From the NCBI GenBank assembly GCA_910575585.1, contig CAJTGF010000019.1, positions 1-64,000 on the forward strand: a stretch of DNA of 64,000 nucleotides, read 5' to 3'. The DNA is from Clostridiaceae bacterium. GTDB lineage: Bacteria > Bacillota > Clostridia > Lachnospirales > Lachnospiraceae. The position numbers and the translations under genes were made by a program. Under the pieces are notes generated by a model that was not told the DNA's origin, did no database searches, and worked only from the letters and a program-made list of their open reading frames with translations. The first letter of the stretch is position 1. Each line of letters begins with the position of its first letter. Positions 1 to 64,000 of the stretch are shown here, one piece after another.

Positions 1-119
1 TATATGAAATATCAGTATATAGAACTTCTGACAGCAGACAGAATCCCCATATCATTCCAACACATAGCTAATTTATGGCAGAGTTCTTCTGAGAGACCTT
101 GCTTATCTAAATGACATTG
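1..119. mobile_element. Terminus of an insertion sequence, cut by the window edge
   Basis: No gene is visible here. The segment ends at 112-119 with TGACATTG and joins, at 120, the loop of a foldback repeat that is uninterrupted at 23.8 kb. The same end (CAATGTCA followed by a TTAG-like tail) borders the interrupted repeat at 20750. I infer an IS end with an inverted terminal repeat beginning CAATGTCA and a 9-bp target duplication GGTCTCATC. The IS family and the transposase are not visible. Confidence 0.5.
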
Positions 120-345
120 GGTCTCATCTCCATGGCATAGATTCACCCTGCCGGGACAGCTCTCCTCTGCCTGGCAAAACCAGAATTCGCTGGCTGGGAT
201 TTGCTCACTTAAGGGGGTTCCGGCAGGGGATGCTGCCTCAGCTTTGCAGCGAAAAAACAGCTTCTTTTAACAGCCTCAAGTATATTGTTGAGTAATGGTA
301 AGGTGATGTTGTTGGGAACCCGAAAAGATCTGTCGCCTTGCAATT
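120..345 (-). repeat. Foldback repeat element, copy A (partial)
   Basis: Half of a non-coding repeat found again at 7828-8171, 20557-21022, 23614-24353 and 24571-24672. It lies in reverse orientation relative to the right unit of the 23.6 kb copy. Only one stem arm is present (about 150-180, pairing arm missing) because an IS end abuts the loop at 119/120. The arm carries the AGAGGAGAGCTGTCCC type also seen at 24113-24143. Confidence 0.7.
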
Positions 346-707
346 GAAAGCAATAGCAAGATTTTGTTCTTCCGCGGATTCGGGTATTCGAGATTTTATG
401 TTCTTATACACGCGTGGATACTCCACGTCTTGCTTTATAAAATATGGAAAATCATAAAAATACCGTGTTTTCCGGTGCTTTTCCTCGTGTTATTAAAATA
501 TAGTGTTGGTCAGTAACTATATTAGCCGCCATATTTCAACCATATGAAAGGATTATGTTTATGGCATTTGCGGACTCAATAAGATCCTTTTGGCTAACAC
601 TCAAAATATAACAGGCAGGATCTGTTCCGATAAATACCATGCGCAAACTTTAGCAACGCTTAACAAGGGCACACAGGCCATAGTATAAAACGCAGGGAGA
701 AAGATTT
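346..707. other. Intergenic region, decayed
   Basis: No supported gene. The part 346-500 is degenerately similar to 24480-24570 (shared block around the TTTATAAAA and GTGTTTTCCGG strings), so the repeat and some flanking DNA seem to have been copied together. The rest up to the recombinase stop at 708 shows nothing recognisable; it is a possible left boundary of the mobile element. Confidence 0.4.
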
Positions 708-2213
708 TCAGATCTTCCACTCAAACGAAACGCGGTCGCTGGTGGCCTGGACCTGGGAGAGAATAATGTCCGTCACCTGCCGTCGGTCGTCAAAGTCAAT
801 CGCGTTCCAGTTTTCCAGATGGGCAGACAGAAACTCGATTTTCTGTGGAGAGATTGTTTCCGCATTCAGCGCCGTGATTTCTTTTATCAACCGTTGGCGG
901 CTTGTGTCCAGTTCCTCAATTTTCCCATTGGCATAGGACAGCAGAACCGCATTAGCTCCAGTCAGGGTATTCAGCAGTCTTTCGATTTCGTCCTCCACCT
1001 GGGCCAGCTCCACATTCAAGGCGGTCAGCTTGGGATTGACGGTCGTTGCTTTTGCGGTCAGGGTTTGAAATTCGGAGAGCTTCTTCACCATCTCCCCATA
1101 GACAAATTGCTCAAACTCCGCCGTCCGAAGCGTCCCGCAGCCCTCACAGCTTTTATTGTCCGCCCGCTTGGAGCACCGAAGATACTGCGTCCCTGCCGGG
1201 TTGCCCACGCTCATAAGGGCATACCCACAGCGCCCACACTTGATTTTTCCGGCCAGCCAGGTATTCCGGGCCTTGCGCCCTCCCTGGAACGTGATATTTG
1301 CCAGCAGCTTCTTTCTGCAACGTAACCAAGTATCAGCGGGAACAATGCCCTCGCTGGGGGCCAGCACAAGGATCTGCCCCCGCAGGTCCTTGTTTTTTCG
1401 CTCCTGCACGTCCCGGCCCTGGTAGAGATAGCAGCCGTTTGTCCCGGCGAAGTCCGCCGCGTCATTGACTACCACCGCTCCCTGACCCTTGAAAAACTCG
1501 TACAGCTCCAGGTCGGCCTGGGCGTAAATCGGGTTGCGGAGCAACTGAGAGATAAAGCCCCGTTTCAATTCCTTGCCGTAAATCAGGATATTGTTTTCAG
1601 CAAAGTACCGGGCAATATCCCCGAACGACGTGGACGGCTCGGCGTACATCTCAAACATCAACCGGGCAATATTCGCCGTGGTGGGGTCCGGGATCATCAT
1701 TTTCGTGCGGATGCCCTGGAGGGTGGTAGGCTCCAGCTTGAAGCCATAGGGGGCGGCCCCGCTCATGTGGAATCCCCGCTGACACCGGGAGTAGTAAGCG
1801 TCGGTTACGCGCTTTTGTATCGTCTCGCGCTCTAACTGAGCGAACACGATACAGATATTCAGCATGGCCCGGCCCATTGGGGTGGACGTGTCAAACTTTT
1901 CCGTGGAGGAAACAAATTCCACATTGTACTGCTGGAACAGCTCCATCATGGTTGCGAAGTCCAGGATAGAACGGCTGATGCGGTCCAGCTTGTAGACCAC
2001 CACCCGGCGAATTAAGCCCTGGCGGATGTCGGCTAAAAGCTCCTGGAATTTTGGCCTGTCCGTATTCTTCCCGGAATAGCCCTTGTCTTGATAATCCTTG
2101 TGGTTCCCACCTCTTAACTCGTACTTGCAGAACTCGATTTGACTTTCAATACTGATACTGTCCTTGCGGTCCACAGACTGTCTGGCGTAGATAGCGTCGA
2201 TACGGTTTTCCAT
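708..2213 (-). CDS. Large serine recombinase (site-specific integrase)
   Basis: Catalyses integration and excision of a mobile element through a serine-DNA intermediate. Start ATG at 2213 is chosen because GGAAAGGAG lies just upstream; a longer frame to 2249 lacks a good site. The 501-aa product has the N-terminal resolvase domain with the catalytic segment YARQS (about residues 9-13) and the SRSILDF and RAMLNI motifs, a recombinase domain (about 165-280), a zinc-ribbon (CGRCGYAL, then CSKRADNKSC, about 325-360) and a C-terminal coiled coil. Length and order are typical of large serine recombinases of Firmicute conjugative and mobilizable elements. Neighbours (sigma-like protein, MobC) support an integrative element, probably a remnant. 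Confidence 0.93.
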   Translation of the reverse strand: MENRIDAIYARQSVDRKDSISIESQIEFCKYELRGGNHKDYQDKGYSGKNTDRPKFQELLADIRQGLIRRVVVYKLDRISRSILDFATMMELFQQYNVEFVSSTEKFDTSTPMGRAMLNICIVFAQLERETIQKRVTDAYYSRCQRGFHMSGAAPYGFKLEPTTLQGIRTKMMIPDPTTANIARLMFEMYAEPSTSFGDIARYFAENNILIYGKELKRGFISQLLRNPIYAQADLELYEFFKGQGAVVVNDAADFAGTNGCYLYQGRDVQERKNKDLRGQILVLAPSEGIVPADTWLRCRKKLLANITFQGGRKARNTWLAGKIKCGRCGYALMSVGNPAGTQYLRCSKRADNKSCEGCGTLRTAEFEQFVYGEMVKKLSEFQTLTAKATTVNPKLTALNVELAQVEDEIERLLNTLTGANAVLLSYANGKIEELDTSRQRLIKEITALNAETISPQKIEFLSAHLENWNAIDFDDRRQVTDIILSQVQATSDRVSFEWKI

Positions 2214-2249
2214 GATAGCTCCTTTCCTATTGGGAAATGGAGCTGTCAA

Positions 2250-2756
2250 CCTTTACAAGTATATTATACCAAAGACAGCCCCAGGGCACAAGGATGTGGG
2301 GAAACGCAGAAAGGCGGCGCAGAAGCGCCGCCCTTCAACCTTGCCCCACTTCTGGTCACGGTGGCCAGAAGTCCAGCGAGGATAAATCCATTTCGATCTA
2401 TGATTGCGCCGAATTTGCCACGCGCCCCGGCACAGGGGAGCATCCCAGGCCGCCGGCGGCTCCGGCTGTCATAACTCCGCAGGATTGCGAAGCTCCCCCG
2501 CAAGTCTATGGGAGGGCGTGAGCAAGTTTCATTATCCCCCGCGCTGTCGTCGCGCCCGGCTTGCCAGAGCCAGGTCAAAGGTTCGCGCTGATCGCTCGGC
2601 CCGCTTTCTTCACCTCCTCAAGCGGGCTGTCCTGGCGGCGCGCCTTTTGTCGCTGTTCACGCAGGTTTTGTGCCTGGAATACTGTGTATTCAGTTGTTCT
2701 CAGTGTATAAGCCCTCCTTACCTATCAGGCGGGTTTTGGCCGATTTCGGGTACACC
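2250..2756. other. Intergenic region with two hairpins
   Basis: No supported gene. Contains a GC-rich perfect hairpin at 2313-2332 (GGCGGCGC / GCGCCGCC) and one copy of a recurrent palindrome at 2348-2372. Several open frames run through it on both strands but lack ribosome sites and family resemblance. Confidence 0.5.
2348..2372. repeat. Recurrent palindrome of the mobile element, copy 1
   Basis: Imperfect palindrome ACTTCTGG...CCAGAAGT around a CACGGTG-like centre. Sister copies lie at 3246-3270, 6798-6830 and 7690-7712, all inside the recombinase-to-MobC segment and all between genes. Confidence 0.7.
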
Positions 2757-3176
2757 TCAATGAAAATTTTTCAAAATTTCTGAAAGATTTTTTAAGCCCC
2801 GGCGAATACTGTCGCAAATGGAGCTTTCCACCACATTTTCAGCACGGGCAATTTCAGATTTCTTCTTGCCCAGAATGTAGTGGGCATATACTCTCCGGGC
2901 CTGAATGGGCGGGAGCTGGTCAAGAGCGGCGTAGAGGGCGGAGCGGTTTTCCTCGTCCAGAATAATCTCCTCCGGGGTCAGGGGCGGGAACATCACATCC
3001 GGCTCAAAGCCGGGGTCAACATCCAGGGAGCACTCGTTATGCTCCCGCTTGCGGCGCTTGTAGCTGTCACACTGACGGCCTCCGGTAGAGAGAACGACGG
3101 CGATCTCGTCAGATACTTCCAGGGTGATACACTCGGTCAGGTGGGGATAGTAACGGTTCAATTTGATGGTTGTCAT
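2757..3176 (-). CDS. Sigma-70 region 4-like small protein of mobile element
   Basis: 139-aa protein with a C-terminal helix-turn-helix of sigma factor region 4 type (LPPIQARRVYAHYILG...KKSEIAR...VVESSICDSIRRGLKNL, about residues 85-135). The N-terminal half has no obvious region 2, so it is more likely a regulator or partial sigma factor than a full one. Proteins of this type are common in Firmicute integrative elements near the recombinase. Start ATG at 3176 is preceded by GGAGG six bases upstream. Transcribed towards the recombinase, with a 540-bp gap. Confidence 0.75.
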   Translation of the reverse strand: MTTIKLNRYYPHLTECITLEVSDEIAVVLSTGGRQCDSYKRRKREHNECSLDVDPGFEPDVMFPPLTPEEIILDEENRSALYAALDQLPPIQARRVYAHYILGKKKSEIARAENVVESSICDSIRRGLKNLSEILKNFH

Positions 3177-3245
3177 ATGTAACCTCCATTTCGATATTGG
3201 TGGAAAGGGACAGATCGAAATGGAGGGGGCGGGGAGCGGCAGCGG

Positions 3246-3270
3246 GCCTCTGGACACCGTGTCCAGAAGC
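3246..3270. repeat. Recurrent palindrome of the mobile element, copy 2
   Basis: GCCTCTGGACAC / GTGTCCAGAAGC palindrome, nearly the same as the copy at 6798-6830. Lies 70 bp upstream of the sigma-like gene. Confidence 0.75.
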
Positions 3271-3499
3271 TCCGCCTGGATAGAAAAACGCCCGCACAGC
3301 GCAAGGCTACACGGACGTACCAGGGCGACAGGATATTACATTTTTCGCAGTTGCGGCCAGGGCTTCCCTTTAGAAGGGGAGGGCTTTTTTTGACAGCAAA
3401 CTATAAGAAAAGGACATAACGATACCTCCAGGATACCGCCGTGTCCTTAAAAATGGGCGACTTTAACACACCCTCCGTTTTCCGTTTTTTCAAAAGAAA

Positions 3500-3535
3500 G
3501 CGGCGGCTTGAAATTTACTATTTCAAAACCGCCGC
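3500..3535 (-). terminator. Hairpin downstream of the BlaR1-like gene
   Basis: Inverted repeat GCGGCGG..TGAAAT / ATTTCA..CCGCCGC, about 100 bp after the stop at 3633. On the minus strand it is followed by CTTTCTTTT, a weak T-rich tail, so it may be the terminator of the blaI-blaR1 operon. A second perfect stem (AACAACGG / CCGTTGTT, 3581-3609) sits closer to the stop. Confidence 0.5.
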
Positions 3536-3632
3536 ATGGCTACTTGTATTTTGTTCGGGCGCACAGATACCAGCCGCCGAAACAACGGTTTTTTTATTAT
3601 GCCGTTGTTCTGGCAGAGGTGTTGAATTATTA

Positions 3633-6197
3633 TCAGAATGCGTCTGCTGACACAATCGAAACGCTGCCCCTTACAGTTCCCAAAGTACCGTCCGGGGCTT
3701 GGAGGTACAGCTTATAGGTTCCGGGCTTCGTTGCTGGAGGCCCAACGGTAAAATCCGCAATACATTCCAGCGGTTCGCCCGGCTGACGCAGGTTATTCAC
3801 TGACCAATAGGCCACATCTTCCTGATTGTCCTTTGCAAAAAAGACCTTCATTCTGTTCCCTGTTTTCGCTGAAATGTCGTATAAAATTTCATCTCCGTCG
3901 GACAATGTGTATTCTCCCAGGAAGATAGTTTCTCCCGCCGCTACGGTTTTGAAATCAACGGGGATTATTTCCACGCCAGTTTTATCATCCGAATCGTCCA
4001 TATCCCCCAACAGCTCAATCACTTCCGCTTCGGTCATATAGGCGACGCCTGTGATTTTGTTTTCTGTATCACGGATTATTTTAATATTGACAGTTCCTTT
4101 TGGGTTCATATTCAGCGTGTAAACGGATTTGTTGGGCCGGATGTCAAAAAAGATGTTGACAAGCTGGCCCTGGTAATAATAGTCTTTGCCGTCCATTGTA
4201 ACGCCCACAGCCTGGTATTCCGCCGCCTGTGCTTCGGCCCATTCTTTCTCCTGTTTTTCTTCCAGCTCGTCAAATTCTTCGCCTCGGTTCAGTTTATCAA
4301 AGAGCATAGATTGAAATGCCCAGTTTCCATCTTCCAAAGCTCTGTCCAGCCAAAGTTCCAGTTCCGCTTCGTCCATACGGTCCGTTAAAGTGGAGAAAAA
4401 CGCCATTTCTTCATCGGTATATGCCTTTTCTGTAAAGTCGGCAAGCAGAGGAGAATTTGAGCCAAGTCCGCGCACAGCAACAGAGAAGAAAGCGAAATCG
4501 CTCTCGGCATAAAGCTTTTCAAGCCATGTCCTTTGAGCATTTTCGTCCAGCCGGGAGAAAGTGATTTCAAACAGAGGCAAACTGTCGGCTTTATAATACC
4601 GCTCTATCTCTGAAGAATTATCCTTAATGCTCACGGCTGCTTCTTTGGGATAGACAAAATTATCATAGGAACGGCTCCCTTGTCCAATCGCAAGGACTGC
4701 TCCAACCGACTTATTAGCGGCATTTTTTCCCGCACTCGCAATGTCATAGTTCCGCAGGGTAATGTTGTAAATATGTGCATTTTTCGCAACCCCAAACAGT
4801 CCTATGATCTTTGCGTCCGGGTCGGTCATGGTGAGGCCCGTAATCTCAAAGCCATTGCCGTTATAGGTTCCTGTAAAAGGGTCATCCCATGTTCCGATGG
4901 GAACCCAGTCACCTGCGGACAAGGAAATATCCGCTTGCTGCATATAATTCAGGTTCATGCCGTACTTGCCTGTGCCAATCGCTCTGAGTTGGGCTTCATT
5001 ATAAACTAAATAATAGGATGTTCCCTTAAAATCCAATGTTTCCATTTCTGACGAATTGTCTGCTGTTTGCGAATTATCAAACAGCGGCGGTACGGATTTT
5101 TCTGTATTTATCGAATTTGGCACATCCGCAGCGGCGGCAGTAGGATAAATCCCGACGAAAGCTGCACTAAAAACAATACATAACGTCAGCATACCAGTCA
5201 AAAGCTGAATTGCTTTTGATTTTTTCTTAAATTTCATAATCGCACCTAACCTTTCTTTTAGCAGTTCTTTATTTTCGCTTAAAGTAACGGCGCCAAGATT
5301 TTCCTTGTATCTCCCAACCGCAGCCATAGCGTCAAGCAAGGTTTTCCCGTAGTCCTGCGCATGATCGGATCCCATTTTTGCGACAACCGCCTCATCACAG
5401 GAAAATTCGCACGCCTTTGTGACTTCCCGGCTCATAAGATATACAAGCGGGTTAAACCAATGCAGGCAGACCGTAATCTGTACCAACCACTTATAGAACA
5501 TATCCCGCCGTTTGTAATGCGTCAGCTCATGCAGGATGATATAGTGAAAATCTTTTTCAGGAATATCTGCACTGGGCAGTACGATACACGGACGGAAAAA
5601 GCCAATCAGCAGAGGGGAAGAAACCAACGGATTGATGCATAATTCAATGGGCTTTTTGATGCCCGACTGCTCCGCAACAATAGAAAGTTCGTCTAACCGC
5701 TCAATGTCAGAAACCGGGGTCAATCCAGCACGGATATACCGCATAAAGCCCTGATAGATTGTTATTTTTCGTATCAGCAAGCCCAGCGCGGCCACCAGCC
5801 ACACCAGCCAGATCTGATTGATTAACAACACTCCAATATCTTGAAGTGGGTGGGCAGTTGTTACATCATCTGTCGGACTACTTACCGTTTCATTGTGATG
5901 TTCCGTCCCAATAGCGGGAGCAAGATTGCTTCCCGGAACGTTTAGTGGGGGCTGTTGCTGCGGCGGTAAAGGAGCGGTCTGGGATATTGCCTGATCGACA
6001 GCCTGATATGCCTTCCCCATCAGGCTTACTTCCGTCCCGAACGGGAGCAGCAGCCGCAAAACAACAACCAGCCAAATGTAATACTGCCATTGTCGGCTGA
6101 TTTTGTTTTGTAAACACTGTTTTCCCAAAAGTAAAGCTAGAATAAGCAAACTGCTGGAAAAAGACATGGACAGGAAAATTTTCAAAACTGTGTTCAT
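3633..6197 (-). CDS. BlaR1/MecR1-type M56 metallopeptidase sensor with GLUG-like ectodomain
   Basis: 854-aa membrane protein. N-terminal helices (about 6-25, 40-57, 125-145) frame a cytoplasmic zinc peptidase with HELTH at about residue 224 and a downstream glutamate-rich segment, as in BlaR1/MecR1, where proteolysis inactivates the BlaI partner. A further membrane segment lies at about 325-350. Unlike BlaR1 there is no recognisable penicillin-binding domain: the extracellular part carries a GLUG-like module (GTYNGNGFEITGLT then IGLFG, about 425-480), a helical segment and a C-terminal beta-rich domain (about 690-854). It therefore probably senses something other than beta-lactams, or acts by another route. 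The ATG at 6197 follows the BlaI-like stop by 5 bp (same operon). Confidence 0.85.
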   Translation of the reverse strand: MNTVLKIFLSMSFSSSLLILALLLGKQCLQNKISRQWQYYIWLVVVLRLLLPFGTEVSLMGKAYQAVDQAISQTAPLPPQQQPPLNVPGSNLAPAIGTEHHNETVSSPTDDVTTAHPLQDIGVLLINQIWLVWLVAALGLLIRKITIYQGFMRYIRAGLTPVSDIERLDELSIVAEQSGIKKPIELCINPLVSSPLLIGFFRPCIVLPSADIPEKDFHYIILHELTHYKRRDMFYKWLVQITVCLHWFNPLVYLMSREVTKACEFSCDEAVVAKMGSDHAQDYGKTLLDAMAAVGRYKENLGAVTLSENKELLKERLGAIMKFKKKSKAIQLLTGMLTLCIVFSAAFVGIYPTAAAADVPNSINTEKSVPPLFDNSQTADNSSEMETLDFKGTSYYLVYNEAQLRAIGTGKYGMNLNYMQQADISLSAGDWVPIGTWDDPFTGTYNGNGFEITGLTMTDPDAKIIGLFGVAKNAHIYNITLRNYDIASAGKNAANKSVGAVLAIGQGSRSYDNFVYPKEAAVSIKDNSSEIERYYKADSLPLFEITFSRLDENAQRTWLEKLYAESDFAFFSVAVRGLGSNSPLLADFTEKAYTDEEMAFFSTLTDRMDEAELELWLDRALEDGNWAFQSMLFDKLNRGEEFDELEEKQEKEWAEAQAAEYQAVGVTMDGKDYYYQGQLVNIFFDIRPNKSVYTLNMNPKGTVNIKIIRDTENKITGVAYMTEAEVIELLGDMDDSDDKTGVEIIPVDFKTVAAGETIFLGEYTLSDGDEILYDISAKTGNRMKVFFAKDNQEDVAYWSVNNLRQPGEPLECIADFTVGPPATKPGTYKLYLQAPDGTLGTVRGSVSIVSADAF

Positions 6198-6202
6198 TGC
6201 TG

Positions 6203-6577
6203 CTATTTCCCTTTCTCCAACAGCTTTCTCAAGTCCTCGTATTCCGCGTCTGTCAGCAGGTCGCCCATAATCAGATTGGAAACCAGACCTTTTGCGCTGC
6301 CCTCATAAATCTTGTCCAGGAAATTTTTTGTCTGCGCCGTCTGGTACTCCGCTTCCGAAACAAGCGTGGTATATTCATTGCGGCGTCCGATTTTCTTTGC
6401 ACTCAAAAAGCCTTTGTTCATCAGCCGCGATAGGAGTACAATCAGGGTGTTCTTTTGACACGGCTTGCCTCTTGCTGCCAGCCCGTCCATGATATAAGGA
6501 AACAGCGTCACATCCTCTGGGTTTCCCCATACGATTTTCATAATTTCAAGTTCGGCGTCGGAAATCTGCTGTACCAC
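6203..6577 (-). CDS. BlaI/MecI-family transcriptional repressor
   Basis: Winged-helix repressor, 124 aa from GTG 6577. This start is chosen because AAGGGGGA lies seven bases upstream and because 124 aa matches the family; an ATG at 6604 would put the start inside the operator. The core (ISDAELEIMKIVW ... NTLIVLLSRLMNKGFLSAKKIGR...YTTLVSEAEY) is typical, followed by the dimerisation/cleavage region. Predicted to repress its own operon and to be cut or released when the adjacent M56 protein is activated. Confidence 0.92.
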   Translation of the reverse strand: MVQQISDAELEIMKIVWGNPEDVTLFPYIMDGLAARGKPCQKNTLIVLLSRLMNKGFLSAKKIGRRNEYTTLVSEAEYQTAQTKNFLDKIYEGSAKGLVSNLIMGDLLTDAEYEDLRKLLEKGK

Positions 6578-6599
6578 GTTTTTATCCCCCTTAATGTAT

Positions 6600-6648
6600 A
6601 ACATCGTGTTGATGTTTAAAATATAACACGACGTCGTCCTTCTGTCAA
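6600..6648 (-). promoter_or_regulatory. blaI-blaR1-like promoter with palindromic operator
   Basis: On the minus strand TTGACA (6648-6643) and TATATT (6625-6620) are separated by exactly 17 bases. A perfect palindrome ACGACGTCGT (6628-6637) lies in the spacer, and a second dyad AACATC-5-GATGTT (6600-6616) covers the expected transcription start. Arrangement and overlap with the promoter suggest autorepression by the BlaI-like protein. Confidence 0.75.
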
Positions 6649-6797
6649 GTCCATAATTTTACAAAAGTGATTAGGAATACGCAGTCTCCACTATTACGCA
6701 ATTCTGGGGGATCGCACAAACGGCAAGCAGGGCAAGTGTATAACACTTGCAATTTTTGCTTCGCAAAAATGCTTGTTGGAGTGCCCCCAAACCCGCC

Positions 6798-6830
6798 GGA
6801 AGCCTCTGGACACCGTGTCCAGAGGCTTCC
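6798..6830. repeat. Recurrent palindrome of the mobile element, copy 3 (longest)
   Basis: Near-perfect 33-bp palindrome: GGAAGCCTCTGGACAC, a single central base, then its complement. Lies just downstream of mobC, where a relaxase gene would normally follow. The adjacent stretch 6732-6775 holds two more small hairpins (GCAAGTGT/ACACTTGC and ATTTTTGC/GCAAAAAT). Confidence 0.8.
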
Positions 6831-6872
6831 CTGTCGGCGGCCCCGTCGCTAACGCTCCTGGGCCTTATGCGC

Positions 6873-7274
6873 TTACAGCGCCACCACCTCCGAAAGTTTC
6901 TCCAGCAGTTCGGAGAGCGGCCCCCATAAATCCGCATAGTCCTTTTGCAGGATCTTGATTTCTTCGGGGTAAACTCCGCCACAGGTATTCACCCTGACGG
7001 CAATTTGATTGAGATTATTTGCACACCGCCTTTGCAGGGAAACGATCTCTTTGACTGGAGCAAGGTCAACATGGAACACATAGCCGTTGAGAGCCATTTT
7101 TCTCATATATGCTGAAAGGTTGCGAATACCCACGTCTGCCATGCGCTCCCGGATTTTTGTCTGCTCGTCCGGGGATAGCCAAACACAGACGGACGTACTC
7201 CGAATACGCTTTTTCCTGGCGACCAGCGTTGACTGGTTTTCAGGGCTGTAAGGCATTGAATTTTGACCGTTCAT
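6873..7274 (-). CDS. MobC-like relaxosome accessory protein
   Basis: 133-aa basic protein with a ribbon-helix-helix-like N-terminus (RSTSVCVWLSPDEQTKIRE...NLSAYMRKMALNG, about 28-65) and the MobC signature ANNLNQIAVRVN (about 90-101). MobC proteins help the relaxase open oriT. Start ATG 7274 has GGAGG upstream. The usual downstream relaxase gene is absent, as the next gene is the BlaI-like repressor, so this mobilization module is incomplete. Confidence 0.85.
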   Translation of the reverse strand: MNGQNSMPYSPENQSTLVARKKRIRSTSVCVWLSPDEQTKIRERMADVGIRNLSAYMRKMALNGYVFHVDLAPVKEIVSLQRRCANNLNQIAVRVNTCGGVYPEEIKILQKDYADLWGPLSELLEKLSEVVAL

Positions 7275-7460
7275 AGATACCTCCCATAAATTCAGATGTT
7301 GACAGTATTTTGATAAATTGGGCCTGGGGAATGATACTATACCAGCCCCCACAAAACCGGAGCTGGAAACCCTTGCGGGGCAAGGCTTTGAGATTGCTAA
7401 TTTTCAACACATCAGCCGTGGAAAGACAGCGGTTTGAGAGGAAAGCGGTTCGACCCTATC

Positions 7461-7494
7461 CCCCGCCCTTTCCCTATCCAGGGAAAGGGGGCGG
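7461..7494. repeat. GC-rich hairpin upstream of mobC
   Basis: CCGCCCTTTCCCT / AGGGAAAGGGGGCGG stem with a four-base loop. It lies beside the larger foldback at 7502-7647, in the region upstream of mobC where an origin of transfer would be expected. Confidence 0.6.
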
Positions 7495-7501
7495 CTCTGG
7501 A

Positions 7502-7647
7502 GGATATATCCCCCGTCGCGCCTTGGGAGGTAGCACAGCCGGGACAGCCAGTCAAGGGTGCGGAGCACCGCCGCGCAGCGGCGGCTTTGCCCTTGACAGG
7601 CAGCCCCGGCTGTGCTATTGGGTGGCGCGGCGACGGGGGATACATCC
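7502..7647. repeat. 146-nt compound foldback, candidate oriT-region structure
   Basis: Outer arms GGATATATCCCCCGTCGC (7502-7519) and its near-complement (7630-7647), middle arms TAGCACAGCC / GGCTGTGCTA, inner arms GTCAAGGG / CCCTTGAC, and a GCCGCCGC-type core all nest around one centre. No coding potential is evident. Position upstream of mobC suggests a role in transfer initiation or as a structured transcript; this is inference. Confidence 0.6.
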
Positions 7648-7689
7648 AGCAGAGCCTCCGTGGAGGAAGCGGGGAAAATGGGCGGGTCC

Positions 7690-7712
7690 CTTCTGGTCAC
7701 GGTGTCCAGAAG
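7690..7712. repeat. Recurrent palindrome of the mobile element, copy 4
   Basis: CTTCTGG..CACGGTG..CCAGAAG, same design as the copies at 2348, 3246 and 6798. Marks the likely right-hand part of the mobile-element remnant. Confidence 0.7.
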
Positions 7713-7827
7713 ATATACAAAAACACCGCTCCGATTTTTGTCGGAAGCGATGTTTTACATAAGGTTGACAGTCCATTAAATTGTTGTGTTTTTGTATGCT
7801 CTTGTTAAGGGAAGATACTGTCGATAA

Positions 7828-8171
7828 AACAGATATCTTTCCGCCGCAACGTTGAAACAGCGTCCCCTATCGGAAACACCTTAAGCGGGCAAATCCCGGC
7901 CAGCGAATATCTGCTTTTGCCAGGGCGGGAAGGGTGGGATGGTACCGGCAGGGTGAATCTATGCCATAGAGATGAGACCAGGAAAACAGGAGGGCCTCAC
8001 CCCGAGTGTTTTCTGCTTTAAGGGCTCATCGGAATGTTTGGCATATCTGAACCCGGACGGTACCATCCCACCCTTCCCGCCCTGGCCTCACGACAATCCC
8101 CGCCCATTGCTCACTCAACAATACAGCAATTCCATTATTTTGCCATTTTGCGCAAGATATCGTTCTTAAGG
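7828..8171 (+). repeat. Foldback repeat element, copy B (single unit)
   Basis: Non-coding. Stem arms of 36 nt lie at 7919-7954 and 8051-8086 and match at 32 positions. The loop contains conserved inner stems ATGCCA/TGGCAT and GATGAG/CTCATC. The right flank (CCCGCCCATTGCTCACTC ... CGTTCTTAAG) is shared with the 23.6 kb copy. The arm sequence (GGGCGGGAAGGGTGGG type) differs from all other copies, yet pairing is kept. Confidence 0.85.
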
Positions 8172-8327
8172 GTCTAAATAATTCACAAGCCCCATTCCTA
8201 CAGGGGGCGGACGGCAGATATCCTGTTGTCATCAGAGTTAGAGCGCAAAAGATTCAAAGGCATAGTACACATGCCGGAAGGGTTCCTTCCCTTCCATATT
8301 TCTATATTTACACAAGCGCATAACCGT

Positions 8328-9822
8328 TCATTCCTTCCCCAAAAGAGTAAACTCCGCCATGTCCGCCTCCTGACTGTTCCTTCCGATCATTACCTGGAAT
8401 CTGCCGGGTTCTGCTCTAAACTCCATATCCTTCCCATAGAATTTAAGCATATCCTGCCGGATTTCAAATTCTGCCGTCCTCCGCTCCCCTGCTTTCAGCT
8501 CCAGCCTGCAAAAGCCTTTCAGCTCCTTTACCGGGCGGACTACACTTCCTGATACATCCCTGATGTACATCTGGACGATTTCCACCCCGGCCACAGAGCT
8601 TTCATTGGCAACCTCCACCCAGGCGCGCAAAGTTTCGTTCGGATGCAGCCTGTCTGAACTAAGCCTGATTCTGCCATAAGATGCTTTATGGTAAGACAGA
8701 CCGTACCCAAAGGGATACAGAGGGTCATTGGGGCAGTCTAAGTATCTGGAAGTAAACCGGCTGCTGTGAGACGAAGCGCCTGCCAGTCGGCCTGTCTGAA
8801 AATGAGAATAGTATACAGGCATCTGCCCCGCACATCTGGGAAAGCTCATGGTAAGCCTCCCTGACGGATTCACTTTCCCAAAAATGATATCCGCCAATCC
8901 ATGCCCTCCCTCTGTTCCCGGAAACCATGCCTCCAGAACAGCGTCCGCCTGCTGTCGGATATCAGTCAAAATAAGAGGGCGGCCGCTGAAGAGGACCAGC
9001 ACGATCGGTTTCCCCTGCCTCCTCACTTCCTCCAGAAGCTGCCGCTGAATCTTCGGGATATCAGGCTGTGTCCTGCTGCCTCCCTCCCCGCTCTGCCTGG
9101 GATGCTCTCCCAAAGCCATGATGACCACATCCGCTTTTTGGGCCGCGTTTACGGCTTCCTGCAGCTGCCTCTCTGCCTCCGCAGCATCCTTCTGCCCATC
9201 TGCCTCCTCTTTTCCGGCTTTCCCGAAAAGTCCCAGAGCGGATTCGTCCTCCAGATAGCCGCATCCTCTGGCAGTGAGAAGACGTTCTTCTCCCAGCGCC
9301 TCCCCAAGAGCTTCCTTTAATGTCACTGTGTCATCTCTATTTCCATGAACTGCCCACAGCCCCATCAAATCCTTACTGTCTCCGTAAGGCCCGATCAGCG
9401 CCGCCTTTTTTATGGAATTCGGGTTGAGAGGGAGAAGTCCGTCCCGGTTCTCCAACAGCACCACGGTTTCCGCTGCCAGCTCTCTGGCTTTCTCCCTGTG
9501 GGCCGGACAGCAGAACAGCTTTCTTTCAGCCGACTCGTCCGCTCCTCTGTAAGGGTCTTCAAAAAGCCCCAATTTATTTTTCAATTTCAAAACTCTCCAT
9601 ACGGCCTGGTCAATCTTTTCCATGCTTATTTTCCCGTCCTCCAAAAGAGGCTTCAATTCATTGGCATAGCAAGAAGTCTTCATATCTATGTCCACCCCCG
9701 CCTCCATAGCCAGGAAGGCAGCCTCCCCGGCATCTTCCGCCACGCCGTGGGCAATCAGTTCTTGGATGGCCGCATAGTCCGTGATAACCACTCCGTCAAA
9801 TCCCCACTCCTGCCAGATTGAT
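8328..9822 (-). pseudogene. GH3 beta-glucosidase-like, 5' end lost
   Basis: About 495 codons of a family 3 glycoside hydrolase. The frame is open to about 9822 without a start: it begins within the catalytic domain just before WGFDGVVITDY, whose aspartate is the family nucleophile. The C-terminal (alpha/beta)6-type domain (WFPGTEGGHGLADIIFG) and the fibronectin-like tail (from FGYGLSYH) are complete. Some 250 N-terminal residues are missing, replaced by the repeat at 9826-10053. Not expected to be active, as most of the TIM barrel is absent. Confidence 0.88.
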
Positions 9823-9825
9823 GTA

Positions 9826-10053
9826 CTCTCGGAGTCTCTTTGTGCCTGATTTTGTGAGATGATTTTTTGTCAGATGCGCATACCCAAGGGCATACCGTAA
9901 TACATGCTCCTACGGAGCGGCGGCACTCTGCGCCACAAGGTATCAATTCATGTGCATATGACGGAAAATCAGCAGCTCCAGTCCTATATCGATGCCGGAA
10001 TGATCCACCGCTCTCCTCCTTCTGCTAACATTCTTTTAGAGCGTGTTTGAAAA
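9826..10053. repeat. Dispersed repeat family II, copy 1
   Basis: Shares with 57981-58236 a left block (CTCTTTGTGCCTGATTTTG followed by TGAGATG), an internal block GCGCATATGACGGAAAATC and the end motif GAGCGTGTTTGAA, here in the opposite orientation. It breaks the GH3 gene. Probably the remains of an IS or MITE; no transposase is visible. Confidence 0.6.
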
Positions 10054-10074
10054 TTCTCTTTCAGTTTGAGGTAA

Positions 10075-10113
10075 CAAAAGGGCATCCGATTCACATTGTG
10101 AAATCGGATGCCC
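10075..10113 (-). terminator. Rho-independent terminator of the flavoprotein gene
   Basis: Stem GGGCATCCGATT / AATCGGATGCCC followed on the minus strand by TTTTGTT, 27 bp after the stop at 10140. Confidence 0.85.
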
Positions 10114-10139
10114 TGATTTTATCAGAGAACAGGTCACAT

Positions 10140-12188
10140 TTATGCCCGATGAGCCGCGTTTTTGCCTGCCAGTCGGCCAAATGTAACGCTCCGCCCGGCG
10201 GCAGCGCCTGCCAGCAGGTTGGGATAGCTGGCGTCGAAGTAGCTGCCGGAACAGTCGCCCGCCACATAAAGGCCTTCAATGGGCTTGCCCTCGGTATCTA
10301 CAGCGTTCATGTTGGTATCGATTTTAATGCCGTCCAGGGTACAGATGAAGTAGCCTCCCGACATGCGCAGACCCTCAAAGGGCGCGGTACGAAGCTGAGA
10401 CAGGCGGTATGCCTCCTTGCCGAAGTCCTCATCCGCCTGCTTGTCATACAGCTCATTGTATCGGTCCACAGTGGCCTTAAAGTTGTCCGCAGGCAGACCC
10501 AGCTTCTCAGCCAGCTCCTCAATGGTGTCGGCCTTCACCACGATGCCCTGCTCCCGATACATGGGCATGAAGACCCCCTCGTTGAGATCCAGAGGCCACA
10601 CTGGATCTGTGCCATTGGCATGGGGAAACATACGGCTGCAGCCGTGGGAGTCGAACCGCTCCATATCCTTGATGTAGTCAGCATCCCACACCATGGCATA
10701 GGTCATACCGGGCAGGTTGAAGGCGTCGTGGAGGATGTGGTCGTAGCAGCCGCTCTCGTTAGTGAACCGGTTGCCGTTCAGATCCACCTTCAGGAACGGC
10801 TGGGAACCCATCCAGAACAGCACGCCTTCCTCCTGGCAGCCCACCTGATCCGGCTTGATGCCGCCGCGGTCAAAGAGCATGGAGGAATGGGCGTCATCCA
10901 TGGCGGCTCCGGCCCAGAGACAGGCCTTGATTCCGTCGCCCTGGCTTCCGGGGTAGGAGTAGTTGATGTTGATCATCTTCACGGTCTCGGGCTGAAGAGC
11001 CTTAAGCATATCCATATTCAGGCTGTAGCCGCCGGTGCAGACGATCACGCCCTTGCTGGTATTGTAGCGGACATAACCCTCATCGGTCCTGGCATAGATA
11101 CCGGTGACCTTGCCGCCTTCTTTGATCAGCTCCACCAGGGAAGTGCCGTAGTGGATCTCCAATCCCAGCCCCTGGCCGTAGTCCTTCAAAACGCTGGCAA
11201 TCCTGGCTGTCTGGCTGTCATGGTCGCCCTCCATAGTGCTGAACTGAACCGAATGACCCACATCGAAAACAGGATAGCGCACCTCATGGGAGTGATCGTC
11301 TACCTCATGCTTAAAGAAAATATCTTTTTCGGCCAGCCGGTCCGTATACCAATCGATTGCCTCACCGGATTTATCAGCCCAGACCTTGTACAGCCGCTGG
11401 TCGCCGTAGCCGTTGGACTGGCGGTACATCTCGGTGATCACATCAAACTTGTCCGGATTGTCGTTGTTTTCAATCTGCTGCCTGCTGCCGATGGCACCCA
11501 GAGTGTCCCGGACACCGGAACCGCCGTAGTCCTCGCCAAATTTTTCTATAAGGATGGTTTTGGCGCCCTCCTCCACAGCGGCGCAAGCGGCGAACAGCCC
11601 GGCGGTGCCGGCGCCAATGACCAACACTTCGGTGTCTGCCGTCTTAACCACGTCGGCATCGGCAATGACCGGTGCCTCACCCAGCCAGTCAACGGTTTCC
11701 TGTCCGTCATTCCCGTCATTCCCGCCGTTCCCGTCCCGGATCATGCTTACATCTATCCCCTTGGCCTGAGCGATACAATCTTCCAGGGCGGCCCTGACGG
11801 CTTTGGAAGTCACAGTGGCTCCGGAGACCCCGTCAACGTCGATGCTCTGCTTGTCCAGGATTTCCTGAGCCATCTTCTCGCCCACAGGCTTGCCCAAGCC
11901 CTCGGTTTCCCCGGCAGTGTCCACGACAGCGGAGATGATCTTGGTTTCATCTACTTCGATGGTAACAGTCACGTCGCTCTCCATGCCCTTGGCGCTGGCG
12001 GAGTAAGTACCTGGGATGTAAATCCCCGTCTCCTGGCTGGCGGAGGGGGAAGGGGCAACAGCAGAGCCGGAAGATCCGGAATCGTCCGGCGTGCCGCAGG
12101 CGGCCAGTGTGCCCAGCGCGGCAATGCCCGCCATACCGGCGGCACCTTTGAGAAAATTGCGGCGGGAAAGTTCTTTGTTCATGTTCAT
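10140..12188 (-). CDS. FMN-binding and FAD-dependent fumarate reductase-like lipoprotein
   Basis: 682 aa. Twin-arginine-like start (SRRNFLKG) with a lipobox-like LAAC at about 27-30 indicates export and possible lipid anchoring. An FMN-binding domain follows (about 55-145), with the SGAT motif whose threonine takes covalent FMN. The FAD_binding_2 domain (VLVIGAGTAGLFAACAA at about 189) runs to the C-terminus (GLYVAGDCSGSYFDASYPNLLAG). This family includes flavocytochrome-type fumarate, urocanate and other extracellular electron-accepting reductases; the substrate is unknown. A similar protein without the FMN domain lies at 45772. An IS sits 25 bp upstream of the start and separates it from any native promoter. 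Confidence 0.9.
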   Translation of the reverse strand: MNMNKELSRRNFLKGAAGMAGIAALGTLAACGTPDDSGSSGSAVAPSPSASQETGIYIPGTYSASAKGMESDVTVTIEVDETKIISAVVDTAGETEGLGKPVGEKMAQEILDKQSIDVDGVSGATVTSKAVRAALEDCIAQAKGIDVSMIRDGNGGNDGNDGQETVDWLGEAPVIADADVVKTADTEVLVIGAGTAGLFAACAAVEEGAKTILIEKFGEDYGGSGVRDTLGAIGSRQQIENNDNPDKFDVITEMYRQSNGYGDQRLYKVWADKSGEAIDWYTDRLAEKDIFFKHEVDDHSHEVRYPVFDVGHSVQFSTMEGDHDSQTARIASVLKDYGQGLGLEIHYGTSLVELIKEGGKVTGIYARTDEGYVRYNTSKGVIVCTGGYSLNMDMLKALQPETVKMININYSYPGSQGDGIKACLWAGAAMDDAHSSMLFDRGGIKPDQVGCQEEGVLFWMGSQPFLKVDLNGNRFTNESGCYDHILHDAFNLPGMTYAMVWDADYIKDMERFDSHGCSRMFPHANGTDPVWPLDLNEGVFMPMYREQGIVVKADTIEELAEKLGLPADNFKATVDRYNELYDKQADEDFGKEAYRLSQLRTAPFEGLRMSGGYFICTLDGIKIDTNMNAVDTEGKPIEGLYVAGDCSGSYFDASYPNLLAGAAAGRSVTFGRLAGKNAAHRA

Positions 12189-12213
12189 GTTTATGTTCCT
12201 CCCTTTTGTTCAT

Positions 12214-14019
12214 ATAACTTCTCGGAATCTTCAGCCCTTATTTCATGGGGCTTTCAGAACCTATCTTTCAAAAATCACCCACTTTTTTTCTCAAAAACAC
12301 TTGACAAACCAGTCAAAAAATGCGGCGCTTCGCGCCCTTGATCAAAAAGTACTTTTTTGATTGGAGGCGATTTTTGATGTTACCTTGTAACCCTGGCGGT
12401 CATGCCGCCTTTCAGGATACTTTCGTATCCCAGTTCCTTAAATTTTACCCTGATCCCTTTGTGCTTCCAAAAAGCACTTGGGATTATATCGTGCAGTTTT
12501 GGTACCTCGATCTTTCCAAGACGGATTCTATCATGCGGGAATGTTACTCTGTCTTTGGCCCGGAACCACGACTCCCTTCCTGCATGCTGCGCTCCTACCT
12601 GCTTGCTTTGAAACTGAAAGTTACTTCCATCACCGTCTGGTGCCGCATGCTTAAGGAATCTCCCCTTTATGCCATCCTCAGCGGGTTCTCTTTTGGCGAT
12701 ACCCCTGGTGTCGGTACTTTTTATGATTTCTTTTCCCGCGTCTGGCAGGATGACTCCAACAACCTTTCTCCGAAAGACTGGTTCCCTAAAATGAAGAAAA
12801 CTCCCAAGGGAAAGAAGAAAGGTGATAAGACTCCCTGCGATTCTTCCAGCACTGCTTCAAAACTTCTTCCCCTGCTGGAACGCTGGCAGTTAAAGCCTGA
12901 GAATCCCTTTTTCCTCATTTTCCGGCTTTATCACCAGCAGTTCCTGGACCAGTCCATCCACAGGGGGCTGGTTAATCACCGGCACCTGGCTCTTGCCGGT
13001 GACGGCACCCCTGTCCGTACTGCCGCACAGCAGCGCAAAAAGCGCATCTGCGATTGTAAGGAGAAAGGCTGTTCTTCTTGTAACTGTAAACGCCATTATT
13101 CCCAGCCCGACTGTAACTGGGGATGGGACTCTCACAGGGAATCCTATTTCTTCGGTTACCACCTCTACATGTATGTGGCTTCCGATTCCTTCAGCGATCT
13201 CCCTGTGTTTCCGCTTTTAGAGCGGGCCTCCCGGCATGACATGCTTTCCTTCCTGCATTCCTTTTTCACTATGAAAGCGTATCTTCCGAAATTCCGCATT
13301 GAAAAGCTCCTTCTGGATTCCGCACACGACGCTTACCCTGTTTATGAATACTGCAGACGGGAACATATCACACCGTTTATCGACCTCAATCCCGGACATA
13401 CCGGGCATTTTACCTATAAGGACGATTTTTCAATCGATGACGATGGTGTCCCTGTCTGTAAGTTGGGCTTACGTATGCATAAAGATGGATACGAGGCTGC
13501 CAAACACCGGGCAAAATACCGGTGCCCGAAATCAAACCGGAAACGCGGCTGCTTTTGTGAACACCCTTGTTCACCGGCAAAATATGGAAGAACCGTACAC
13601 ATCTTTACCGATGACAATCCAAGGTTATTTAACATACCGCCAAGGGACTCTAAAGCATGGGAAAAGGAATATGACAGAAGAACTTCTGTGGAGCGCTCCA
13701 ACAAGCGGGAGAAAGAGGACTATAAATTAGAAGACGGCAGGCACCGCTCGACGAAGATGTGGTACTGCCGCCTCTACGGCATCATGATGCTGCAGCATCT
13801 TGATGCCTGGGAAATGCCATCGACTGAGGCATTTCAAGAATCATTATTAGGATTCACCGCCTAATAATGATATCTTAAGCGATTCCATAAGATTTTTCAA
13901 GGCATAGTACCCGCTATGTCCAATGTTTATGTCCATTTTTCTCAAATTTCTTTTCCTGCACGATATTCAGTTGTCAATTTTCAGTTAGAATCACATTCAT
14001 TGAGATTCCGAGAAGTTAT
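12214..14019 (+). mobile_element. Complete insertion sequence, about 1.8 kb
   Basis: Bounded by inverted repeats ATAACTTCTCGGAATCT (12214-12230) and its complement at 14003-14019, with one or two mismatches beyond. It contains a single transposase gene. Flanking TA dinucleotides are the only candidate target duplication. The left end lies just upstream of the flavoprotein ribosome site. Confidence 0.8.
12377..13864 (+). CDS. DDE-type IS transposase
   Basis: 495 aa from ATG 12377, chosen for GGAGG upstream; the frame continues upstream to 12320 without a site. Features typical of IS4/IS5/IS1182-like DDE enzymes: an N-terminal DNA-binding part, LALAGDGTPV (first acidic residue, about 210), a cysteine-rich insert (CDCKEKGCSSCNC, about 225-240), LLDSAHDAYPVYEY (about 320) and a late glutamate in RRTSVERSNKREKEDYKLE (about 440-460). 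The Cys-rich insert suggests metal binding. The frame looks intact and lies within matching inverted repeats, so the IS may be active. Confidence 0.85.
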   Translation: MLPCNPGGHAAFQDTFVSQFLKFYPDPFVLPKSTWDYIVQFWYLDLSKTDSIMRECYSVFGPEPRLPSCMLRSYLLALKLKVTSITVWCRMLKESPLYAILSGFSFGDTPGVGTFYDFFSRVWQDDSNNLSPKDWFPKMKKTPKGKKKGDKTPCDSSSTASKLLPLLERWQLKPENPFFLIFRLYHQQFLDQSIHRGLVNHRHLALAGDGTPVRTAAQQRKKRICDCKEKGCSSCNCKRHYSQPDCNWGWDSHRESYFFGYHLYMYVASDSFSDLPVFPLLERASRHDMLSFLHSFFTMKAYLPKFRIEKLLLDSAHDAYPVYEYCRREHITPFIDLNPGHTGHFTYKDDFSIDDDGVPVCKLGLRMHKDGYEAAKHRAKYRCPKSNRKRGCFCEHPCSPAKYGRTVHIFTDDNPRLFNIPPRDSKAWEKEYDRRTSVERSNKREKEDYKLEDGRHRSTKMWYCRLYGIMMLQHLDAWEMPSTEAFQESLLGFTA

Positions 14020-14086
14020 GAAAGTTGCATAAATTTAGGGGCTAAATTTCTGTAATTATTTTTTGCCTCCTTTCCGCCTATCCACG

Positions 14087-14124
14087 CAAAAAAGCCGCCC
14101 GTTTTTTCATGCCGGACGGCTTTT
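14087..14124. terminator. Bidirectional rho-independent terminator
   Basis: AAAAAGCCGCCCG / CGGACGGCTTTT stem with T-runs on both sides. It lies just after the IS and downstream of the small minus-strand frame ending at 14187. Confidence 0.75.
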
Positions 14125-14186
14125 AGCGTAATGTGATAGATCAAATATTATTTTTTTTGGTTGGTAGGCTTTGAAAAGCCTTGTAT

Positions 14187-14426
14187 TTACAGTGTTCTTA
14201 TTAAGAAACAATCATATGGGATAAATGGCTCTTCCAATAAATAAACAATGACCCCGCATCCAGCCATTACACAATATTCTTCCATAGGCGCTATTATAAC
14301 TTTTTCTACATCTCCATAAAAATCTCCAATACATACCACTTTATCAGATGATTTTATTTTCAGTAAAACCGTTTCATATTCACTATAAACTTCGTAATGG
14401 ATGCTTTCTGCTAATTTTTTATTTCC
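14187..14426 (-). pseudogene. Remnant of a small unknown protein, no start codon
   Basis: An open frame of about 79 codons with protein-like composition (...HYEVYSEYETVLLKIKSS..., ...GCGVIVYLLEEPFIPY...) ends at TAA 14187-14189. A ribosome-site-like GAGGAGA precedes it, but no ATG, GTG or TTG lies at the expected place, and a stop precedes the frame at 14427. Likely a gene that lost its start, or a truncated one. I do not recognise the family. Confidence 0.4.
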
Positions 14427-14522
14427 TTATCTCCTCTATTATTTGGTAAAATTAATTTGTATTACCGACATGTTCGAAACATCAAATACCTGCCAGACAG
14501 TAACTTGAACATTATCACTGCT

Positions 14523-15238
14523 TCATGGCATGCTTTCCCCAATGGGGATCTCATAAACCTCTTTCTCCAGGTATTCCCAGTCTCCGCTGCCCACCGATTC
14601 ATAGGAAGTCCAGGCCACCTTGAGTTGGGTTTCGGATATGTAAAATCTGATGCGGATTTCAACTCCGCCACTTGTGTCAATATCAGGCTTTGCCACATAA
14701 TCAAAGGTGTAAACCGTGTGTTCCTCCCCCCAGTCTGACATGTCCCGGTAATAGAGCTCCGCGTTTCGGGCAGGTGTCTTCAACAGCCCAAACAGCTTCT
14801 CCTGCTCCTCTTTTCCAGGGGCATAAAAATAGCATCGGGCGCCATTGGATGTAAGGTAAAATTCATCTTCTCCTGCCTTGTCCTGGAACAGGATTTCGCC
14901 GTCGCGCAGATCCAGAGCCTATGCTCCTCCTGTGCCAGCCCGCACATGATATCGCTGCCCGTACCGGGGTATTCATATAAAACGGATTCGCTTTCATCAA
15001 GGATCCGAAGATCATATTCATAGGTTTTCTCATAATCTTCTGCCTTCTCCCATTGAAGGTAACCGTATGCCCCCTCAACGGGAATATTTTTATGATATGT
15101 GGTATAATCTCTTGTATTACCGGACGGATATATGATCTCATACGTGCCCCCGCCTGACTCCGAATCACAGCCCATCATCAGCAGCGCGGCGGCCATACAG
15201 CAGAGAGAAAACCCGCGGCGCGTCCTGTTTGCTTTCAT
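14523..15238 (-). pseudogene. Frameshifted lipoprotein of unknown function
   Basis: Starts at ATG 15238 with a lipoprotein signal (LLMMGC). The frame changes near 14925: downstream, the protein continues in another frame (LDLRDGEILFQDKAGEDEFY ... to the stop at 14523). Joining the two gives one continuous protein of about 238 aa; a single base appears to be missing around CATAGGCTCTGG. Function unknown; a small surface or secreted lipoprotein is likely. It precedes, on the opposite strand, the sigma/anti-sigma pair. Confidence 0.75.
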
Positions 15239-15307
15239 ATCTGCCCTCTTTCCTTATTTATAACTCATTATAAAAGGCTGTAAATTTCAAGTCAATGAAA
15301 AATCCGG

Positions 15308-15336
15308 TGAAACTTTTTATCTGCCTGCAGCATCAA
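15308..15336 (+). promoter_or_regulatory. Candidate ECF-sigma promoter
   Basis: TGAAAC (15308-15313), 17 bases, then CATCAA (15331-15336). This resembles ECF promoters with a TGAAAC -35 element, such as those used by SigV-like factors, and lies directly upstream of the sigma gene, suggesting autoregulation. Confidence 0.45.
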
Positions 15337-15368
15337 ACATATTAGAAAGGCAAAAGGAGGTGGTTACC

Positions 15369-15929
15369 TTGGTAATATTTCCCGGGAAAAAAGAGAAAAC
15401 CAGCAAGGAGTTGATCGAGCATATAATTTTAGAAAAATATAACCATTATTACCGCCTTGCCTTCAGTTATGCGCACAATGAAGAGGACGCAAAGGATATT
15501 GTGCAGAACGGGGCATATAAGGCTTTAAGAAGTCACCATACCTTAAAAGACCTTCAACTGGCGGAGACATGGCTGTATCGGATCATGCTCAATGAATGTT
15601 TTCAGTATATACGCCGGCCCAAACATATCTCATATGAGCGGATACTGGATGAGGAAGACGCAGACTTGGGCAGTACGGAGGATACCTATGCCAACGTAGA
15701 TTTACAGAACGCCATCCATATGCTTCCTGAGAAAGACAAGGCGGTGATTATCTTAAAATATTTTGAGGATAAAAAGCTGGAAGAGATTTCCCATATCCTG
15801 GACGAAAATATCAGCACCGTTAAAAGCAGACTGTACCGCGCCATGAAAAAGCTGCGGGCGGTATTAGATGACAGACCAGCTTATGGCAATGACGACAAAT
15901 ATACCAAAAAGGCAGGTGGGACAAAGTGA
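15369..15929 (+). CDS. ECF RNA polymerase sigma factor (SigV-like)
   Basis: 186 aa from TTG 15369, chosen because AGGAGG lies eight bases upstream; the GTG at 15360 overlaps that site. Region 2 (LAFSYAHNEEDAKDIVQNGAYKA, about 25-50) and region 4 (MLPEKDKAVIILKYFEDKKLEEISHIL...STVKSRLYRAMKKLR, about 115-165) are clear. Directs RNA polymerase to stress promoters. The stop overlaps the anti-sigma start, and pairing with an RsiV-like protein suggests control by regulated proteolysis in response to a cell-envelope signal such as lysozyme. Confidence 0.92.
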   Translation: MVIFPGKKEKTSKELIEHIILEKYNHYYRLAFSYAHNEEDAKDIVQNGAYKALRSHHTLKDLQLAETWLYRIMLNECFQYIRRPKHISYERILDEEDADLGSTEDTYANVDLQNAIHMLPEKDKAVIILKYFEDKKLEEISHILDENISTVKSRLYRAMKKLRAVLDDRPAYGNDDKYTKKAGGTK

Positions 15930-16831
15930 TGCACGATCTCGTTGAAAGGGAACTTCTGTTGTTAAAAAAAGAATATGAGAAACCGCAAATGTCACAGGCA
16001 CAGGTTGAAGAGCTGCGCGCAAAAATGGAGGAGGCAAAGATGGCAGATAAAAAGGACAAGATAAAAAGAATACGGACCAGGGCTGCGTTAACAGCAGCCG
16101 CATTTGTGGGATCATTTTTGATTCTGCCAAACACATCTCCGGTTATTGCCCACGCAATGGAGCAAATACCGGTGCTGGGGAAATTGATAGAAGTGGTAAC
16201 GTTCCGTGATTATGAGTATGAATCAGACAGAAACCATGCGGATATCCAAGTTCCGGAAATTAAGGTGGAACTTGGCCTGCCGGAGGATCAAACTCTGGAA
16301 AATCTGGAGCGGACAACCGATGAAATAAACCGGGAGATCAAAAAGATTACGGACAGTCTCATAGAAGAGTTTGAGACCTATCTGGAGAAGGAGGAGGGCT
16401 ATCAGGATATCCTGGTAAAAAGTGAAATTCTGACTGCAACCGCCGACTATTTTACATTAAAGCTTCTGTGTTATCAGGGCGCGGGCAGCGGTTATCAGTG
16501 GAATTATTACTATACCATTGATCTGAATACCGGGAAGCGCCTGCAGTTAAAAGATGTGTTTATGGAAGGGGCCGATTATATTACGCCTATCAGCGAAGCG
16601 ATCAAAGAACAGATGAAGGCACAGATGGATGCGGATGAAAATGTCTATTATTGGCTGGACGATGAGATTGAGGAGTGGAATTTTAAGTCTGTCACGGATG
16701 AGACATCGTTTTATATCAATGAAAACGGCAATGTTGTGATTGGATTCAATGAGGGCGATGTGGCTCCCATGTATATGGGGGCAGTGGAATTTGAGATACC
16801 TGGGAATGTATTGAACGATATCAGAAAGTGA
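15929..16831 (+). CDS. RsiV-like membrane anti-sigma factor
   Basis: 300 aa. A cytoplasmic N-terminus (about 1-48), one membrane segment (AALTAAAFVGSFLILP, about 50-70) and an extracellular domain with a DUF3298-like C-terminus (YYYTIDLNTGKRLQLKDVF, then FYINENGNVVIGFNEGDVAP). In Bacillus and Clostridioides RsiV binds lysozyme and is then cleaved, freeing SigV. ATG 15929 overlaps the sigma stop by one base (TGATG), indicating coupled translation. Confidence 0.85.
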   Translation: MHDLVERELLLLKKEYEKPQMSQAQVEELRAKMEEAKMADKKDKIKRIRTRAALTAAAFVGSFLILPNTSPVIAHAMEQIPVLGKLIEVVTFRDYEYESDRNHADIQVPEIKVELGLPEDQTLENLERTTDEINREIKKITDSLIEEFETYLEKEEGYQDILVKSEILTATADYFTLKLLCYQGAGSGYQWNYYYTIDLNTGKRLQLKDVFMEGADYITPISEAIKEQMKAQMDADENVYYWLDDEIEEWNFKSVTDETSFYINENGNVVIGFNEGDVAPMYMGAVEFEIPGNVLNDIRK

Positions 16832-16840
16832 TGTAAGGAA

Positions 16841-16865
16841 GGGGCGGGAGGACCGCCCCTTTGCC
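16841..16865 (+). terminator. Terminator after the sigma/anti-sigma operon
   Basis: GGGGCGG / CCGCCCC stem followed by TTTG, 10 bp after the stop at 16831. Confidence 0.7.
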
Positions 16866-16966
16866 TGCGTTTAATTGCTTGATACCGGTGTCATCTGTGT
16901 GTCTGCGAAGCGACGACGCAGTGGGGCCTGCGGCTAGTACAGCATTGCAGACGTGCAGAGGGCGGT

Positions 16967-17368
16967 TTAAGGCTGATGCCCGGCTCCCATATTTTCCTGC
17001 TTCCACTGCATCCACCTGCCGCCATTCATCAAAAGTTTCCAGGCTCCCCGGTAGTCCAGGCCGAAATAGTCAAACTGCCGCATCAGATTGCTGACCAGCT
17101 GCCCTTCCGGCCTGCTGGCGCCCATACAGCAGCCGCCTTTTAAGACCATCTGGCTGCCTTTATAATCAGCTTTCGCGTTTTCGTGTATCCGGTACTTATC
17201 CAGCAGACTCACATAAAGCTCCCGCAGCTGTCCATTGTCCACACCTTCTGTACACCAGACGGCGTAGATCAGCATCGTAGAGTCTTGTTCCTTTGAGAGA
17301 TAGGTGAGAAAATACTCCGCCGCCAGCGTGTATTGTTGGGATTTCATCACCTGGATATCATATTCCAC
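16967..17368 (-). CDS. Hypothetical protein, probably part of a broken gene
   Basis: 133-codon frame from GTG 17368. The first 16 residues (EYDIQVMKSQQYTLAA) look like the end of the conserved region of the Rpn-like family whose 5' part lies upstream in other frames. The remainder (TYLSKEQDSTMLIYAVWC... KGGCCMGASRPEGQLV...) is unlike that family and unrecognised. It may be a chimera formed by deletion. No convincing ribosome site. Confidence 0.4.
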   Translation of the reverse strand: MEYDIQVMKSQQYTLAAEYFLTYLSKEQDSTMLIYAVWCTEGVDNGQLRELYVSLLDKYRIHENAKADYKGSQMVLKGGCCMGASRPEGQLVSNLMRQFDYFGLDYRGAWKLLMNGGRWMQWKQENMGAGHQP

Positions 17369-17806
17369 GGTTCCTCCCGGCGGTTACCATCCGGATTTTC
17401 AGCGTTTCAGGCGTTGATGCATGATGCCTCAAAAACAATACGGCGGAATGAGGAAGGGTCACGGTAAGGATATTTCCATTAACCGTCCCTTCATCCAGCG
17501 CGATTTGAGTATCGTACTCAAAAAATCGGATCAACATGCTGTTATCGGTACTGCTCTGACATTCCAGATGGTATTTTTTTGTTTCTGTTCCTTCTATTCT
17601 GAAACTGGTGTCCGTAATCCGTTCCTCTTCATTTCCGCCCTGCTGGTTCAGAAAGTGCTCGTTTGGGGAGAAGACGATTTTTTCCTGTCCCGAATAATTC
17701 CCCGAACACCTCGTTTATCACAGGGATGATTAGGGGGGCTGCAATCATTCAGCAGCGTGCGGAACACATCGTCATACGGCGTATTCGTTATCCTTACATT
17801 GCCCAT
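17317..17806 (-). pseudogene. Rpn/transposase-like PD-(D/E)XK family gene, multiply frameshifted
   Basis: ATG 17806 with AAAGGAG upstream begins TPYDDVFRTLLNDC, the hallmark start of a family abundant in Lachnospiraceae. A frame change near 17735 (run of C) leads into LIIPVINEVFGE. Another near 17680 leads into SPNEHFLNQQGG...RITDTSF...KKYHLECQS, and a third near 17375 into EYDIQVMKSQQYT. The intact family is thought to be a nuclease or transposase-related protein. At least three frameshifts make this copy non-functional. Confidence 0.75.
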
Positions 17807-17876
17807 GGTTATCCGCTCCTTTTATTATATTTTACCACATCGGGCAAATTTACTCAATCAGAAAACACACGGTTCG

Positions 17877-18425
17877 TTACTGCAAACCGATTTCTTTTTC
17901 CGCAGAGGAAAAGGGGGCGGACATGTTCAGTTCTTCCACCGGTATTCTGGTCTGTGAGTGGCGCTCCGGGTCTGCAGCCTCTTCATTTGGATACCCGACT
18001 GCAAGGATATTAACCGGTTCCAGATGATCCGGCAGCCCAAATTCTCTGCATATCACGTCCGGCTTAAAATAGCATATCCAGACGGATCCAAGCTCTAATT
18101 CCGTTGCCTGCAGCATCATGTGGTCTGTCAGTATGGAAGCGTCTATGTCTGTGGTCCGCTTTTTGTCAAAGGGACGCACCCATGCCTTTTTATGGTCAGC
18201 GCAGACGATGATGGCCAGGGGTGCGCCGTAAAGGTTGGCGCCCTTTCCTATCTTTCCAAGCCCCTCCTTGCTCTGAACTGTGATCAGCCGGACGGGCTGG
18301 AGGTTGGCCGCTGTAGGCGCAACATGGGCAGCCTCCAGAATCTTTTTCAGCTTTTCTTCCTCCACCTTTTTGTCCTTGTAGCTCCGGACGGAATAACGCT
18401 TCTTTGCAATTTCGATAAAATCCAT
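17877..18425 (-). CDS. Nitroreductase-family flavoprotein
   Basis: 182 aa from ATG 18425 (AGAGAGG upstream; a TTG at 18434 is less likely). An N-terminal KRYSVRSYKDK motif and APTAANLQPVRLITVQ show FMN/NAD(P)H binding. C-terminal VNILAVGYPNEEAADPERH is typical of this family. FMN-dependent reductases of this type act on nitro compounds or quinones; substrate unknown. Divergent from an HxlR regulator at 18572, with a palindromic operator between them, so it is probably its target. Confidence 0.9.
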   Translation of the reverse strand: MDFIEIAKKRYSVRSYKDKKVEEEKLKKILEAAHVAPTAANLQPVRLITVQSKEGLGKIGKGANLYGAPLAIIVCADHKKAWVRPFDKKRTTDIDASILTDHMMLQATELELGSVWICYFKPDVICREFGLPDHLEPVNILAVGYPNEEAADPERHSQTRIPVEELNMSAPFSSAEKEIGLQ

Positions 18426-18517
18426 AATAGTCAATCCTCTCTTTCTGTTGTATACTGAATGTGTTAATTAACCGTTGTCCCCATTTTAGCAGGACGTAAG
18501 AATTCCGCAAGAATGTA

Positions 18518-18543
18518 CTTTTGGGGAAGATACTTCCCAAAAG
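18518..18543. promoter_or_regulatory. Candidate HxlR operator
   Basis: Inverted repeat CTTTTGGGGAAG-ATA-CTTCCCAAAAG between the divergent nitroreductase and HxlR genes. HxlR regulators commonly bind such dyads between themselves and a divergent oxidoreductase gene. Confidence 0.6.
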
Positions 18544-18571
18544 GGTAGTATTCAAAGATTGGAGGTATGTC

Positions 18572-18934
18572 ATGGAATTTTCAAAAGACCAGTTCAGCTG
18601 TCCCGTTGAGGCCACGCTGTTTCTGATCGGCGGGAAATACAAATCCCTTATCCTCTGGCATCTGATAGAAAAACCGCTCCACTACATGGAGCTGCAGCGC
18701 ATGATCCCCAAGGCGACGCCTAAGATGCTGTCGCAGCAATTACATGACCTGGAGGAATGCGGGATGCTTATCCGGGAAGTTATCCCGGATAAGCCGCCCA
18801 GGACGCTGTACTCTCTCACCTCATTCGGACAGAGCATCATCCCCGTACTGGATGCCATGTGCGATTGGGGCGCGGGCTTTTTGGACGGGCTGGACATCCG
18901 GCCGCCATGCAGCGCAAGAAAAGCAAGGTCTTAA
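18572..18934 (+). CDS. HxlR-family transcriptional regulator
   Basis: 120 aa from ATG 18572 (GGAGG upstream). Winged helix with the family pattern CPVEATLFLIGGKYKSLILWHL (about 11-32), MELQRMIPKATPKMLSQQLHDLEECGMLIREV and LTSFGQSIIPVLDAMCDWG. Likely senses redox or electrophile stress through the conserved N-terminal cysteine and controls the divergent nitroreductase. The last nine residues come from DNA at the junction with the following TetR frame. Confidence 0.92.
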   Translation: MEFSKDQFSCPVEATLFLIGGKYKSLILWHLIEKPLHYMELQRMIPKATPKMLSQQLHDLEECGMLIREVIPDKPPRTLYSLTSFGQSIIPVLDAMCDWGAGFLDGLDIRPPCSARKARS

Positions 18935-19496
18935 TACGGAAACTGTTGTAAAAACAGCAGCATTATTGATTGAAGAAAACGGCTATGAGAATTTAACTTT
19001 ACATAAGCTGGCATCAAAACTAAATATAAAACCCGCCTCTTTATATACTCATATCCAAGGAATTGATGAACTGTATGTATCACTGGCTAATATGGCATTA
19101 AAACAGTTAAACGGCATGATGTTAGACGCTGCAAAAGGAAAGAAACGTGGAGACGCGTTTCGGGCAGTAGCTACGGCATATTGTACATATGTAAAACAAA
19201 ACCCTGAGATGTATCGAATAATTATGAAAATCCCCCATAGTAATTCGGAAGAATTGATTAAAACAGGGCGGGCAGTCAAATCAATTTTATTTGATGTCTT
19301 GTCGCAATATACGAAAGAGAATGATAAAATCATCCTTTATTCTCGATACTATCACAGCATTTTGCATGGATTTGTTTCACTGGATCAAACTGGATTTTTT
19401 GATGACAAACCTCCTGCAGATACAAGTTTATCAGATATAATAAACAATTTTTTGAGCAACTTGAAAAAATTTAGTCAATCCATGAGGAGGAATTAA
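18924..19496 (+). CDS. TetR/AcrR-family regulator lacking its native start
   Basis: The sequence from GLNTETVVKTAALLIEENG through the TetR helix-turn-helix (LTLHKLASKLNIKPASLYTHI) to a WHG-type C-terminal domain is complete and in frame. No start codon precedes it at the usual place, because the DNA before about 18915 belongs to the HxlR gene in another frame. The frame is open upstream to ATG 18744, so a fused or coupled product is possible. I read this as a deletion joint between two regulator genes. Followed after 1 bp by the PEBP gene. Confidence 0.7.
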   Translation, partial: QGLNTETVVKTAALLIEENGYENLTLHKLASKLNIKPASLYTHIQGIDELYVSLANMALKQLNGMMLDAAKGKKRGDAFRAVATAYCTYVKQNPEMYRIIMKIPHSNSEELIKTGRAVKSILFDVLSQYTKENDKIILYSRYYHSILHGFVSLDQTGFFDDKPPADTSLSDIINNFLSNLKKFSQSMRRN

Positions 19497-19497
19497 A

Positions 19498-19962
19498 ATG
19501 GATATTTTATTCTTTGAATGTAAGGGTATGAAAGACGGAGAAATATTCCCGAAAGTAAATACAGGAAGAGGACAAGATATTTCGCCTGAATTTTTAATAA
19601 AGAATTTATCTCCATGCGCAAAAACACTCGCTATTACTCTTGAAGATATAAAGCATCCGATTTTTAAGAATTTTACACATTGGCTTATCTGGAATATCCC
19701 GGCCGGTGAAAAAATAAAGGGAGCAATTCCGGGCGGAAAAATTATTCCGAGTTTAGGAAATGCCAGACAAGGAATTGGATATGGAGTATATAAGTATGCT
19801 GGCCCAAAACCGCCAAAGGGCAAGCAGCATTTATATCGCTTTACTGTTTACGCTCTTGACAGTAAAATCGCCTTAAGATTTCCACACACAAAAAGCAATT
19901 TTATCAAAAAAGCGAAAGAACACATCATTCAGCAAGGCAGTATTATCGGTAAATTTGAGTAA
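19498..19962 (+). CDS. YbhB/YbcL-type phosphatidylethanolamine-binding-like protein (PEBP family)
   Basis: 154 aa. Motifs ISPEFLIKNLSPCAKTLAITLEDI, FTHWLIWNIPA and GYGVYKYAGPKPPKGKQHLYRF are diagnostic of bacterial PEBP/Raf-kinase-inhibitor-like proteins. These are cytoplasmic, with a conserved anion-binding pocket and poorly known function. ATG 19498 follows GAGGAGG. Probably cotranscribed with the TetR frame and a likely target of it. Confidence 0.92.
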   Translation: MDILFFECKGMKDGEIFPKVNTGRGQDISPEFLIKNLSPCAKTLAITLEDIKHPIFKNFTHWLIWNIPAGEKIKGAIPGGKIIPSLGNARQGIGYGVYKYAGPKPPKGKQHLYRFTVYALDSKIALRFPHTKSNFIKKAKEHIIQQGSIIGKFE

Positions 19963-19991
19963 AGGAATTTTGCTCCTGCAACAGATGCGGA

Positions 19992-20026
19992 GTGAGGGGA
20001 GCTTTTGGGCCCAAAAGCTTCCTCAC
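19992..20026. terminator. Convergent hairpin terminator
   Basis: GTGAGG..AGCTTTTGGGC / GCCCAAAAGCT..CCTCAC palindrome between convergent genes, overlapping the stop of the minus-strand HxlR gene. There is no T-run, so termination strength is uncertain. Confidence 0.55.
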
Positions 20027-20352
20027 ACCTGCTGACTGTTTTTCTTCTTGTATTCGGTCCCCCACGAAGACATGGCGTCCAATACAGGTTTTAGGCTGGC
20101 CCCTGTTTCCGTAAGCGTATATTCGACCCGCGGCGGTACTTCGGCATAGATTTTACGGGTAAGCAGGCCGCTGTCTTCCATTGAGCGCAAATTGGCAGTC
20201 AGCACTTTTTGTGAAATATTTCCCACCGACTTTTTTAACTCTCCAAACCGTTTTGTGCCCTCCATCAGATCCCGGATAATCAGCACCTTCCAGCGGTCGC
20301 TGATAAGCATTAACGTAGTCTCTACCGGACAGGCAGGTAAATTTTTTCCCAT
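20023..20352 (-). CDS. HxlR-family transcriptional regulator (second)
   Basis: 109 aa from ATG 20352 (GGGGGATCC upstream). Winged-helix pattern CPVETTLMLISDRWKVLIIRDL, FGELKKSVGNISQKVLTANL and VEYTLTETGASLKPVLDAM. Divergent from a broken gene at 20516, so its target may have been destroyed. The intergenic region has a GCAC-6-GTGC dyad at about 20398-20411 that could be its operator. Confidence 0.9.
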   Translation of the reverse strand: MGKNLPACPVETTLMLISDRWKVLIIRDLMEGTKRFGELKKSVGNISQKVLTANLRSMEDSGLLTRKIYAEVPPRVEYTLTETGASLKPVLDAMSSWGTEYKKKNSQQV

Positions 20353-20515
20353 CAGGATCCCCCATTTTTTCACAATTGTTTCTTTTTGGTAACTACGGCA
20401 CAATTAAGTGCTTACTTTACATTTTCTCTCTACGGATATATTGTAATCTAACAGGCGGGAAAAAACAAGCCGCAAACAAATCAAAAAAACATGAAAGAAT
20501 CAAGAGGAGGACCTT

Positions 20516-20556
20516 ATGACACAGAGCGAACGGCTTCTTTATCTGATACAATATCT
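20516..20556 (+). pseudogene. 5' fragment of a regulator gene cut by a foldback repeat
   Basis: AGGAGG then ATG 20516 encodes MTQSERLLYLIQYLL, which looks like the start of a WYL/DeoR-type winged-helix regulator. At 20557 the sequence becomes the end of the foldback repeat (CCTAACCCGG), after which stops occur. The rest of the gene is not found in the window. Confidence 0.6.
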
Positions 20557-21022
20557 CCTAACCCGGATAAACCGGAACTTTAAATTTGTTATGTTGCTGT
20601 TTAGTTGAGTGAGCAAAGGGCGGATTTAGTCGTGGGCCCGGGAGGGAAGGCAGGCTGTGTGCCGTTCGGGTTCAGATATGCCAAACATTCCGATGAGCCC
20701 AAAACGGGAACCAGTCGGGTATCATCCCTCCTGTTTCCCTGGTCTCATCCAATGTCAGTTAGTTAATAACGATATTTGTATGGTTAGATTTCATTATATG
20801 GGGTCTAACCATTTTTTGTTTTTTCAAAAACTGTTAATTTCATTCTAATCCAAGGAAGTTTTTAAATTGATTTAAAATCGTGTACAAAATCATTTCCATA
20901 CTATAGCAGGCATAGACACCTTTTGACCCCAGCATCATGACATTGATATCTGAACCCGGACGGGACATCCCTCCTTCTCTGTCTGCCCCACGACAATCCC
21001 CGCCCCAACTTTACTCACTCCA
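20557..21022 (-). repeat. Foldback repeat element, copy C (interrupted)
   Basis: The left end CCTAACCCGGATAAACCGG matches 23614 exactly, followed by one stem arm and the loop of a reverse-oriented unit up to GGTCTCATC (20741-20749). An IS remnant (20750-20945) follows, then the other side of a forward-oriented unit with a different stem arm and the shared CACGACAATCCCCGCC tail. The middle of a two-unit element appears to have been lost. Confidence 0.7.
20750..20945. mobile_element. 196-bp IS remnant or MITE in the loop of a foldback repeat
   Basis: Bounded by CAATGTCA (20750) and TGACATTG (ending 20945). An inner hairpin lies near 20775-20815 (GGTTAGA ... TCTAACC). No coding capacity. Inserted after GGTCTCATC, the same nine bases that follow the IS end at 119. 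Confidence 0.6.
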
Positions 21023-21047
21023 TGAAAAGTAACAAATTTGTAAAATA

Positions 21048-21083
21048 TGAAAAGAGGCTGACCTGTTTCATCAGCCTCTTTCT
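21048..21083 (-). terminator. Terminator of the collagen-like gene
   Basis: AAAGAGGCTGA / TCAGCCTCTTT stem followed on the minus strand by TTCATATTTT; 34 bp after the stop at 21117. Confidence 0.85.
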
Positions 21084-21116
21084 TCGCTATCCTTTCATAT
21101 TTTTCAGTCCTCTTTC

Positions 21117-23138
21117 TTAATCTATTTTCCGTATTATCAGCTTTATGGTATTGTACTGCGCGCTGCCCGAACTAACCGCCTTGATCGAAACATTGACAGG
21201 CGCGGACATCACCGGAATAACTGTCTGACCTACCAAAACCTTTGTTTCTTCCTTATTTATAAAATCGGTCTTTTCATATCCGCCCATAGCCGTCTGGCCA
21301 TCACAAATCAGCTCCAGCCCTGCGTATGAAAGTAATTCGCCTTGGGGATCACATGAACAATCTACTTTAAAAAACACCTCATAGAATCCTGTTTCTTTCA
21401 ATACAAAGTTTTCTGTACCGGGCGGACAAAAAATGGCATCCCCTTCTTGTAGCATAACAGAGCTTATCGTCAAATTCTCTCCAGATTTCCTTGTTTGAAT
21501 ACCCCCATTGCCAGTGAATACCAGATTCAGCTTAGGCGCAGGGCCGGCAGGTCCTGTCGGGCCAGTTGGACCTGCTGCTGTCACCAGCTCAAAGTCTGGT
21601 GAGGTTCCGGGAGTTCCCGCCGGAGTATCCTTCACCGCCTGATATAAAGCTCCATTATGAAATACTATTTTCCCGGCAGAGTAGGACTTACCTGGTTCAA
21701 AGGCTTCCACTCTATCCAATCCCAATCCCGCCGGACCAGCGGGACCTGTCGCTGTCACCAGCTCAAAGTCCGGTGAGGTTCCGGGAGTTCCCGCCGGGGC
21801 ATCCTTCACCGCCTGATATAAAGCCCCATTATGAAATACCATTTTCCTGGACGGATAGGATTTCCCCGGTACAAAGGCTTCCACTCTATCTAATCCCGTT
21901 CCGGTGGGACCTGCCGGGCCAGTGGGGCCTGTTGGACCGATGGGACCCGTCGGCCCTACTGCTCCTGTGGCTCCCGCAGGTCCCTGGGGGCCGGTCGGAC
22001 CCACCGCCCCTGCCGCTCCCGCAGGTCCCTGGGGGCCGGTCGGACCTACCGCTCCTGCTGCTCCCGCAGGGCCCTGGGGGCCGGTCGGACCCACCGCTCC
22101 TGCTGCTCCCGCAGGGCCCTGGGGGCCGGCTGGGCCTGTCGCTCCCGTTGCTCCCGCCGGACCTGTTGGACCCTGGGGACCCGCTGTCCCTGTCGCTCCC
22201 GCAGGGCCCTGGGGACCTGTCGGACCCGTTGGACCCTGGGGACCTGTGGCCCCTGTCGTTCCCGCAGGGCCCTGGGAACCTGCCGGACCTGTCGGACCCT
22301 GGGGACCTGTGGCCCCTGTCGTTCCCGCCGGGCCCTGGGAACCTGCCGGACCTGTCGGACCCTGGGGGCCGGCTGTCCCTGTCGCTCCCGCAGGGCCCTG
22401 GGGACCTGTGGCCCCTGTCGTTCCCGCCGGGCCCTGGGAACCTGCCGGACCTGTCGGACCCTGGGGGCCGGCTGCCCCTGTCGCTCCTGCAGGCCCCTGG
22501 GGACCCGCTGCCCCTGTCGCTCCCACTGGGCCCTGGGGACCTGTCGGGCCTGTTGGGCCTGTTGGTCCCTGGGGACCCGCTTCCCCTGTCGCCCCCGCTA
22601 ATCCCTGGGGACCCGCTTCCCCTGTTGCTCCTACTGGGCCCTGGGGACCTGTCGGGCCTGTTGGTCCTTGGGGACCCGTTGCTCCTGTCGCTCCCACCGG
22701 CCCCGCTGCTCCCGTCGCCCCCGTCGCTCCCACCGGCCCCGCTGCTCCTGTCGCCCCCGTTGCTCCCGCTGGGCCCTGGGGACCTGTCGGACCTGCTGCG
22801 GTCACTAGAAGAAAGTCCGGTGACATTCCCGGAATCCCCACCGGATTATTCCTTGCAACCTGATACATCGCCCCATTATAGAACACAATGGTTCCGTTTC
22901 TGTAAGGGGTTCCCTCCACAAATGGAAGCACGGTCTCAAGTCCGGCTCCCGCCGGCCCCCGAAAGCCTCTGGGTCCCCGGGGGCCCATGGGACCTACGCA
23001 GCAATCCCCACAGCACTGGTTTTCGCAGTACTGCGTCTGAGATAAATGGCAGCCTCCCCCATCCAGTCCTGCCGCTTCTCTGTCTGCATATTCCCAATCA
23101 TCTAAGTGTTCATACTGGTCAAATTCATCTGGAAACAT
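21117..23138 (-). CDS. Collagen-like triple-helix repeat protein (exosporium/surface type)
   Basis: 673 aa from ATG 23138 (AAAGGAG upstream). An N-terminal acidic, Cys-rich segment ([10 protein letters not shown], about 40-50) is followed by Gly-X-Y tracts dominated by [12 protein letters not shown] (about 50-70 and 115-520). Three related modules ([22 protein letters not shown] near 75; [46 protein letters not shown]) resemble small carbohydrate-binding domains (CBM5/12-like). The C-terminus (about 535-673) looks like a beta-rich trimerising BclA/C1q-like head. No signal peptide is visible, consistent with a spore-coat or exosporium protein such as BclA. High GC and repeats make copy-number change likely. 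Confidence 0.85.
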
Positions 23139-23260
23139 AGTATTCTCCTTTCTCAATTCTAAGTGTGCTGAAAAACGCCTGTTCCAGATTCCATAAAAGG
23201 CACGGCCTTTATCTGGCTAAATGTTTCTTTTTAAACACATCTCAGAAAACTGTGCCATTT

Positions 23261-24580
23261 TCATATGCTTGGCTTACTATATTTTATGTCCCGAAATAAA
23301 TTTGGTTCCTCTCCTTCCAAATGCCCCACCGCTGTAAAAGAATTCATCAATTCGGGAGTGAACCCGTCATTGCTGATCCTGTAAAAATCAACGCCGGATT
23401 CCGCGGCGCTGTTGCTGTAAAACACCTCTATCACCCCATTTTCATAAAGTGAAAAGTTCGTCCTGCAGCCAAAGCTCATCTCCGGGAAAATATGAACCAC
23501 CTTCGTTCCGTCATAATCGTATAAATCATAATTCCAAGGATTAAAAACAGGATTTGATCCCCCGTTCTCTCCGTCCGCAATAATAAGCTCCTTAGTTCCG
23601 TTTCCGTCTATATCCTAACCCGGATAAACCGGAACTTTAAATTCGTTATGTTGCTGTATTGTTGAGTGAGCAATGGGCGGGGATTGTGGCGGAGCCCGGG
23701 AGGGAAGGCAGGCTGTGTGCCGTTCGGGTTCAGATATGCCAGACATTCCGATGAGCCCAAAACGGGAACCAGGAGGGGTTAGGCCCTCCTGGTTCCCTGG
23801 TCTCATCTCCATGGCATAGATTCACCCGCCCGGCACACAGCCTCCCTTCCCTCCCGGGCAAAAGCAGAATTCGCTGGCCGGGATTTGCTCACTTAAGATG
23901 GTTCCGATAGGGAACGCTGTTTCGACTCTGTAGTGAAAAGATAACTGCTTTGGCGGCAGATCCTTTTAGGTTCCCAACAACATCACCTTACTATTACTCA
24001 ACAATATACTTGAGGCCATAAAAAGAAGCTGTTTTTCGCTGCAAAGTTGAGGCAGCGTCCCCTGCCGAAACCACCTTAAGTGGGCAAACCTTAGCCAGCG
24101 AATTCTGGTTTTGCCAGGCAGAGGAGAGCTGTCCCGTCCGGGTGAATCTATGCCATGGAGATGAGACCAGGAAAGCAGGAGGGCTGATACCCGACTGATT
24201 TCCGCTTTGGGCTCATCGGAATGTTTGGCATATCTGAACCCGGACGGGACAGCTCTCCTCTGACTGGCCTCACGACACTCCCCGCCCATTGCTCACTCAA
24301 CAATACAGCAATTCCATTATTTTGCCATTTTGCGCAAGATATCGTTCTTAAGGATATAAAATGTATAGTAGATATCCTGTTTATGGGTACGGATCTCCAC
24401 ACCGATATCCTCCCCGAAACTGCTCTCATAGGTACCTGTATCCCGAAGAACCATGTAAAAATTATTTCTGACCATGGCACTATACTGAGCTAAAACACCG
24501 GAAAACACGGTCATTGATGGTTTTCCGGATTTTATAAAGCATGCCGTGGAAGAACGGAATCTTGATATTCAATTGCAAGG
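23261..24580 (-). pseudogene. VCBS/FG-GAP-like protein gene split by a foldback repeat
   Basis: 3' part 23261-23613 and 5' part 24354 to about 24580. Removing the 740-bp element and one ATAT copy joins YYTFYI directly to DGNGTKELIIADG in frame, giving a protein with a D-x-DGNGTKELI calcium-loop-like motif and ending SKPSI. The 5' end is lost at a second repeat fragment (24571). The intact family is a lipoprotein-like hypothetical protein common in Lachnospiraceae. Non-functional. Confidence 0.85.
23614..24353. repeat. Foldback repeat element, complete two-unit copy (740 bp)
   Basis: Flanked by a 4-bp direct repeat ATAT (23610-23613, 24354-24357). Consists of a reverse unit (stem arms 23694-23729 and 23824-23859, 36 nt) and a forward unit (arms 24113-24143 and 24238-24268, 31 nt) separated by a 250-bp spacer. 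The two units have different stem sequences but the same loop stems. The ends are CCTAACCCGG and, from the other side, CCTTAAGAAC. No frame of note. Confidence 0.85.
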
Positions 24581-24672
24581 CGACAGATCCTTTCAGATTC
24601 CCAACAACATCACCTTACCATTATTCAGCAATTCCATCATTTTGCCATTTTGCGCTAGAAATCGTTCTTAAG
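24571..24672 (+). repeat. Foldback repeat element, hairpin-less derivative
   Basis: The spacer motif (CCCAACAACATCACCTTAC) joins directly to the right end (TTTTGCCATTTTGCGC ... CGTTCTTAAG). This is what deletion between the direct repeats ACTCAACAATA at 23997-24007 and 24296-24306 of the complete copy would give. Confidence 0.75.
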
Positions 24673-24870
24673 AGTCTAAAACTTGATAAGTTCAACGAAA
24701 TTTTTAAGGTATAACTGCAAAGAGACTGGGTTTGTATTTTATTTTTCAGGAATTTTTCCTTACAGGTCTGCCGCATGCTTTTGATTCCATAGAGATACTG
24801 AATAAAAGGCTTATTCCTCTGGTTACATACATGGAACTTGCTTTCCCAATACTGTAGACCATGAATGACA

Positions 24871-25139
24871 TTATTGAATGACAACCCACATCCCATCACG
24901 CTTAGATCCCATACGTTCTATTTTCCTTTTTTCTGAAGACTAACAAAAGCGCGCTCAATAGTACGTTTTGTAACTCCTATCTCTGCCGCAATCACATCAG
25001 CAGTTCTATCCGAATTTTCGATTAGCAATCTCAAGGCAGCCTTTTCTGTTTTATTCAAACCGACATTTTGCATAAAAAAGAAATCCTCGAAGGAACTCCT
25101 TTTAACACAAACCAAATTGAGCAGACAATGTCTACCCAA
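24871..25139 (-). pseudogene. 3' end of a DNA-binding (HTH) protein gene, frameshifted
   Basis: A frame from about 25139 encodes LNKTEKAALRLLIENSDRTADVIAAEIGVTKRTIERAFVSLQKKGK, a helix-turn-helix as at the C-terminus of AlbA_2/RecG-like putative ATP-dependent regulators, then stops. One base further the natural ending (IERMGSKRDGMWVVIQ) continues to TAA 24871, so one A is missing in the A-rich stretch near 24922. The 5' end is also lost. Confidence 0.7.
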
Positions 25140-25209
25140 CTCGCATGATAATTCAATCTATTTAACCTTCTTAACCTTTACCAACGCATTTTCTGCGGTC
25201 TCTGCTGCC

Positions 25210-26088
25210 TCACTGCTCCCTGATAATCTCCACGGTAGACTCTCTTCCCAGCTCGATCACCCGGCCCGCGTCAATCTTCATCTGCAGATTTTTCTCATAA
25301 TCAAGAACAAACAGGCAGGAATACAGCACATCCAGCAAATAGGCAATGGAACTGTCTGTGGTAAATGTAGCAATCTTGGAATACTGCCTTTCACGGGTGC
25401 AGATGCGCAGCACGCAGTCCGCCATTTTTGACAGACTGCTTTCGCCGATATTGGTAATGAGGATAACGGGAATCTTGTGCCTTTTAAGGATTTCCGCCCC
25501 CCGGACCAAAACCGGTGTTTCTCCTGAGTAGGAAATAATAAGCGCGCAGGAAGTACGTTCCGCCATGTAGGCCTTATAGACGGTCTCTCCCTGCAGCTGG
25601 CACAGCTCCACCTTTTTCCCAATCCTTGTCATATTGTGCTGGAACTCCCTGGCCAAAATCAAATTGTTGCTGACCGCATAGACGCCCACAGAAGACGCCT
25701 TCCTCATATACAGCGTGGCTTTCTGCAGCGCGTCGTGACTGAGCAGGGACCGTGTGTCGTCAATGGCTTCCTTCCGCAGCGCAGCGATCTTTCCTGCTAT
25801 GGCCATAATGGGATCCCCTCTCTGGAAGGGCAGATTTGCGTCAATCTCCTGAAAATGGGACTGGAGATATTCCTCTTCCTTTAAGAACGCTTCCTTTAAC
25901 TCATTCCATCCCCCAAAGCCCATCTCGCGGGCGATCCGCACCAGGGTGGACGGGGAGGCAAATGCGCCCCGGGCGATCTCCTTGGTAGTCATGTCCTTTA
26001 TACCCTGTTTCCTGTCAAGAATAAAATCTACAATAGCCCGTTCGCTGTTGGAAAAATCACCTTCCTCCAGCCGTTCTCTGATCAGCAT
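25210..26088 (-). CDS. RpiR/MurR-family transcriptional regulator with SIS domain
   Basis: 292 aa. N-terminal helix-turn-helix (IARGAFASPSTLVRIAREMGFGGWNELKEAF, about 40-70) and C-terminal SIS sugar-isomerase fold (VGVYAVSNNLILAREFQHNMTRIG ... ALIISYSGETPVLV ... PVILITN, about 130-225) that binds a phosphosugar. Controls sugar catabolism genes in related systems. No obvious sugar operon is adjacent, so its targets are unknown. Start ATG 26088 has a weak ribosome site. Confidence 0.9.
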   Translation of the reverse strand: MLIRERLEEGDFSNSERAIVDFILDRKQGIKDMTTKEIARGAFASPSTLVRIAREMGFGGWNELKEAFLKEEEYLQSHFQEIDANLPFQRGDPIMAIAGKIAALRKEAIDDTRSLLSHDALQKATLYMRKASSVGVYAVSNNLILAREFQHNMTRIGKKVELCQLQGETVYKAYMAERTSCALIISYSGETPVLVRGAEILKRHKIPVILITNIGESSLSKMADCVLRICTRERQYSKIATFTTDSSIAYLLDVLYSCLFVLDYEKNLQMKIDAGRVIELGRESTVEIIREQ

Positions 26089-26179
26089 AAGCGGTCACTC
26101 CTGTTTTCTGATATTTATTCTATTGTATCATTTATCCCAAAAAATCATAGCTTTTTGATGACAATGTTTCGTTATCTGC

Positions 26180-26985
26180 CTAAATCAACGCATCGTTTTG
26201 CAATGTTTCACTCAAGTCACCCTGCAAAAGACGCTTTCCGCCAATATAATAAGCAAGCGCAACAAACAGTATAATCCCAGCCGCAAATATCACAATAGGC
26301 AGAACCGGGGCTTCGGACCAGAATGCCATGGGGTCTAAATAGCTTGCTGTAACGGCAAATTGCACAAACAGTACCGTAAGCGGCAATGTGATCAAAAGTG
26401 GTTTCCCTGCTGTCACCAACGCTTCAATCCAGAGCATTTTCGCTTTCAATTTCATACTGTTCTGATACAAGCCGCACGATTTCCTGTTCCAGACCACTTA
26501 AATCCGCAAGATTTGCAGCGGCCTTCGAAAGAATACGGATATAACTGTCCGATTCCCCTTCACATACCTGTCCCAGGGTTTTATTCCACATGGTTAGCGG
26601 AATGAAATGTACAAGGGCATAATTATCATATTCTTCCCTCAGCGCAGGAACCGTCTGCGTATAAGATAAAACAGGGATTTCTACGGTTTTACCGTCTTTA
26701 TAAAATACGGTTTTCTGATTATCCTCCCTTACAAAGGCTGATGGCAGCCAAAGGAGAACCGCCTCTTCCAAACAATGCCGAAAGCCCGGACAATACCATA
26801 GTGATCGGCATACACAGGCCGATACCTGCCATAGCCATGGTGCCGTCAGCCATTCTCCCGATATAGACCCGGTCCACCGTATTGTAAAGCAGGGTAACAA
26901 CCTGCGCGCAGATTGCCGGAACGGAAAGCCAGACCAGCAGCTTTCCCGGATTGTCTGTTTTCATACGTTCGTCATTCATCATCAC
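26180..26985 (-). pseudogene. Chimeric remnant: MATE exporter start joined to FtsX-type ABC permease end
   Basis: From ATG near 26985 the first 85 codons are the N-terminus of a MATE transporter (VPAICAQVVTLLYNTVDRVYIGRM ... LFGRGGSPLAAISL). Near 26730 the sequence switches to the C-terminal part of an ABC permease (REDNQKTVFYKDGKTVEI ...). A frame change near 26440 leads into its last membrane segments (PLLITLPLTVLFVQFAVTASYL ... AYYIGGKRLLQGDLSETL). A deletion joint plus a frameshift; non-functional. Confidence 0.75.
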
Positions 26986-27022
26986 ACCGTCCTATTCTAT
27001 CTGGCACATCTTTCTGGCAGAA

Positions 27023-27101
27023 TCATCCGATTGCTAACTGAACAATCTCCTGAAGATCTTCCTTGGCAATAACGCCCTTTGCGGCATATGCGTCAATCCT
27101 T
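27023..27101 (-). pseudogene. Short C-terminal gene remnant
   Basis: A frame ending at TGA 27023 reads RIDAYAAKGVIAKEDLQEIVQLAIG, protein-like but without upstream continuation or start. Family not recognised. The region 27102-27388 shows only an inverted repeat at 27275-27315 (AATAACC..CTGC / GCAG..GGTTATT) and otherwise nothing. Confidence 0.3.
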
Positions 27102-27388
27102 ATATTGAACTGGTTCCTATCTTAACGGATTACCGGAAATAATCAATAGATTCTGGCAGGAATAAAATAGCGTTTTCATATTTGTGTCTCATAAGAACAA
27201 AATATGTAAATACCGTTTTAAAATTGGGGTTAACTATGGTTTTCCTATCACGACAGCGGATAAGTGGATAGAAAAATAACCACTGCGTCTTTATACAAAA
27301 AGGGCAGCGGTTATTAACGCGGTTCTTATTTTCGGTTGACCCAATGCCTTACAAAAAAATCCCGTATTCCGTCTTTTTAATGCCAGCC

Positions 27389-27598
27389 TCAGAAACTAAA
27401 ATAGTTGTTTTTAAGAACACCGACTAATATCGCTATAATAATCACAAAAATAATATGAAATATCCATGCCCACTTATTTCCAAAATTCATTGTATAGCCA
27501 AACCCGCTTCCCGATCTCTTGATAATCACTCTTTTATCTTCTCTGTTGAAATATAATCTTCCAGTTAACCAGCCATCATCTCTATTGCCTGATTTCAT
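27389..27598 (-). CDS. Small membrane protein, DUF5808-like
   Basis: 69 aa from ATG 27598 (AAAGGAG upstream). The N-terminal LYFNREDKRVIIKRSGSGFGYTMNFGN resembles the small DUF5808 module, followed by one membrane helix (WAWIFHIIFVIIIAILVGVL). Function unknown. It is divergent from the SdpI-like gene at 27795; in related genomes DUF5808-type and SdpI-type genes can occur together, which fits. Confidence 0.7.
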   Translation of the reverse strand: MKSGNRDDGWLTGRLYFNREDKRVIIKRSGSGFGYTMNFGNKWAWIFHIIFVIIIAILVGVLKNNYFSF

Positions 27599-27794
27599 AA
27601 AGTTCTCCTTTGCGCCTTCTGATTTATATACCTGATTATAAAATATTTGTCTGATGCATGCAATGTATATCTATCCATTTTCAGTAAGCACACCATTTGG
27701 AAAAGGGAAAACCGCGAAAAACTGCTTTCATTTTTTTTAAAACAGATATATAATAAAAGAAACCACAGATCGTAATTCATAGAAGGAGAATTTT

Positions 27795-28178
27795 ATGGGA
27801 TTTTGGATTTTTATGCTGCTTATGGATTTGCTGATTCCGCTTACAATGATTGGCTTTGGAAGATACTTTATGAAAAACACTCCAAAAGAAATAAATGCGG
27901 TATTTGGATATCGAACATCCATGTCCATGAAAAACAAAGACACCTGGGAATTTGCTCATAAATACTGCGGCAGAATATGGTATGCCTGCGGATTGATCCT
28001 ATTGCCAATCACCGTAGTATCTTTGCTTTTGGTAATTGGAAAAAGCAAGGATTATGTAGGAACAATAGGAGGGATTCTCTGTGGCTGCCAGCTCATTCCT
28101 TTCATTGGTTCTGTTTTTCCTACAGAAATTGCGCTAAAAAAGGTATTTGATAAAAATGGAAAGAAACGATACGTATAA
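27795..28178 (+). CDS. SdpI/YhfL-family membrane protein
   Basis: 127 aa. Three membrane segments (about 4-25, 65-85, 90-112) and the family motif INAVFGYRTSMSMKNKDTW after the first helix. SdpI is the immunity/signalling protein for the SdpC toxin in Bacillus; most relatives are of unknown function. ATG 27795 follows AGAAGGAG. Its 3' end abuts a broken AraC gene on the other strand. Confidence 0.85.
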   Translation: MGFWIFMLLMDLLIPLTMIGFGRYFMKNTPKEINAVFGYRTSMSMKNKDTWEFAHKYCGRIWYACGLILLPITVVSLLLVIGKSKDYVGTIGGILCGCQLIPFIGSVFPTEIALKKVFDKNGKKRYV

Positions 28179-28183
28179 ATTCC

Positions 28184-28595
28184 CGTCATCCTTCCAATAA
28201 CGCTGCCCCGAAAACGTCCCCTCAAAGGTTCCTGCCAACAGCTCCCGGGCCCGGCCTGGGGCCTGTCTGCCAGCCGACAAAGAAAGGCCAGAAGCTGGGA
28301 ATGCTGATACAGAGACGTTTCGGAGCCAGAGGTAGCTCCATGGCTCTTGGCTATCGACCTGATAAAAGGTGGAAACTCCTGGTTCAATGAGAAAGCATTG
28401 TCCCTTGGAAAGAAAATATCGGCGGCTGTCCGTCTCAAAAAGTCCTTTGCCTGAGATGACATAATGAATCAAGTAGTTCAGCCGTACATCTGGACCAAAG
28501 CCGTGTCCGGGAAAGCAGGATGATCTTCCGCCTCCGCAGAAATACAAATCAACGAACAGACGGTTTCCGGGCAGCAGTAAGCGGACTTTTTCCAA
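28184..28595 (-). pseudogene. AraC-family regulator, N-terminal cupin part only, frameshifted
   Basis: From TTG 28595 (GGAGG upstream) the frame encodes an AraC-type ligand-binding start (FGPDVRLNYLIHYVISGKGLFE ... QCFLIEPGVSTFYQVDSQEPWSYLWL). A frame change near 28330 moves into SQLLAFL...; the DNA-binding half is missing, cut off at the SdpI-like gene. The 5' end is fused to the ToxN remnant. Confidence 0.7.
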
Positions 28596-28599
28596 AATA

Positions 28600-29007
28600 T
28601 GCGGCCTCCTTCCATGAATGTTATCTCCTGGTAATATAACATATGTGCAGAAAGAAATAAATTTTGTTCATGCTCCACATCATACAGGGTTAATTCCGAT
28701 GAAGGAACAGGAATCATGTTGTTCAGTTTCAAAGTTCCCTTTAATTCCAGTTCCCCAGATGAGGATTGGGATGTGATGCGGATAATAGGGATAATGCTCC
28801 TGCGGATTTTCTGTACTCCGTTTTCCAATCGGTAATCAGAATTTTTAGGTGAGGAAAGAGGAATGTAATAGCTATACCCGTTAATGCTGTACACGATGCC
28901 CAGATACTTTCGGATATTGTTTCTGTCATTTTCTTTTGAAGAGAAAACATTTTTTCAACGGTGCTGATATACGAGATGTATTCCTCGGATACTTCATATA
29001 ATTTCAA
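28600..29007 (-). pseudogene. Type III toxin ToxN/AbiQ-like endoribonuclease, frameshifted and truncated
   Basis: From ATG 29007 the frame reads KLYEVSEEYISYISTVEK and then shifts by one base in an A-run (about 28948). After correction it continues YLGIVYSINGYSYYIPLSSPK ... IIPIIRI ... MIPVPSSELTLYDV ... LYYQEITF, matching the ToxN fold order. The usual C-terminus is lost near 28605. ToxN toxins cut RNA and are held by a repeated antitoxin RNA encoded just upstream. A terminator-like hairpin lies there (29034-29062) but no tandem repeats remain. Confidence 0.78.
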
Positions 29008-29033
29008 TTCGCTTATTGGTATCTCCTACAGAG

Positions 29034-29062
29034 AAAAGGGCGATCATAGCGATCGCCCTTCG
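29034..29062 (-). terminator. Hairpin upstream of the ToxN remnant
   Basis: AAGGGCGATC / GATCGCCCTT stem followed by TTCTC on the minus strand, 27 bp before the toxN-like start. In type III systems a terminator sits between the antitoxin repeats and the toxin gene, and this one has the right place. Confidence 0.65.
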
Positions 29063-29065
29063 ATT

Positions 29066-29314
29066 TTAAAGCTTCCCACTGTCTGGCAGGAACTCTCCTG
29101 ACGATGTTTTCCCATCTCTAATATTATTAGACGTTTTTGCGGGAAATATGTCAATAAAAAAGTTACTCTGCGGCCTCATCATTGACCTGTTCCATGTTTT
29201 CCTGTATCTGCTAATATCCGTTTCTTCCCGATACATTCTTCGGCACGACGATTCAGACTGGTTTGGCAAAATATAATCGGAAACGGTCGATTCCTCTATA
29301 ACATCATCTTTCAA
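29066..29314 (-). CDS. Short hypothetical frame, doubtful
   Basis: The acidic-then-basic frame continues upstream to about 29390 without a clear start and ends at TAA 29066. The segment SDYILPNQSES is reminiscent of the YARHG-containing protein start, but the sequence then loses resemblance, suggesting decay. It occupies the place where antitoxin RNA repeats would be expected. Confidence 0.25.
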   Translation of the reverse strand: MKDDVIEESTVSDYILPNQSESSCRRMYREETDISRYRKTWNRSMMRPQSNFFIDIFPAKTSNNIRDGKTSSGEFLPDSGKL

Positions 29315-29416
29315 AGGCTCCTTTTCATCTGTTTCATTTTCCTCTGCCTCCCATCCGGTTTCTTCCCTCTCTGCGCTTTCATTTACAAATCTTTATTTTA
29401 AATTCACCAATAATTT

Positions 29417-30481
29417 TTATCCACAATACAACTCACGTAAAATATCTAGGGTCCTATTTACTCCATTTTTTATATCATACTTTGCCTTCCAGCCAAGACA
29501 AGCAAGTTTATTACTGTTAAGCCTTGCTTTAGTTGCCTTGCTGTATCCTGCTGCTTCAATTTCATCTGGCAGTTCAAATATCACTTTTTTACCTGCATAT
29601 TCTGATATGATTGCTGCCAAATCTTTTAATGTGATATCGGAGGCTTCATCTGCTATATTATAAGCCTCTCCACACTTACCTTTAAACAATACAGTTAATA
29701 AGCCCGAAACAGCATCTGCAACATAGGTATAAGAATAGTACTGTAATCCGGCGCTTTTTAAAATGATGTCTTCTCCTCCCAATCCTTTACGAATGAACTG
29801 ACTAATTGCTTTCGAATCTGACATAAGCATTGTGGGCCCATAAGATCGAGTTAGACGCGGGACAACAATATCTATATTTTTTTGCTTAATAAAAGCTTGG
29901 CACAGCGCTTCACTACACCTTTTGCTTTCCGGATACCCTGCCCTCATTGTATTTGAATCAATATACCCACAGTAATGCTCATCAAACTTTTCTACATCTC
30001 CTCGGTTCTCACCATAAATTTCATTGGAAGATGCAACAGCGCATCTCACAGTTTGATGCTTTTGCGCGAACTCTAATATATTATATGTACCAAAGATATT
30101 GGTAGTAATAGTTCCAATTGGATCTGTCGAATACTGCACTGGATGCGTATTACTTGCAAGATGAAGAACATAATCAATAATACCAATATCATCTCTGTCA
30201 AACGATTTGCTTATATCATATCTAATAAACTCAAACAGGCCGTCATCCGCACAATAATAAAATCTTTCCCTAGCCTTTTTTTCATCTCTTCCCAATGCAT
30301 AAATCTTACAATTTAAGCCGTCGTCATTACATTTCATGATAAAATCCACAAGACAACTGCCGATCAATCCAGTAGCTCCGGTAATTAAAATGCTTCTATT
30401 ACACAGTTTTTTCCAAAAAAAATCCGAATCAGCGATACTACTGATATCTTCAATATATTTTTCATTTTCATAGATTCTCAT
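29417..30481 (-). CDS. Extended-SDR NAD-dependent epimerase/dehydratase
   Basis: 354 aa. Rossmann motif GATGLIGS (about 34-41), active-site SSNEIYG and YPESK (Tyr/Lys pair, about 190) and a C-terminal substrate domain. Acts on a nucleotide-activated sugar or sugar-derived alcohol in polysaccharide synthesis. Last gene of the LoaP operon, 16 bp after the cytidylyltransferase; in CDP-alditol pathways an oxidoreductase works beside the cytidylyltransferase, so it may provide the alditol phosphate or modify the repeat-unit sugar. Exact reaction unknown. Confidence 0.82.
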   Translation of the reverse strand: MRIYENEKYIEDISSIADSDFFWKKLCNRSILITGATGLIGSCLVDFIMKCNDDGLNCKIYALGRDEKKARERFYYCADDGLFEFIRYDISKSFDRDDIGIIDYVLHLASNTHPVQYSTDPIGTITTNIFGTYNILEFAQKHQTVRCAVASSNEIYGENRGDVEKFDEHYCGYIDSNTMRAGYPESKRCSEALCQAFIKQKNIDIVVPRLTRSYGPTMLMSDSKAISQFIRKGLGGEDIILKSAGLQYYSYTYVADAVSGLLTVLFKGKCGEAYNIADEASDITLKDLAAIISEYAGKKVIFELPDEIEAAGYSKATKARLNSNKLACLGWKAKYDIKNGVNRTLDILRELYCG

Positions 30482-30496
30482 GCATATCCATCCCCT

Positions 30497-31216
30497 CTAT
30501 TTCAAACAGCTCTCTTTATTGGCCTTTATATACGCCTTAAATAGTTCAAGATCATCTTTTGTCGTTAACTTGATATTCTTATCTGATCCTGCAGCAAGAT
30601 ATAATCTCACTCCGAGCTCTGTCATCATAGTATTTGTGTAATGAGAACCATGAATTCCGATTTCTTTTTCAAAAGCTTCATGATATTTTGAAACAAGTAA
30701 ACTAAATTTATATGCCTGAGGCGTTGATACACGACGCAGAAGTTCTCTTGGTATAAATTTAGTCGTCGTATTACCATCTTCATCTATAACAAAAATTTGC
30801 TCATTATATGGCATGGAAGTCACTGCATTCCCAAACTGGGAACACTTGCTAATAACATCTGTCAGAACCGATGGCTCAACAAGGGGACGGATGCCGTCAT
30901 GTATAATAATGTTATCATTATCTTCAGCTATTCCTTCCAAATTGAATACACCATTTCTAATTGATTCCTGCCCTGTTTTACCTCCTGAAATAACCCATCT
31001 TAATTTGCAGATATTAAATTGCTTTGCATATGCCCAAAGCACATCATGCCAACCATCAATACAGACAACTTCTATAGCATCTACCTGAGGATGCCGCTGG
31101 AAGGATTCTAATGTATATATTAGTATTGGTTTATCAAAAACATTAATAAACTGCTTTGGTATATCCTGCCCCATTCGACTCCCTGAACCACCTGCTATAA
31201 TTATCGCTATATTCAT
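30497..31216 (-). CDS. IspD/TarI-like cytidylyltransferase
   Basis: 239 aa from ATG 31216 (AGAGAGGAAG upstream). Nucleotide-binding start IIIAGGSGSRMGQDIPKQF (residues 5-23), IIHDGIRPLV (about 100) and VSTPQAYKF (about 155) define the IspD/TarI family, which makes CDP-methylerythritol or CDP-ribitol-type products. Context (capsule genes, CDP-alcohol phosphotransferase next door) argues for a CDP-alditol used in the capsule rather than isoprenoid synthesis. Confidence 0.88.
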   Translation of the reverse strand: MNIAIIIAGGSGSRMGQDIPKQFINVFDKPILIYTLESFQRHPQVDAIEVVCIDGWHDVLWAYAKQFNICKLRWVISGGKTGQESIRNGVFNLEGIAEDNDNIIIHDGIRPLVEPSVLTDVISKCSQFGNAVTSMPYNEQIFVIDEDGNTTTKFIPRELLRRVSTPQAYKFSLLVSKYHEAFEKEIGIHGSHYTNTMMTELGVRLYLAAGSDKNIKLTTKDDLELFKAYIKANKESCLK

Positions 31217-31239
31217 ATAATCTTCCTCTCTTGTATTAT

Positions 31240-31956
31240 TCACTCCATTAATTTCCATATACTATAAATCATCACCGCAGTATTAATTATAAAAAATGCA
31301 ATCGTAAATTCCGTGCAAAGTCCAGCCAAAACACAAATCAGCATAAATACCTCCTGAAATCCAGCTGGATCACAGATATTTAATATTATAATCTTGGCTA
31401 GACCATATGTCTCTTTATCCTTTAGCTTTTCAGCAGAGTCACTTTTTTTACTTATCGCTATCTTTCTATGCATCAAGACTCTTGGAATTAACGTTTCAAT
31501 TGAGCTGATGCCTCCCAGGATCACCGGAAGTCTGGGAGAAAAATATATATGTTCACTAGGATCATAACATGCAGCAATTCCCATCCCCAAAAGTATTAAT
31601 GTCATAGAAATATATCCTCCCAGTGTATCCAAAAGATCCCCATTTTCTGACTTTAATTCCTTATAGCGAGCGATATTGCCATCTATGCCATCTGCCATAT
31701 TCCACAAAAAGAAAAAAGCAACCCCTGCTAACCGCGCGGTTAGTGATATTCCAAAAGAGAGACAACAAAATCCGCTTATGGCAAACAATATAGAAATAAA
31801 AGTAATTGTATTAGGTGAAATATCCGTGTACAACAATGGAATCGTAAGACAGTAGGAAATAGGCCGTCCAATATAAAATGCGAACCAACTCTTATGCGCC
31901 TCTTTCCTTTTGGCCTCAGTCATAGTTTTTCTTTCAATATCTCTTGGTGTTATCAT
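31240..31956 (-). CDS. CDP-alcohol phosphotransferase, capsule-associated
   Basis: 238 aa from ATG 31956 (GAGAGG seven bases upstream; ATG 31977 is also possible). Several membrane helices. The signature DG-x2-AR-x8-G-x3-D is present (DGNIARYKEL..ENGDLLD), but the final aspartate position of the classical motif is glycine (DTLGGY). The enzyme should transfer a phospho-alcohol from CDP to an acceptor in the membrane; beside a TarI-like gene it probably adds phospho-alditol to the polysaccharide or its lipid-linked unit. The altered last motif residue sets it apart from phospholipid synthases. Confidence 0.82.
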   Translation of the reverse strand: MITPRDIERKTMTEAKRKEAHKSWFAFYIGRPISYCLTIPLLYTDISPNTITFISILFAISGFCCLSFGISLTARLAGVAFFFLWNMADGIDGNIARYKELKSENGDLLDTLGGYISMTLILLGMGIAACYDPSEHIYFSPRLPVILGGISSIETLIPRVLMHRKIAISKKSDSAEKLKDKETYGLAKIIILNICDPAGFQEVFMLICVLAGLCTEFTIAFFIINTAVMIYSIWKLME

Positions 31957-31980
31957 ATCATTTCCTCTCTCATTCAAACC

Positions 31981-33372
31981 TCATACTTTTTCCTTAATAA
32001 AACGGAATGCCGCTAGTGTCTTTTTTAAACGGATAACCTCATAAGCTATTATTATGAAGGTTAAATATATATATGCTTTTAGTCCTGCAAAGTTTAATCC
32101 TATCAATAAGTAAAAACAAACATACAAACTCGTCGCAGTAATATCAAATCTGTAATTTTGATCCACAATCTTTGCACAGATTACCTGACTGGTAAAACAC
32201 CTTCCTGCAATAAGAAATAGTATTGCAAATACAGCACAATCCAAATCCCTATAGATAAATGCAAATAAAATCGTACACACAAAGCTAATGAAAACAAAAA
32301 CCAAATTTATTTTAAATATCAAATTTTCTTTCCTATGGACTTTTAAATACGTATTATATAAAAGCGCAGTTTTTCCCTCAAAAATAAATAGTGGGAACAA
32401 TACACAAACATATCGCATTGCCTCCCTATATTCAGGCAACCACCAAGAGATTATTTCTTTTATGGGATAATAAAACATAAGTAAAAAACAAAGTATCGCA
32501 CTAAGTAAATTGTCAAGGACAAAATAATAGTCTCTTTGCTTGGATTCATGGATCCTTCTCAGCAATGGATAGATTACCACGCTCATTGCATTAATAAAAA
32601 TCACAAATAAATTAGAAATGCTTAGCATAAATGAAATTCTTCCGAACACTGTGATATCCCAACATTTTTGAATGCCATATCTTACAATTCCGATAATACA
32701 ACTGCTTGCTAAGTTAGCAAATAAAAGCTGAATACCTGCCGCTATGTTCTTTGTTATCTCCGATATTACTGTGCTATCACACTTTCCACTGCTTAAAACT
32801 ATCTCTTTACAATATATCTGTCCGATAATCAATGAAAAAAGTCTTGCTATCAAATCAGCAACAATAAAATAAACAAAGGTAGTTTGTTTAATAAATAAGA
32901 ACATAAAAAACATGAACAATATCCTGTCCATTATAGTAATGACAGCAAATTCTTTTATTCTATTTGTGGCCTGTAATATATAGATAAACATATATCGAAC
33001 ATTCGTCAGTAGCATGCATAAAGCCAGGCCAATCCAAATGAGCATATATTCGTCGGTCATCTTAGCAACAGAGATTCCAATGACCACAAAAGCCATGCAT
33101 AATTCAACTATTAACAAGATTTTATATTGTCCATGAAACATGCTGTAATCTAATTTGTTATATGATTCACCCCCATATCTTAAATAAATTCCGTCATTAA
33201 GTCCTAAATGCATCAATCCAACATAAGAAGTATAAAATAAATACACCTGCCAATATCCATATTGCTCAAGTTCTAAAAATTTCGGTAAGATAACCGTTGC
33301 AGCAAGTGACACCATGATTGTAATAAAATTCGCCAAAAAAGAAATTGATAACCTTTTCAAAAAACTCTTCAT
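31981..33372 (-). CDS. Wzx-type oligosaccharide flippase
   Basis: 463 aa with about 12-14 membrane helices and the polysaccharide-transporter start (LKRLSISFLANFITIMVSLAATVILPKFL). Flips lipid-linked repeat units across the membrane before Wzy polymerisation. Very low GC, in line with the operon. Its stop lies just before the CDP-alcohol phosphotransferase start. Confidence 0.9.
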   Translation of the reverse strand: MKSFLKRLSISFLANFITIMVSLAATVILPKFLELEQYGYWQVYLFYTSYVGLMHLGLNDGIYLRYGGESYNKLDYSMFHGQYKILLIVELCMAFVVIGISVAKMTDEYMLIWIGLALCMLLTNVRYMFIYILQATNRIKEFAVITIMDRILFMFFMFLFIKQTTFVYFIVADLIARLFSLIIGQIYCKEIVLSSGKCDSTVISEITKNIAAGIQLLFANLASSCIIGIVRYGIQKCWDITVFGRISFMLSISNLFVIFINAMSVVIYPLLRRIHESKQRDYYFVLDNLLSAILCFLLMFYYPIKEIISWWLPEYREAMRYVCVLFPLFIFEGKTALLYNTYLKVHRKENLIFKINLVFVFISFVCTILFAFIYRDLDCAVFAILFLIAGRCFTSQVICAKIVDQNYRFDITATSLYVCFYLLIGLNFAGLKAYIYLTFIIIAYEVIRLKKTLAAFRFIKEKV

Positions 33373-33511
33373 TTAAATTAAGGTATGATGTTTCTAAAAT
33401 AACCACATCCCAGTGCTCCATCGAACTTTAGAAATCATACATGCTATTTCCTTTCATTAATTATTGTTGTGCATTATATACTAAAATTATCAAACTCTAA
33501 ATATATCAATA

Positions 33512-34759
33512 CTAGTCCAATATGCATGAACTTCCCATCTTTACAACCGTTCTCTTCACTTTAACTTTCCAAATAATCAAGTCAAAAATCATAACATATA
33601 TAAGTTTTTCAAAAGTAGAGAACAATGAAAAGAAGTTGCAAAAAAATCCAAGTGTCGTCATTGTCATTAAGTATGATGTTGTATTAACAAAAATCTGGTT
33701 ACTGCATGTCAGATGATAAAAAAAATATACCATTATACTTACTGCAATCACATAAATAGCAGATTCAAAAAAACCGATTTGATATACTAATTCTGAAAAC
33801 ATTCCTCCAACATTTGTAGCGCTAATGGGAGAAATATAGACCCATTTTTCTATTACCGGACTAACATAGTTTGGATTTTCTGAGAACAATTCCTTTAAAG
33901 TATCAAAAACACCATATGCCACTCTATGCCCATTTTGAAATGTATTACCAGATGGACACATAAAATATTCATTACTACTAATAAATCCAGAAAAAAAATA
34001 ATGAAAAAATCTTTCGATACTATAATTAATAGCAGCCTGGAAAGATGTGTCTTTATCTATGAGCCACGGCTTTATCGAATACACTACGATAAACAATAGC
34101 ATCGCAGCCAACACAGAAAAAATGCCTGTTTTTATAATTTTCTTTCCTCTCACTCTTCCTGACATCATAAAATAAGAATAAACTGATTGCAGCAACAGCA
34201 CAATCGCAGGAAGTTTGTTCTGCAATAAAATCAACTCTAATATAAGGATTAAAACAAAAAAATAATGCCCTTTTCTTTTTTGAGACACTCCACGGTAAAC
34301 TATATAAGGGGTTAACATTAGCGCTATATATCCAAAGTGCGCTCCAATTCCTGTTGTATGATTTTTTGCTCCGGAATAGCCATAGACACTTAACACCCTT
34401 ATTACGGTAATCATAAACATAAAAATACAAAAAATATATAGTAAAAAAAATATGTATCCGAGTAATTCAATTTTTTTGATGTTTTTGATAATGTTTTTTG
34501 ATTTAAATAATTTTCTATTTGCTGCTAATACTCTTACTATACTCCCTGTTATCCACATTAAAAACAAAAAGAATAATGTACATTGCAGATTAAATTCTGA
34601 CATAGGATACAATTGGCTATTCCCCCCGACAATCAATATCAAAACAGGAACAGTCATATAACAACATCCCAAAATGGAAAACGGCGTAAAATATGATTTA
34701 TAATATTTGTATTCAACATACAGCATAAAAATTATGACGACTTCATAAATAAAAAGCAT
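33512..34759 (-). CDS. Wzy-type O-antigen/capsule polymerase
   Basis: About 415 aa of mostly membrane helices with one long outer loop (about 225-320, including GAHFGY and NPNYVSPVIEKWVYISPISATN), as in oligosaccharide repeat-unit polymerases. Start ATG 34759 is chosen for AAGGA at suitable spacing; ATG 34768 overlaps that site. Sequence conservation in this family is poor, so the call relies on topology and on its place between the GT genes and wzx. Confidence 0.78.
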   Translation of the reverse strand: MLFIYEVVIIFMLYVEYKYYKSYFTPFSILGCCYMTVPVLILIVGGNSQLYPMSEFNLQCTLFFLFLMWITGSIVRVLAANRKLFKSKNIIKNIKKIELLGYIFFLLYIFCIFMFMITVIRVLSVYGYSGAKNHTTGIGAHFGYIALMLTPYIVYRGVSQKRKGHYFFVLILILELILLQNKLPAIVLLLQSVYSYFMMSGRVRGKKIIKTGIFSVLAAMLLFIVVYSIKPWLIDKDTSFQAAINYSIERFFHYFFSGFISSNEYFMCPSGNTFQNGHRVAYGVFDTLKELFSENPNYVSPVIEKWVYISPISATNVGGMFSELVYQIGFFESAIYVIAVSIMVYFFYHLTCSNQIFVNTTSYLMTMTTLGFFCNFFSLFSTFEKLIYVMIFDLIIWKVKVKRTVVKMGSSCILD

Positions 34760-34806
34760 ATCCCTCATTCCTTATACTGCTCACTCTGCAAAATTTTCTT
34801 GTATCC

Positions 34807-35778
34807 TTACAAATATTTCTTATAAGCTTTCAATAGCATTACGAAATAAATCCCACAGGTTCTGGGAAATTGTTTACGCTTAACCTTTTGTTTAATCATT
34901 ATAAAGACAGCTGGAAATCCTCCTGTTTCTATTGCTCTCTTTACCTTTTCCAGCTCGCAATTTCCCTGCTTGTTTTCATTTAGTGCCTTAATTGTCTGCA
35001 AGGTTTGCCTGTAACCAATGGCATGTGTTTTGGCCAGGGACTCAAACCCAAACAGAACTTTTTTGAATACCAGAAGCGGTGATAAGGCTAGTGTGTTATT
35101 TCCTGTAGTATTACTATAATGTCTTCTATGTTTAATACAGGATTTATTAATAAAAATAACGTTTCCTATTGCAAGCGCATACTTTGCATAATAATTATCA
35201 TGAGACATAATGCTAATATAAGGATCATCTAACGGGTATGCCGGAGCCTGTGAAAAAAGAGCATAATTTATCATGGTATTGCATCCCCATACAAATCCCG
35301 AAGAATAGTATTCCGTAAATCCTGACATCCTTCCTATTCCCATAATTTTATTTAAACTTTCATACATACAGTTCCCATCCTTATCTATTATTTCCATATC
35401 ACCATAAATAAAGAGCGGAACTTGTTCAGATTTCTTTTCTGCTTCATTGATCATCCATTGCATTCGTTCAGCAGGCCAAATATCATCCTGATCCGCAAAA
35501 AAATAGAATTTGAATTTTTTCATTTTTTGCGCATTATGTATCAATGTCCAAAAATTAAAATAAGCGCCACCTTGCTTTGCTATATTATCTGCAATGACTA
35601 TTCTTTCATCCATCTCGGCATATTCTTTTATGATCAATGGAGTTTCGTCTGTCGAATCGTCGTCTCTGATCATTAACACCCAATCAGTATATGTTTGAGA
35701 TCGAATGCTGTCTATTTGTTCTCTTATAAATTGCTCCCCATTATATGTTGCCATTAATATTAAACTATCTGCATACAT
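34807..35778 (-). CDS. GT2-family glycosyltransferase
   Basis: 323 aa. GT-A fold start LILMATYNGEQFIREQIDSI, nucleotide-sugar motif MIRDDDSTD and the catalytic ADQDDIW (about residue 95) typical of rhamnosyl- or related transferases of O-antigen clusters. Start ATG 35778 has AAGGAG upstream. Probably adds a sugar to the lipid-linked repeat unit at the cytoplasmic face. Confidence 0.9.
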   Translation of the reverse strand: MYADSLILMATYNGEQFIREQIDSIRSQTYTDWVLMIRDDDSTDETPLIIKEYAEMDERIVIADNIAKQGGAYFNFWTLIHNAQKMKKFKFYFFADQDDIWPAERMQWMINEAEKKSEQVPLFIYGDMEIIDKDGNCMYESLNKIMGIGRMSGFTEYYSSGFVWGCNTMINYALFSQAPAYPLDDPYISIMSHDNYYAKYALAIGNVIFINKSCIKHRRHYSNTTGNNTLALSPLLVFKKVLFGFESLAKTHAIGYRQTLQTIKALNENKQGNCELEKVKRAIETGGFPAVFIMIKQKVKRKQFPRTCGIYFVMLLKAYKKYL

Positions 35779-35900
35779 GGTTCATCTCCTTATATATCCT
35801 GGCAGATTAAATTTTATTCGGGTTTTTGCTAAATCTGTCTGTATTAATAAAATGGTCTATGATTTCACATTACACCAGTTCCTCAATTTTTATCTTTTGG

Positions 35901-36992
35901 CTATAGTAATATCCCATTATAAAAATCAGCAATTGACTTTTCAACAGAAAATTTTTTCACATACTTTTTATTAAAACTCCCATATAAATTATCTCTGTTT
36001 TTACTAATCATATTTATTCCATCTGTGAATCCCTGAATATCGTCTGGTTTATATAATAACCCGCCTTTTCCCTTTTTAATCAAATCAGTGTTCCCTCTAA
36101 TTGAAGAACAAATAATTGGTAAACCTGCAGCCATAGCCTCAATTAGCGCTATTGATAAGCCTTCTTGATAAGACGGAAATAAAAACAAATCAGCTGCCTT
36201 ATATAATTCATTTACATCTCTGCGGAAACCTAAAAACCGCACGTTGTCTTGAATTCCAAGTTTTTGAGCCATGATTCTGAGTTTATGCTCACACTTTCCG
36301 CTTCCGCAGATAAGATATGTAAATTTCCAGTTAAGCCTTGCAAGTGCTTTAAGCGCTGTTTCATAGTTTTTTCTTGGTATTAACTCAGCAACAGTCAATA
36401 TCACATAATCATCATCTTGAATTTTTAACGAACTTCTTATGTCCTTTCTCTCCTTAGATATCTCAATAAATTTATTAATATCAACTCCAATCCCGTCTAT
36501 TTGTATGACTTGTCTTGCTCTAAATTGTCTTGCTCGCATATAGTCTTCATGATTAATTGTTATAAGCGTATCCGTAATATATGCCATCCCTCTTTCGATA
36601 GGATAAAATACAATCCAATCAATTAGTGGAGCGCCTTTATAAAAATGAAATCCGTGTGCTGTGTATACATTTTTACAACCATATTTTCTACCTGCTAATC
36701 TTCCTAAAACCCCACCTACGGGTTCTTGGGAAATTACTATATCATATTTTTTATCTTTAATTAGATGCTTTAGTTTTCTATAAGATTTAATATTTTCTTT
36801 TCTAAATGGAAATCTTTCAAAAGGAATTTCGTGGATTTCAAAACCAAATTTATGTTTTAACTCATCAAAATAAAATCCTGTTTTTGAGCATGCTACTTCA
36901 ACTTTATGTCCATGTTCCATCCAGAATAAAATATGTGGTACTAAAAAATTCCATATCATGGAATCAGTTGTACATACAACTAAAAATTTCAT
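35901..36992 (-). CDS. GT4-family glycosyltransferase (PglA/EpsF-like)
   Basis: 363 aa GT-B enzyme. N-terminal acceptor domain with GHKVEVACS and VYTAHGFHFY (about 115-125). C-terminal donor-binding domain with LTVAELIPRKNYETALKALA, and the E-x7-E motif EGLSIALIEAMAAGLPIICSSIRGN. Such enzymes commonly add the second sugar after the initiating phosphosugar. Third after the aminotransferase and sugar transferase genes. Confidence 0.92.
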   Translation of the reverse strand: MKFLVVCTTDSMIWNFLVPHILFWMEHGHKVEVACSKTGFYFDELKHKFGFEIHEIPFERFPFRKENIKSYRKLKHLIKDKKYDIVISQEPVGGVLGRLAGRKYGCKNVYTAHGFHFYKGAPLIDWIVFYPIERGMAYITDTLITINHEDYMRARQFRARQVIQIDGIGVDINKFIEISKERKDIRSSLKIQDDDYVILTVAELIPRKNYETALKALARLNWKFTYLICGSGKCEHKLRIMAQKLGIQDNVRFLGFRRDVNELYKAADLFLFPSYQEGLSIALIEAMAAGLPIICSSIRGNTDLIKKGKGGLLYKPDDIQGFTDGINMISKNRDNLYGSFNKKYVKKFSVEKSIADFYNGILL

Positions 36993-37037
36993 GTTTGTAC
37001 CTCTGTTTTTTCTTTTATATAATACTATTCTATCTAT

Positions 37038-37721
37038 TTATCGAAACACTGCCATTATAGTTCTAACCATTATCCCAATTTCCCTTCGAAAACTGAATTC
37101 TTTAATGCTCTGCAGATTATATTTCATCTTTTCCGGAAGAATCTTTCTTATATAAATTTCATCTATATCCTCTGCTTCCCTTAACAGCCTGTCTTCATCT
37201 TTATATTGGATACTTGCCTCGCTTGTCAATCCCGCCGGAATCAACAGGGTTGCCATCATTTCCGGAGTATATGCGTAAACAAAACGGGGCACTTCAGGTC
37301 TTGTTCCGCAAAAACTCATATCACCTAAAATAATATTGATCAACTGGGGCAATTCATCTAACCGATATTTTCTCAGCACTTTTCCTGTCCTTGTTATCCG
37401 CGCATCCTCCGACACCGTAATCTGGGATCCTAATTGCTCTGCATTGGCAATCATTGTCCGGAATTTTAAAATTTTAAATTTTCTTCCATACTGTGTAACT
37501 CTCTCCTGTCTGAAAATGATTGTACCTTTTAAATCTGCAGCAACAGCAATGGAAACACCTACTATAACGGGCGCTAATAACATCAACAAAAAAATAGCAG
37601 CTGTAAAGTCAAAGATTCTTTTTAATGCTAGAATAAGCCGTTTCCTCTTAAGTTTATCGTAATAAGGCCGTACCACATCTGTCCTCATATATTCTGGCAA
37701 ATTATCCCATTTTTTCAGCAT
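37038..37721 (-). CDS. Initiating sugar-1-phosphate transferase (PglC/WcaJ type)
   Basis: 227 aa. One re-entrant membrane helix (IFDFTAAIFLLMLLAPVIV, about 37-58) followed by the catalytic domain with IIFRQERVTQYGRKFKILKF, RKYRLDELPQLINI and GDMSFCGTRPEVP. Moves a phosphosugar from UDP to undecaprenyl phosphate, the first step of repeat-unit assembly. Adjacent aminotransferase suggests an amino-sugar such as a bacillosamine-like donor. Confidence 0.93.
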   Translation of the reverse strand: MLKKWDNLPEYMRTDVVRPYYDKLKRKRLILALKRIFDFTAAIFLLMLLAPVIVGVSIAVAADLKGTIIFRQERVTQYGRKFKILKFRTMIANAEQLGSQITVSEDARITRTGKVLRKYRLDELPQLINIILGDMSFCGTRPEVPRFVYAYTPEMMATLLIPAGLTSEASIQYKDEDRLLREAEDIDEIYIRKILPEKMKYNLQSIKEFSFRREIGIMVRTIMAVFR

Positions 37722-37747
37722 ATGCTTTTCCCTCTACAAGCCAAAAA

Positions 37748-38950
37748 TTATAAGTATGATTTTACAATTTCACTATAACTTTTAATTACATACTCTACCT
37801 CTTCGTCTGTCAGTTTCGAATACAGGGGAAGTGTAATCTCATTAGCGAACAGTTCATATGCATTGGGATAATTGTTAATATCAAAACCCATTTTTTTATA
37901 GGCCGTCATCATGGGCAATGGCTTATAATGAACATTCACAGCCACTCCTGCCTCGGCCATTCTTGTAATGATTTCTTGCCTCTGTTCCACCGAAATCCCT
38001 GGTATTCTTGTTATATATAAATGTCCAGATGACTGACGCTGCTCATTGTAATGTTCAAGAACTTGTATGCCTATTTTTTTGAACGCAACATCGTATTTTT
38101 CGATAATCTGTCTTCTCCTCATCAGCATTTTTTCATATCGGCTTAATTGTCCTAACCCAATAGCTGCCATAATATCCGTCATATTACATTTATACCATGG
38201 ACCTACAATATCATATTCCCAGGCTCCAGGCTGTGATTTCATAAATGCATCTTTAGACTGCCCATGAAGAGAAAAAAGCTGAAGCTGATGATAAATTTCT
38301 TCATTATCAATCCCTAATACAGGATTCCATGTAAGCGCGCCTCCTTCTGCCGTAGTTATGTTTTTCACAGCATGAAAGCTGAAACTGGACCAATCTGCAA
38401 TACTTCCTACTTTTTTCTCATGCCATACAGCCCCAAAGGAATGAGCTGCATCTGCGCATACTGCAATTCTTCCCATAGATTCCTGAACGCGTCCCATAGG
38501 ATGGAATAATTTCTTTTTGCTCTCGATAATCGAAAATATCCTTTCATAATCACAAGGAATACCTCCAAGATCTACGGGAATAACAGCCTTTGTATTTTCT
38601 GTAATAGCCGCCTCCAGCTTTCCATAATCCATTTCCGGACAATTATCCTGTGCATCGATAAGTATCAGCCTTGCTCCCACATGACACACTACGGATGCTG
38701 ACGCAGTGTATGTATATGCCGGTACGATAACCTCATCACCATCACCAATTCCCAAAATACGCAATGCCATTTCTGCGCATGCGGTCTGGGAATTAAGACA
38801 TATAGAACGGTCCACATCACAGAAATCTGCTATTTGACGCTCAAATTCTTTTGTTTTCGGCCCAGTGGTAATCCATCCAGACCCAATCGCTTCTTTTACA
38901 TTTTCAATTTCGATTCCCGTTATATCGGGTGGAGAAAATGGTATATTCAT
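37748..38950 (-). CDS. DegT/DnrJ/EryC1-type sugar aminotransferase
   Basis: 400 aa PLP enzyme. Features ATG-start PFSPPDITGIEIENVKEAI, CLNSQTACAEMALRIL, VIPVDLGG, the aspartate pair in ADAAHSFGA, and the PLP lysine in SFHAVKNITTAEGG (about residue 195). Converts a keto-sugar nucleotide to an amino-sugar nucleotide (PglE/PseC-like chemistry). The matching dehydratase and acetyltransferase are not in the window. Confidence 0.92.
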   Translation of the reverse strand: MNIPFSPPDITGIEIENVKEAIGSGWITTGPKTKEFERQIADFCDVDRSICLNSQTACAEMALRILGIGDGDEVIVPAYTYTASASVVCHVGARLILIDAQDNCPEMDYGKLEAAITENTKAVIPVDLGGIPCDYERIFSIIESKKKLFHPMGRVQESMGRIAVCADAAHSFGAVWHEKKVGSIADWSSFSFHAVKNITTAEGGALTWNPVLGIDNEEIYHQLQLFSLHGQSKDAFMKSQPGAWEYDIVGPWYKCNMTDIMAAIGLGQLSRYEKMLMRRRQIIEKYDVAFKKIGIQVLEHYNEQRQSSGHLYITRIPGISVEQRQEIITRMAEAGVAVNVHYKPLPMMTAYKKMGFDINNYPNAYELFANEITLPLYSKLTDEEVEYVIKSYSEIVKSYL

Positions 38951-39007
38951 CGCTTTAATACCTCTTTTATACGTTGCTTATATCAAATCTGCTTTTCATA
39001 TCCAGCT

Positions 39008-39535
39008 TTATGCCTTCTCAATAATTTCCAACCCTATTTCGGTTATAACCTCCTCTCCACAAATTTCTATGCTGACATATCCTTTTCGTTTATGACGATC
39101 TATCTTTCTGACCCTTGACTCCATCCCGACTAATGCGCCATCAAGAACTTCTAAGACACCATTCCGAATCACTCCGTAAGACATTCCAATCTCATCATTC
39201 TCTCTTGTAAGCCTCTCAATAAATTCTTCTTCCTCCCACTTGACTGGCCATATTTTGAGATCTAATTCATAAGGCGCGGAAAATACAGAAATTTCTGTCT
39301 TTTCAGAAATTTTAGAAATCCTTAAATTTCTTTCCTTTGTCACCAGAAACAGGTATCCTGGTAAAAACAGCTCTGTTTTATCGTGCCATTGTCCCAAATA
39401 CTTCTTTTTTTTAACACAATAAAATATTTTCCAGTCATCACGTTTTTTCTCTGACTCCAGAGCTTTTATCTGCTTCTTCAGATTCTCCTCCTGCCCTTTA
39501 ACAGTCTGTAAGGCATACCACATCTTCCTGTTCAC
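39008..39535 (-). CDS. loaP: LoaP-type NusG paralogue, operon antiterminator
   Basis: 175 aa. NusG N-terminal domain (MWYALQTVKGQEENLKKQI; LFLPGYLFLVT) and C-terminal KOW domain (GALVGMESRVRKIDRHKRKGYVSIEICGEE). LoaP proteins ride with RNA polymerase and suppress termination across long polysaccharide or antibiotic operons after recognising an RNA hairpin in the leader. Here it is the first gene of a 10-kb AT-rich capsule operon, and a hairpin lies in its own leader (39567-39596). The start ATG 39535 is not preceded by a strong ribosome site. Confidence 0.88.
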   Translation of the reverse strand: MNRKMWYALQTVKGQEENLKKQIKALESEKKRDDWKIFYCVKKKKYLGQWHDKTELFLPGYLFLVTKERNLRISKISEKTEISVFSAPYELDLKIWPVKWEEEEFIERLTRENDEIGMSYGVIRNGVLEVLDGALVGMESRVRKIDRHKRKGYVSIEICGEEVITEIGLEIIEKA

Positions 39536-39566
39536 CTTCTTAAGTTTCCAAAATCTTGTTTCATAA

Positions 39567-39609
39567 TGTCCGCTTAACTAACAGTTAAGCGACACCTTGC
39601 TTCTATAAT
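39567..39609 (-). promoter_or_regulatory. LoaP operon leader: -10 element and RNA hairpin
   Basis: On the minus strand TATTAT (39609-39604) is a plausible -10; the -35 is weak. The transcript would start near 39598 and at once form a hairpin CGCTTAAC-TGTTA-GTTAAGCG (extended by TGT/ACA with a bulged G), about 30 nt before the LoaP start. LoaP family proteins are known to bind a leader hairpin, so this is the likely recognition element. Confidence 0.6.
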
Positions 39610-39711
39610 AGAAACACAACAGCGTTTAAGTTGTTTTGCAAAAAATGAATTTTATGAAAATTTTAAGATATTTTGGCATATATATAGAAACAAAACGACA
39701 ATTCAAGACCA

Positions 39712-39740
39712 TTGACACCTGCTAGAAATAATGATATAAT
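39712..39740 (+). promoter_or_regulatory. Consensus sigma-A promoter for a small divergent RNA
   Basis: Perfect TTGACA (39712-39717) and TATAAT (39735-39740) with a 17-base spacer, pointing away from the capsule operon. The only thing downstream before the terminator is about 75 nt of non-coding sequence. Confidence 0.8.
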
Positions 39741-39746
39741 CATGGC

Positions 39747-39821
39747 TGTTATAAGAAAACAACTTTTTGGAGTACTATAAATAAAAAGTGTCGCTTAACT
39801 GTTAGTTAAGCGACACTTTTT
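39747..39821 (+). ncRNA. Predicted small RNA ending in a LoaP-leader-like hairpin
   Basis: Starts about seven bases after the consensus -10 and ends at a strong rho-independent terminator (39783-39821: AAAAA, GTGTCGCTTAAC, loop TGTTA, GTTAAGCGACAC, TTTTT). No start codon with a ribosome site leads to a useful frame. The hairpin and its loop are identical in sequence to the hairpin made on the opposite strand in the LoaP leader, since the two DNA copies are inverted. Confidence 0.65.
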
Positions 39822-39860
39822 ACATTCAAATATGCCAAATTTCCATTTATTCCTGATTAT

Positions 39861-40030
39861 ATCGATATTTTTCGTATCAGCAAGCATTGCCTCCCGGAAT
39901 GTTTAGTAGGGGCTGTTGCTTTTTTGTCTACGCTGTCTGGCACTCCGCTTCCGAAACAAGCGTGGCATATTCGTTGTAGCATCCGATTTTCTTAGCACTC
40001 AGAAAGCCTTTTTTCATCAGCCGCGACACA
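39861..40030 (-). pseudogene. Decayed second blaR1-blaI-like locus
   Basis: Two short blocks match the intact pair at 3.6-6.6 kb: 39863-39915 matches parts of the M56 gene (TTTTTCGTATCAGCAAGC; GTTTAGT.GGGGCTGTTGCT), and 39935-40028 matches the BlaI-like gene (CTCCGCTTCCGAAACAAGCG ... TTCATCAGCCGCGA). The order is kept but large internal parts are gone. Not functional. Confidence 0.75.
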
Positions 40031-40098
40031 ATGTTGATAATTAACAATGTCGTTTTTCCTTTTTTGAATACCAGATACCCTCCTATTGCAAAAAATAA

Positions 40099-40890
40099 TT
40101 AACTGCTTGCACTTTCATATCTGTGTACTCCATATGACCAAAATGATAATGCAAAAAAAGTAAAAATACACACAATTGCTGCTCCAAAAAACAGACCCTT
40201 TACTGACAGTACCCCTATAAGTGCTTGCGTCGGCAACGTTGCAATGATTCCATATGGCAATACACAATAAAAAATAAACTTAAAAATTCCATAAAAAGCA
40301 ATCCCTGGTATTTTCAAACACAAGTCAATCGCTGTCTCCTCAATTTTCGTTAAATTGTTTACAGAGAAAACAAAAAAAGCAAAGCATCGTATCAAGAGTT
40401 CCATATCGTAGTACAGTATCGTCATCATAAAAATCAGAAACAGATATTTAATAATATTAGACCATGAAAAACCCATGTCTATTTCTTTCATCCCATACGC
40501 AATAATACATGCACTGAAAGCCAATAGCGGTATGGAACCTGGATTTATTTTTTCAAAAGTAATTCGCAATAGCGGATTTACCGGTTTGGTCAGATACAAA
40601 TCCAGTTCACCTGTTTGTATTTTTTCAGGTATGGAAATCACTCCAAAAAAGTAAATTATCATGTTAAGGGCATTGATCAGGGAAAATGTTCCTACAAAAA
40701 CAAGTATTTCTCCATGCCCCCATCCACGGATTTTATCCACATGCCCGTAAATTGCCTCAAAGGCAAAAAGCTGAACCAGAAAATAACTGGTGTCAATAAA
40801 AAACGGTCCAAAGAATCCCAACCGGAATGTCATGATATGGGATAGCCTTAATTTCATTAATTCTGTCAAAAATTTAAAATTATCTTTCAT
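40099..40890 (-). CDS. ABC-2 type exporter permease (subunit 2)
   Basis: 263 aa with six predicted membrane helices and the motif TGELDLYLTKPVNPLLRITFEK (about 90-112), typical of the ABC-2 family (DUF990-like) permeases that work in pairs with a dedicated ATPase. Overlaps the preceding permease by 4 bp (ATGA). Substrate unknown; related systems export antimicrobials or lipids, or act in daunorubicin-like resistance. Confidence 0.85.
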   Translation of the reverse strand: MKDNFKFLTELMKLRLSHIMTFRLGFFGPFFIDTSYFLVQLFAFEAIYGHVDKIRGWGHGEILVFVGTFSLINALNMIIYFFGVISIPEKIQTGELDLYLTKPVNPLLRITFEKINPGSIPLLAFSACIIAYGMKEIDMGFSWSNIIKYLFLIFMMTILYYDMELLIRCFAFFVFSVNNLTKIEETAIDLCLKIPGIAFYGIFKFIFYCVLPYGIIATLPTQALIGVLSVKGLFFGAAIVCIFTFFALSFWSYGVHRYESASS

Positions 40891-41681
40891 ATTCCTGCTC
40901 CGTCATATTTAATTCGATAATGTTCATAAGTTACTTGATTTAAAACAATAAAGAAAATGCACCATATACTTAAAACAAATAAGCCTGTCACTGCTTCATC
41001 CTCACATTTTCCTATAAACAGCATACTTGGGAGATATGTAACATAATAGAACGGCAGAAATCTCATGCCGGCTATCATCCATTCCGGCAAAAGTGCAAGG
41101 GGAATCACCGCTCCTGTCACAACTGCTGATAAATTATCCTTTATCATGAGAAAGGTACTGATCTCCTCAAATTTTAAAGTTAAAATCCCAAGGAAATAAT
41201 TGAGCTGAGCCATAAACAGCAGACCTAAAGCAACCATGATAATTCCGCACAGCAATATCTTCAAATTGACTATATGTACAATGGAAATCCTGAACAAACA
41301 AAACCACAGAACAGTTGCTAAAAAGCCAATGCCTGAAGAAAATGCAAGCTTCCCGACCTCCATCGCCACAAAATAGCCCTGTGTCTGTACCGGTATCACC
41401 ATATATTTTGAAAAAGTGCCGTTTCTCAACATCCCCGTCATCTGCTGGCTGATTTCAGCAGACTTTTCCATCTGGAATAGATAGGAACTTATGATATAGT
41501 AAGAAATCATGGTGTGAAATTCCAATCCTGCTATCTGCTCTTTTCCTTCAAACAAAATACTCCATAGGATCCATGCAAACAATATCTTAGCCACTGACAA
41601 AATCACATCAATAAATACATCTGCTCTCCATATTAACTGCGCTTTCATATATGCCCTAGCAATTTCCAAATATTTCTTCAC
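40887..41681 (-). CDS. ABC-2 type exporter permease (subunit 1)
   Basis: 264 aa, six membrane helices, with RNGTFSKYMVIPVQTQGYFVAMEVGKLAF (about 85-115) aligned with the partner's TGELDLYLTKP segment. Forms a heterodimeric channel with the 40099 product. Starts 3 bp after the ATPase stop: a compact three-gene operon. Confidence 0.85.
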   Translation of the reverse strand: MKKYLEIARAYMKAQLIWRADVFIDVILSVAKILFAWILWSILFEGKEQIAGLEFHTMISYYIISSYLFQMEKSAEISQQMTGMLRNGTFSKYMVIPVQTQGYFVAMEVGKLAFSSGIGFLATVLWFCLFRISIVHIVNLKILLCGIIMVALGLLFMAQLNYFLGILTLKFEEISTFLMIKDNLSAVVTGAVIPLALLPEWMIAGMRFLPFYYVTYLPSMLFIGKCEDEAVTGLFVLSIWCIFFIVLNQVTYEHYRIKYDGAGI

Positions 41682-41684
41682 GTT

Positions 41685-42656
41685 TTACACCCCCTTATAG
41701 ATGCGCTCTACTACAGAGCCTATTTCTTCTTCCTCAATTCCAATATCCCGGATCGGATAATGACCTATATACGATTCCAGAACTTTTTCTGTATTTTGTT
41801 TTGGTATTTCAAGCACCAGTTTGTCATTTGTTTTTTCTAATATCCTGCAATGTTCCGGGATATCAGGCTCTACGCTATGCTCGAAGTATATAGTCATTTT
41901 CTTGCTTTTCTGGTATTGTTCAAATAACATATCCGTATCGCCGTCATATATTTTTCTGCCGTAATTTACTACAATAGAGCGTTTGCATAATGCCTTAATA
42001 TCCTCCATATAATGTGAAGTTAGCAGGACGGTCGTCCCTCTCGATTCATTTATATTTTTCAAGAAAGTTCGAATCTGTTTACTTGCCACAGCATCCAGCC
42101 CAATTGTCGGCTCGTCTAAAAACAATATTTGGGGATTATGAAGCAATGCAACAATCAATTCCATTTTCATCCTTTCTCCTAATGATAATGTCCTTACCTG
42201 TACATCCATAAGCTCCTGCACCTGAAACAGCTCCACAAAAAAGTTCTTATTTTTCCTATACTCGTCTTCTGGAATACAATATATTTCTTTAAACAGTCTC
42301 AACGTATCCTCCGCTGTCAGTTCAAAAAACAACTGACTCTTCTGCCCCATAACTACCGCATATTGATGCTTAAATGCCTTCTCCAGCTTATTAGGATAAA
42401 ATCCCATGACCTGAATTTCGCCGCCTGTTGGCGCAATAATACCAGTCAGCATCTTCACTAAGGTAGTTTTACCCGCTCCATTTGGTCCAATCAATCCTAT
42501 AAACTCACCCTTATCCACATCCATGTTAAAGGCATCTACCGCAATTTTTTCTTCATATTCTCTATGGAACAAACCCTTAATACTTCCCATCACTCCCTCC
42601 TGCTTCTTATACCGTTTATACTTTTTCGTTATATTTTCTGTCCGTATCATCTTCAT
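41685..42656 (-). CDS. ABC exporter ATP-binding protein
   Basis: 323 aa from ATG 42656 (GGAGG eight bases upstream). Walker A GPNGAGKTTLVKMLTG (about 55-70), Q-loop VVMGQKSQL, signature LSLGERMKMELIVALLHNP, Walker B ILFLDEPTIGLD and H-loop TSHYMED. The C-terminal 80 residues form the regulatory extension of the CcmA/NatA group. Powers the two downstream permeases. A terminator-like hairpin in its leader (42698-42741) suggests attenuation or the end of an upstream transcript. Confidence 0.93.
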   Translation of the reverse strand: MKMIRTENITKKYKRYKKQEGVMGSIKGLFHREYEEKIAVDAFNMDVDKGEFIGLIGPNGAGKTTLVKMLTGIIAPTGGEIQVMGFYPNKLEKAFKHQYAVVMGQKSQLFFELTAEDTLRLFKEIYCIPEDEYRKNKNFFVELFQVQELMDVQVRTLSLGERMKMELIVALLHNPQILFLDEPTIGLDAVASKQIRTFLKNINESRGTTVLLTSHYMEDIKALCKRSIVVNYGRKIYDGDTDMLFEQYQKSKKMTIYFEHSVEPDIPEHCRILEKTNDKLVLEIPKQNTEKVLESYIGHYPIRDIGIEEEEIGSVVERIYKGV

Positions 42657-42697
42657 GTTTAAAACCTCCAAATGAAATATATTTTAGTTCAAGACAC

Positions 42698-42741
42698 AAA
42701 AAAACGTGGTTTCTGCCTATCATAAATAGACTGAAACCACG
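42698..42741 (-). terminator. Rho-independent terminator in the leader of the ABC operon
   Basis: CGTGGTTTC / GAAACCACG stem (42705-42741) followed by seven T on the minus strand, 42 bp before the ATPase start. With no solid gene just upstream, it may be an attenuator. Confidence 0.8.
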
Positions 42742-43520
42742 AATCCATATGTCTCAAATTGACGTAGTAAAACAAGGCTTTCCATGAAAGGATACCTGCA
42801 ATGTCTTAAAACTTGCGCTCCATTTCATAGTTGGTCTAAAACAAAAAAGCATGACCTCTACAGTCTCATACTTTCCCTTTTTCTCATTCATCAAAACAAG
42901 ACAATAATTCCCAGTATATGCAGTATTCTGTAAGGCAGAAACAACCAGCATCCAATAATGCTGAAAAGGGTGCCACAAATAAAACACTATCCCTAGTGCT
43001 TACCCTCTTTATTAAATTTAGTTGTTCTTTGTCATTACAGATACCACCAACATATACATACCTGCCTTTTCTTTAAAATATGAGTCTATATTAACTCATA
43101 ACTTTTCCAGTGTCAATATTTATTTAATAGATATTTTAATTATGGTGGCATTTCTTCCCAATAATCGGCTTATATTATGAATACATTTTTTCAGAAAGAA
43201 CTTGAAATCTGTAGAAGATAAACTCCGGAAAGTTAATGAACAGATCTATTACACATGCCAGTATCTCGCAAATAAATCTGTCTGCCAGCAGTTTTGTAAA
43301 GCAAAGAATAAATGGCAGTTCCGGCATGAACATTCTGCAGAAATCGCCCTAAACTTTCCGTAGGCCACTGTTCCTGTCCTTGCAATAATCTCACACCATT
43401 CCCAAGGGTCCTGTTCTTTGTCTCCAGCCCAGCCCATGCATAACCTACTCACCATTTTCGACTGCCATACGTTTTTCCCCAATACTCTTTCATTTTGCCA
43501 GATATCCATCGTCATTTATT
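42742..43520. other. Region without an intact gene
   Basis: Two minus-strand frames (42754-42987 and 43249-43515) have poor ribosome sites. The second contains GDKEQDPWEWCEIIARTG..AYGKF, which recalls a segment of a hypothetical protein family of Lachnospiraceae (GDK..DPWEWR pattern), and is probably a degraded fragment. 42990-43248 is AT-rich and shows nothing. Confidence 0.35.
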
Positions 43521-43676
43521 CTAATCTGGATTACTTATAACCTTCTGTTCATCCTCGTTCAAAATGCCGGTCAGACCGTCTACCACAATTAATTTATCAT
43601 CATCCGTACTGTCAAAGTAAAATGATGGAAGGGGAATACGAATCATCAGCGATTCAATCAATCGGCTCTGCTGCTA
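43521..43676 (-). pseudogene. Fragment of a DUF262 (GmrSD-like) gene
   Basis: A 52-codon open piece reads RLIESLMIRIPLPSFYFDS, then DDDKLIVVDGLTG, matching the N-terminal DUF262 pattern (RLIESLLLRIPLP.FYFD......VIDG) of defence and restriction proteins. It then ends in unrelated residues at TAG 43521. There is no start: a stop lies immediately before. The adjacent stretch 43679-43957 is also frame-broken and unrecognised. Confidence 0.65.
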
Positions 43677-43960
43677 TTTTACTTATTCGTATACCATGAT
43701 ACCAAGGTCAAAAGGTCTTTTGGCCAGTCGCAATTCCGGCACAACCTTTTCATTGCCCACTTTTTTCTGTTTCCATTACCCTCCCAAACTTCCAGCCTCT
43801 TTCTGATATTCGTCCTTCGACACATGGGTATCCATATCCATGGCCGTGCTGTAAAGGTGATAAGCCACAATCCTCTGCACCATATTGGTCTACATCTCTG
43901 CCGCAAAACAGCGACCGCAAAAAAAGCATCTCCAAAGAGATGCCCCACAGCAGTCATCGA

Positions 43961-44542
43961 TCAAATCATTGTTTTAAACATTCCATGCCTGTTGCAATAT
44001 GCATATATGAGACCATGTCCCTTTTTTCTGAACCGCACGGATATCCCCTGCTCCGGATATAGCTTCACCAGATCCACAGCATCCGATGTCACATAAGCAA
44101 TAAAAGAAATATAATGGCCCTTTTCCATCGGATGGCTGATGGTTATGGAGTGTTCATTATCCACCGTTTCCACACAGATGCCATGGTCTCCATCGCTTTT
44201 TTCAGCTTCTGCTTCCGGCAGAGTGATTCCGCAGCATGAAAAAGCACCGTGTCCCACAGACGTGATGATATTCCCGCAAATCGGGCAGACATAAAAACAC
44301 ATCTTCCGCATATTTGCCGACTGATTCCCGTTCTCCCGAAGATCGCCTGTCAGCAGTTCCGCAATGGAGACACCCAATGCTTTTGCAAGTTCCTCAATGA
44401 TCCCTATATCCGGAAACCCTTTTTCTGTTTCCCATTTTGATACGGTCTTGTCGCTGACGCCAATCGTTTCTGACAGTTCCCTCTGCGTGATCTTCCTTCG
44501 TTCTCGTAATTCTTTTATGATCTTTCCTGTTACATAACCCAT
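43961..44542 (-). CDS. XRE-family regulator with desulfoferrodoxin-like C-terminal domain
   Basis: 193 aa. N-terminal helix-turn-helix (ELRERRKITQRELSETIGVSDKTVSKWETEKGFPDI, about 10-45), a rubredoxin-like zinc/iron site (CFYVCPICGNII ... FSCCG, about 82-108) and a C-terminal domain resembling desulfoferrodoxin (HPMEKGHYISFIAYVTSD, about 137-154). The combination suggests a DNA-binding sensor that uses a metal site for redox or superoxide sensing. Start ATG 44542; weak ribosome site. Confidence 0.85.
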   Translation of the reverse strand: MGYVTGKIIKELRERRKITQRELSETIGVSDKTVSKWETEKGFPDIGIIEELAKALGVSIAELLTGDLRENGNQSANMRKMCFYVCPICGNIITSVGHGAFSCCGITLPEAEAEKSDGDHGICVETVDNEHSITISHPMEKGHYISFIAYVTSDAVDLVKLYPEQGISVRFRKKGHGLIYAYCNRHGMFKTMI

Positions 44543-44793
44543 CTTTTAAGCGCCTCTCTTCCTGAACCTAACCACATCATACTGCCTGCGCGCTTTCCCC
44601 GCAACCTACGCATCGTAGAGTTCACAGGATTCCCCTTCCTTAACGCCTTTGCCCCGATGTCAGCCTCGTGACAGTTGACAGTAGAGAGATGCGTGAATCT
44701 AGACTTTTCTTGAGGAACCGTGTAAGGTATGGTAAAATAAAAACCAAAGGAAACCATATCCCGCCATCTATAAGAGAAAAAGTGAGACTCGCT

Positions 44794-45735
44794 ATGTATT
44801 TTAATACCGATAAACGGACCCCAAAGCTGCATGAGGACGATCTGAACCGATTTCTATCGCTTTTAACGTTCCGGATCCGTAGCGTAGGCTTTTGGCGCAG
44901 CAACCGGGACACACAGGCCAATTATACATCGGACGACATTGAATTTGTCTATTACACCAAGGGCGGCAGCCACAGCATAATCAATAACACCGAATACCAA
45001 TGCTCGGCGGGAGATCTGATGATTCTCCCGCCGGCCTCCCTGGTGACCTCAATCAACCGCAATTATGAGCAGTACGAATATCTGTATATCCATTTCAATG
45101 TAAAGCCCTACCATCTGGAGTCGCTTTTTGTGGAGCATTTAATCCACAAGACACATGTGCTGTCCATTGAGGAAGAAAAGAATCCGGAACTTGCATGGGT
45201 TTTACATGCGATTATGAGAGAGATCCGCTCAGCAAAAAAGGGCTACCAGAGCGTCATTGACGGGTGCCTGCGCAATCTCTGCGTATATGTTTTGCGGTTG
45301 CAGGATTTCCGGCAGACCTGGGATCAGAGCGCCCCGGGGCTGCAGGCCAGACGGCAGTTTGTCTCCGATGTGGTAAAGATGATCTCTCTGAATCTGGACC
45401 AGCCTCTGAAAACCAGCCAGCTGGCCAGGCAGTTCCATGTCAGCGAAAGCTATCTGTACAAAAGCTTTGTGAGCCAGCTGCAGCTTTCCCCTCAGCAGTA
45501 TATAAAACAGAAGCGTCTGACCTTCGCCCTTCAGGCGCTGCGTTCGGGGGACTATACCGTGAGCGAGGTGGCGCAGATGGTAGGCTTTCATTCCGTGCAA
45601 GCCTTTTGCAGCGATATCAGACAGCGTACCGGCATGACGCCCAGGCAGATTGCGAGAGAGGCGGCACAGGAGTGTTTACAGGGAAAAAGGAAAGAGGAAA
45701 TCGGCTGCTCAATGAATGAGCAGCCGACCTCCTGA
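44794..45735 (+). CDS. AraC-family transcriptional regulator
   Basis: 313 aa from ATG 44794 (the frame is open further upstream to 44668; the true start is uncertain as no strong site is seen). N-terminal cupin sensor (FVYYTKGGSHSIINNTEYQCSAGDLMILPP, about 50-80) and C-terminal double helix-turn-helix (LKTSQLARQFHVSESYLYKSF ... YTVSEVAQMVGFHSVQAFCSDIRQRTGMTP). Convergent with the FAD lipoprotein gene at 45772. Likely activates a sugar-use operon, target unknown. Confidence 0.9.
   Translation: MYFNTDKRTPKLHEDDLNRFLSLLTFRIRSVGFWRSNRDTQANYTSDDIEFVYYTKGGSHSIINNTEYQCSAGDLMILPPASLVTSINRNYEQYEYLYIHFNVKPYHLESLFVEHLIHKTHVLSIEEEKNPELAWVLHAIMREIRSAKKGYQSVIDGCLRNLCVYVLRLQDFRQTWDQSAPGLQARRQFVSDVVKMISLNLDQPLKTSQLARQFHVSESYLYKSFVSQLQLSPQQYIKQKRLTFALQALRSGDYTVSEVAQMVGFHSVQAFCSDIRQRTGMTPRQIAREAAQECLQGKRKEEIGCSMNEQPTS
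45701..45726. terminator. Hairpin between convergent genes
   Basis: TCGGCTGCTC / GAGCAGCCGA stem with a short loop, inside the last codons of the AraC gene and 45 bp from the stop of the convergent FAD gene. Confidence 0.65.
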
Positions 45736-45771
45736 CGGGATCACATATTGCCTGGCAGCCGTTCCCGGATT

Positions 45772-47355
45772 TTATTTTATATAGCCTGCCGCGCCGGCGC
45801 CGGCGATCCGGCCCCAGGTAAAGCAGTTGGACAGCGTGAAGCCCATATAGGCCGAGTTGGCGCCGGCTTCGCCGGCTACAAACAAGCCGGGGATGACGCT
45901 GCCGTCCGCCCGCAGAACCTCGGCGTTGACATTGCGGGCAATGCCGCCGTAGGTGATGATTTCACAAGGCACGACGGCCACGGCGACATAGGGAGCCTCA
46001 AGGGGCAGCATCGGCTGTGACTCGGCCCAGCTGCCGGCGCCGCGGTTGAATTCCGGATCGTTTCCGGAGGCGGCATAGCCGTTATAGGAGTCGATCGTAG
46101 CCTTCAGCGTCTCGGCGTCCAGCTCCATCAGCCCGGCCAGCTCTTCGACGGTGTCTGCCTTGAGGAATTCCATTTCCCCACCGCGGGTAACGCCCAGCTC
46201 AGCAAGCGTTGCCTCATCGGAGATTGCCCAGACGTAGTCGCTATCTGTCTTGGTCATCTCATTAAAGATGGGACGATTCAGCTCCTGCGTCATGTAGCCG
46301 CCGGATTTTTCATTGACGAAACGAACGGCGTTGGTATTTACCAGCACCAGGTTCGGGGCGCCGATGAAACGGGAGACATTGGCGGAATTGGAATTTCCGT
46401 TGTGGTTGGCCATGATTTCGTAGTCCTTTAACACGGCCATCAGGTGATTGGTGTGCGTCAGGGCCGCGCCGACATTGTTGGCCATGATGATGCCGTCGCC
46501 GGTAGCAGCCGGATGTCCGATACCGAAAGTACCTGCCATCTCAGGATCAAGCAAGCCGGTCAGCTCAGGATTGTAGGCATAGCCGCCGGTAGCGATGATG
46601 ACGGCCTTTGTGTCAATGAGGATCTCCTTCCCGCCCTGCTGGGCCACTACGCCGGCCACGCTGCCGTCTTCGTTCATAATCAGACGGGTTCCGCGGGTCT
46701 CCAGCATCAGATTGACGCCGGCTTCTTCCAGGGCAGCCTCAAAGGGGGCTTTCAAAGCCATTCCGCCCTTTGCTTCTTCGCTGCCCATGACATGCATCAT
46801 CTGCAGAGGGCCATAGCCTACGAGAATGTTATCGGTAAACGGCACCTCCAGGCGCTCCATGAGCCAGTCGATGGTATGGCCGGCGTTCTCCACGGTGATT
46901 TTGGTCAGTTCCGGATCCAGGCGGTAGAGAGCATTAGTCATCAGATTATCATACATCTGATCATAGGTCAGCTCAATGTTCTGTTCTTTCTGCAACGCAG
47001 TGTCATATCCGGCGATCATGCCCTGAGATATGAAGGTGGTGCCGCCGATGGACGCCATCTTCTCCAAGAGAACAATGTTTTCAACGCCGTTGTCCGCGGC
47101 TTCTACGGCAGCGGACAGTCCGGCGCCGCCTGCGCCGATAACGACCAGGTCTGCAGACATGTCTGCGGCTGTTAGCGCCGTTTCCGCGGCGGGAGCCGTT
47201 GGTTCTGCATTTGCCTCTGCGGTCGTTTCCGCCGTGGTGGTTACAGCCGCCGTCGTCTCAGCGGGCGCCGTCGTAGTCGAGGCGTTCTGCGAGCAGCCCG
47301 ACAGACAGCCCAGAGAGAGAGACAGTGTGCATAAAAACATGGTAATTCTTTTCAT
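45772..47355 (-). CDS. FAD-dependent fumarate reductase-like lipoprotein
   Basis: 527 aa. Lipoprotein signal with lipobox LSGC (about 18-21), a Thr/Ala-rich linker (about 25-65), then FAD_binding_2: LVVIGAGGAGLSAAVEAADNG (about 70-90), GGTTFISQGMIAG, VIIATGGYAYNPE and the C-terminal GLFVAGEAGANSAYMGFTLSNCF. It lacks the FMN-binding domain seen in the 10140 protein. Probably an extracytoplasmic flavin reductase using an organic electron acceptor, fed by separate FMN-bearing proteins. Start ATG 47355 follows AGGAGG. Confidence 0.88.
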   Translation of the reverse strand: MKRITMFLCTLSLSLGCLSGCSQNASTTTAPAETTAAVTTTAETTAEANAEPTAPAAETALTAADMSADLVVIGAGGAGLSAAVEAADNGVENIVLLEKMASIGGTTFISQGMIAGYDTALQKEQNIELTYDQMYDNLMTNALYRLDPELTKITVENAGHTIDWLMERLEVPFTDNILVGYGPLQMMHVMGSEEAKGGMALKAPFEAALEEAGVNLMLETRGTRLIMNEDGSVAGVVAQQGGKEILIDTKAVIIATGGYAYNPELTGLLDPEMAGTFGIGHPAATGDGIIMANNVGAALTHTNHLMAVLKDYEIMANHNGNSNSANVSRFIGAPNLVLVNTNAVRFVNEKSGGYMTQELNRPIFNEMTKTDSDYVWAISDEATLAELGVTRGGEMEFLKADTVEELAGLMELDAETLKATIDSYNGYAASGNDPEFNRGAGSWAESQPMLPLEAPYVAVAVVPCEIITYGGIARNVNAEVLRADGSVIPGLFVAGEAGANSAYMGFTLSNCFTWGRIAGAGAAGYIK

Positions 47356-47669
47356 TCTTTCCTCCTGTTTGTGAACATTTTCTATGTTACGCTATCAATC
47401 ATAACAGAAAAAACGCAGAATAAGTTAATGAAAACAGTATGGTATGGAATGAAATCCGTCTATATTGAGGGGAAAATCACAAACCCTGAATGCAGCAATG
47501 ATCTGCTGTAAATAGGGCCGAAGCTGCCGATATGTGTCAGCAAATCTCTACAGCATCATTCAGTACCGGGTTGTCCCATTATCCATACAATGCGGAATTT
47601 GGCAGGGATCTTGTATATTGAAGAAATTCCGACAACCCATACCGGTTACAAAACCCATGGAAACCCCCG
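47356..47669. other. Intergenic, no gene seen
   Basis: 314 bp between the FAD lipoprotein start and the AraC stop. It should hold the lipoprotein promoter (a TATGAT-like -10 on the minus strand near 47398), but no clear -35. No conserved feature otherwise. Confidence 0.4.
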
Positions 47670-48386
47670 TCACGCCTGCGCATCTGATAACGCCGTGTTC
47701 ATCCGAAACTGCGAAGGGGTCATTCCCGTGATCTGACGGAAACATTTTGCAAAATGGCTCTGAGAGCAAAAGCCCAGAACGCTCCAGATCTCATTCATGC
47801 AATAGGTCTTCTTTGACAGCATAAGCCTGGCAAAATCAATTTTCTCCCTCATGATCCACCCATGGACCGTCTCTCCCGTTTCCTTTTTTATGGTGTGCGA
47901 GAGATGGCTTTTGCTGATGCACAGGGCGTCCGCAATATCCTCAATGCTTAAAGATTCGCAAATATGGGATTTTATGTACTTCCGAAATTTCATAAAAATC
48001 GGAGATGAGGTATCATCATAAATGGTTTTATTGATAAGTCCTGCAAAATCCATCAAATACTCTTCACTGAGCTTTACCAGCATCCAGGGGGTAGATGCCT
48101 CCTGCGAACGGATAAAACATGCTTCAAAAGCCTTATCTACCGCCGCGTTGGGCACATCCACCTTCTCCGCGATTTTCACGGCCTCCACCCAGACCACCAT
48201 GCATACCCTAAGGGCATACGCCCTGTCCTCCATAAAGATCCGGCTGCACAGCGCCCTTTTTTCCTCCTCATCACAGTAGTCCCGGATAATGTCCCCTCTG
48301 CCCTGCCGAACGCACTCCAGCCAGAAATGAAATATATTGTTGTCAAAATCAAAGTAAGCCGGTACATGAATTCCGAAATTTTCCAT
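47670..48386 (-). CDS. AraC-family regulator (second)
   Basis: 238 aa from ATG 48386 (AGAGGTG upstream). N-terminal helical domain without a cupin pattern; C-terminal helix-turn-helix pair (LSIEDIADALCISKSHLSHTIKKETGETV ... YCMNEIWSVLGFCSQSHFAKCFRQITGMTPSQFR). Divergent from the LacI-type gene at 48686, sharing a 299-bp control region. Confidence 0.88.
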   Translation of the reverse strand: MENFGIHVPAYFDFDNNIFHFWLECVRQGRGDIIRDYCDEEEKRALCSRIFMEDRAYALRVCMVVWVEAVKIAEKVDVPNAAVDKAFEACFIRSQEASTPWMLVKLSEEYLMDFAGLINKTIYDDTSSPIFMKFRKYIKSHICESLSIEDIADALCISKSHLSHTIKKETGETVHGWIMREKIDFARLMLSKKTYCMNEIWSVLGFCSQSHFAKCFRQITGMTPSQFRMNTALSDAQA

Positions 48387-48464
48387 GGAAACACCTCTTG
48401 TAAAAACCATGCTATTTTGTCTGCCGCTTCCAAATTTCTCATATGTAACTATTTTATATTTACT

Positions 48465-48529
48465 TTTGCACAACACAATATATCATTTATCACAAATTAA
48501 GTCAATATATTTTCTCTATTTGCACATTT
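48465..48529. promoter_or_regulatory. Two TTTGCACAAA-like operator motifs
   Basis: TTTTGCACAACA (48465) and ATTTGCACATTT (48518) lie between the divergent AraC and LacI genes. The same decamer (as TTTGTGCAAA) recurs three times upstream of the sugar importer at 54483-54780. Confidence 0.5.
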
Positions 48530-48685
48530 TTTTTGTTTGTATTTTACAAATGAATCATTTCTTTACATTTTAAATATACCTGCTGACAAATATTACCCGC
48601 CCTCTGAACTTTTATATTTGACGCATTTCAAACAGTACCTTATAATAATCGTAAATCTTTGCTTCTTGAAGAAAGGGAACACACT

Positions 48686-49765
48686 ATGGCAGACAGGATT
48701 ACCATACAAGACATCGCCGATGCTCTGGGCATTTCCCGGAACACCGTCTCCAAAGCCATCAACAATACGGGCATCCTGGCAGATGCCACCAGAGAGAAAG
48801 TTTTAAAAAAAGCCGCTGAAATGGGATATAAACAATTTTCTTACTTTACCGCCGCCGATCTGGACAAACGGGAGCTTTTCGTCCCCGATTCCTCCAAAAA
48901 AGGAGAGATCGTCCTCCTCACTACGGTTTTCTGGGGAAAAACCTACTTTATATCCTCCATCATAGACGTATTTCAAAAAGAGCTGTCCCGCCTGGGCTAC
49001 AGCCTTGTCATGCACCGGATCCAGGACCATGAAATCGACAACCTGAAACTGCCTGATTCCCTTGATCCGAAAAAAATCGCCGGCATCATCTGCTTTGAAA
49101 TGTTTCATCACAGCTATTGCCAAATGATATGCGGCCTGGATTTGCCCGTTCTTTTTGTGGACGCACCCGCCGGTTGTGTGGACAGCCCCCTGAAGGCGGA
49201 CCGGCTCTTTCCCGATAATCAGTCGGATATTTGTGCATTTGTAGCAGAAATGGTCCGCAGAAACAAAAAAAAGATCGGTTTTGTGGGAGAATACCTCCAC
49301 TGCCAGTCTTTCTTTGAGCGGTATGCGGGATACCGGTCCGCCATGCTCCTTTCCGGCCTTCCGGTGACGGAAGAATACTGCATCCTGGGCAACAAAAAAG
49401 GCGTCAAAAATCCCGGCTCCTCCGATTATCAGGAGTACTTAACCGAGCAGCTCCTGCATATGAACAGCCTTCCGGAGGTGTTTATATGCGCCAATGATTT
49501 TGTAGCTGTGGATTTCATGCAGGTACTGAAAAAAGCGGGCATTACGGTCCCCCGGGACGTTTACCTGTGCGGTTTTGACGACTCGTCAGAATCCCGGATG
49601 ATAACTCCCACCCTGACCACCATCCACATATACAGCGAAACCATGGGCCTTACCGCCGTCCATCTGCTCACGTCCCGGATCAAAGATCCCTCCATAAAAT
49701 TCCGCACGGTCCATACGCAGACCGGTCTGATCTACAGGGAGTCCACAAAAGACTCCCCTTCCTGA
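48686..49765 (+). CDS. LacI-family transcriptional regulator
   Basis: 359 aa from ATG 48686 (AAAGGGAA upstream). N-terminal helix-turn-helix ITIQDIADALGISRNTVSKAINNTG (5-29) with the hinge, and a periplasmic-binding-type ligand domain (GEIVLLTTVFWGKTYFISSIIDVFQ; VFICANDFVAVDFMQVLKKAG; DVYLCGFDDSSESRMITPTLTTI). Convergent with the GH32 gene. Likely controls the adjacent fructan/sucrose operon. Confidence 0.93.
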   Translation: MADRITIQDIADALGISRNTVSKAINNTGILADATREKVLKKAAEMGYKQFSYFTAADLDKRELFVPDSSKKGEIVLLTTVFWGKTYFISSIIDVFQKELSRLGYSLVMHRIQDHEIDNLKLPDSLDPKKIAGIICFEMFHHSYCQMICGLDLPVLFVDAPAGCVDSPLKADRLFPDNQSDICAFVAEMVRRNKKKIGFVGEYLHCQSFFERYAGYRSAMLLSGLPVTEEYCILGNKKGVKNPGSSDYQEYLTEQLLHMNSLPEVFICANDFVAVDFMQVLKKAGITVPRDVYLCGFDDSSESRMITPTLTTIHIYSETMGLTAVHLLTSRIKDPSIKFRTVHTQTGLIYRESTKDSPS

Positions 49766-49774
49766 CAGCCTGCC

Positions 49775-49806
49775 TTTCCCGGACGCGCCTGGCATGTTCC
49801 GGGAAA
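49775..49806. terminator. Bidirectional hairpin between LacI and GH32 genes
   Basis: TTTCCCGGA / TCCGGGAAA stem in the 48-bp gap between convergent genes. Confidence 0.6.
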
Positions 49807-49813
49807 CCGGCCC

Positions 49814-51301
49814 TTACTTTACTAGATCATACTTAACAATGTCCATGACCACCTGGCCGTCCGCGAAGAACGAAATCCCCTGAGCCGTCAGGTCCGTATA
49901 CATGGTCATGGAAAGCACCTGCTCCCCGTCATTGACAAAGATCTCCGCGCTGAACGAATCCAGAATAATCCGCAGTTTCAGCTTTCCGTTCCGGCTGTTC
50001 ACCAGGCTGCGGCGCTGATGAACGATGGCTCTCCTGGAACCGGAAAATTTCCGGTCAATCTTAAGCACCGATTCATAGGGACGGAAACTTAAGGAAGTCC
50101 TGTACTGCTGATCCTGGGCAAAACGGACCGCAAACTTCTGATAGATATTCTCCTCGTCTCCGGGACGGATCACCAGCTCCATGTCCACCCTGCGTCCCTG
50201 GATCCCCTGTAAGCGGACTTCTCCAGACAGAGACAGATTTCCGTACTCTGTTTTATTCCTTCGCAGGGTCTCTATTTCCCTTACGGGCCTCTGATACAGC
50301 CTTCCGTCTCTGACAGACAGCTCACGGGGCAGACTCATCTGGCCGGACCAGGGCTCCTGGGGCGCGCGGATGCCGCAGGCATCCCAGTTCTGCAGCCAGC
50401 CGATCATGATCCTCCGCCCGTCCAAAGCTTCCACAGTCTGAGCCGCATAGAAATCAATCCCATAGTCAATGGACTGGTCATGTTCTTCCGTAAACACATC
50501 CGTCTCCTGGTCATAATCACCGATAAGACACAAGGTTCCGTTGCCGTTGTGGTATTCAAACCCCTGAGGAAGCATATCCTGGGGACTCACAAGCAGCACC
50601 CATTTCCCGTCCAGCTGAAAAAAATCCGGACATTCCCACATAGTTCCGAAACGGTTGCGGTTGGAGACCAAGACATTCCTGAAATTCCAGTGGAAACCGT
50701 CCGCGCTTGCATACAAAAGGATCTGCCCGCTGCCGTCATCATGGCGGTTTCCCACGACGCACCGGTAGGTATTGTCCTGTGCCTTCCACATTTTGGGATC
50801 TCTGAAATCAAACCTGCTGCCGCCCTTTGGCAGGTCTTTTTCATCCAGCACCGGATTCTGCTCATACTTTTCGTAGTCAATCCCGTCCCCTACGGCGATG
50901 CACTGGGTCTGCACTTCGCAGCTTCCCCCGTCCCTCTGCCGTTCCTTCAGCACGCCTGTATACATCAGCAGGTGTCTTCCGTCCTCAAGGGTAACGGCGC
51001 TTCCCGAAAAGCACCCGTCCCTGTCATAAAATTCATCCGGAGCCAGAGCCGCCGGCAGATACTCCCAGTGGAGCAGGTCTTCGCTCACCGCATGTCCCCA
51101 GTGCATGGGGCCTGTTTGGGAACTGTAGGGATGGTACTGGTAAAACAAATGATATTTTCCCCCATAGACGGAGAAACCGTTGGGATCATTTAACCAGCCA
51201 ATGCGCACGGACAGGTGGAATCCGGGCCTGGCCTCCCGGCTGATGAGTTTTTCGGAAGCCTCCTCATATTTTCGCGCTTCCCGTAATGTCTGACTTATCA
51301 T
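49814..51301 (-). CDS. GH32 beta-fructofuranosidase (sucrose/fructan hydrolase)
   Basis: 495 aa, cytoplasmic (no signal). Catalytic motifs WLNDPNG (nucleophile Asp, about 34-40), FRDPKMW (transition-state stabiliser, about 167) and ECPDFFQL (acid/base Glu, about 219), then a C-terminal beta-sandwich. Hydrolyses terminal beta-fructosides, such as sucrose or short fructo-oligosaccharides imported by the ABC system encoded just upstream. Separated from the permease gene by a terminator-like hairpin, so its expression may be partly uncoupled. Confidence 0.95.
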   Translation of the reverse strand: MISQTLREARKYEEASEKLISREARPGFHLSVRIGWLNDPNGFSVYGGKYHLFYQYHPYSSQTGPMHWGHAVSEDLLHWEYLPAALAPDEFYDRDGCFSGSAVTLEDGRHLLMYTGVLKERQRDGGSCEVQTQCIAVGDGIDYEKYEQNPVLDEKDLPKGGSRFDFRDPKMWKAQDNTYRCVVGNRHDDGSGQILLYASADGFHWNFRNVLVSNRNRFGTMWECPDFFQLDGKWVLLVSPQDMLPQGFEYHNGNGTLCLIGDYDQETDVFTEEHDQSIDYGIDFYAAQTVEALDGRRIMIGWLQNWDACGIRAPQEPWSGQMSLPRELSVRDGRLYQRPVREIETLRRNKTEYGNLSLSGEVRLQGIQGRRVDMELVIRPGDEENIYQKFAVRFAQDQQYRTSLSFRPYESVLKIDRKFSGSRRAIVHQRRSLVNSRNGKLKLRIILDSFSAEIFVNDGEQVLSMTMYTDLTAQGISFFADGQVVMDIVKYDLVK

Positions 51302-51325
51302 GAAAAACCTCCGTTTTTAAAATGC

Positions 51326-51358
51326 GCAATGAGACCGGCTCTCATCCAGTCTCATTGC
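51326..51358 (-). terminator. Hairpin between the importer and GH32 genes
   Basis: GCAATGAGAC / GTCTCATTGC stem followed on the minus strand by GCATTTTAAAAA, 26 bp after the permease stop and 25 bp before the GH32 start. Confidence 0.7.
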
Positions 51359-51383
51359 TTTTATACCTTTAAATCGTTACCGT

Positions 51384-52241
51384 TTATTTTACTGCTCCTG
51401 ATGTTACGCCGTCTACAATATAGCGCTGCAGCAGAAGATACAAGATCAGGATAGGCAACATGGCCAGCAGCAGCGCCGCCATCACCAGACCGATATCCGT
51501 GGAATACGTCCCGTAAAACACCTGGGTGGCAATGGGGATGGTGTACAGCTCCTTTTTGGCCAGCACAAGGCTGGGAAGGAGGTAGTCATTCCAGAAACCC
51601 ATAGCGTCAATGATGGCCACTGTGGCGATGGTTGATTTCAGCAGAGGAAACACGATCATCCAGTAAGTCTGCCAGCGAGTGCAGCCGTCAATGGTAGCCG
51701 CCTCCTCAAGGGCCACAGGCACGTTGGTTTTGATGGCTCCGTGGAACATAAAGGTGGCCATGGAAAGAGAAAATCCCACATGCATAAAGATCAGCGTGGC
51801 TCTGTGGTTAAGGACTCCCAGAATACCTCCGTACAGGGATACCATGGGGATCATCAGCACCTGGAAGGGGATCACCATAGAAGCGATCATCATTCCCAGC
51901 AGCGCGCCGCAGGCTTTCCAGTTATTCCGCACGATGACAAAGGCGGTCATGGAGGAGAACAAAATGGTAAGCGCCGTGGAACAGATGGTAATAAAGGCGG
52001 AATTAATGAACGAACGCCCAAAATTCATTTTCTTCATAGCCTCCGGGAAGTTTCCCAGGGTAAATCCGTGGGCTCCCACCAAAGCCAGGGGATTTGACGT
52101 AATATCAGCCTTCGACTTAAATACATTGATCACCACCAGGACAAAAGGAAAGATAAAACACACAAACAGTACGATGAGCAGTGTAATCTTGATGGCATGA
52201 TTAATCTTTTTATTCCGTGCAGCTTGTTCATTTGCGTTCAT
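51384..52241 (-). CDS. Sugar ABC importer permease (MalG type)
   Basis: 285 aa, six membrane helices, with the EAA loop EEAATIDGCTRWQTYWMIVFPLLKS (about 180-205) that contacts the shared MsmX-type ATPase; no ATPase is encoded here, as is common. Overlaps the preceding permease by 1 bp. With the GH32 enzyme this points to fructo-oligosaccharide uptake. Confidence 0.92.
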   Translation of the reverse strand: MNANEQAARNKKINHAIKITLLIVLFVCFIFPFVLVVINVFKSKADITSNPLALVGAHGFTLGNFPEAMKKMNFGRSFINSAFITICSTALTILFSSMTAFVIVRNNWKACGALLGMMIASMVIPFQVLMIPMVSLYGGILGVLNHRATLIFMHVGFSLSMATFMFHGAIKTNVPVALEEAATIDGCTRWQTYWMIVFPLLKSTIATVAIIDAMGFWNDYLLPSLVLAKKELYTIPIATQVFYGTYSTDIGLVMAALLLAMLPILILYLLLQRYIVDGVTSGAVK

Positions 52242-53122
52242 TATGCCGACACCTCCCCTTTCTTACCTACATATACCTGAAGCACGCCCACTACCGCGCA
52301 GACTACAAACAGGATCAGCGCTTCCGCCTGGCCCACTCCGAAATTCTTATAAGTAAATGCCTGATTATACACATGCATGGCCGCCATCACCGAACTGTTA
52401 AAGGGTTCGCCGTTGGTCAGGGAAAGGTTCACATCGTAAACCATAAAGCATCTTGTAACCGTCAGGAACAGGCACTGCACAAACGAAGACATCATCAGGG
52501 GCACCGAAACATACACAATGGACTGCGTATTGGTGCAGCCGTCAATCCTGGCTGCTTCCAGAACGTCCTCCGACACGCTCATAAATCCCGCCACATAAAT
52601 AAGCATCATATAGCCCGCGTACTGCCACACGGAGACAATGATAAGGCACAGCATGGCCCCGCCTGTGGTAGCAAGCCAGGAGGAGGACAAAGGGCCGATG
52701 GACAGGGAAGTCCCCAGGGCCACGAAAGCCCGGTTAAACACAAATTTCCATATGTAACCTAAAACGATGCCGCCGATAAGGTTTGGAGTAAAGAAGCCGG
52801 CCCGGAAAAAGTTCTGCCCTTTAACGCCGCTTGTTACCAAAAACGCAAGGACAAACGCCACCACATTTACCAAAACAACCGCTATGACGGAATACAAAAA
52901 CGTTCTTCCCATAGCCTGCCAGTACGCTCCGTCCGCAAACGTGGCCACATAGTTTGCAAGCCCCACAAAAGGCTTTTCTTTTGATACGCCGTCCCAGCTT
53001 GTGAGTGTCAGGTAAATGCCGTAGATAAACGGCACAATGACCACCGCCACAAAGACGGCCGTTGTCACGCCGGCAAACATAAGAAACTGTTTGCATTTAT
53101 AAGACATCGTATTTGTCTTCAT
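52241..53122 (-). CDS. Sugar ABC importer permease (MalF/UgpA type)
   Basis: 293 aa, six membrane helices. Start FAGVTTAVFVAVVIVPFIYGIYLTLTSWDG, EAA loop EDVLEAARIDGCTNTQSIVYVSVPLM (about 195-220). Partner of the 51384 permease. ATG 53122 follows GGGGGAAAA. Confidence 0.92.
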   Translation of the reverse strand: MKTNTMSYKCKQFLMFAGVTTAVFVAVVIVPFIYGIYLTLTSWDGVSKEKPFVGLANYVATFADGAYWQAMGRTFLYSVIAVVLVNVVAFVLAFLVTSGVKGQNFFRAGFFTPNLIGGIVLGYIWKFVFNRAFVALGTSLSIGPLSSSWLATTGGAMLCLIIVSVWQYAGYMMLIYVAGFMSVSEDVLEAARIDGCTNTQSIVYVSVPLMMSSFVQCLFLTVTRCFMVYDVNLSLTNGEPFNSSVMAAMHVYNQAFTYKNFGVGQAEALILFVVCAVVGVLQVYVGKKGEVSA

Positions 53123-53158
53123 GAACTGTTTTCCCCCTTTGCTTAAACCTTTGCCCCT

Positions 53159-54433
53159 TTATCGCTCCACCGGAGCTGTAGAAGCCCAATACGCTTCCAC
53201 CTCTTTTGCCAGCCCTGCCCGGTCCATCTGACCGGCCAGATACTTCTGGAACGCGGCGCCGCACAAGGAGAAGTGGTCATCCGGCAGATAGTTATAGTTG
53301 TCGATCAGATTTCCTGCATCCGCATACGATTTTACGGACACGGACAAAGGATCCAGTCCTGCCGCCGCAATATTTTTGTAAGCCGGAACAAGAGCGCATT
53401 TTTCTGTGAGGAAAGCATTGCCGGCCTCATCAAATACCAGCCAGTTTAAGAAATCTTTGGCAGCCTGACGCTGTTCTTCCGACGTATTTTCAGAAGAATC
53501 AATAAAGAAATATTTGGAACCGCCGCCTACCAGTTTCTTGTTGCTGCCGTCGGATGTATTCTCCGGAACCGGCATGATACCCATATTTTCAGAGTACTCG
53601 TAAGCGTTGATCATGGACCAGTCCCAGTTCCCGCCAAACATAAAAGCGATCTCGCCTTCCGCCAGCTTCTGTTCCGACACTTCCCGCTCTGCGGCGATGG
53701 CAGAGGAAGCAGCGTAATTATATTTCATCATGGTATCAAAATAATCCATCTTTCCATTCCACTTGGCATTATTGGCCAGGTCGGCAGTGCCCTCATGGAG
53801 AGAAGTGATAAACCCGTCTACATCGTCCTGCATCTCATAAACTTCCGAGAGGAAATGCCCTGCCAGGGACCAGTCCTCTTTCATAATTCCCGTAGGCGTT
53901 TCCATGCCTCCTGCCGCCAGTTTTTCCAAAAGTCCCTGGAAGGCGTCCAGAGTGGCGTAATCCTCCGGATTAAAGGCTTCCCCCGTGATCTTTTCAATGG
54001 CATCCCCATTGTAGATCAGCCCTCTGGCCTCCACGCACACCGGAAAACCCACAACTTTACCTCCTACGGACAGGGCGTAATTGGTATTCTCAACCCATTT
54101 TTCACCGCTTAGATCAATGGCATGGTCCTCTGCCAAGGAATAGACGTCTTTGGCATCCACCATGGACAGCGTGTAAGGGTCGTTGGAAGAATACCTGGTA
54201 GCCAGATGAGCCGCTACCGTGTCATTGGAATAGTAGACTTCCACATTGACGCCGGTGGCTTCGCTGTACTCTTTGGCCATCTCCTCAAACTGAGCCTGAA
54301 CCTCAATTTTGGAATTGAAAATAGTAATGGATACCCCATCACCCTTTTCTTGTGCGCTGTCCGAACCGCCGCATGCCGTAAGGGATGCGGTCATGGCAGC
54401 TGCCAGTGTCGCTGCAAGTAACTTCTTTTTCAT
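53159..54433 (-). CDS. Sugar-binding lipoprotein of the ABC importer
   Basis: 424 aa. Lipoprotein signal MKKKLLAATLAAAMTASLTAC with the lipobox LTAC at 18-21, then a family 1 extracellular solute-binding fold (ITIFNSKIEVQAQFEEMAKEYSEATGVNVEV; GEIAFMFGGNWDW; AAKDFLNWLV). Captures oligosaccharides for the two permeases. Start ATG 54433 follows AGGAGG. Its promoter region contains three copies of TTTGTGCAAA. Confidence 0.93.
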   Translation of the reverse strand: MKKKLLAATLAAAMTASLTACGGSDSAQEKGDGVSITIFNSKIEVQAQFEEMAKEYSEATGVNVEVYYSNDTVAAHLATRYSSNDPYTLSMVDAKDVYSLAEDHAIDLSGEKWVENTNYALSVGGKVVGFPVCVEARGLIYNGDAIEKITGEAFNPEDYATLDAFQGLLEKLAAGGMETPTGIMKEDWSLAGHFLSEVYEMQDDVDGFITSLHEGTADLANNAKWNGKMDYFDTMMKYNYAASSAIAAEREVSEQKLAEGEIAFMFGGNWDWSMINAYEYSENMGIMPVPENTSDGSNKKLVGGGSKYFFIDSSENTSEEQRQAAKDFLNWLVFDEAGNAFLTEKCALVPAYKNIAAAGLDPLSVSVKSYADAGNLIDNYNYLPDDHFSLCGAAFQKYLAGQMDRAGLAKEVEAYWASTAPVER

Positions 54434-54482
54434 ATCGAATCTCCTCCTAATGAAAAATATTGAGTGTCATTTAGGTTCCCAA

Positions 54483-54780
54483 TTTTGTGCAAATGACATA
54501 TCTTTATGTAGAGAACCAAAATTATGTATAAAAAATATAGCAAATATAGGCTATAAATTCGATAACATTTCTGCAATATTTATCATATTTGTGCAAAAAG
54601 TACGGGAGTTTAAAAAGACAGACAGAAACGGGAGGTAATCCAAGATTCTCAGACCAGACTATATTTTTGTTTCCCAAATATAAGAAAAGCATGAGAAACT
54701 TGAATTCCTCACGGTCAATATAACAAATATAAAAAGATATTTCTATAATAATACTGCAACTCTTAGTAGATTTGTGCAAA
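54483..54780. promoter_or_regulatory. Control region with three TTTGTGCAAA motifs
   Basis: AT-rich 421-bp gap between the importer start (54433) and the divergent gene at 54855. TTTTGTGCAAATG (54483), ATTTGTGCAAAAA (54588) and ATTTGTGCAAAAG (54770) share the palindromic core TTTG-N2-CAAA. The same core lies twice upstream of the LacI/AraC pair. Candidate operator for one of those regulators. Confidence 0.55.
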
Positions 54781-54854
54781 AGATATCCTATCTATTGACA
54801 TATGCACTCTTATTTTTCTAAAATAAGACCTATCAATGACGGAGGAACAAACCA

Positions 54855-55586
54855 ATGAGCCCTGGAAAACCGAAACATCCCTCCCTGCGGCAGGAACTCT
54901 GCCGTGACCTTCGCACTTTGAAAACCCTGGACGGGAAACAAAAGCTGATCTTTTTATGGGATTACTATAGATGGCGCATCCTGGCCTGCATCTGCACTGC
55001 CATAGCTGCCTTCACGTTCATCTCGATTTTGTGGGAAGGCCAAAAACCCTGCCGTCTCAGGATCTGCGTCGCGCTGGATACAGAAGAAGACTGCAGCCCC
55101 TGGTTTTCTTCTTTTACCGAGAAGCTGCAGTCTGACGGAAAGCCAGGGTCTGTGGATGTCAATCTTGATCAGCCCTTTGACTATGATAGTCCCTATTATC
55201 AGGTTCACGAAATGGAAGTTATGGCCGCCATCTCATCCGGGCGCATGGATGCTGTTGTCTGCGGGGAAGATCTGTACCGCTACCTTCTGGCATTAAACGC
55301 CTGCTGCCCTCTTGACCAGTGCCTTCCCGAAGATCTGTTGGAAACGCTCTCCAGCAGCGGAAAGCTTAAAACGGATACTGCCGGACTGCCTGCAAAGCAA
55401 AACGGATCTCCATCGGTGCAGGAAGGATCTTCTGGGTATTATGCTGTGGATCTGTCGGGAACCCGGTTTTTTGAGCTTTACGGCAAAACCTCCCGGGAAG
55501 ATGAGTCCTTCTATGGGGTGATCATCTCCAACACCGAACATCTGGAGGACTGTCAGGCGCTGTTTCGGGCGTTGACCGAGTCATAA
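54855..55586 (+). CDS. Membrane-anchored hypothetical protein
   Basis: 243 aa. A basic N-terminus with LFLWDYYRWR-like segment, a single membrane helix (ILACICTAIAAFTFISIL, about 42-60) and an outer domain of about 180 residues with substrate-binding-protein-like phrases (SGRMDAVVCGEDLYRYLLA). Homologues are common in Lachnospiraceae, with unknown function. ATG 54855 follows GGAGG. Monocistronic as far as visible. Confidence 0.75.
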   Translation: MSPGKPKHPSLRQELCRDLRTLKTLDGKQKLIFLWDYYRWRILACICTAIAAFTFISILWEGQKPCRLRICVALDTEEDCSPWFSSFTEKLQSDGKPGSVDVNLDQPFDYDSPYYQVHEMEVMAAISSGRMDAVVCGEDLYRYLLALNACCPLDQCLPEDLLETLSSSGKLKTDTAGLPAKQNGSPSVQEGSSGYYAVDLSGTRFFELYGKTSREDESFYGVIISNTEHLEDCQALFRALTES

Positions 55587-55723
55587 GACAAGCCGTCACT
55601 GCCCACGATCAACGTATCCTCTATGTTATAATGAAGGGAGTTTCCCGGTAAGGCGTTGAACTTCCTCACATCAATGAAATGGATCTCCTGGGCGTCTGCC
55701 AAAAGACAGTCCCTATGGCTGTT

Positions 55724-56605
55724 TTACGCCTCATCCCCATCCTTCGTTCTCTTCCCATCGTTCGCCCTCTCTCCATTCTTCGTTCTCTCTCCATCCGGCT
55801 CCTCTGGTATCTCATAAGGATCTCCCGCCCAATAATCCTCTATCTTAAGGGGCATATTCTCCACCATACGATCCATTCGGCAATAGATGTTGTGCAGGCC
55901 CTGCAGAGTCTGGTCCACTTCTTTCATATATTTTATAATCTGATGCTTTACGGCAATAAGCTGGATCCCTTTTTCTTCAAACAGCGATTCAATCTGTCTT
56001 GCAAGATATTTCTTTTGTTCCTCACCCCTGGATATGGCTTCCTCAACGATCCCCCGCGCGGCCCTTTGAGCCTCCTCCCGGATCATATCCGCATTCAGGC
56101 TGGCTTCCTCCAGCACCTTTTTTATGGTCTGGCGATCCAGAAGGTCCTCCTCCTGTTTCTTTACCATTTCTTCCAGCTCTGACTCGGCCCGCTTTGCCCT
56201 TCCCCGCGCCGCCTCCAATTCCGCCAGCAGCCGTTCATGCTCCTGCCGAAGCTTTTCCTCTTCCTTTGCCCCATCCGGCGCTTCCTGAACCTTTTCTTTA
56301 AAGTCTGCACTCCTTTTTCCCAGATCCGCCTCCGCCGCCGACAGCTTTTCCTCCGTCACCAACAGCCTTTCCCCTGCCGATGACAGTTCTCTCTCCGTCA
56401 CCAACAGCTTCCTCTCGGCGTTTTCCAAAAGCGCCGTTTTCTCCAGCAAACGTTCCTCATATTTCTGGATCAGATCATTCTGTTCCTTTTGGTGCGCCGC
56501 CTTCACCGATTCGATTTGCCGCTCAACCGTCTGAATGTATTCATCCACATCCGCCTTATGATACCCGCCCAGAAAAACAGAGCGGAACACTTCACTGCCT
56601 GTCAT
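55724..56605 (-). CDS. DivIVA-domain coiled-coil protein
   Basis: 293 aa. N-terminal DivIVA membrane-binding motif (VFRSVFLGGYHKADVDEYI, 6-24), then continuous coiled coil (about 25-235) and an acidic, repetitive tail (units like DGERTKNGER). DivIVA/GpsB-type proteins mark curved membranes at septa and poles and recruit cell-wall or polysaccharide machinery. It lies 11 bp downstream of the beta-helix gene in the same direction, at the end of the second polysaccharide cluster, which may suggest a link to wall growth. Confidence 0.85.
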   Translation of the reverse strand: MTGSEVFRSVFLGGYHKADVDEYIQTVERQIESVKAAHQKEQNDLIQKYEERLLEKTALLENAERKLLVTERELSSAGERLLVTEEKLSAAEADLGKRSADFKEKVQEAPDGAKEEEKLRQEHERLLAELEAARGRAKRAESELEEMVKKQEEDLLDRQTIKKVLEEASLNADMIREEAQRAARGIVEEAISRGEEQKKYLARQIESLFEEKGIQLIAVKHQIIKYMKEVDQTLQGLHNIYCRMDRMVENMPLKIEDYWAGDPYEIPEEPDGERTKNGERANDGKRTKDGDEA

Positions 56606-56616
56606 ATCCCTTCCTC

Positions 56617-57951
56617 CTATTCATTTGGATGTACTCCCGAAATCTCTTTTGCCCCTGCCCCCCGGGCCGATTTCCCTTGATCTCTCACCGAAACCCCTTC
56701 CAGATAGACCTTTGTGTGAGGTCCCATCCGGGCAAAGCCGTTTAAAACCCCGTCGGTGATCCGCAGCTCCCTTATGCTTTCTTCCGGCCTAAAGCCTCCG
56801 TAAAGATCCATATTCTCCATCCGAAGCCCGGTAAAGGTAAAGGAATCCGCCAGCTCCGCGAAAACCACATAACCGGCGTCCCCTGTCAGGGTCATTCCGT
56901 TAAGCTCCGCCTTCGGCGCCCGCAGAGACGCGAATATGGTATCCGGGCTCGCTGCTTCCACGGCAATATCCAGATTGTTCACAAAAACCCTCTCACCTGC
57001 CCCGTGGATATCAAACCTTGCCTGATATTTCTTAGAGCCGTCGGCCCGGTAAGCATTGGGATCATAGACGCATCCCACTTTGCAGTCATTGACCCTGATA
57101 TCCGTCGAAAAAATGTTTCTGCCTGAACAGATACAGATATCATGTTTGTTTCCAAATGCCGTGCAGCCCGTGATTACAATATCATTTCCGTCTGCCTCAA
57201 TCCCGTATCCCCTGTCGCAGGTATTGGAAGCCGTCCAGTTCTGGGCATGGCAGCCCTCAAGCCTTACCTGATAGCAGTTGTGGACATGGATTCCCACCTC
57301 CCCGTCGGACCCCTCCTCACAGATAGACCGCACATTGCGGACCACGCTTTTACACATCCGTTTCAATTCCAGGCCGCACTGGCCGTCAAAATTTCTGGCT
57401 ATAATGGTCAGATCCGAAAGATAAGCCTGGTATTCATGAAAATACCCCACCGTAACCTCCCCCAGGTTCTCGGTCAGTGGGCTGCTGCCGCCATAAGAAA
57501 CATACCCTCTGTGGTAGGTGCCGTAATAAGGCTTATTTTCCGTTACTATGGCGGCAGCGGAGGACGGGTCGTCATTGAGGGTGGCGCAGATCTCCACCCC
57601 TTTGCCGTCGCAGTACAGCACATGGCCGTTGCCGTTAAGGGAAACATTATGATCCCACACGGAAACCCCGGAAAAAAGATACAGATCCGAAACCAGCACA
57701 ACAGGATTTCCCGATTCCAGGGCTTTTTGCAGCGCCGGCCCGTCGTCATGGATTCCGTCAGCCAACGCGCCGAACTGCTGAGGCGTCACCGCGTTTCCCC
57801 CGCCATGCTCCAGAGCAGCCTGGTCAGATACCGCCGCCTCCGCCGTAAGCATTTCGTTTCCTTTACTCCCTCCGCCCTGCAGCATCAAAAAAAACATCAG
57901 CAGCCACAGCCATATTGCCGCCTTTTTCCTATTTGCCCGATGTTTATTCAC
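56617..57951 (-). CDS. Secreted right-handed beta-helix protein (pectate lyase superfamily type)
   Basis: 444 aa. Signal peptide (IWLWLLMFFLMLQGG, about 13-28). From about 52 the entry motif VTPQQFGALADGIHDDGPALQKAL is typical of Pectate_lyase_3 proteins, followed by parallel-helix repeats (SLNGNGHVLYCDG; GIHVHNCYQVRLEGCHAQNW; GIEADGNDIVITGCTAFGNKHDICI). Likely a polysaccharide lyase, hydrolase or binding protein at the cell surface; catalytic residues cannot be assigned. Upstream is a dispersed repeat (57981-58236), so its link with the GT cluster may be secondary. Confidence 0.8.
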   Translation of the reverse strand: MNKHRANRKKAAIWLWLLMFFLMLQGGGSKGNEMLTAEAAVSDQAALEHGGGNAVTPQQFGALADGIHDDGPALQKALESGNPVVLVSDLYLFSGVSVWDHNVSLNGNGHVLYCDGKGVEICATLNDDPSSAAAIVTENKPYYGTYHRGYVSYGGSSPLTENLGEVTVGYFHEYQAYLSDLTIIARNFDGQCGLELKRMCKSVVRNVRSICEEGSDGEVGIHVHNCYQVRLEGCHAQNWTASNTCDRGYGIEADGNDIVITGCTAFGNKHDICICSGRNIFSTDIRVNDCKVGCVYDPNAYRADGSKKYQARFDIHGAGERVFVNNLDIAVEAASPDTIFASLRAPKAELNGMTLTGDAGYVVFAELADSFTFTGLRMENMDLYGGFRPEESIRELRITDGVLNGFARMGPHTKVYLEGVSVRDQGKSARGAGAKEISGVHPNE

Positions 57952-57980
57952 CTAAAAACTCCTCCTTATGTGATTCTATC

Positions 57981-58236
57981 TACGCTCGGAATCTCTTTGT
58001 GCCTGATTTTGTGAGATGCTTTTTATCAGATACGCATCTTTATGAGGCGTACCGGGAACGTACGCTGACGAAATCTATGCGCATATGACGGAAAATCCGC
58101 CAATCTGCCAATCCGCCCTAAAGGCAGGCGCAAGCAAGACTCCCAGCGTACCTATTGTCCGTCCATTCCATTTTTCCAAAGCGTATTTGCAAATTGCTTT
58201 CCGGCAGATGCCGGGAATGAACGTTCAAACACGCTC
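57981..58236. repeat. Dispersed repeat family II, copy 2
   Basis: CTCTTTGTGCCTGATTTTG (57990) and GCGCATATGACGGAAAATC (58080) match copy 1 at 9.8 kb; the right end TTCAAACACGCTC (58224-58236) is the reverse of copy 1's GAGCGTGTTTGAA. The right end supplies the last codons and stop of the acyltransferase gene, showing insertion at its 3' end. Confidence 0.65.
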
Positions 58237-59208
58237 CAGCCTGCTAATTATGATTTGGGAAAATCTGTGGAGCAGGTATCCGCTTACCCCGATTCCTCCC
58301 CATATACAGAAAAGATTAAAGGGAAAACCAGCCTGCCTTCCCACATGGATCCAAAAAAACTGACAGTAATAGATTTCCAGAGAGCATCTGCTAAGAAGCT
58401 CTGTCAGCTTCCAGACCTTTTTATCAGCCATGCGCTGCCATAGGCTTTCCCATCCCATAAAGCTTTGAAACAGGCAGTACCCAAACCCCACATAAAACCA
58501 TTCCGGCAAAACCATCAGGCTTTCCGGCCCCGGCTCCCTTAACAGCCCTTTCATCCATACGCTCAGCCCAAAAAAGAAAACCGCCCCAAAAAGATAAAAA
58601 ACCCGGTTCTTCCCGGAAGCAGCATCCCCTTTCGCGCCGGCAAGCATAAGCCCCAGCAGCATACACCCAAACCAGATCCACTGCGTCATAAACGAATACG
58701 TTTCCAGCTCAAAAGCCCCCACAGTAAGGGTTCTTAAATCAAGAGCCCCAATAGGGGCCTTGGTTCCATACAAGACTCCAAACACACCTGCGGACAAAGC
58801 CAGGGCGGCGTATAGGGAAGCCTTCCCGTAAACCCTGTAAATCTTTTTCACAAACAGGCCGTACACGCCGTACATCACAACCATAGACGCCACAAACCAG
58901 TAAGCCGGAAAAAGAAAGCTCCTGAAAAAACCGCCAAAACCATGGACCGCCTCATACCCCACCCCAACCATCACGGTTTTATATATCCAAAGAGGAATAT
59001 ACAGACGGAGTACCTTTCTTACATACCATTTTCCCAGATGCTCCCTTTTTGCCGCGCCCGCCAGCAGATATCCGCTGATCATATAAAAAAGAGCCAATCC
59101 CATTCCCGCGCCAAAGGAAAAGCTGTCACTGGGATATACGCCCTTCAGATGGGAATTGACAATAAAAACAACTGCCAATGCCCGAAGAGCCTCAATAAAC
59201 TGATACAT
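58225..59208 (-). CDS. Acyltransferase 3 family membrane protein
   Basis: 327 aa with about 10 membrane helices. The N-terminal FIEALRALAVVFIVNSHLKGVYP carries the family's R/H active-site segment, and FYMISGYLLAGAAKREHLGKWYVRKVLRLYIPLW follows. Puts acetyl or other acyl groups on surface polysaccharide. The stop (58225) and last three or four codons lie in the repeat at 57981-58236, so the natural C-terminus is slightly altered. Overlaps the flippase gene by 17 bp. Confidence 0.88.
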   Translation of the reverse strand: MYQFIEALRALAVVFIVNSHLKGVYPSDSFSFGAGMGLALFYMISGYLLAGAAKREHLGKWYVRKVLRLYIPLWIYKTVMVGVGYEAVHGFGGFFRSFLFPAYWFVASMVVMYGVYGLFVKKIYRVYGKASLYAALALSAGVFGVLYGTKAPIGALDLRTLTVGAFELETYSFMTQWIWFGCMLLGLMLAGAKGDAASGKNRVFYLFGAVFFFGLSVWMKGLLREPGPESLMVLPEWFYVGFGYCLFQSFMGWESLWQRMADKKVWKLTELLSRCSLEIYYCQFFWIHVGRQAGFPFNLFCIWGGIGVSGYLLHRFSQIIISRLERV

Positions 59209-60727
59209 CGGTCCCCTTCCCCCCTTTCAGCCCTTTTCGCCCCTTGGGTCCGCATACAACGGCCAGATGCAGGATTGTACCGATTACCCCATTGACTGCT
59301 ATGCAGGCCACTAACCCAAGCCACGAATGGGGGGTGTACAGACAGGACAGCCCCTGAAATACCATCAGCAGCACCAGGCAGGACAACACGTTTCGGATAA
59401 TACCCGGGTAAAAGGTCAGCAAAGGCAGGTTCAGCACATGGGCCATATACAGGGGATTGGTAATAAAATCAATCACCATCATCACCGCCGCCGTAGTCCA
59501 CACAACCGCCGATACCCCCATCTGTCCATACCGGATCAGAATATACATTCCCGCCACGTTAAACAGCCCGCCCGCCACCGTGACGATGCAGGGAAACCGT
59601 TTTTTCACCGTCAGCGTATAGATATAATAAAGGGGATGCACCGCCCCTGTGGGAATACAGGTCAAAAGCGTAATAACCGTAAGCCTGTAGATCGCTTCAA
59701 TATCCTGCCCCGGTATCCACAGTCTGTAGTAAGCACGCCCCATGGCTACAAAACCGGCAAAGGCAAGGTTGGCCAGCAGGCCCGAAGCCTTCATGGAAAG
59801 CTTTAGCTCCCTCAAAAGCCTTTCCCTGTTGTTCATGGTGTAGCTTTTCAGAAACAGCGGAATAAACGCCTGGTCCACAATCCTGTACAGGCTCAAAACG
59901 ATTACATGTATGGTTTTGGCCACGGCAAGATGCCCCATGGCCATGGCGGAAAGCATCTGATTGCACACCAACAGATCCAGCCCGCTGTTTAACATATTGC
60001 CCACCGAATTTAGGGACGCCCAGCTGCCCTCTATCACCAGCCGCTTTATGGCCCCCAGAGAAACCCATCTTCTTTTTATACGCAGCTCCGGAGTATAGCG
60101 TTTCGTTATCCAAACATCCGCCCACCCCACTGCCAGGGTGGCAGTGATCATGCCCAGCCCCACATAATAAATCTTCGGGGGAAGCAGGACGTAGACCAGG
60201 ACCAGAACCAGCCCGTTGGCAATGTAGGACAGGGCCTTAAACGCCCCCGCAAGCACCAGCTTGTTCTGTATATACCCTCCGCAGCCAAAAACCGAAAAAA
60301 CCGTGGAAAACCAAAAATTCAGAAAAATCAGGAAAAACAGCCGTTTCACATCCCCGGCCATCTCCTGCGGGACAAAAAGCAGACGTTCCAGGAACAAAAT
60401 GGGCACGACAGCCGCAGCCGCGATTGCGGACGCCAAAAGCACATTCCCCCAGAATACCGAACTAAAGTAGACCGCTGCCTCCTCCTTTTCATTTTTATGA
60501 TAGGCAATCCCGATATACCTGACCCCGTAAACGTTCAGCGCGGTAGTAATTACCACCGCGTACTGGGCAAACTGAACTGCCAGGGAAACAAATCCGTAAG
60601 CTTCCGCCCCGGCGGTTTTTATGATAAACGGAGTCAGCGCCAGGGTAATCCCGTAATTGATCAAATAAGCCAGCCCTGCCGCAGTAATGGCAGGCAGAAT
60701 CTGTAACCATTGCTGCCTTGACTTCAT
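59192..60727 (-). CDS. Wzx-type polysaccharide flippase (second cluster)
   Basis: 511 aa from ATG 60727 (GGGGAGAGG upstream). About 14 membrane helices with ITAAGLAYLINYGITLALTPFIIKTAG at the start, typical of the MOP superfamily. Overlaps the upstream GT4 gene by 4 bp. Translocates lipid-linked oligosaccharide made by the adjacent glycosyltransferases. GC content is much higher than that of the flippase at 31981. Confidence 0.9.
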   Translation of the reverse strand: MKSRQQWLQILPAITAAGLAYLINYGITLALTPFIIKTAGAEAYGFVSLAVQFAQYAVVITTALNVYGVRYIGIAYHKNEKEEAAVYFSSVFWGNVLLASAIAAAAVVPILFLERLLFVPQEMAGDVKRLFFLIFLNFWFSTVFSVFGCGGYIQNKLVLAGAFKALSYIANGLVLVLVYVLLPPKIYYVGLGMITATLAVGWADVWITKRYTPELRIKRRWVSLGAIKRLVIEGSWASLNSVGNMLNSGLDLLVCNQMLSAMAMGHLAVAKTIHVIVLSLYRIVDQAFIPLFLKSYTMNNRERLLRELKLSMKASGLLANLAFAGFVAMGRAYYRLWIPGQDIEAIYRLTVITLLTCIPTGAVHPLYYIYTLTVKKRFPCIVTVAGGLFNVAGMYILIRYGQMGVSAVVWTTAAVMMVIDFITNPLYMAHVLNLPLLTFYPGIIRNVLSCLVLLMVFQGLSCLYTPHSWLGLVACIAVNGVIGTILHLAVVCGPKGRKGLKGGKGTDVSVY

Positions 60728-61851
60728 TCCTCTCCCCTTTTTTGTTCCGCCAGGGCCAAAAACGCGTCCGCGCATTTCTCCCAGCTAAAGTCCCGTATCA
60801 TTTTTTCAGAGCTCTCGGCCAGGCTGTGCTCCGGCGGATACTCCTTTGTCAGCCACTCCTCCACCTGCCCGTCGTCCCGGCACAGGCAATGGCCTTCCAT
60901 GCCCTGTAAAGTCAATGCCGGCCCCGGGGCCATAACTGCGGCCACGGAGGTTTTATAGTACACCGCCTCCATCACAGCCATGCCGAAGATCTCTCCCCTG
61001 TTAAGATTCACAAAATAATCGGACATCACGTAGAGCTTCCACATTTCCTCATAGGGAACCCGGCTTATGATACGCGCCTCTTTGCCAATGCCCCACTCCC
61101 TAATCCTTTCGGCCACCTCCTGTCCCAGAGGCCCCTCTCCCACAAGGATCAGGCGGAATTTTTTTCGGTGCCGGATTCTCATAAACATCCCGATCAAATC
61201 CAGAGGCCGTTTTTCCTGCTCCAGCCTGGCCACGCTTAACACCACCACATCATCCGGCTCAAAGCCAAACTCCCTTCGAAGCTGCCCGGGGTCACAGGCG
61301 GCAAAATCATGTTTCAAAACAGCCCCGTCCAGCCCCACAGGAGCCACGGTGATACGGGACACCCCCAGGGCCTTAAGCTCCTCCCTTGCCTTCTCCGTTT
61401 TCCCGATAACAGGGTTCTCCCGGAAGATTTTCAATGTTCCCGCCCGGAACCAGGCGTCCATCACACGGCCGCGGAGGCCGCCGTGAAGGCTGTGAGCCGT
61501 GCCTATGTAGGGGACGAAGAGGATTTCGTTTTTCCTGCAGAAATCATAAATATGGGGAAGAAACACCTGATTATCCCCAAAGCACAGCAGTCCGTCCAAA
61601 TCCTTTTCCAGAACCCCCGGGAAAAGATACCCGTGCGCCCCAAGGCCGGGAACCGGCAGATACCAGACCGCAAGCCCCGGCTCTGCCTGGATACATTCCC
61701 TCTTTGCGTTTTTAGTCCTTTTCAGGCATTTATAGACCACTACCCTGCAGCCCTTGCGGACCAGGGCCCGGCCTAAGCCGATTTCCTGGGAGTTGTAAAA
61801 TCCCCTTCTCCCAAAACCATTGATCATTGTGCAAAGAATCCCCAATTTCAT
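60724..61851 (-). CDS. GT4-family glycosyltransferase
   Basis: 375 aa GT-B enzyme. N-terminal GFGRRGFYNSQEIGLGRALV; donor domain VLSVARLEQEKRPLDLIGMF, LILVGEGPLGQEVAERIREWG and the E-x7-E region NLNRGEIFGMAVMEAVYYKTSVAAV (about 275-300). Overlaps both neighbours by 4 bp, so translation is coupled. Confidence 0.92.
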   Translation of the reverse strand: MKLGILCTMINGFGRRGFYNSQEIGLGRALVRKGCRVVVYKCLKRTKNAKRECIQAEPGLAVWYLPVPGLGAHGYLFPGVLEKDLDGLLCFGDNQVFLPHIYDFCRKNEILFVPYIGTAHSLHGGLRGRVMDAWFRAGTLKIFRENPVIGKTEKAREELKALGVSRITVAPVGLDGAVLKHDFAACDPGQLRREFGFEPDDVVVLSVARLEQEKRPLDLIGMFMRIRHRKKFRLILVGEGPLGQEVAERIREWGIGKEARIISRVPYEEMWKLYVMSDYFVNLNRGEIFGMAVMEAVYYKTSVAAVMAPGPALTLQGMEGHCLCRDDGQVEEWLTKEYPPEHSLAESSEKMIRDFSWEKCADAFLALAEQKRGEE

Positions 61852-62609
61852 AGCTTATTCCCTCGGTCTGTCTGTTTTCCATACTTCCATATCATGCTCC
61901 AGATCTTCATATTCTCAATAAAATACCGGCGAAACAGCCTCCTTGGCTCCTTCAAAAACCGATAAAACCATTCCATGCCCCAGGCGCTCATCCATTTCGG
62001 CGCCCGTTTTACCCTGCCTGCGATAAAATCCACCGTTCCGCCGGAACAAAGAGAAAGCTTTGCCCCGCACAGCCTATAGTTTTCATAAATCCATTTTTCC
62101 TGCTTGGGGCATCCCAGACATACGAACAGCAGATCCGGCCCTGCCTTTAAGACGGCTTCCAGGATCCTCCTTTTCTCCTGCTCATCCTGCTCAAATCCCC
62201 ACGCCGGCGCGCAGGTCCCGGCTATGTTTAGATTAGGGAATTTTCTCCTCAGGTTCCCCGCCGCCTCATCTGCCGCCCCGTCCCCTCCTCCCAGGATAAA
62301 AATAGAATATCCTTTTTTCTCCGCTCTCTCGCATAGGACCCATGCCAGATCCGAACCGGAAATCTTCGCCTTCACCGGTTCCTTTCCCAGCCTGGATATC
62401 CAGATCAGCGGCTGTCCGTCCACCAGCGTTAAATCCGCCTCATTGACGATCCGTTTCAGATAGGGATCCTCCTCCATTTTCACTAAAACGTCTACATTTA
62501 CTTCGGTCAGGTACGATGGTTCCTTTCCGGCTATAAGGCCGTCAATCTCCCTTAATGCTTCTTCCCAGTTCAGGTTATTGACCCACGCGTTCAACAGAGG
62601 CTGTTTCAT
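61848..62609 (-). CDS. WecG/TagA/CpsF-family glycosyltransferase
   Basis: 253 aa from ATG 62609 (GGGAGAAG upstream). Motifs YLTEVNVDVLVKMEEDP, ADLTLVDGQPLIWISRLGK (Asp catalytic base), IFILGGGDGAADEAAGNL and LLFVCLGCPKQEKWIYEN define the GT26 family (ManNAc-type transferases). Acts on an undecaprenyl-linked acceptor. The start lies inside the 3' end of the upstream GT4 gene (35-bp overlap). Confidence 0.92.
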   Translation of the reverse strand: MKQPLLNAWVNNLNWEEALREIDGLIAGKEPSYLTEVNVDVLVKMEEDPYLKRIVNEADLTLVDGQPLIWISRLGKEPVKAKISGSDLAWVLCERAEKKGYSIFILGGGDGAADEAAGNLRRKFPNLNIAGTCAPAWGFEQDEQEKRRILEAVLKAGPDLLFVCLGCPKQEKWIYENYRLCGAKLSLCSGGTVDFIAGRVKRAPKWMSAWGMEWFYRFLKEPRRLFRRYFIENMKIWSMIWKYGKQTDRGNKL

Positions 62610-63762
62610 AAAGGCTTCTCTCCCTTTTGTGTATTTGGGACGCCCGCGTCCCCCCGGCGTACAGCCCGGCGGTTTTTTCTGCCGATACTTTCCAATTATA
62701 CTTTTCTTCCGCCAGCCGGCCAATGGCCTGCCGGCACGCCCTTAGACGGTCTTCCTCCCACCCTGCCGCCTCGATGATGGCATCTGCCAGAGCCTTGGGA
62801 TCCTGGCTTTTAAAGAGAATCCCGGTTTTCCCTCCATCGGTTTCCTCCAAAAACGGGGGGATATCGCTGGCAATCACCGGTTTCCCATAGGTGTACGCCA
62901 TCATCAGGGCTCCGCTGCCATAGATATTCCGGTAAGGAAACAAAAGAAAATCGGCCTGCTGAAAAAGCCCGGCCACCTTTTCGTCCGGCACATGCCCGGG
63001 CAGAAAGCTTACCCATTGTTCAATCCCCAACTCCCTGATTTTTGCCCCATAATCGGTTTTGTCCAGCTTTGGAAACTGCTGCCCCGCAATGGTCACATGG
63101 ATAAACCGTCTTTGCTCCGGCCGGATGGCCGCAACCGCCTCCAGCAGGATATCAATGCCTTTATAAGCCCGGATAAAGCCGAACTGTAAAAATTCCTTTA
63201 CAATCCCCTGCCTTGACGGCCCCTCTCCCGGCTGGTCCGCCCGCTCCAGATGGGTGCCGTATACGCCGTGGGCAATCACCGCAATCCTTTGCTCTGGCAG
63301 GGAAAACCGTTTCATCAGGCACTGCTTCGAAGCCTCATTGTGAACGATCAGGGCATCGCAAAGCTTGTAAAAGCCCTGAAATAAGCGAAAATCCCCCGGC
63401 CCGGCCTCATGGGGCAGGACATTATGTACCGTAAAGACCAGCTGTTTCAAATGCCTTCTCATTCGGCGGTAAAACCGGATTTCGCTCCCCGGGTGTTTAA
63501 AGGACTGTATATGAACCACGTCAAAGCCTCCCCCTCGGATCATCTTCCCAAGGGCAAACAGGGACATGCCGTAGGCAAACGCCGCTCCCACCCGCGTCTT
63601 TCCTCCCGGATACCACCGGGGCATCCACCGGATTCCCTCCTCCTGGACGCCCGCGTCCTCTCTGCAGAAAACCGTCAGATCACAATACCTCTTTAATTCC
63701 CGGGTCAGCTCCAGCGTATAGATACTGCCGGGAAGAAAATGCTCAATCATCAATACCTTCAT
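62575..63762 (-). CDS. GT4-family glycosyltransferase
   Basis: 395 aa from ATG 63762 (GGGAGGG upstream). GT-B with IEHFLPGSIYTLELTREL at the start, TVHNVLPHEAGPGDFRLFQGFYKLCDALIVHNE (about 115-150), FGFIRAYKGIDILLEAVAAI and the donor-site stretch LFPYRNIYGSGALMMAYTYGKPVIASD (about 275-300). Overlaps the VanZ-like gene by 20 bp upstream. Confidence 0.92.
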   Translation of the reverse strand: MKVLMIEHFLPGSIYTLELTRELKRYCDLTVFCREDAGVQEEGIRWMPRWYPGGKTRVGAAFAYGMSLFALGKMIRGGGFDVVHIQSFKHPGSEIRFYRRMRRHLKQLVFTVHNVLPHEAGPGDFRLFQGFYKLCDALIVHNEASKQCLMKRFSLPEQRIAVIAHGVYGTHLERADQPGEGPSRQGIVKEFLQFGFIRAYKGIDILLEAVAAIRPEQRRFIHVTIAGQQFPKLDKTDYGAKIRELGIEQWVSFLPGHVPDEKVAGLFQQADFLLFPYRNIYGSGALMMAYTYGKPVIASDIPPFLEETDGGKTGILFKSQDPKALADAIIEAAGWEEDRLRACRQAIGRLAEEKYNWKVSAEKTAGLYAGGTRASQIHKRERSLYETASVERVGQ

Positions 63763-64000
63763 CAAAGCCCTCCCTCTGCGGCCTCCTTCTTGCATACAGC
63801 CACGCCCTTGCCATAACCGCTCCCGTAACGCTTCCCAAGGTGTTGAAGATCATGTCGTCAATATCGCAGGTTCCTGAATGGAGGATCAGCTGCCCGGTCT
63901 CAATAACTACAGAAAGCAGAAGCCCAAAGGAAGCCCCTGTAAGAAGCTTCCCACGGCCCTTCTCCGTCAAAAGAGGGACGCCGATTCCCACAGGCACAAA
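63743..64000 (-). CDS. VanZ-family membrane protein, 5' end beyond the window
   Basis: C-terminal 85 residues of a VanZ-like protein: GASFGLLLSVVIETGQLIL followed by CDIDDMIFNTLGSVTGAV, the conserved E..Q and DIDD..N..G pattern inside paired helices. VanZ proteins affect teicoplanin susceptibility or are accessory membrane proteins near polysaccharide genes. Probably part of the same operon as the GT genes. Confidence 0.88.
   Translation of the reverse strand, partial: FVPVGIGVPLLTEKGRGKLLTGASFGLLLSVVIETGQLILHSGTCDIDDMIFNTLGSVTGAVMARAWLYARRRPQREGFDEGIDD

Follow-up and report, generated by a model that had tools for sequence, protein, structure and literature searches.

A family of mobile non-coding hairpins in Lachnospiraceae with a conserved tip and self-complementary stems probably homogenised at the DNA level

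Hairpins and a two-hairpin unit at the locus

The window, i.e. the whole 64,000-nt stretch of DNA analysed, carries three long foldback hairpins, the near-complete pairing of which, as claimed in a preliminary description, was borne out. The stem at 7919-7954/8051-8086 is paired at 34 of 36 positions (mismatches at stem positions 30 and 32), that at 23694-23729/23824-23859 at 33 of 36 (mismatches at 16, 30 and 31), and that at 24113-24143/24238-24268 at 30 of 31 (mismatch at 6). When folded (two RNA folds, one DNA fold), the three hairpins gave energies 11.5 to 12.6 sd under those of dinucleotide shuffles, 0 of 200 of which fold as well, and comparison of the copies confirmed that near-constant inner stems and flanks are combined with unrelated basal stems, here termed types A, B and C.

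The two hairpins at 23614-24353, previously taken for two free units, are instead parts of one mobile unit (23614-24359, plus strand) in which they are divergently arranged. The unit has CCTAA at 23614-23618, a body from CCCGG at 23619 and a right end, ..TTCTTAAGGATATAA, at 24359. It comprises a left end (23616-23652, plus), which is matched by that of an element bearing a gene for a 506-aa protein; hairpin 1, of stem type A (23694-23859, minus; conserved tip 23730-23824); a central spacer (23930-24032, plus); hairpin 2, of stem type B (24113-24268, plus; conserved tip 24143-24237); an inverted flank common to both unit ends (24280-24310, plus; partner 23652-23682, minus); and a right end (24311-24359, plus). 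The terminal inverted repeat consists only of ACCC/GGGT at the ends. Only two ORFs of at least 100 aa touch 23614-24359, of 107 and 110 aa and lying over a hairpin, and there is no transposase gene inside.

The other copies in the window are partial. The right half of a unit (7828-8180, plus) contains a type C hairpin (7919-8086), the shared flank (8098-8128) and a right end (8129-8178). A damaged unit (20559-21020, plus) retains a left end, a type A left arm (20636-20664), half a tip, broken by a foreign insertion from 20750, and an orphan right arm from 20946. The supposed fourth stem at 20955-20985 is this orphan right arm; since the arm left in the copy, of type A, differs from it, the copy no longer folds back. 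Two more fragments were found beyond those first described, one at 120-337 (minus), with a partial tip, B-type arm, outer flank and spacer, the other a remnant at 24579-24681 (plus), with a spacer piece and right end.

The hairpins of the window's genome ride mostly within such units of ~745 bp, each with two divergent hairpins of differing stems; by eye, units that differ in hairpin order also differ in the orientation of the central spacer. With up to 3 mismatches allowed, the window's genome has 53 left and 50 right end motifs of the unit, compared with 0 and 1 control matches. Among 83 usable hairpins in the 59 stretches used for typing, which are not a census of that genome, 42 stems are of type B, 27 of type A, 6 of type C and 8 of other types.

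The conserved tip, its distribution and its surroundings

A covariance model was used for searching, as proposed in the preliminary description; of 397 genomes from the same family, Lachnospiraceae, 20 proved to contain the tip, which is conserved enough to be searchable across 18 sampled genera. The genome pattern scan gave at least 83 stretches and at least 80 loci. The whole-genome searches scored the best 8 or best 40 candidates per genome, so the copy numbers are lower bounds. From 353 matches, 84 were dropped because they overlapped a better match or were shorter than 95 nt, and 14 of the remaining 269 as too near a contig end, leaving 255 measured hairpins; these include duplicates, some genomes being present in two collections, and represent 177 distinct arm pairs. 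Removal of 27 hairpins with arms below 20 nt left 228 for clustering.

The tip, of ~75-100 nt, is conserved and constrained in structure, in that it covaries and keeps RNA-like wobble pairs. On our reading of the alignment, it contains tandem G-A motifs. Both sides change in 30 of 42 pairs in a first alignment and vary in 41 of 42 in the covariation test, with a score of 0.896, far above the 0.212 of shuffled and the 0.123-0.143 of slid controls. Leaving out one fixed column, G-U pairs outnumber A-C pairs in the tip helices by 39 to 11, and in the innermost 16 stem pairs G-U is likewise in excess (39 vs 20, p=0.018), so that the base of the stem may be under some RNA selection. The two sets of hairpins behind these counts, with 42 and 67 of the 101 representatives, overlap. 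The tip may be the part recognised by some factor, either as RNA or as single-stranded DNA.

With identical arm pairs counted once, the sense strand of the tip opposes the gene with the nearest 3' end in 53 of the 68 cases that could be decided (p=4e-6). The stem end lies within 42 nt of the gene for 22 of 26 neighbouring 3' ends in one carrier genome, G147; closeness is weaker outside G147, where 45 of 120 gene 3' ends are within 50 nt vs 22 of 85 5' ends. A search for a recurring neighbour gene among the clustered ORFs of 267 loci was unproductive, the largest cluster (78 loci) being, to judge from its position, probably read-through of the hairpin, which 144 ORFs overlap among the measured copies; representatives of four other clusters are an AraC regulator, an ABC transporter, an aminotransferase and MatE.

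Known RNA families gave no counterpart. Rfam (release 15) has 0 matches at gathering threshold in the whole window; the lowest E value in a relaxed scan of 23600-24400 was 0.11 (mir-671, 24.7 bits vs a cut-off of 65), and among five relatives only a neighbouring Clostridiales-1 RNA was matched. A viral origin was considered and rejected; the exact tip pattern was found in 0 viral contigs. Likewise, AATTGCGAA was rejected as a general conserved terminal repeat, being present in only 7 of 158 hairpins outside the window's genome; it is visible by eye at G022-type loci, which lay outside the 158-hairpin set.

Stem arms within and between copies

The 228 hairpins fall into 101 stem clusters with 156 distinct arm pairs. 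Mean arm identity over the clusters is 0.931, and 28 of the 101 representatives have perfect stems; the stems thus differ between copies, yet are almost perfectly self-complementary. The longest arms belong to genome G147 (26 of 29 listed hairpins, 3 with arms below 60 nt being left out, plus at least one cut copy, L171), where they reach 82-162 bp and are in some cases perfect over at least 100 bp. Comparison of arms within and between copies, as suggested at the outset, gave identities of 0.971 within and 0.416 between G147 copies (n=26), and 0.365 for shuffled arms, with between-copy identity measured ungapped and anchored at the tip; a measure allowing free end gaps was abandoned, because related and shuffled arms were inseparable by it (0.760 vs 0.758). 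The outer stem ends, or feet, differ among the 26 copies and bear no constant tetranucleotide tag. The arms do not appear to be captured host sequence: for 7 G147 arms compared with their own genome, no full-length source was found besides the arms themselves, the other matches being weaker and shorter, 18-132 nt long with 69-100% identity, and in several cases arranged as inverted pairs.

Some G147 arms retain traces of relationship, in that 13 of 325 arm pairs between copies are at least 60% identical, vs 0 of 325 in shuffles. That most arms are unrelated, and that gene 3' ends are close in G147, would fit palindromes that lack common descent, each born at its own locus by a template switch at a gene end; this is highly improbable, however, being contradicted by a tip conserved across 18 sampled genera, by arms that can still be aligned in some copies, and by the defined unit ends in the window's genome.

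How the arms change was followed in nearest-neighbour pairs, in which each copy was used once and identical arm pairs were counted once. In G147, 136 of 162 differences are concerted, i.e. present in both arms, with 19 in one arm and 7 other; the concerted changes are made up of 79 transitions and 57 transversions, and a looser alignment length gives 86 concerted, 7 one-arm and 4 other. Outside G147 the balance varies, with 37 of 86 differences concerted, 39 one-arm and 10 other for arms of at least 30 (8 pairs), and 79 concerted, 43 one-arm and 9 other for arms of at least 12 (38 pairs). The window's genome (17 pairs) has 11 concerted, 26 one-arm and 9 other changes, and its single pair with arms of at least 30 has 0, 13 and 6, respectively. 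The lower concerted share outside G147 implies that homogenisation is not fast everywhere. Mismatches within arms show no significant G-U bias (G-U 95, A-C 78, other 131).

The original reasoning, that stems which differ wholly yet stay complementary would not be expected from drift alone, holds, with covariation far above controls. It left a choice between selection on structure and recopying of one arm from the other, and both have a place: structure selection fits the tip, while for the long arms recopying is a better fit than RNA selection, in view of their identities (97% within vs 42% between copies), the large majority of concerted G147 changes, including transversions, and the lack of G-U bias. 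We thus consider it probable, from comparison of sequences, that this is a mobile non-coding Lachnospiraceae hairpin family with a structure-constrained tip and long stems homogenised at the DNA level. A mutation in one arm would be copied to the other either by template switching during replication or when mismatch repair acts on an extruded hairpin, and stems recopied in this way may drift in sequence, yet stay paired, and may lengthen up to neighbouring genes.

The main competitor is a functional structured RNA, e.g. a 3'-end or antisense RNA, with the stem kept by selection via ordinary compensatory mutation. The very strong covariation, the tandem G-A motifs, the G-U excess in the tip helices and, more weakly, in the innermost stem pairs, and the orientation bias of the tip all argue for it. 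By contrast, full pairing over arms of such length would be unneeded, RNA selection should tolerate G-U mismatches, an excess of which is not significant in the arms, and the transversion-type double changes in G147 also count against it; as a complete account it is rather improbable, and the arms call for more than selection on RNA.

It may be, alternatively, that the element renews its stems as part of its own replication, with hairpin-primed copying at the tip producing perfect arms each round. The long, often perfect G147 arms with unconserved outer ends are consistent with this, as are the invariant CCTAA that precedes the unit and the CTAA with which it ends on the right, since single-strand transposons have fixed short sequences at their ends. 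However, in the window's genome three stem types are shared by many copies, so spread there does not renew stems, and the homologous but diverged G147 arms point to gradual drift; we regard such renewal as unlikely. The earlier suggestion of recopying during spread via hairpin priming was similarly unsupported, the three main stem types of the window's genome travelling inside a transposon-like unit, with one-arm changes exceeding concerted ones there. A bolder version, in which the palindromes are self-made, the tip folding a single-stranded intermediate so that its end is extended along the opposite arm, would imply a new class of mobile element, with the 506-aa family as a new transposase class. 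Copying rounds would then rebuild perfect arms from sequence beside the tip and stems would grow toward neighbouring genes; this, too, is doubtful.

At the other extreme, the element could be an ordinary MITE, the three stem types being ancestral variants with nothing special keeping the arms matched. Inheritance of the types with the unit and the excess of one-arm changes in the window's genome accord with this, but the 101 stem clusters with well-matched arms and the concerted changes in G147 contradict it, making it extremely improbable.

Unit ends, the 506-aa protein and related systems

In the window's genome the unit ends match those of the element bearing the 506-aa gene: the left ends are identical over 21 nt from CCTAA on, and TTTTGCCATTTTGCG is common to both right ends. 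Of five copies of the gene checked, three have both unit ends (L308, L309 and L310), one has the right end only (L311), and a distant one has neither (L314). The 506-aa protein has no significant family or PDB match, and a Y1 (RAYT or HUH) match is absent both from it and from five sequences examined alongside; it has one viral-contig relative and no phage match, and a single-sequence structure model of a 308-residue fragment was uninformative (pLDDT 30.5). From its shared ends, it is a candidate new transposase, which may move the units, inserting them right after CCTAA or duplicating CTAA. Comparison of a nested copy (L034) with an uninterrupted site (L040) fits both alike, and is compatible with the IS200/IS605 mode, in which the element inserts 3' of a short fixed target that is not duplicated. 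Among 397 genomes, 7 were found to have the 506-aa family and 20 the tip; only the window's has both, so the protein cannot be a general mover. Another candidate partner, the ORF at 12320-13864 with a weak DDE_Tnp_1 match, was rejected, a search by eye for unit ends beside it finding none.

As to established classes, there is no match in Rfam and REP features are absent, yet the carrier unit is MITE-like. Like bacterial MITEs, it is a short non-coding unit in tens of copies, with both ends common to a protein-coding element; unlike them, it has two large covarying hairpins, and only fixed CCTAA/CTAA, with no variable target duplication, was seen. It differs from IS200/IS605 in that the partner protein has no match to Y1 HUH transposases. 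We know of no exchange of stem sequence between copies of bcr1 of Bacillus. That 167-bp repeat family resembles the present one in having mobile-element traits and a common fold, as far as the consulted part of the source goes (PMC2267715).

REPs, according to the consulted part of PMC3733652, are palindromic, lie in many cases downstream of coding regions, and have stems of 5-13 bp, one end of which bears a constant tetranucleotide; REP dimers are head-to-head, with two units that may differ in stem or loop, and a tyrosine (RAYT) transposase is associated with GTAG REPs, none being known there for CGTC REPs. The present hairpins are like GTAG/CGTC REPs and their dimers (REPIN, BIME) in being palindromic repeats in head-to-head pairs with differing stems, and unlike those so described in their stems of ~30-160 bp, their inconstant feet and a partner protein without a Y1 match. 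The nematomorph mitochondrial coding palindromes are likewise perfect inverted repeats, of up to 284 bp, but mitochondrial and inside genes, with no conserved tip mentioned in the consulted portion of the source (PMC6649704).

The closest parallel for the paired changes is with hairpins maintained by template switching in RNA genes such as rRNA, in helices of 2-10 consecutive pairs, as described in part of PMC8794818 (Monttinen and Loytynoja 2022). Paired changes arise together in both cases, and the transition share of the concerted G147 changes, 58%, is close to the 61.0% given there for instantaneous compensatory changes; the present arms, by contrast, reach 162 bp and belong to a mobile element of bacteria.

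Paired changes are usually taken as proof of selection on RNA structure. Many of those in the 101 stem clusters resemble DNA-level recopying, and the data set, which also brings a hairpin family not described before and a family of orphan candidate transposases, can be used to separate both causes; covariance matches in mobile hairpins need a control for recopying. Two culturable species, Coprococcus comes and Eisenbergiella tayi, carry copies of the hairpin.

Hairpins and units in the window and its genome

The hairpin family combines a conserved, covarying tip with long stems whose arms change from copy to copy and continue to match each other, carried within a transposon-like unit that has a candidate partner gene. 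The three long stems of the window recognised in the preliminary description are present where it placed them, with 34/36, 33/36 and 30/31 bases matched, and each of these hairpins folds 11.5-12.6 sd better than dinucleotide shuffles. Two of the window's hairpins belong to a single mobile unit (23614-24359), the order of which is left end, shared flank, type A hairpin (sense on the minus strand), spacer, type B hairpin (sense on the plus strand), the shared flank in inverse orientation, and right end. A type C hairpin (7919-8086) lies within a right half-unit, and fragments are present at 120-337 and 24579-24681. The fourth stem that had been proposed, at 20955-20985, did not hold up: it falls in a damaged copy (20559-21020) whose left arm is still of type A and whose right arm is unrelated to it, so that this copy no longer folds back. 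A 679-aa ORF with long collagen-like repeats (21117-23156) is located between two hairpin copies.

The window's genome has at least 77 matches to a 353-bp query, a lower bound, as are the other copy counts for this genome, because many copies sit at contig ends. Among 59 typed stretches, type B accounts for 42 of the 83 usable hairpins, type A for 27 and type C for 6, with 8 others, and 30 divergent two-hairpin units could be paired. In 26 of these 30 the hairpins are of differing named type (A+B in 22, B+C in 4); the other four are one labelled B+B (L022), one B+other and two other+other. Spacer orientation and hairpin order, as judged by eye, flip jointly relative to the unit ends, which is consistent with inversion of the unit's inner part between the shared inverted flanks. 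In five units (L053, L055, L064, L067 and L073:2546-2723) the centre is lost and the tip joins one hairpin's left arm to the other's right arm; these units have probably arisen by recombination between the two inverted hairpins.

The unit has defined ends, with 53 occurrences of the left-end motif (21 nt, at most 3 mismatches; 0 control hits) and 50 of the right-end motif (20 nt; 1 control hit) in the window's genome. At one locus, L034, a unit is nested in the tip of another hairpin, of which a second copy, L040, has the site uninterrupted; GCCCCTAAAGC in L040 corresponds to GCCCCTAA, the unit, and TCTAAAGC in L034, which reflects a duplication of CTAA or, alternatively, an insertion that follows CCTAA. 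A second insertion, with ends CAATGTCA../..TGACATTG, occupies one and the same position in the tips of several hairpin copies, i.e. among the matches listed, window 20750 and about 119, L059, L066:4380, L162:2762, L298:2443, L300 and L301. GATGAGACC is found on one or other side of it, probably as a 9-bp duplication, and it seems to be another element favouring these hairpin tips.

Conserved tips and changing arms

A covariance model, as had been proposed, was built from alignment A1 (34 hairpins) and matched 20/397 genomes of the same family, the Lachnospiraceae (18/334 genera), and 12/392 genomes drawn from the order, all 12 of them in that family. Carriers of the tip pattern among the matches listed, whose record titles are the basis for naming the family Lachnospiraceae, include Hungatella, Eisenbergiella tayi, Coprococcus comes and Lachnospiraceae bacterium CE91-St56. 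What is conserved is the tip (CATGGAGATGAGACC .. apical hairpin .. GGGCTCATCGGAATG .. TGG), the sequence outside it being different from copy to copy. One hairpin copy is adjoined by a Clostridiales-1 RNA (RF01699, E 4.3e-24; L098:1879-2038).

Pairing is accompanied by clear covariation. In A1, 98.0% of cells are paired and 30/42 pairs change on both sides, with a covariation score of 0.526, compared with 0.172 for shuffled and 0.073-0.111 for slid controls. In alignment A4 (93 distinct rows), 41/42 pairs change on both sides and the score is 0.896 (shuffled 0.212, slid 0.123-0.143); A4 was fitted to the structure of the covariance model, a bias in its favour, though the margin over the controls far exceeds what such fitting would be expected to give.

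The preliminary description had proposed that the stems are maintained either by selection on structure or by recopying of one arm from the other. Evidence bearing on this choice comes from a relative's genome, G147, where at least 40 places match the tip and the arms are 82-162 bp long in 26 of the 29 copies listed. Aligned ungapped from the tip in 26 copies, arms have a mean identity of 0.971 within copies (lowest 0.767) and 0.416 between copies (shuffled, 0.365); 13/325 copy pairs reach an identity of at least 0.6, as no shuffle does. Thus some arms visibly derive from a common stem, while most have diverged almost past recognition, yet each still pairs with its partner arm. Across 12 pairs of nearest neighbours, in which no copy was used twice, 136/162 differing positions are concerted, i.e. 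both arms differ with pairing kept (79 transitions, 57 transversions); the differences confined to one arm comprise 5 G-U, 11 A-C and 3 other, with a further 7 of other kinds. When a shorter alignment length was permitted, other pairs were chosen, and the counts were 86 for concerted, 7 for one-arm and 4 for other differences. By contrast, counts running counter to recopying come from other genomes, where concerted, one-arm and other differences number 37, 39 and 10 in 8 pairs with arms of 30 or more and 79, 43 and 9 in 38 pairs with arms of 12 or more, and from the window's genome with arms of 12 or more (11, 26 and 9; 17 pairs). Recopying therefore predominates in G147, with its long stems, and the picture is mixed elsewhere.

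With respect to selection on RNA structure, arms and tips differ in their mismatches, for which the counted cells are not independent events. The arm mismatches, counted on one representative for each of 101 stem clusters that together cover 228 hairpins (arm length at least 20 nt), comprise 95 G-U, 78 A-C and 131 other (p=0.22). In the tip helices, G-U exceeds A-C by 36 to 4 and 43 to 7 in two sets that share some of their members; a single fixed column supplies 20 of the G-U in each set, and without it the excess is 39 to 11 (p=9e-5). The innermost 16 stem pairs, summed, give 39 G-U and 20 A-C (p=0.018). Neither drift nor RNA selection by itself would account for the arms.

A candidate mover and related systems

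The unit's ends also bound an element coding for a 506-aa protein, and from these shared ends we infer that this protein may move the hairpin units. Two open copies of its gene are present in a relative's genome, G006 (L308:85-1605 and L309:1483-3003). Both ends accompany 3/5 gene copies checked (L308, L309 and L310), one has the right end only (L311), and the distant L314 has neither. In the window's genome, four contigs (C46, C47, C67 and C121) break off within the element, some 100 bp in from the left end, C7 stops within its right side, C3 carries a broken copy and C111 a broken relative (35% identity).

Searches with the 506-aa protein gave nothing significant in Pfam (best E 0.029 over six members, 0.14 for L308), NCBIfam (0.044), PHROGs (0.26) or, by profile search, the PDB (0.19); the non-significant hints from Pfam and the PDB concern the C terminus and point to winged-helix regulators. 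Relatives occur in 7/397 genomes of the same family and also among plasmids (11 records, including Rhodococcus, Paraburkholderia and Mycobacterium), where they are annotated as hypothetical protein, ArsR-type regulator or unnamed. These proteins are an orphan transposase-like family and a candidate new transposase family. A 514-aa ORF in the window (12320-13864) has a weak DDE_Tnp_1 match, under Pfam's cut-off; inspection by eye showed neither end of the hairpin unit next to it.

Most probably, the unit is transposed by the 506-aa protein, the tip serves for recognition, either in the form of folded RNA or as single-stranded DNA, and the arms are recopied from one another via template switching or repair of an extruded hairpin. 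The closest known mechanism is template switching between inverted-repeat arms (PMC8794818, PMC8604942, PMC3820800). The hairpin family resembles REP/MITE elements in its manner of spread and template-switch hairpins in its evolution; however, it differs from REPs in their defining features, and brings a candidate new transposase family along. No Rfam family matches the hairpin, and the best-matching papers of the open-licence literature contained no account of such an element, whether in Lachnospiraceae, as a palindrome of bacteria whose stems change, or as an insertion sequence with the unit's target, in keeping with the earlier statement that no named element of this form is known.

Position relative to genes

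Positions were measured against mechanically called ORFs, and several hairpins belong to one and the same genome, so that individual entries may be in error and not all are independent. In G147 the stem end is within 42 nt for 22/26 measured gene 3' ends, and only 4/25 gene 5' ends are within 50 nt of it; the contrast is weaker in other genomes (45/120 gene 3' ends compared with 22/85 5' ends within 50 nt). Outside the window's genome, 68/140 non-redundant hairpins are flanked on just one side by a gene 3' end at a distance of up to 100 nt; the remainder are located between two 3' ends (13) or have none within 100 nt (59). The sense strand of the tip is opposed to that gene in 53/68 cases and agrees with it in 15/68 (p=4e-6). 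The closeness to gene ends, together with this orientation bias, suggests either that insertion is directed to the neighbourhood of gene ends or that the hairpins have an antisense function.
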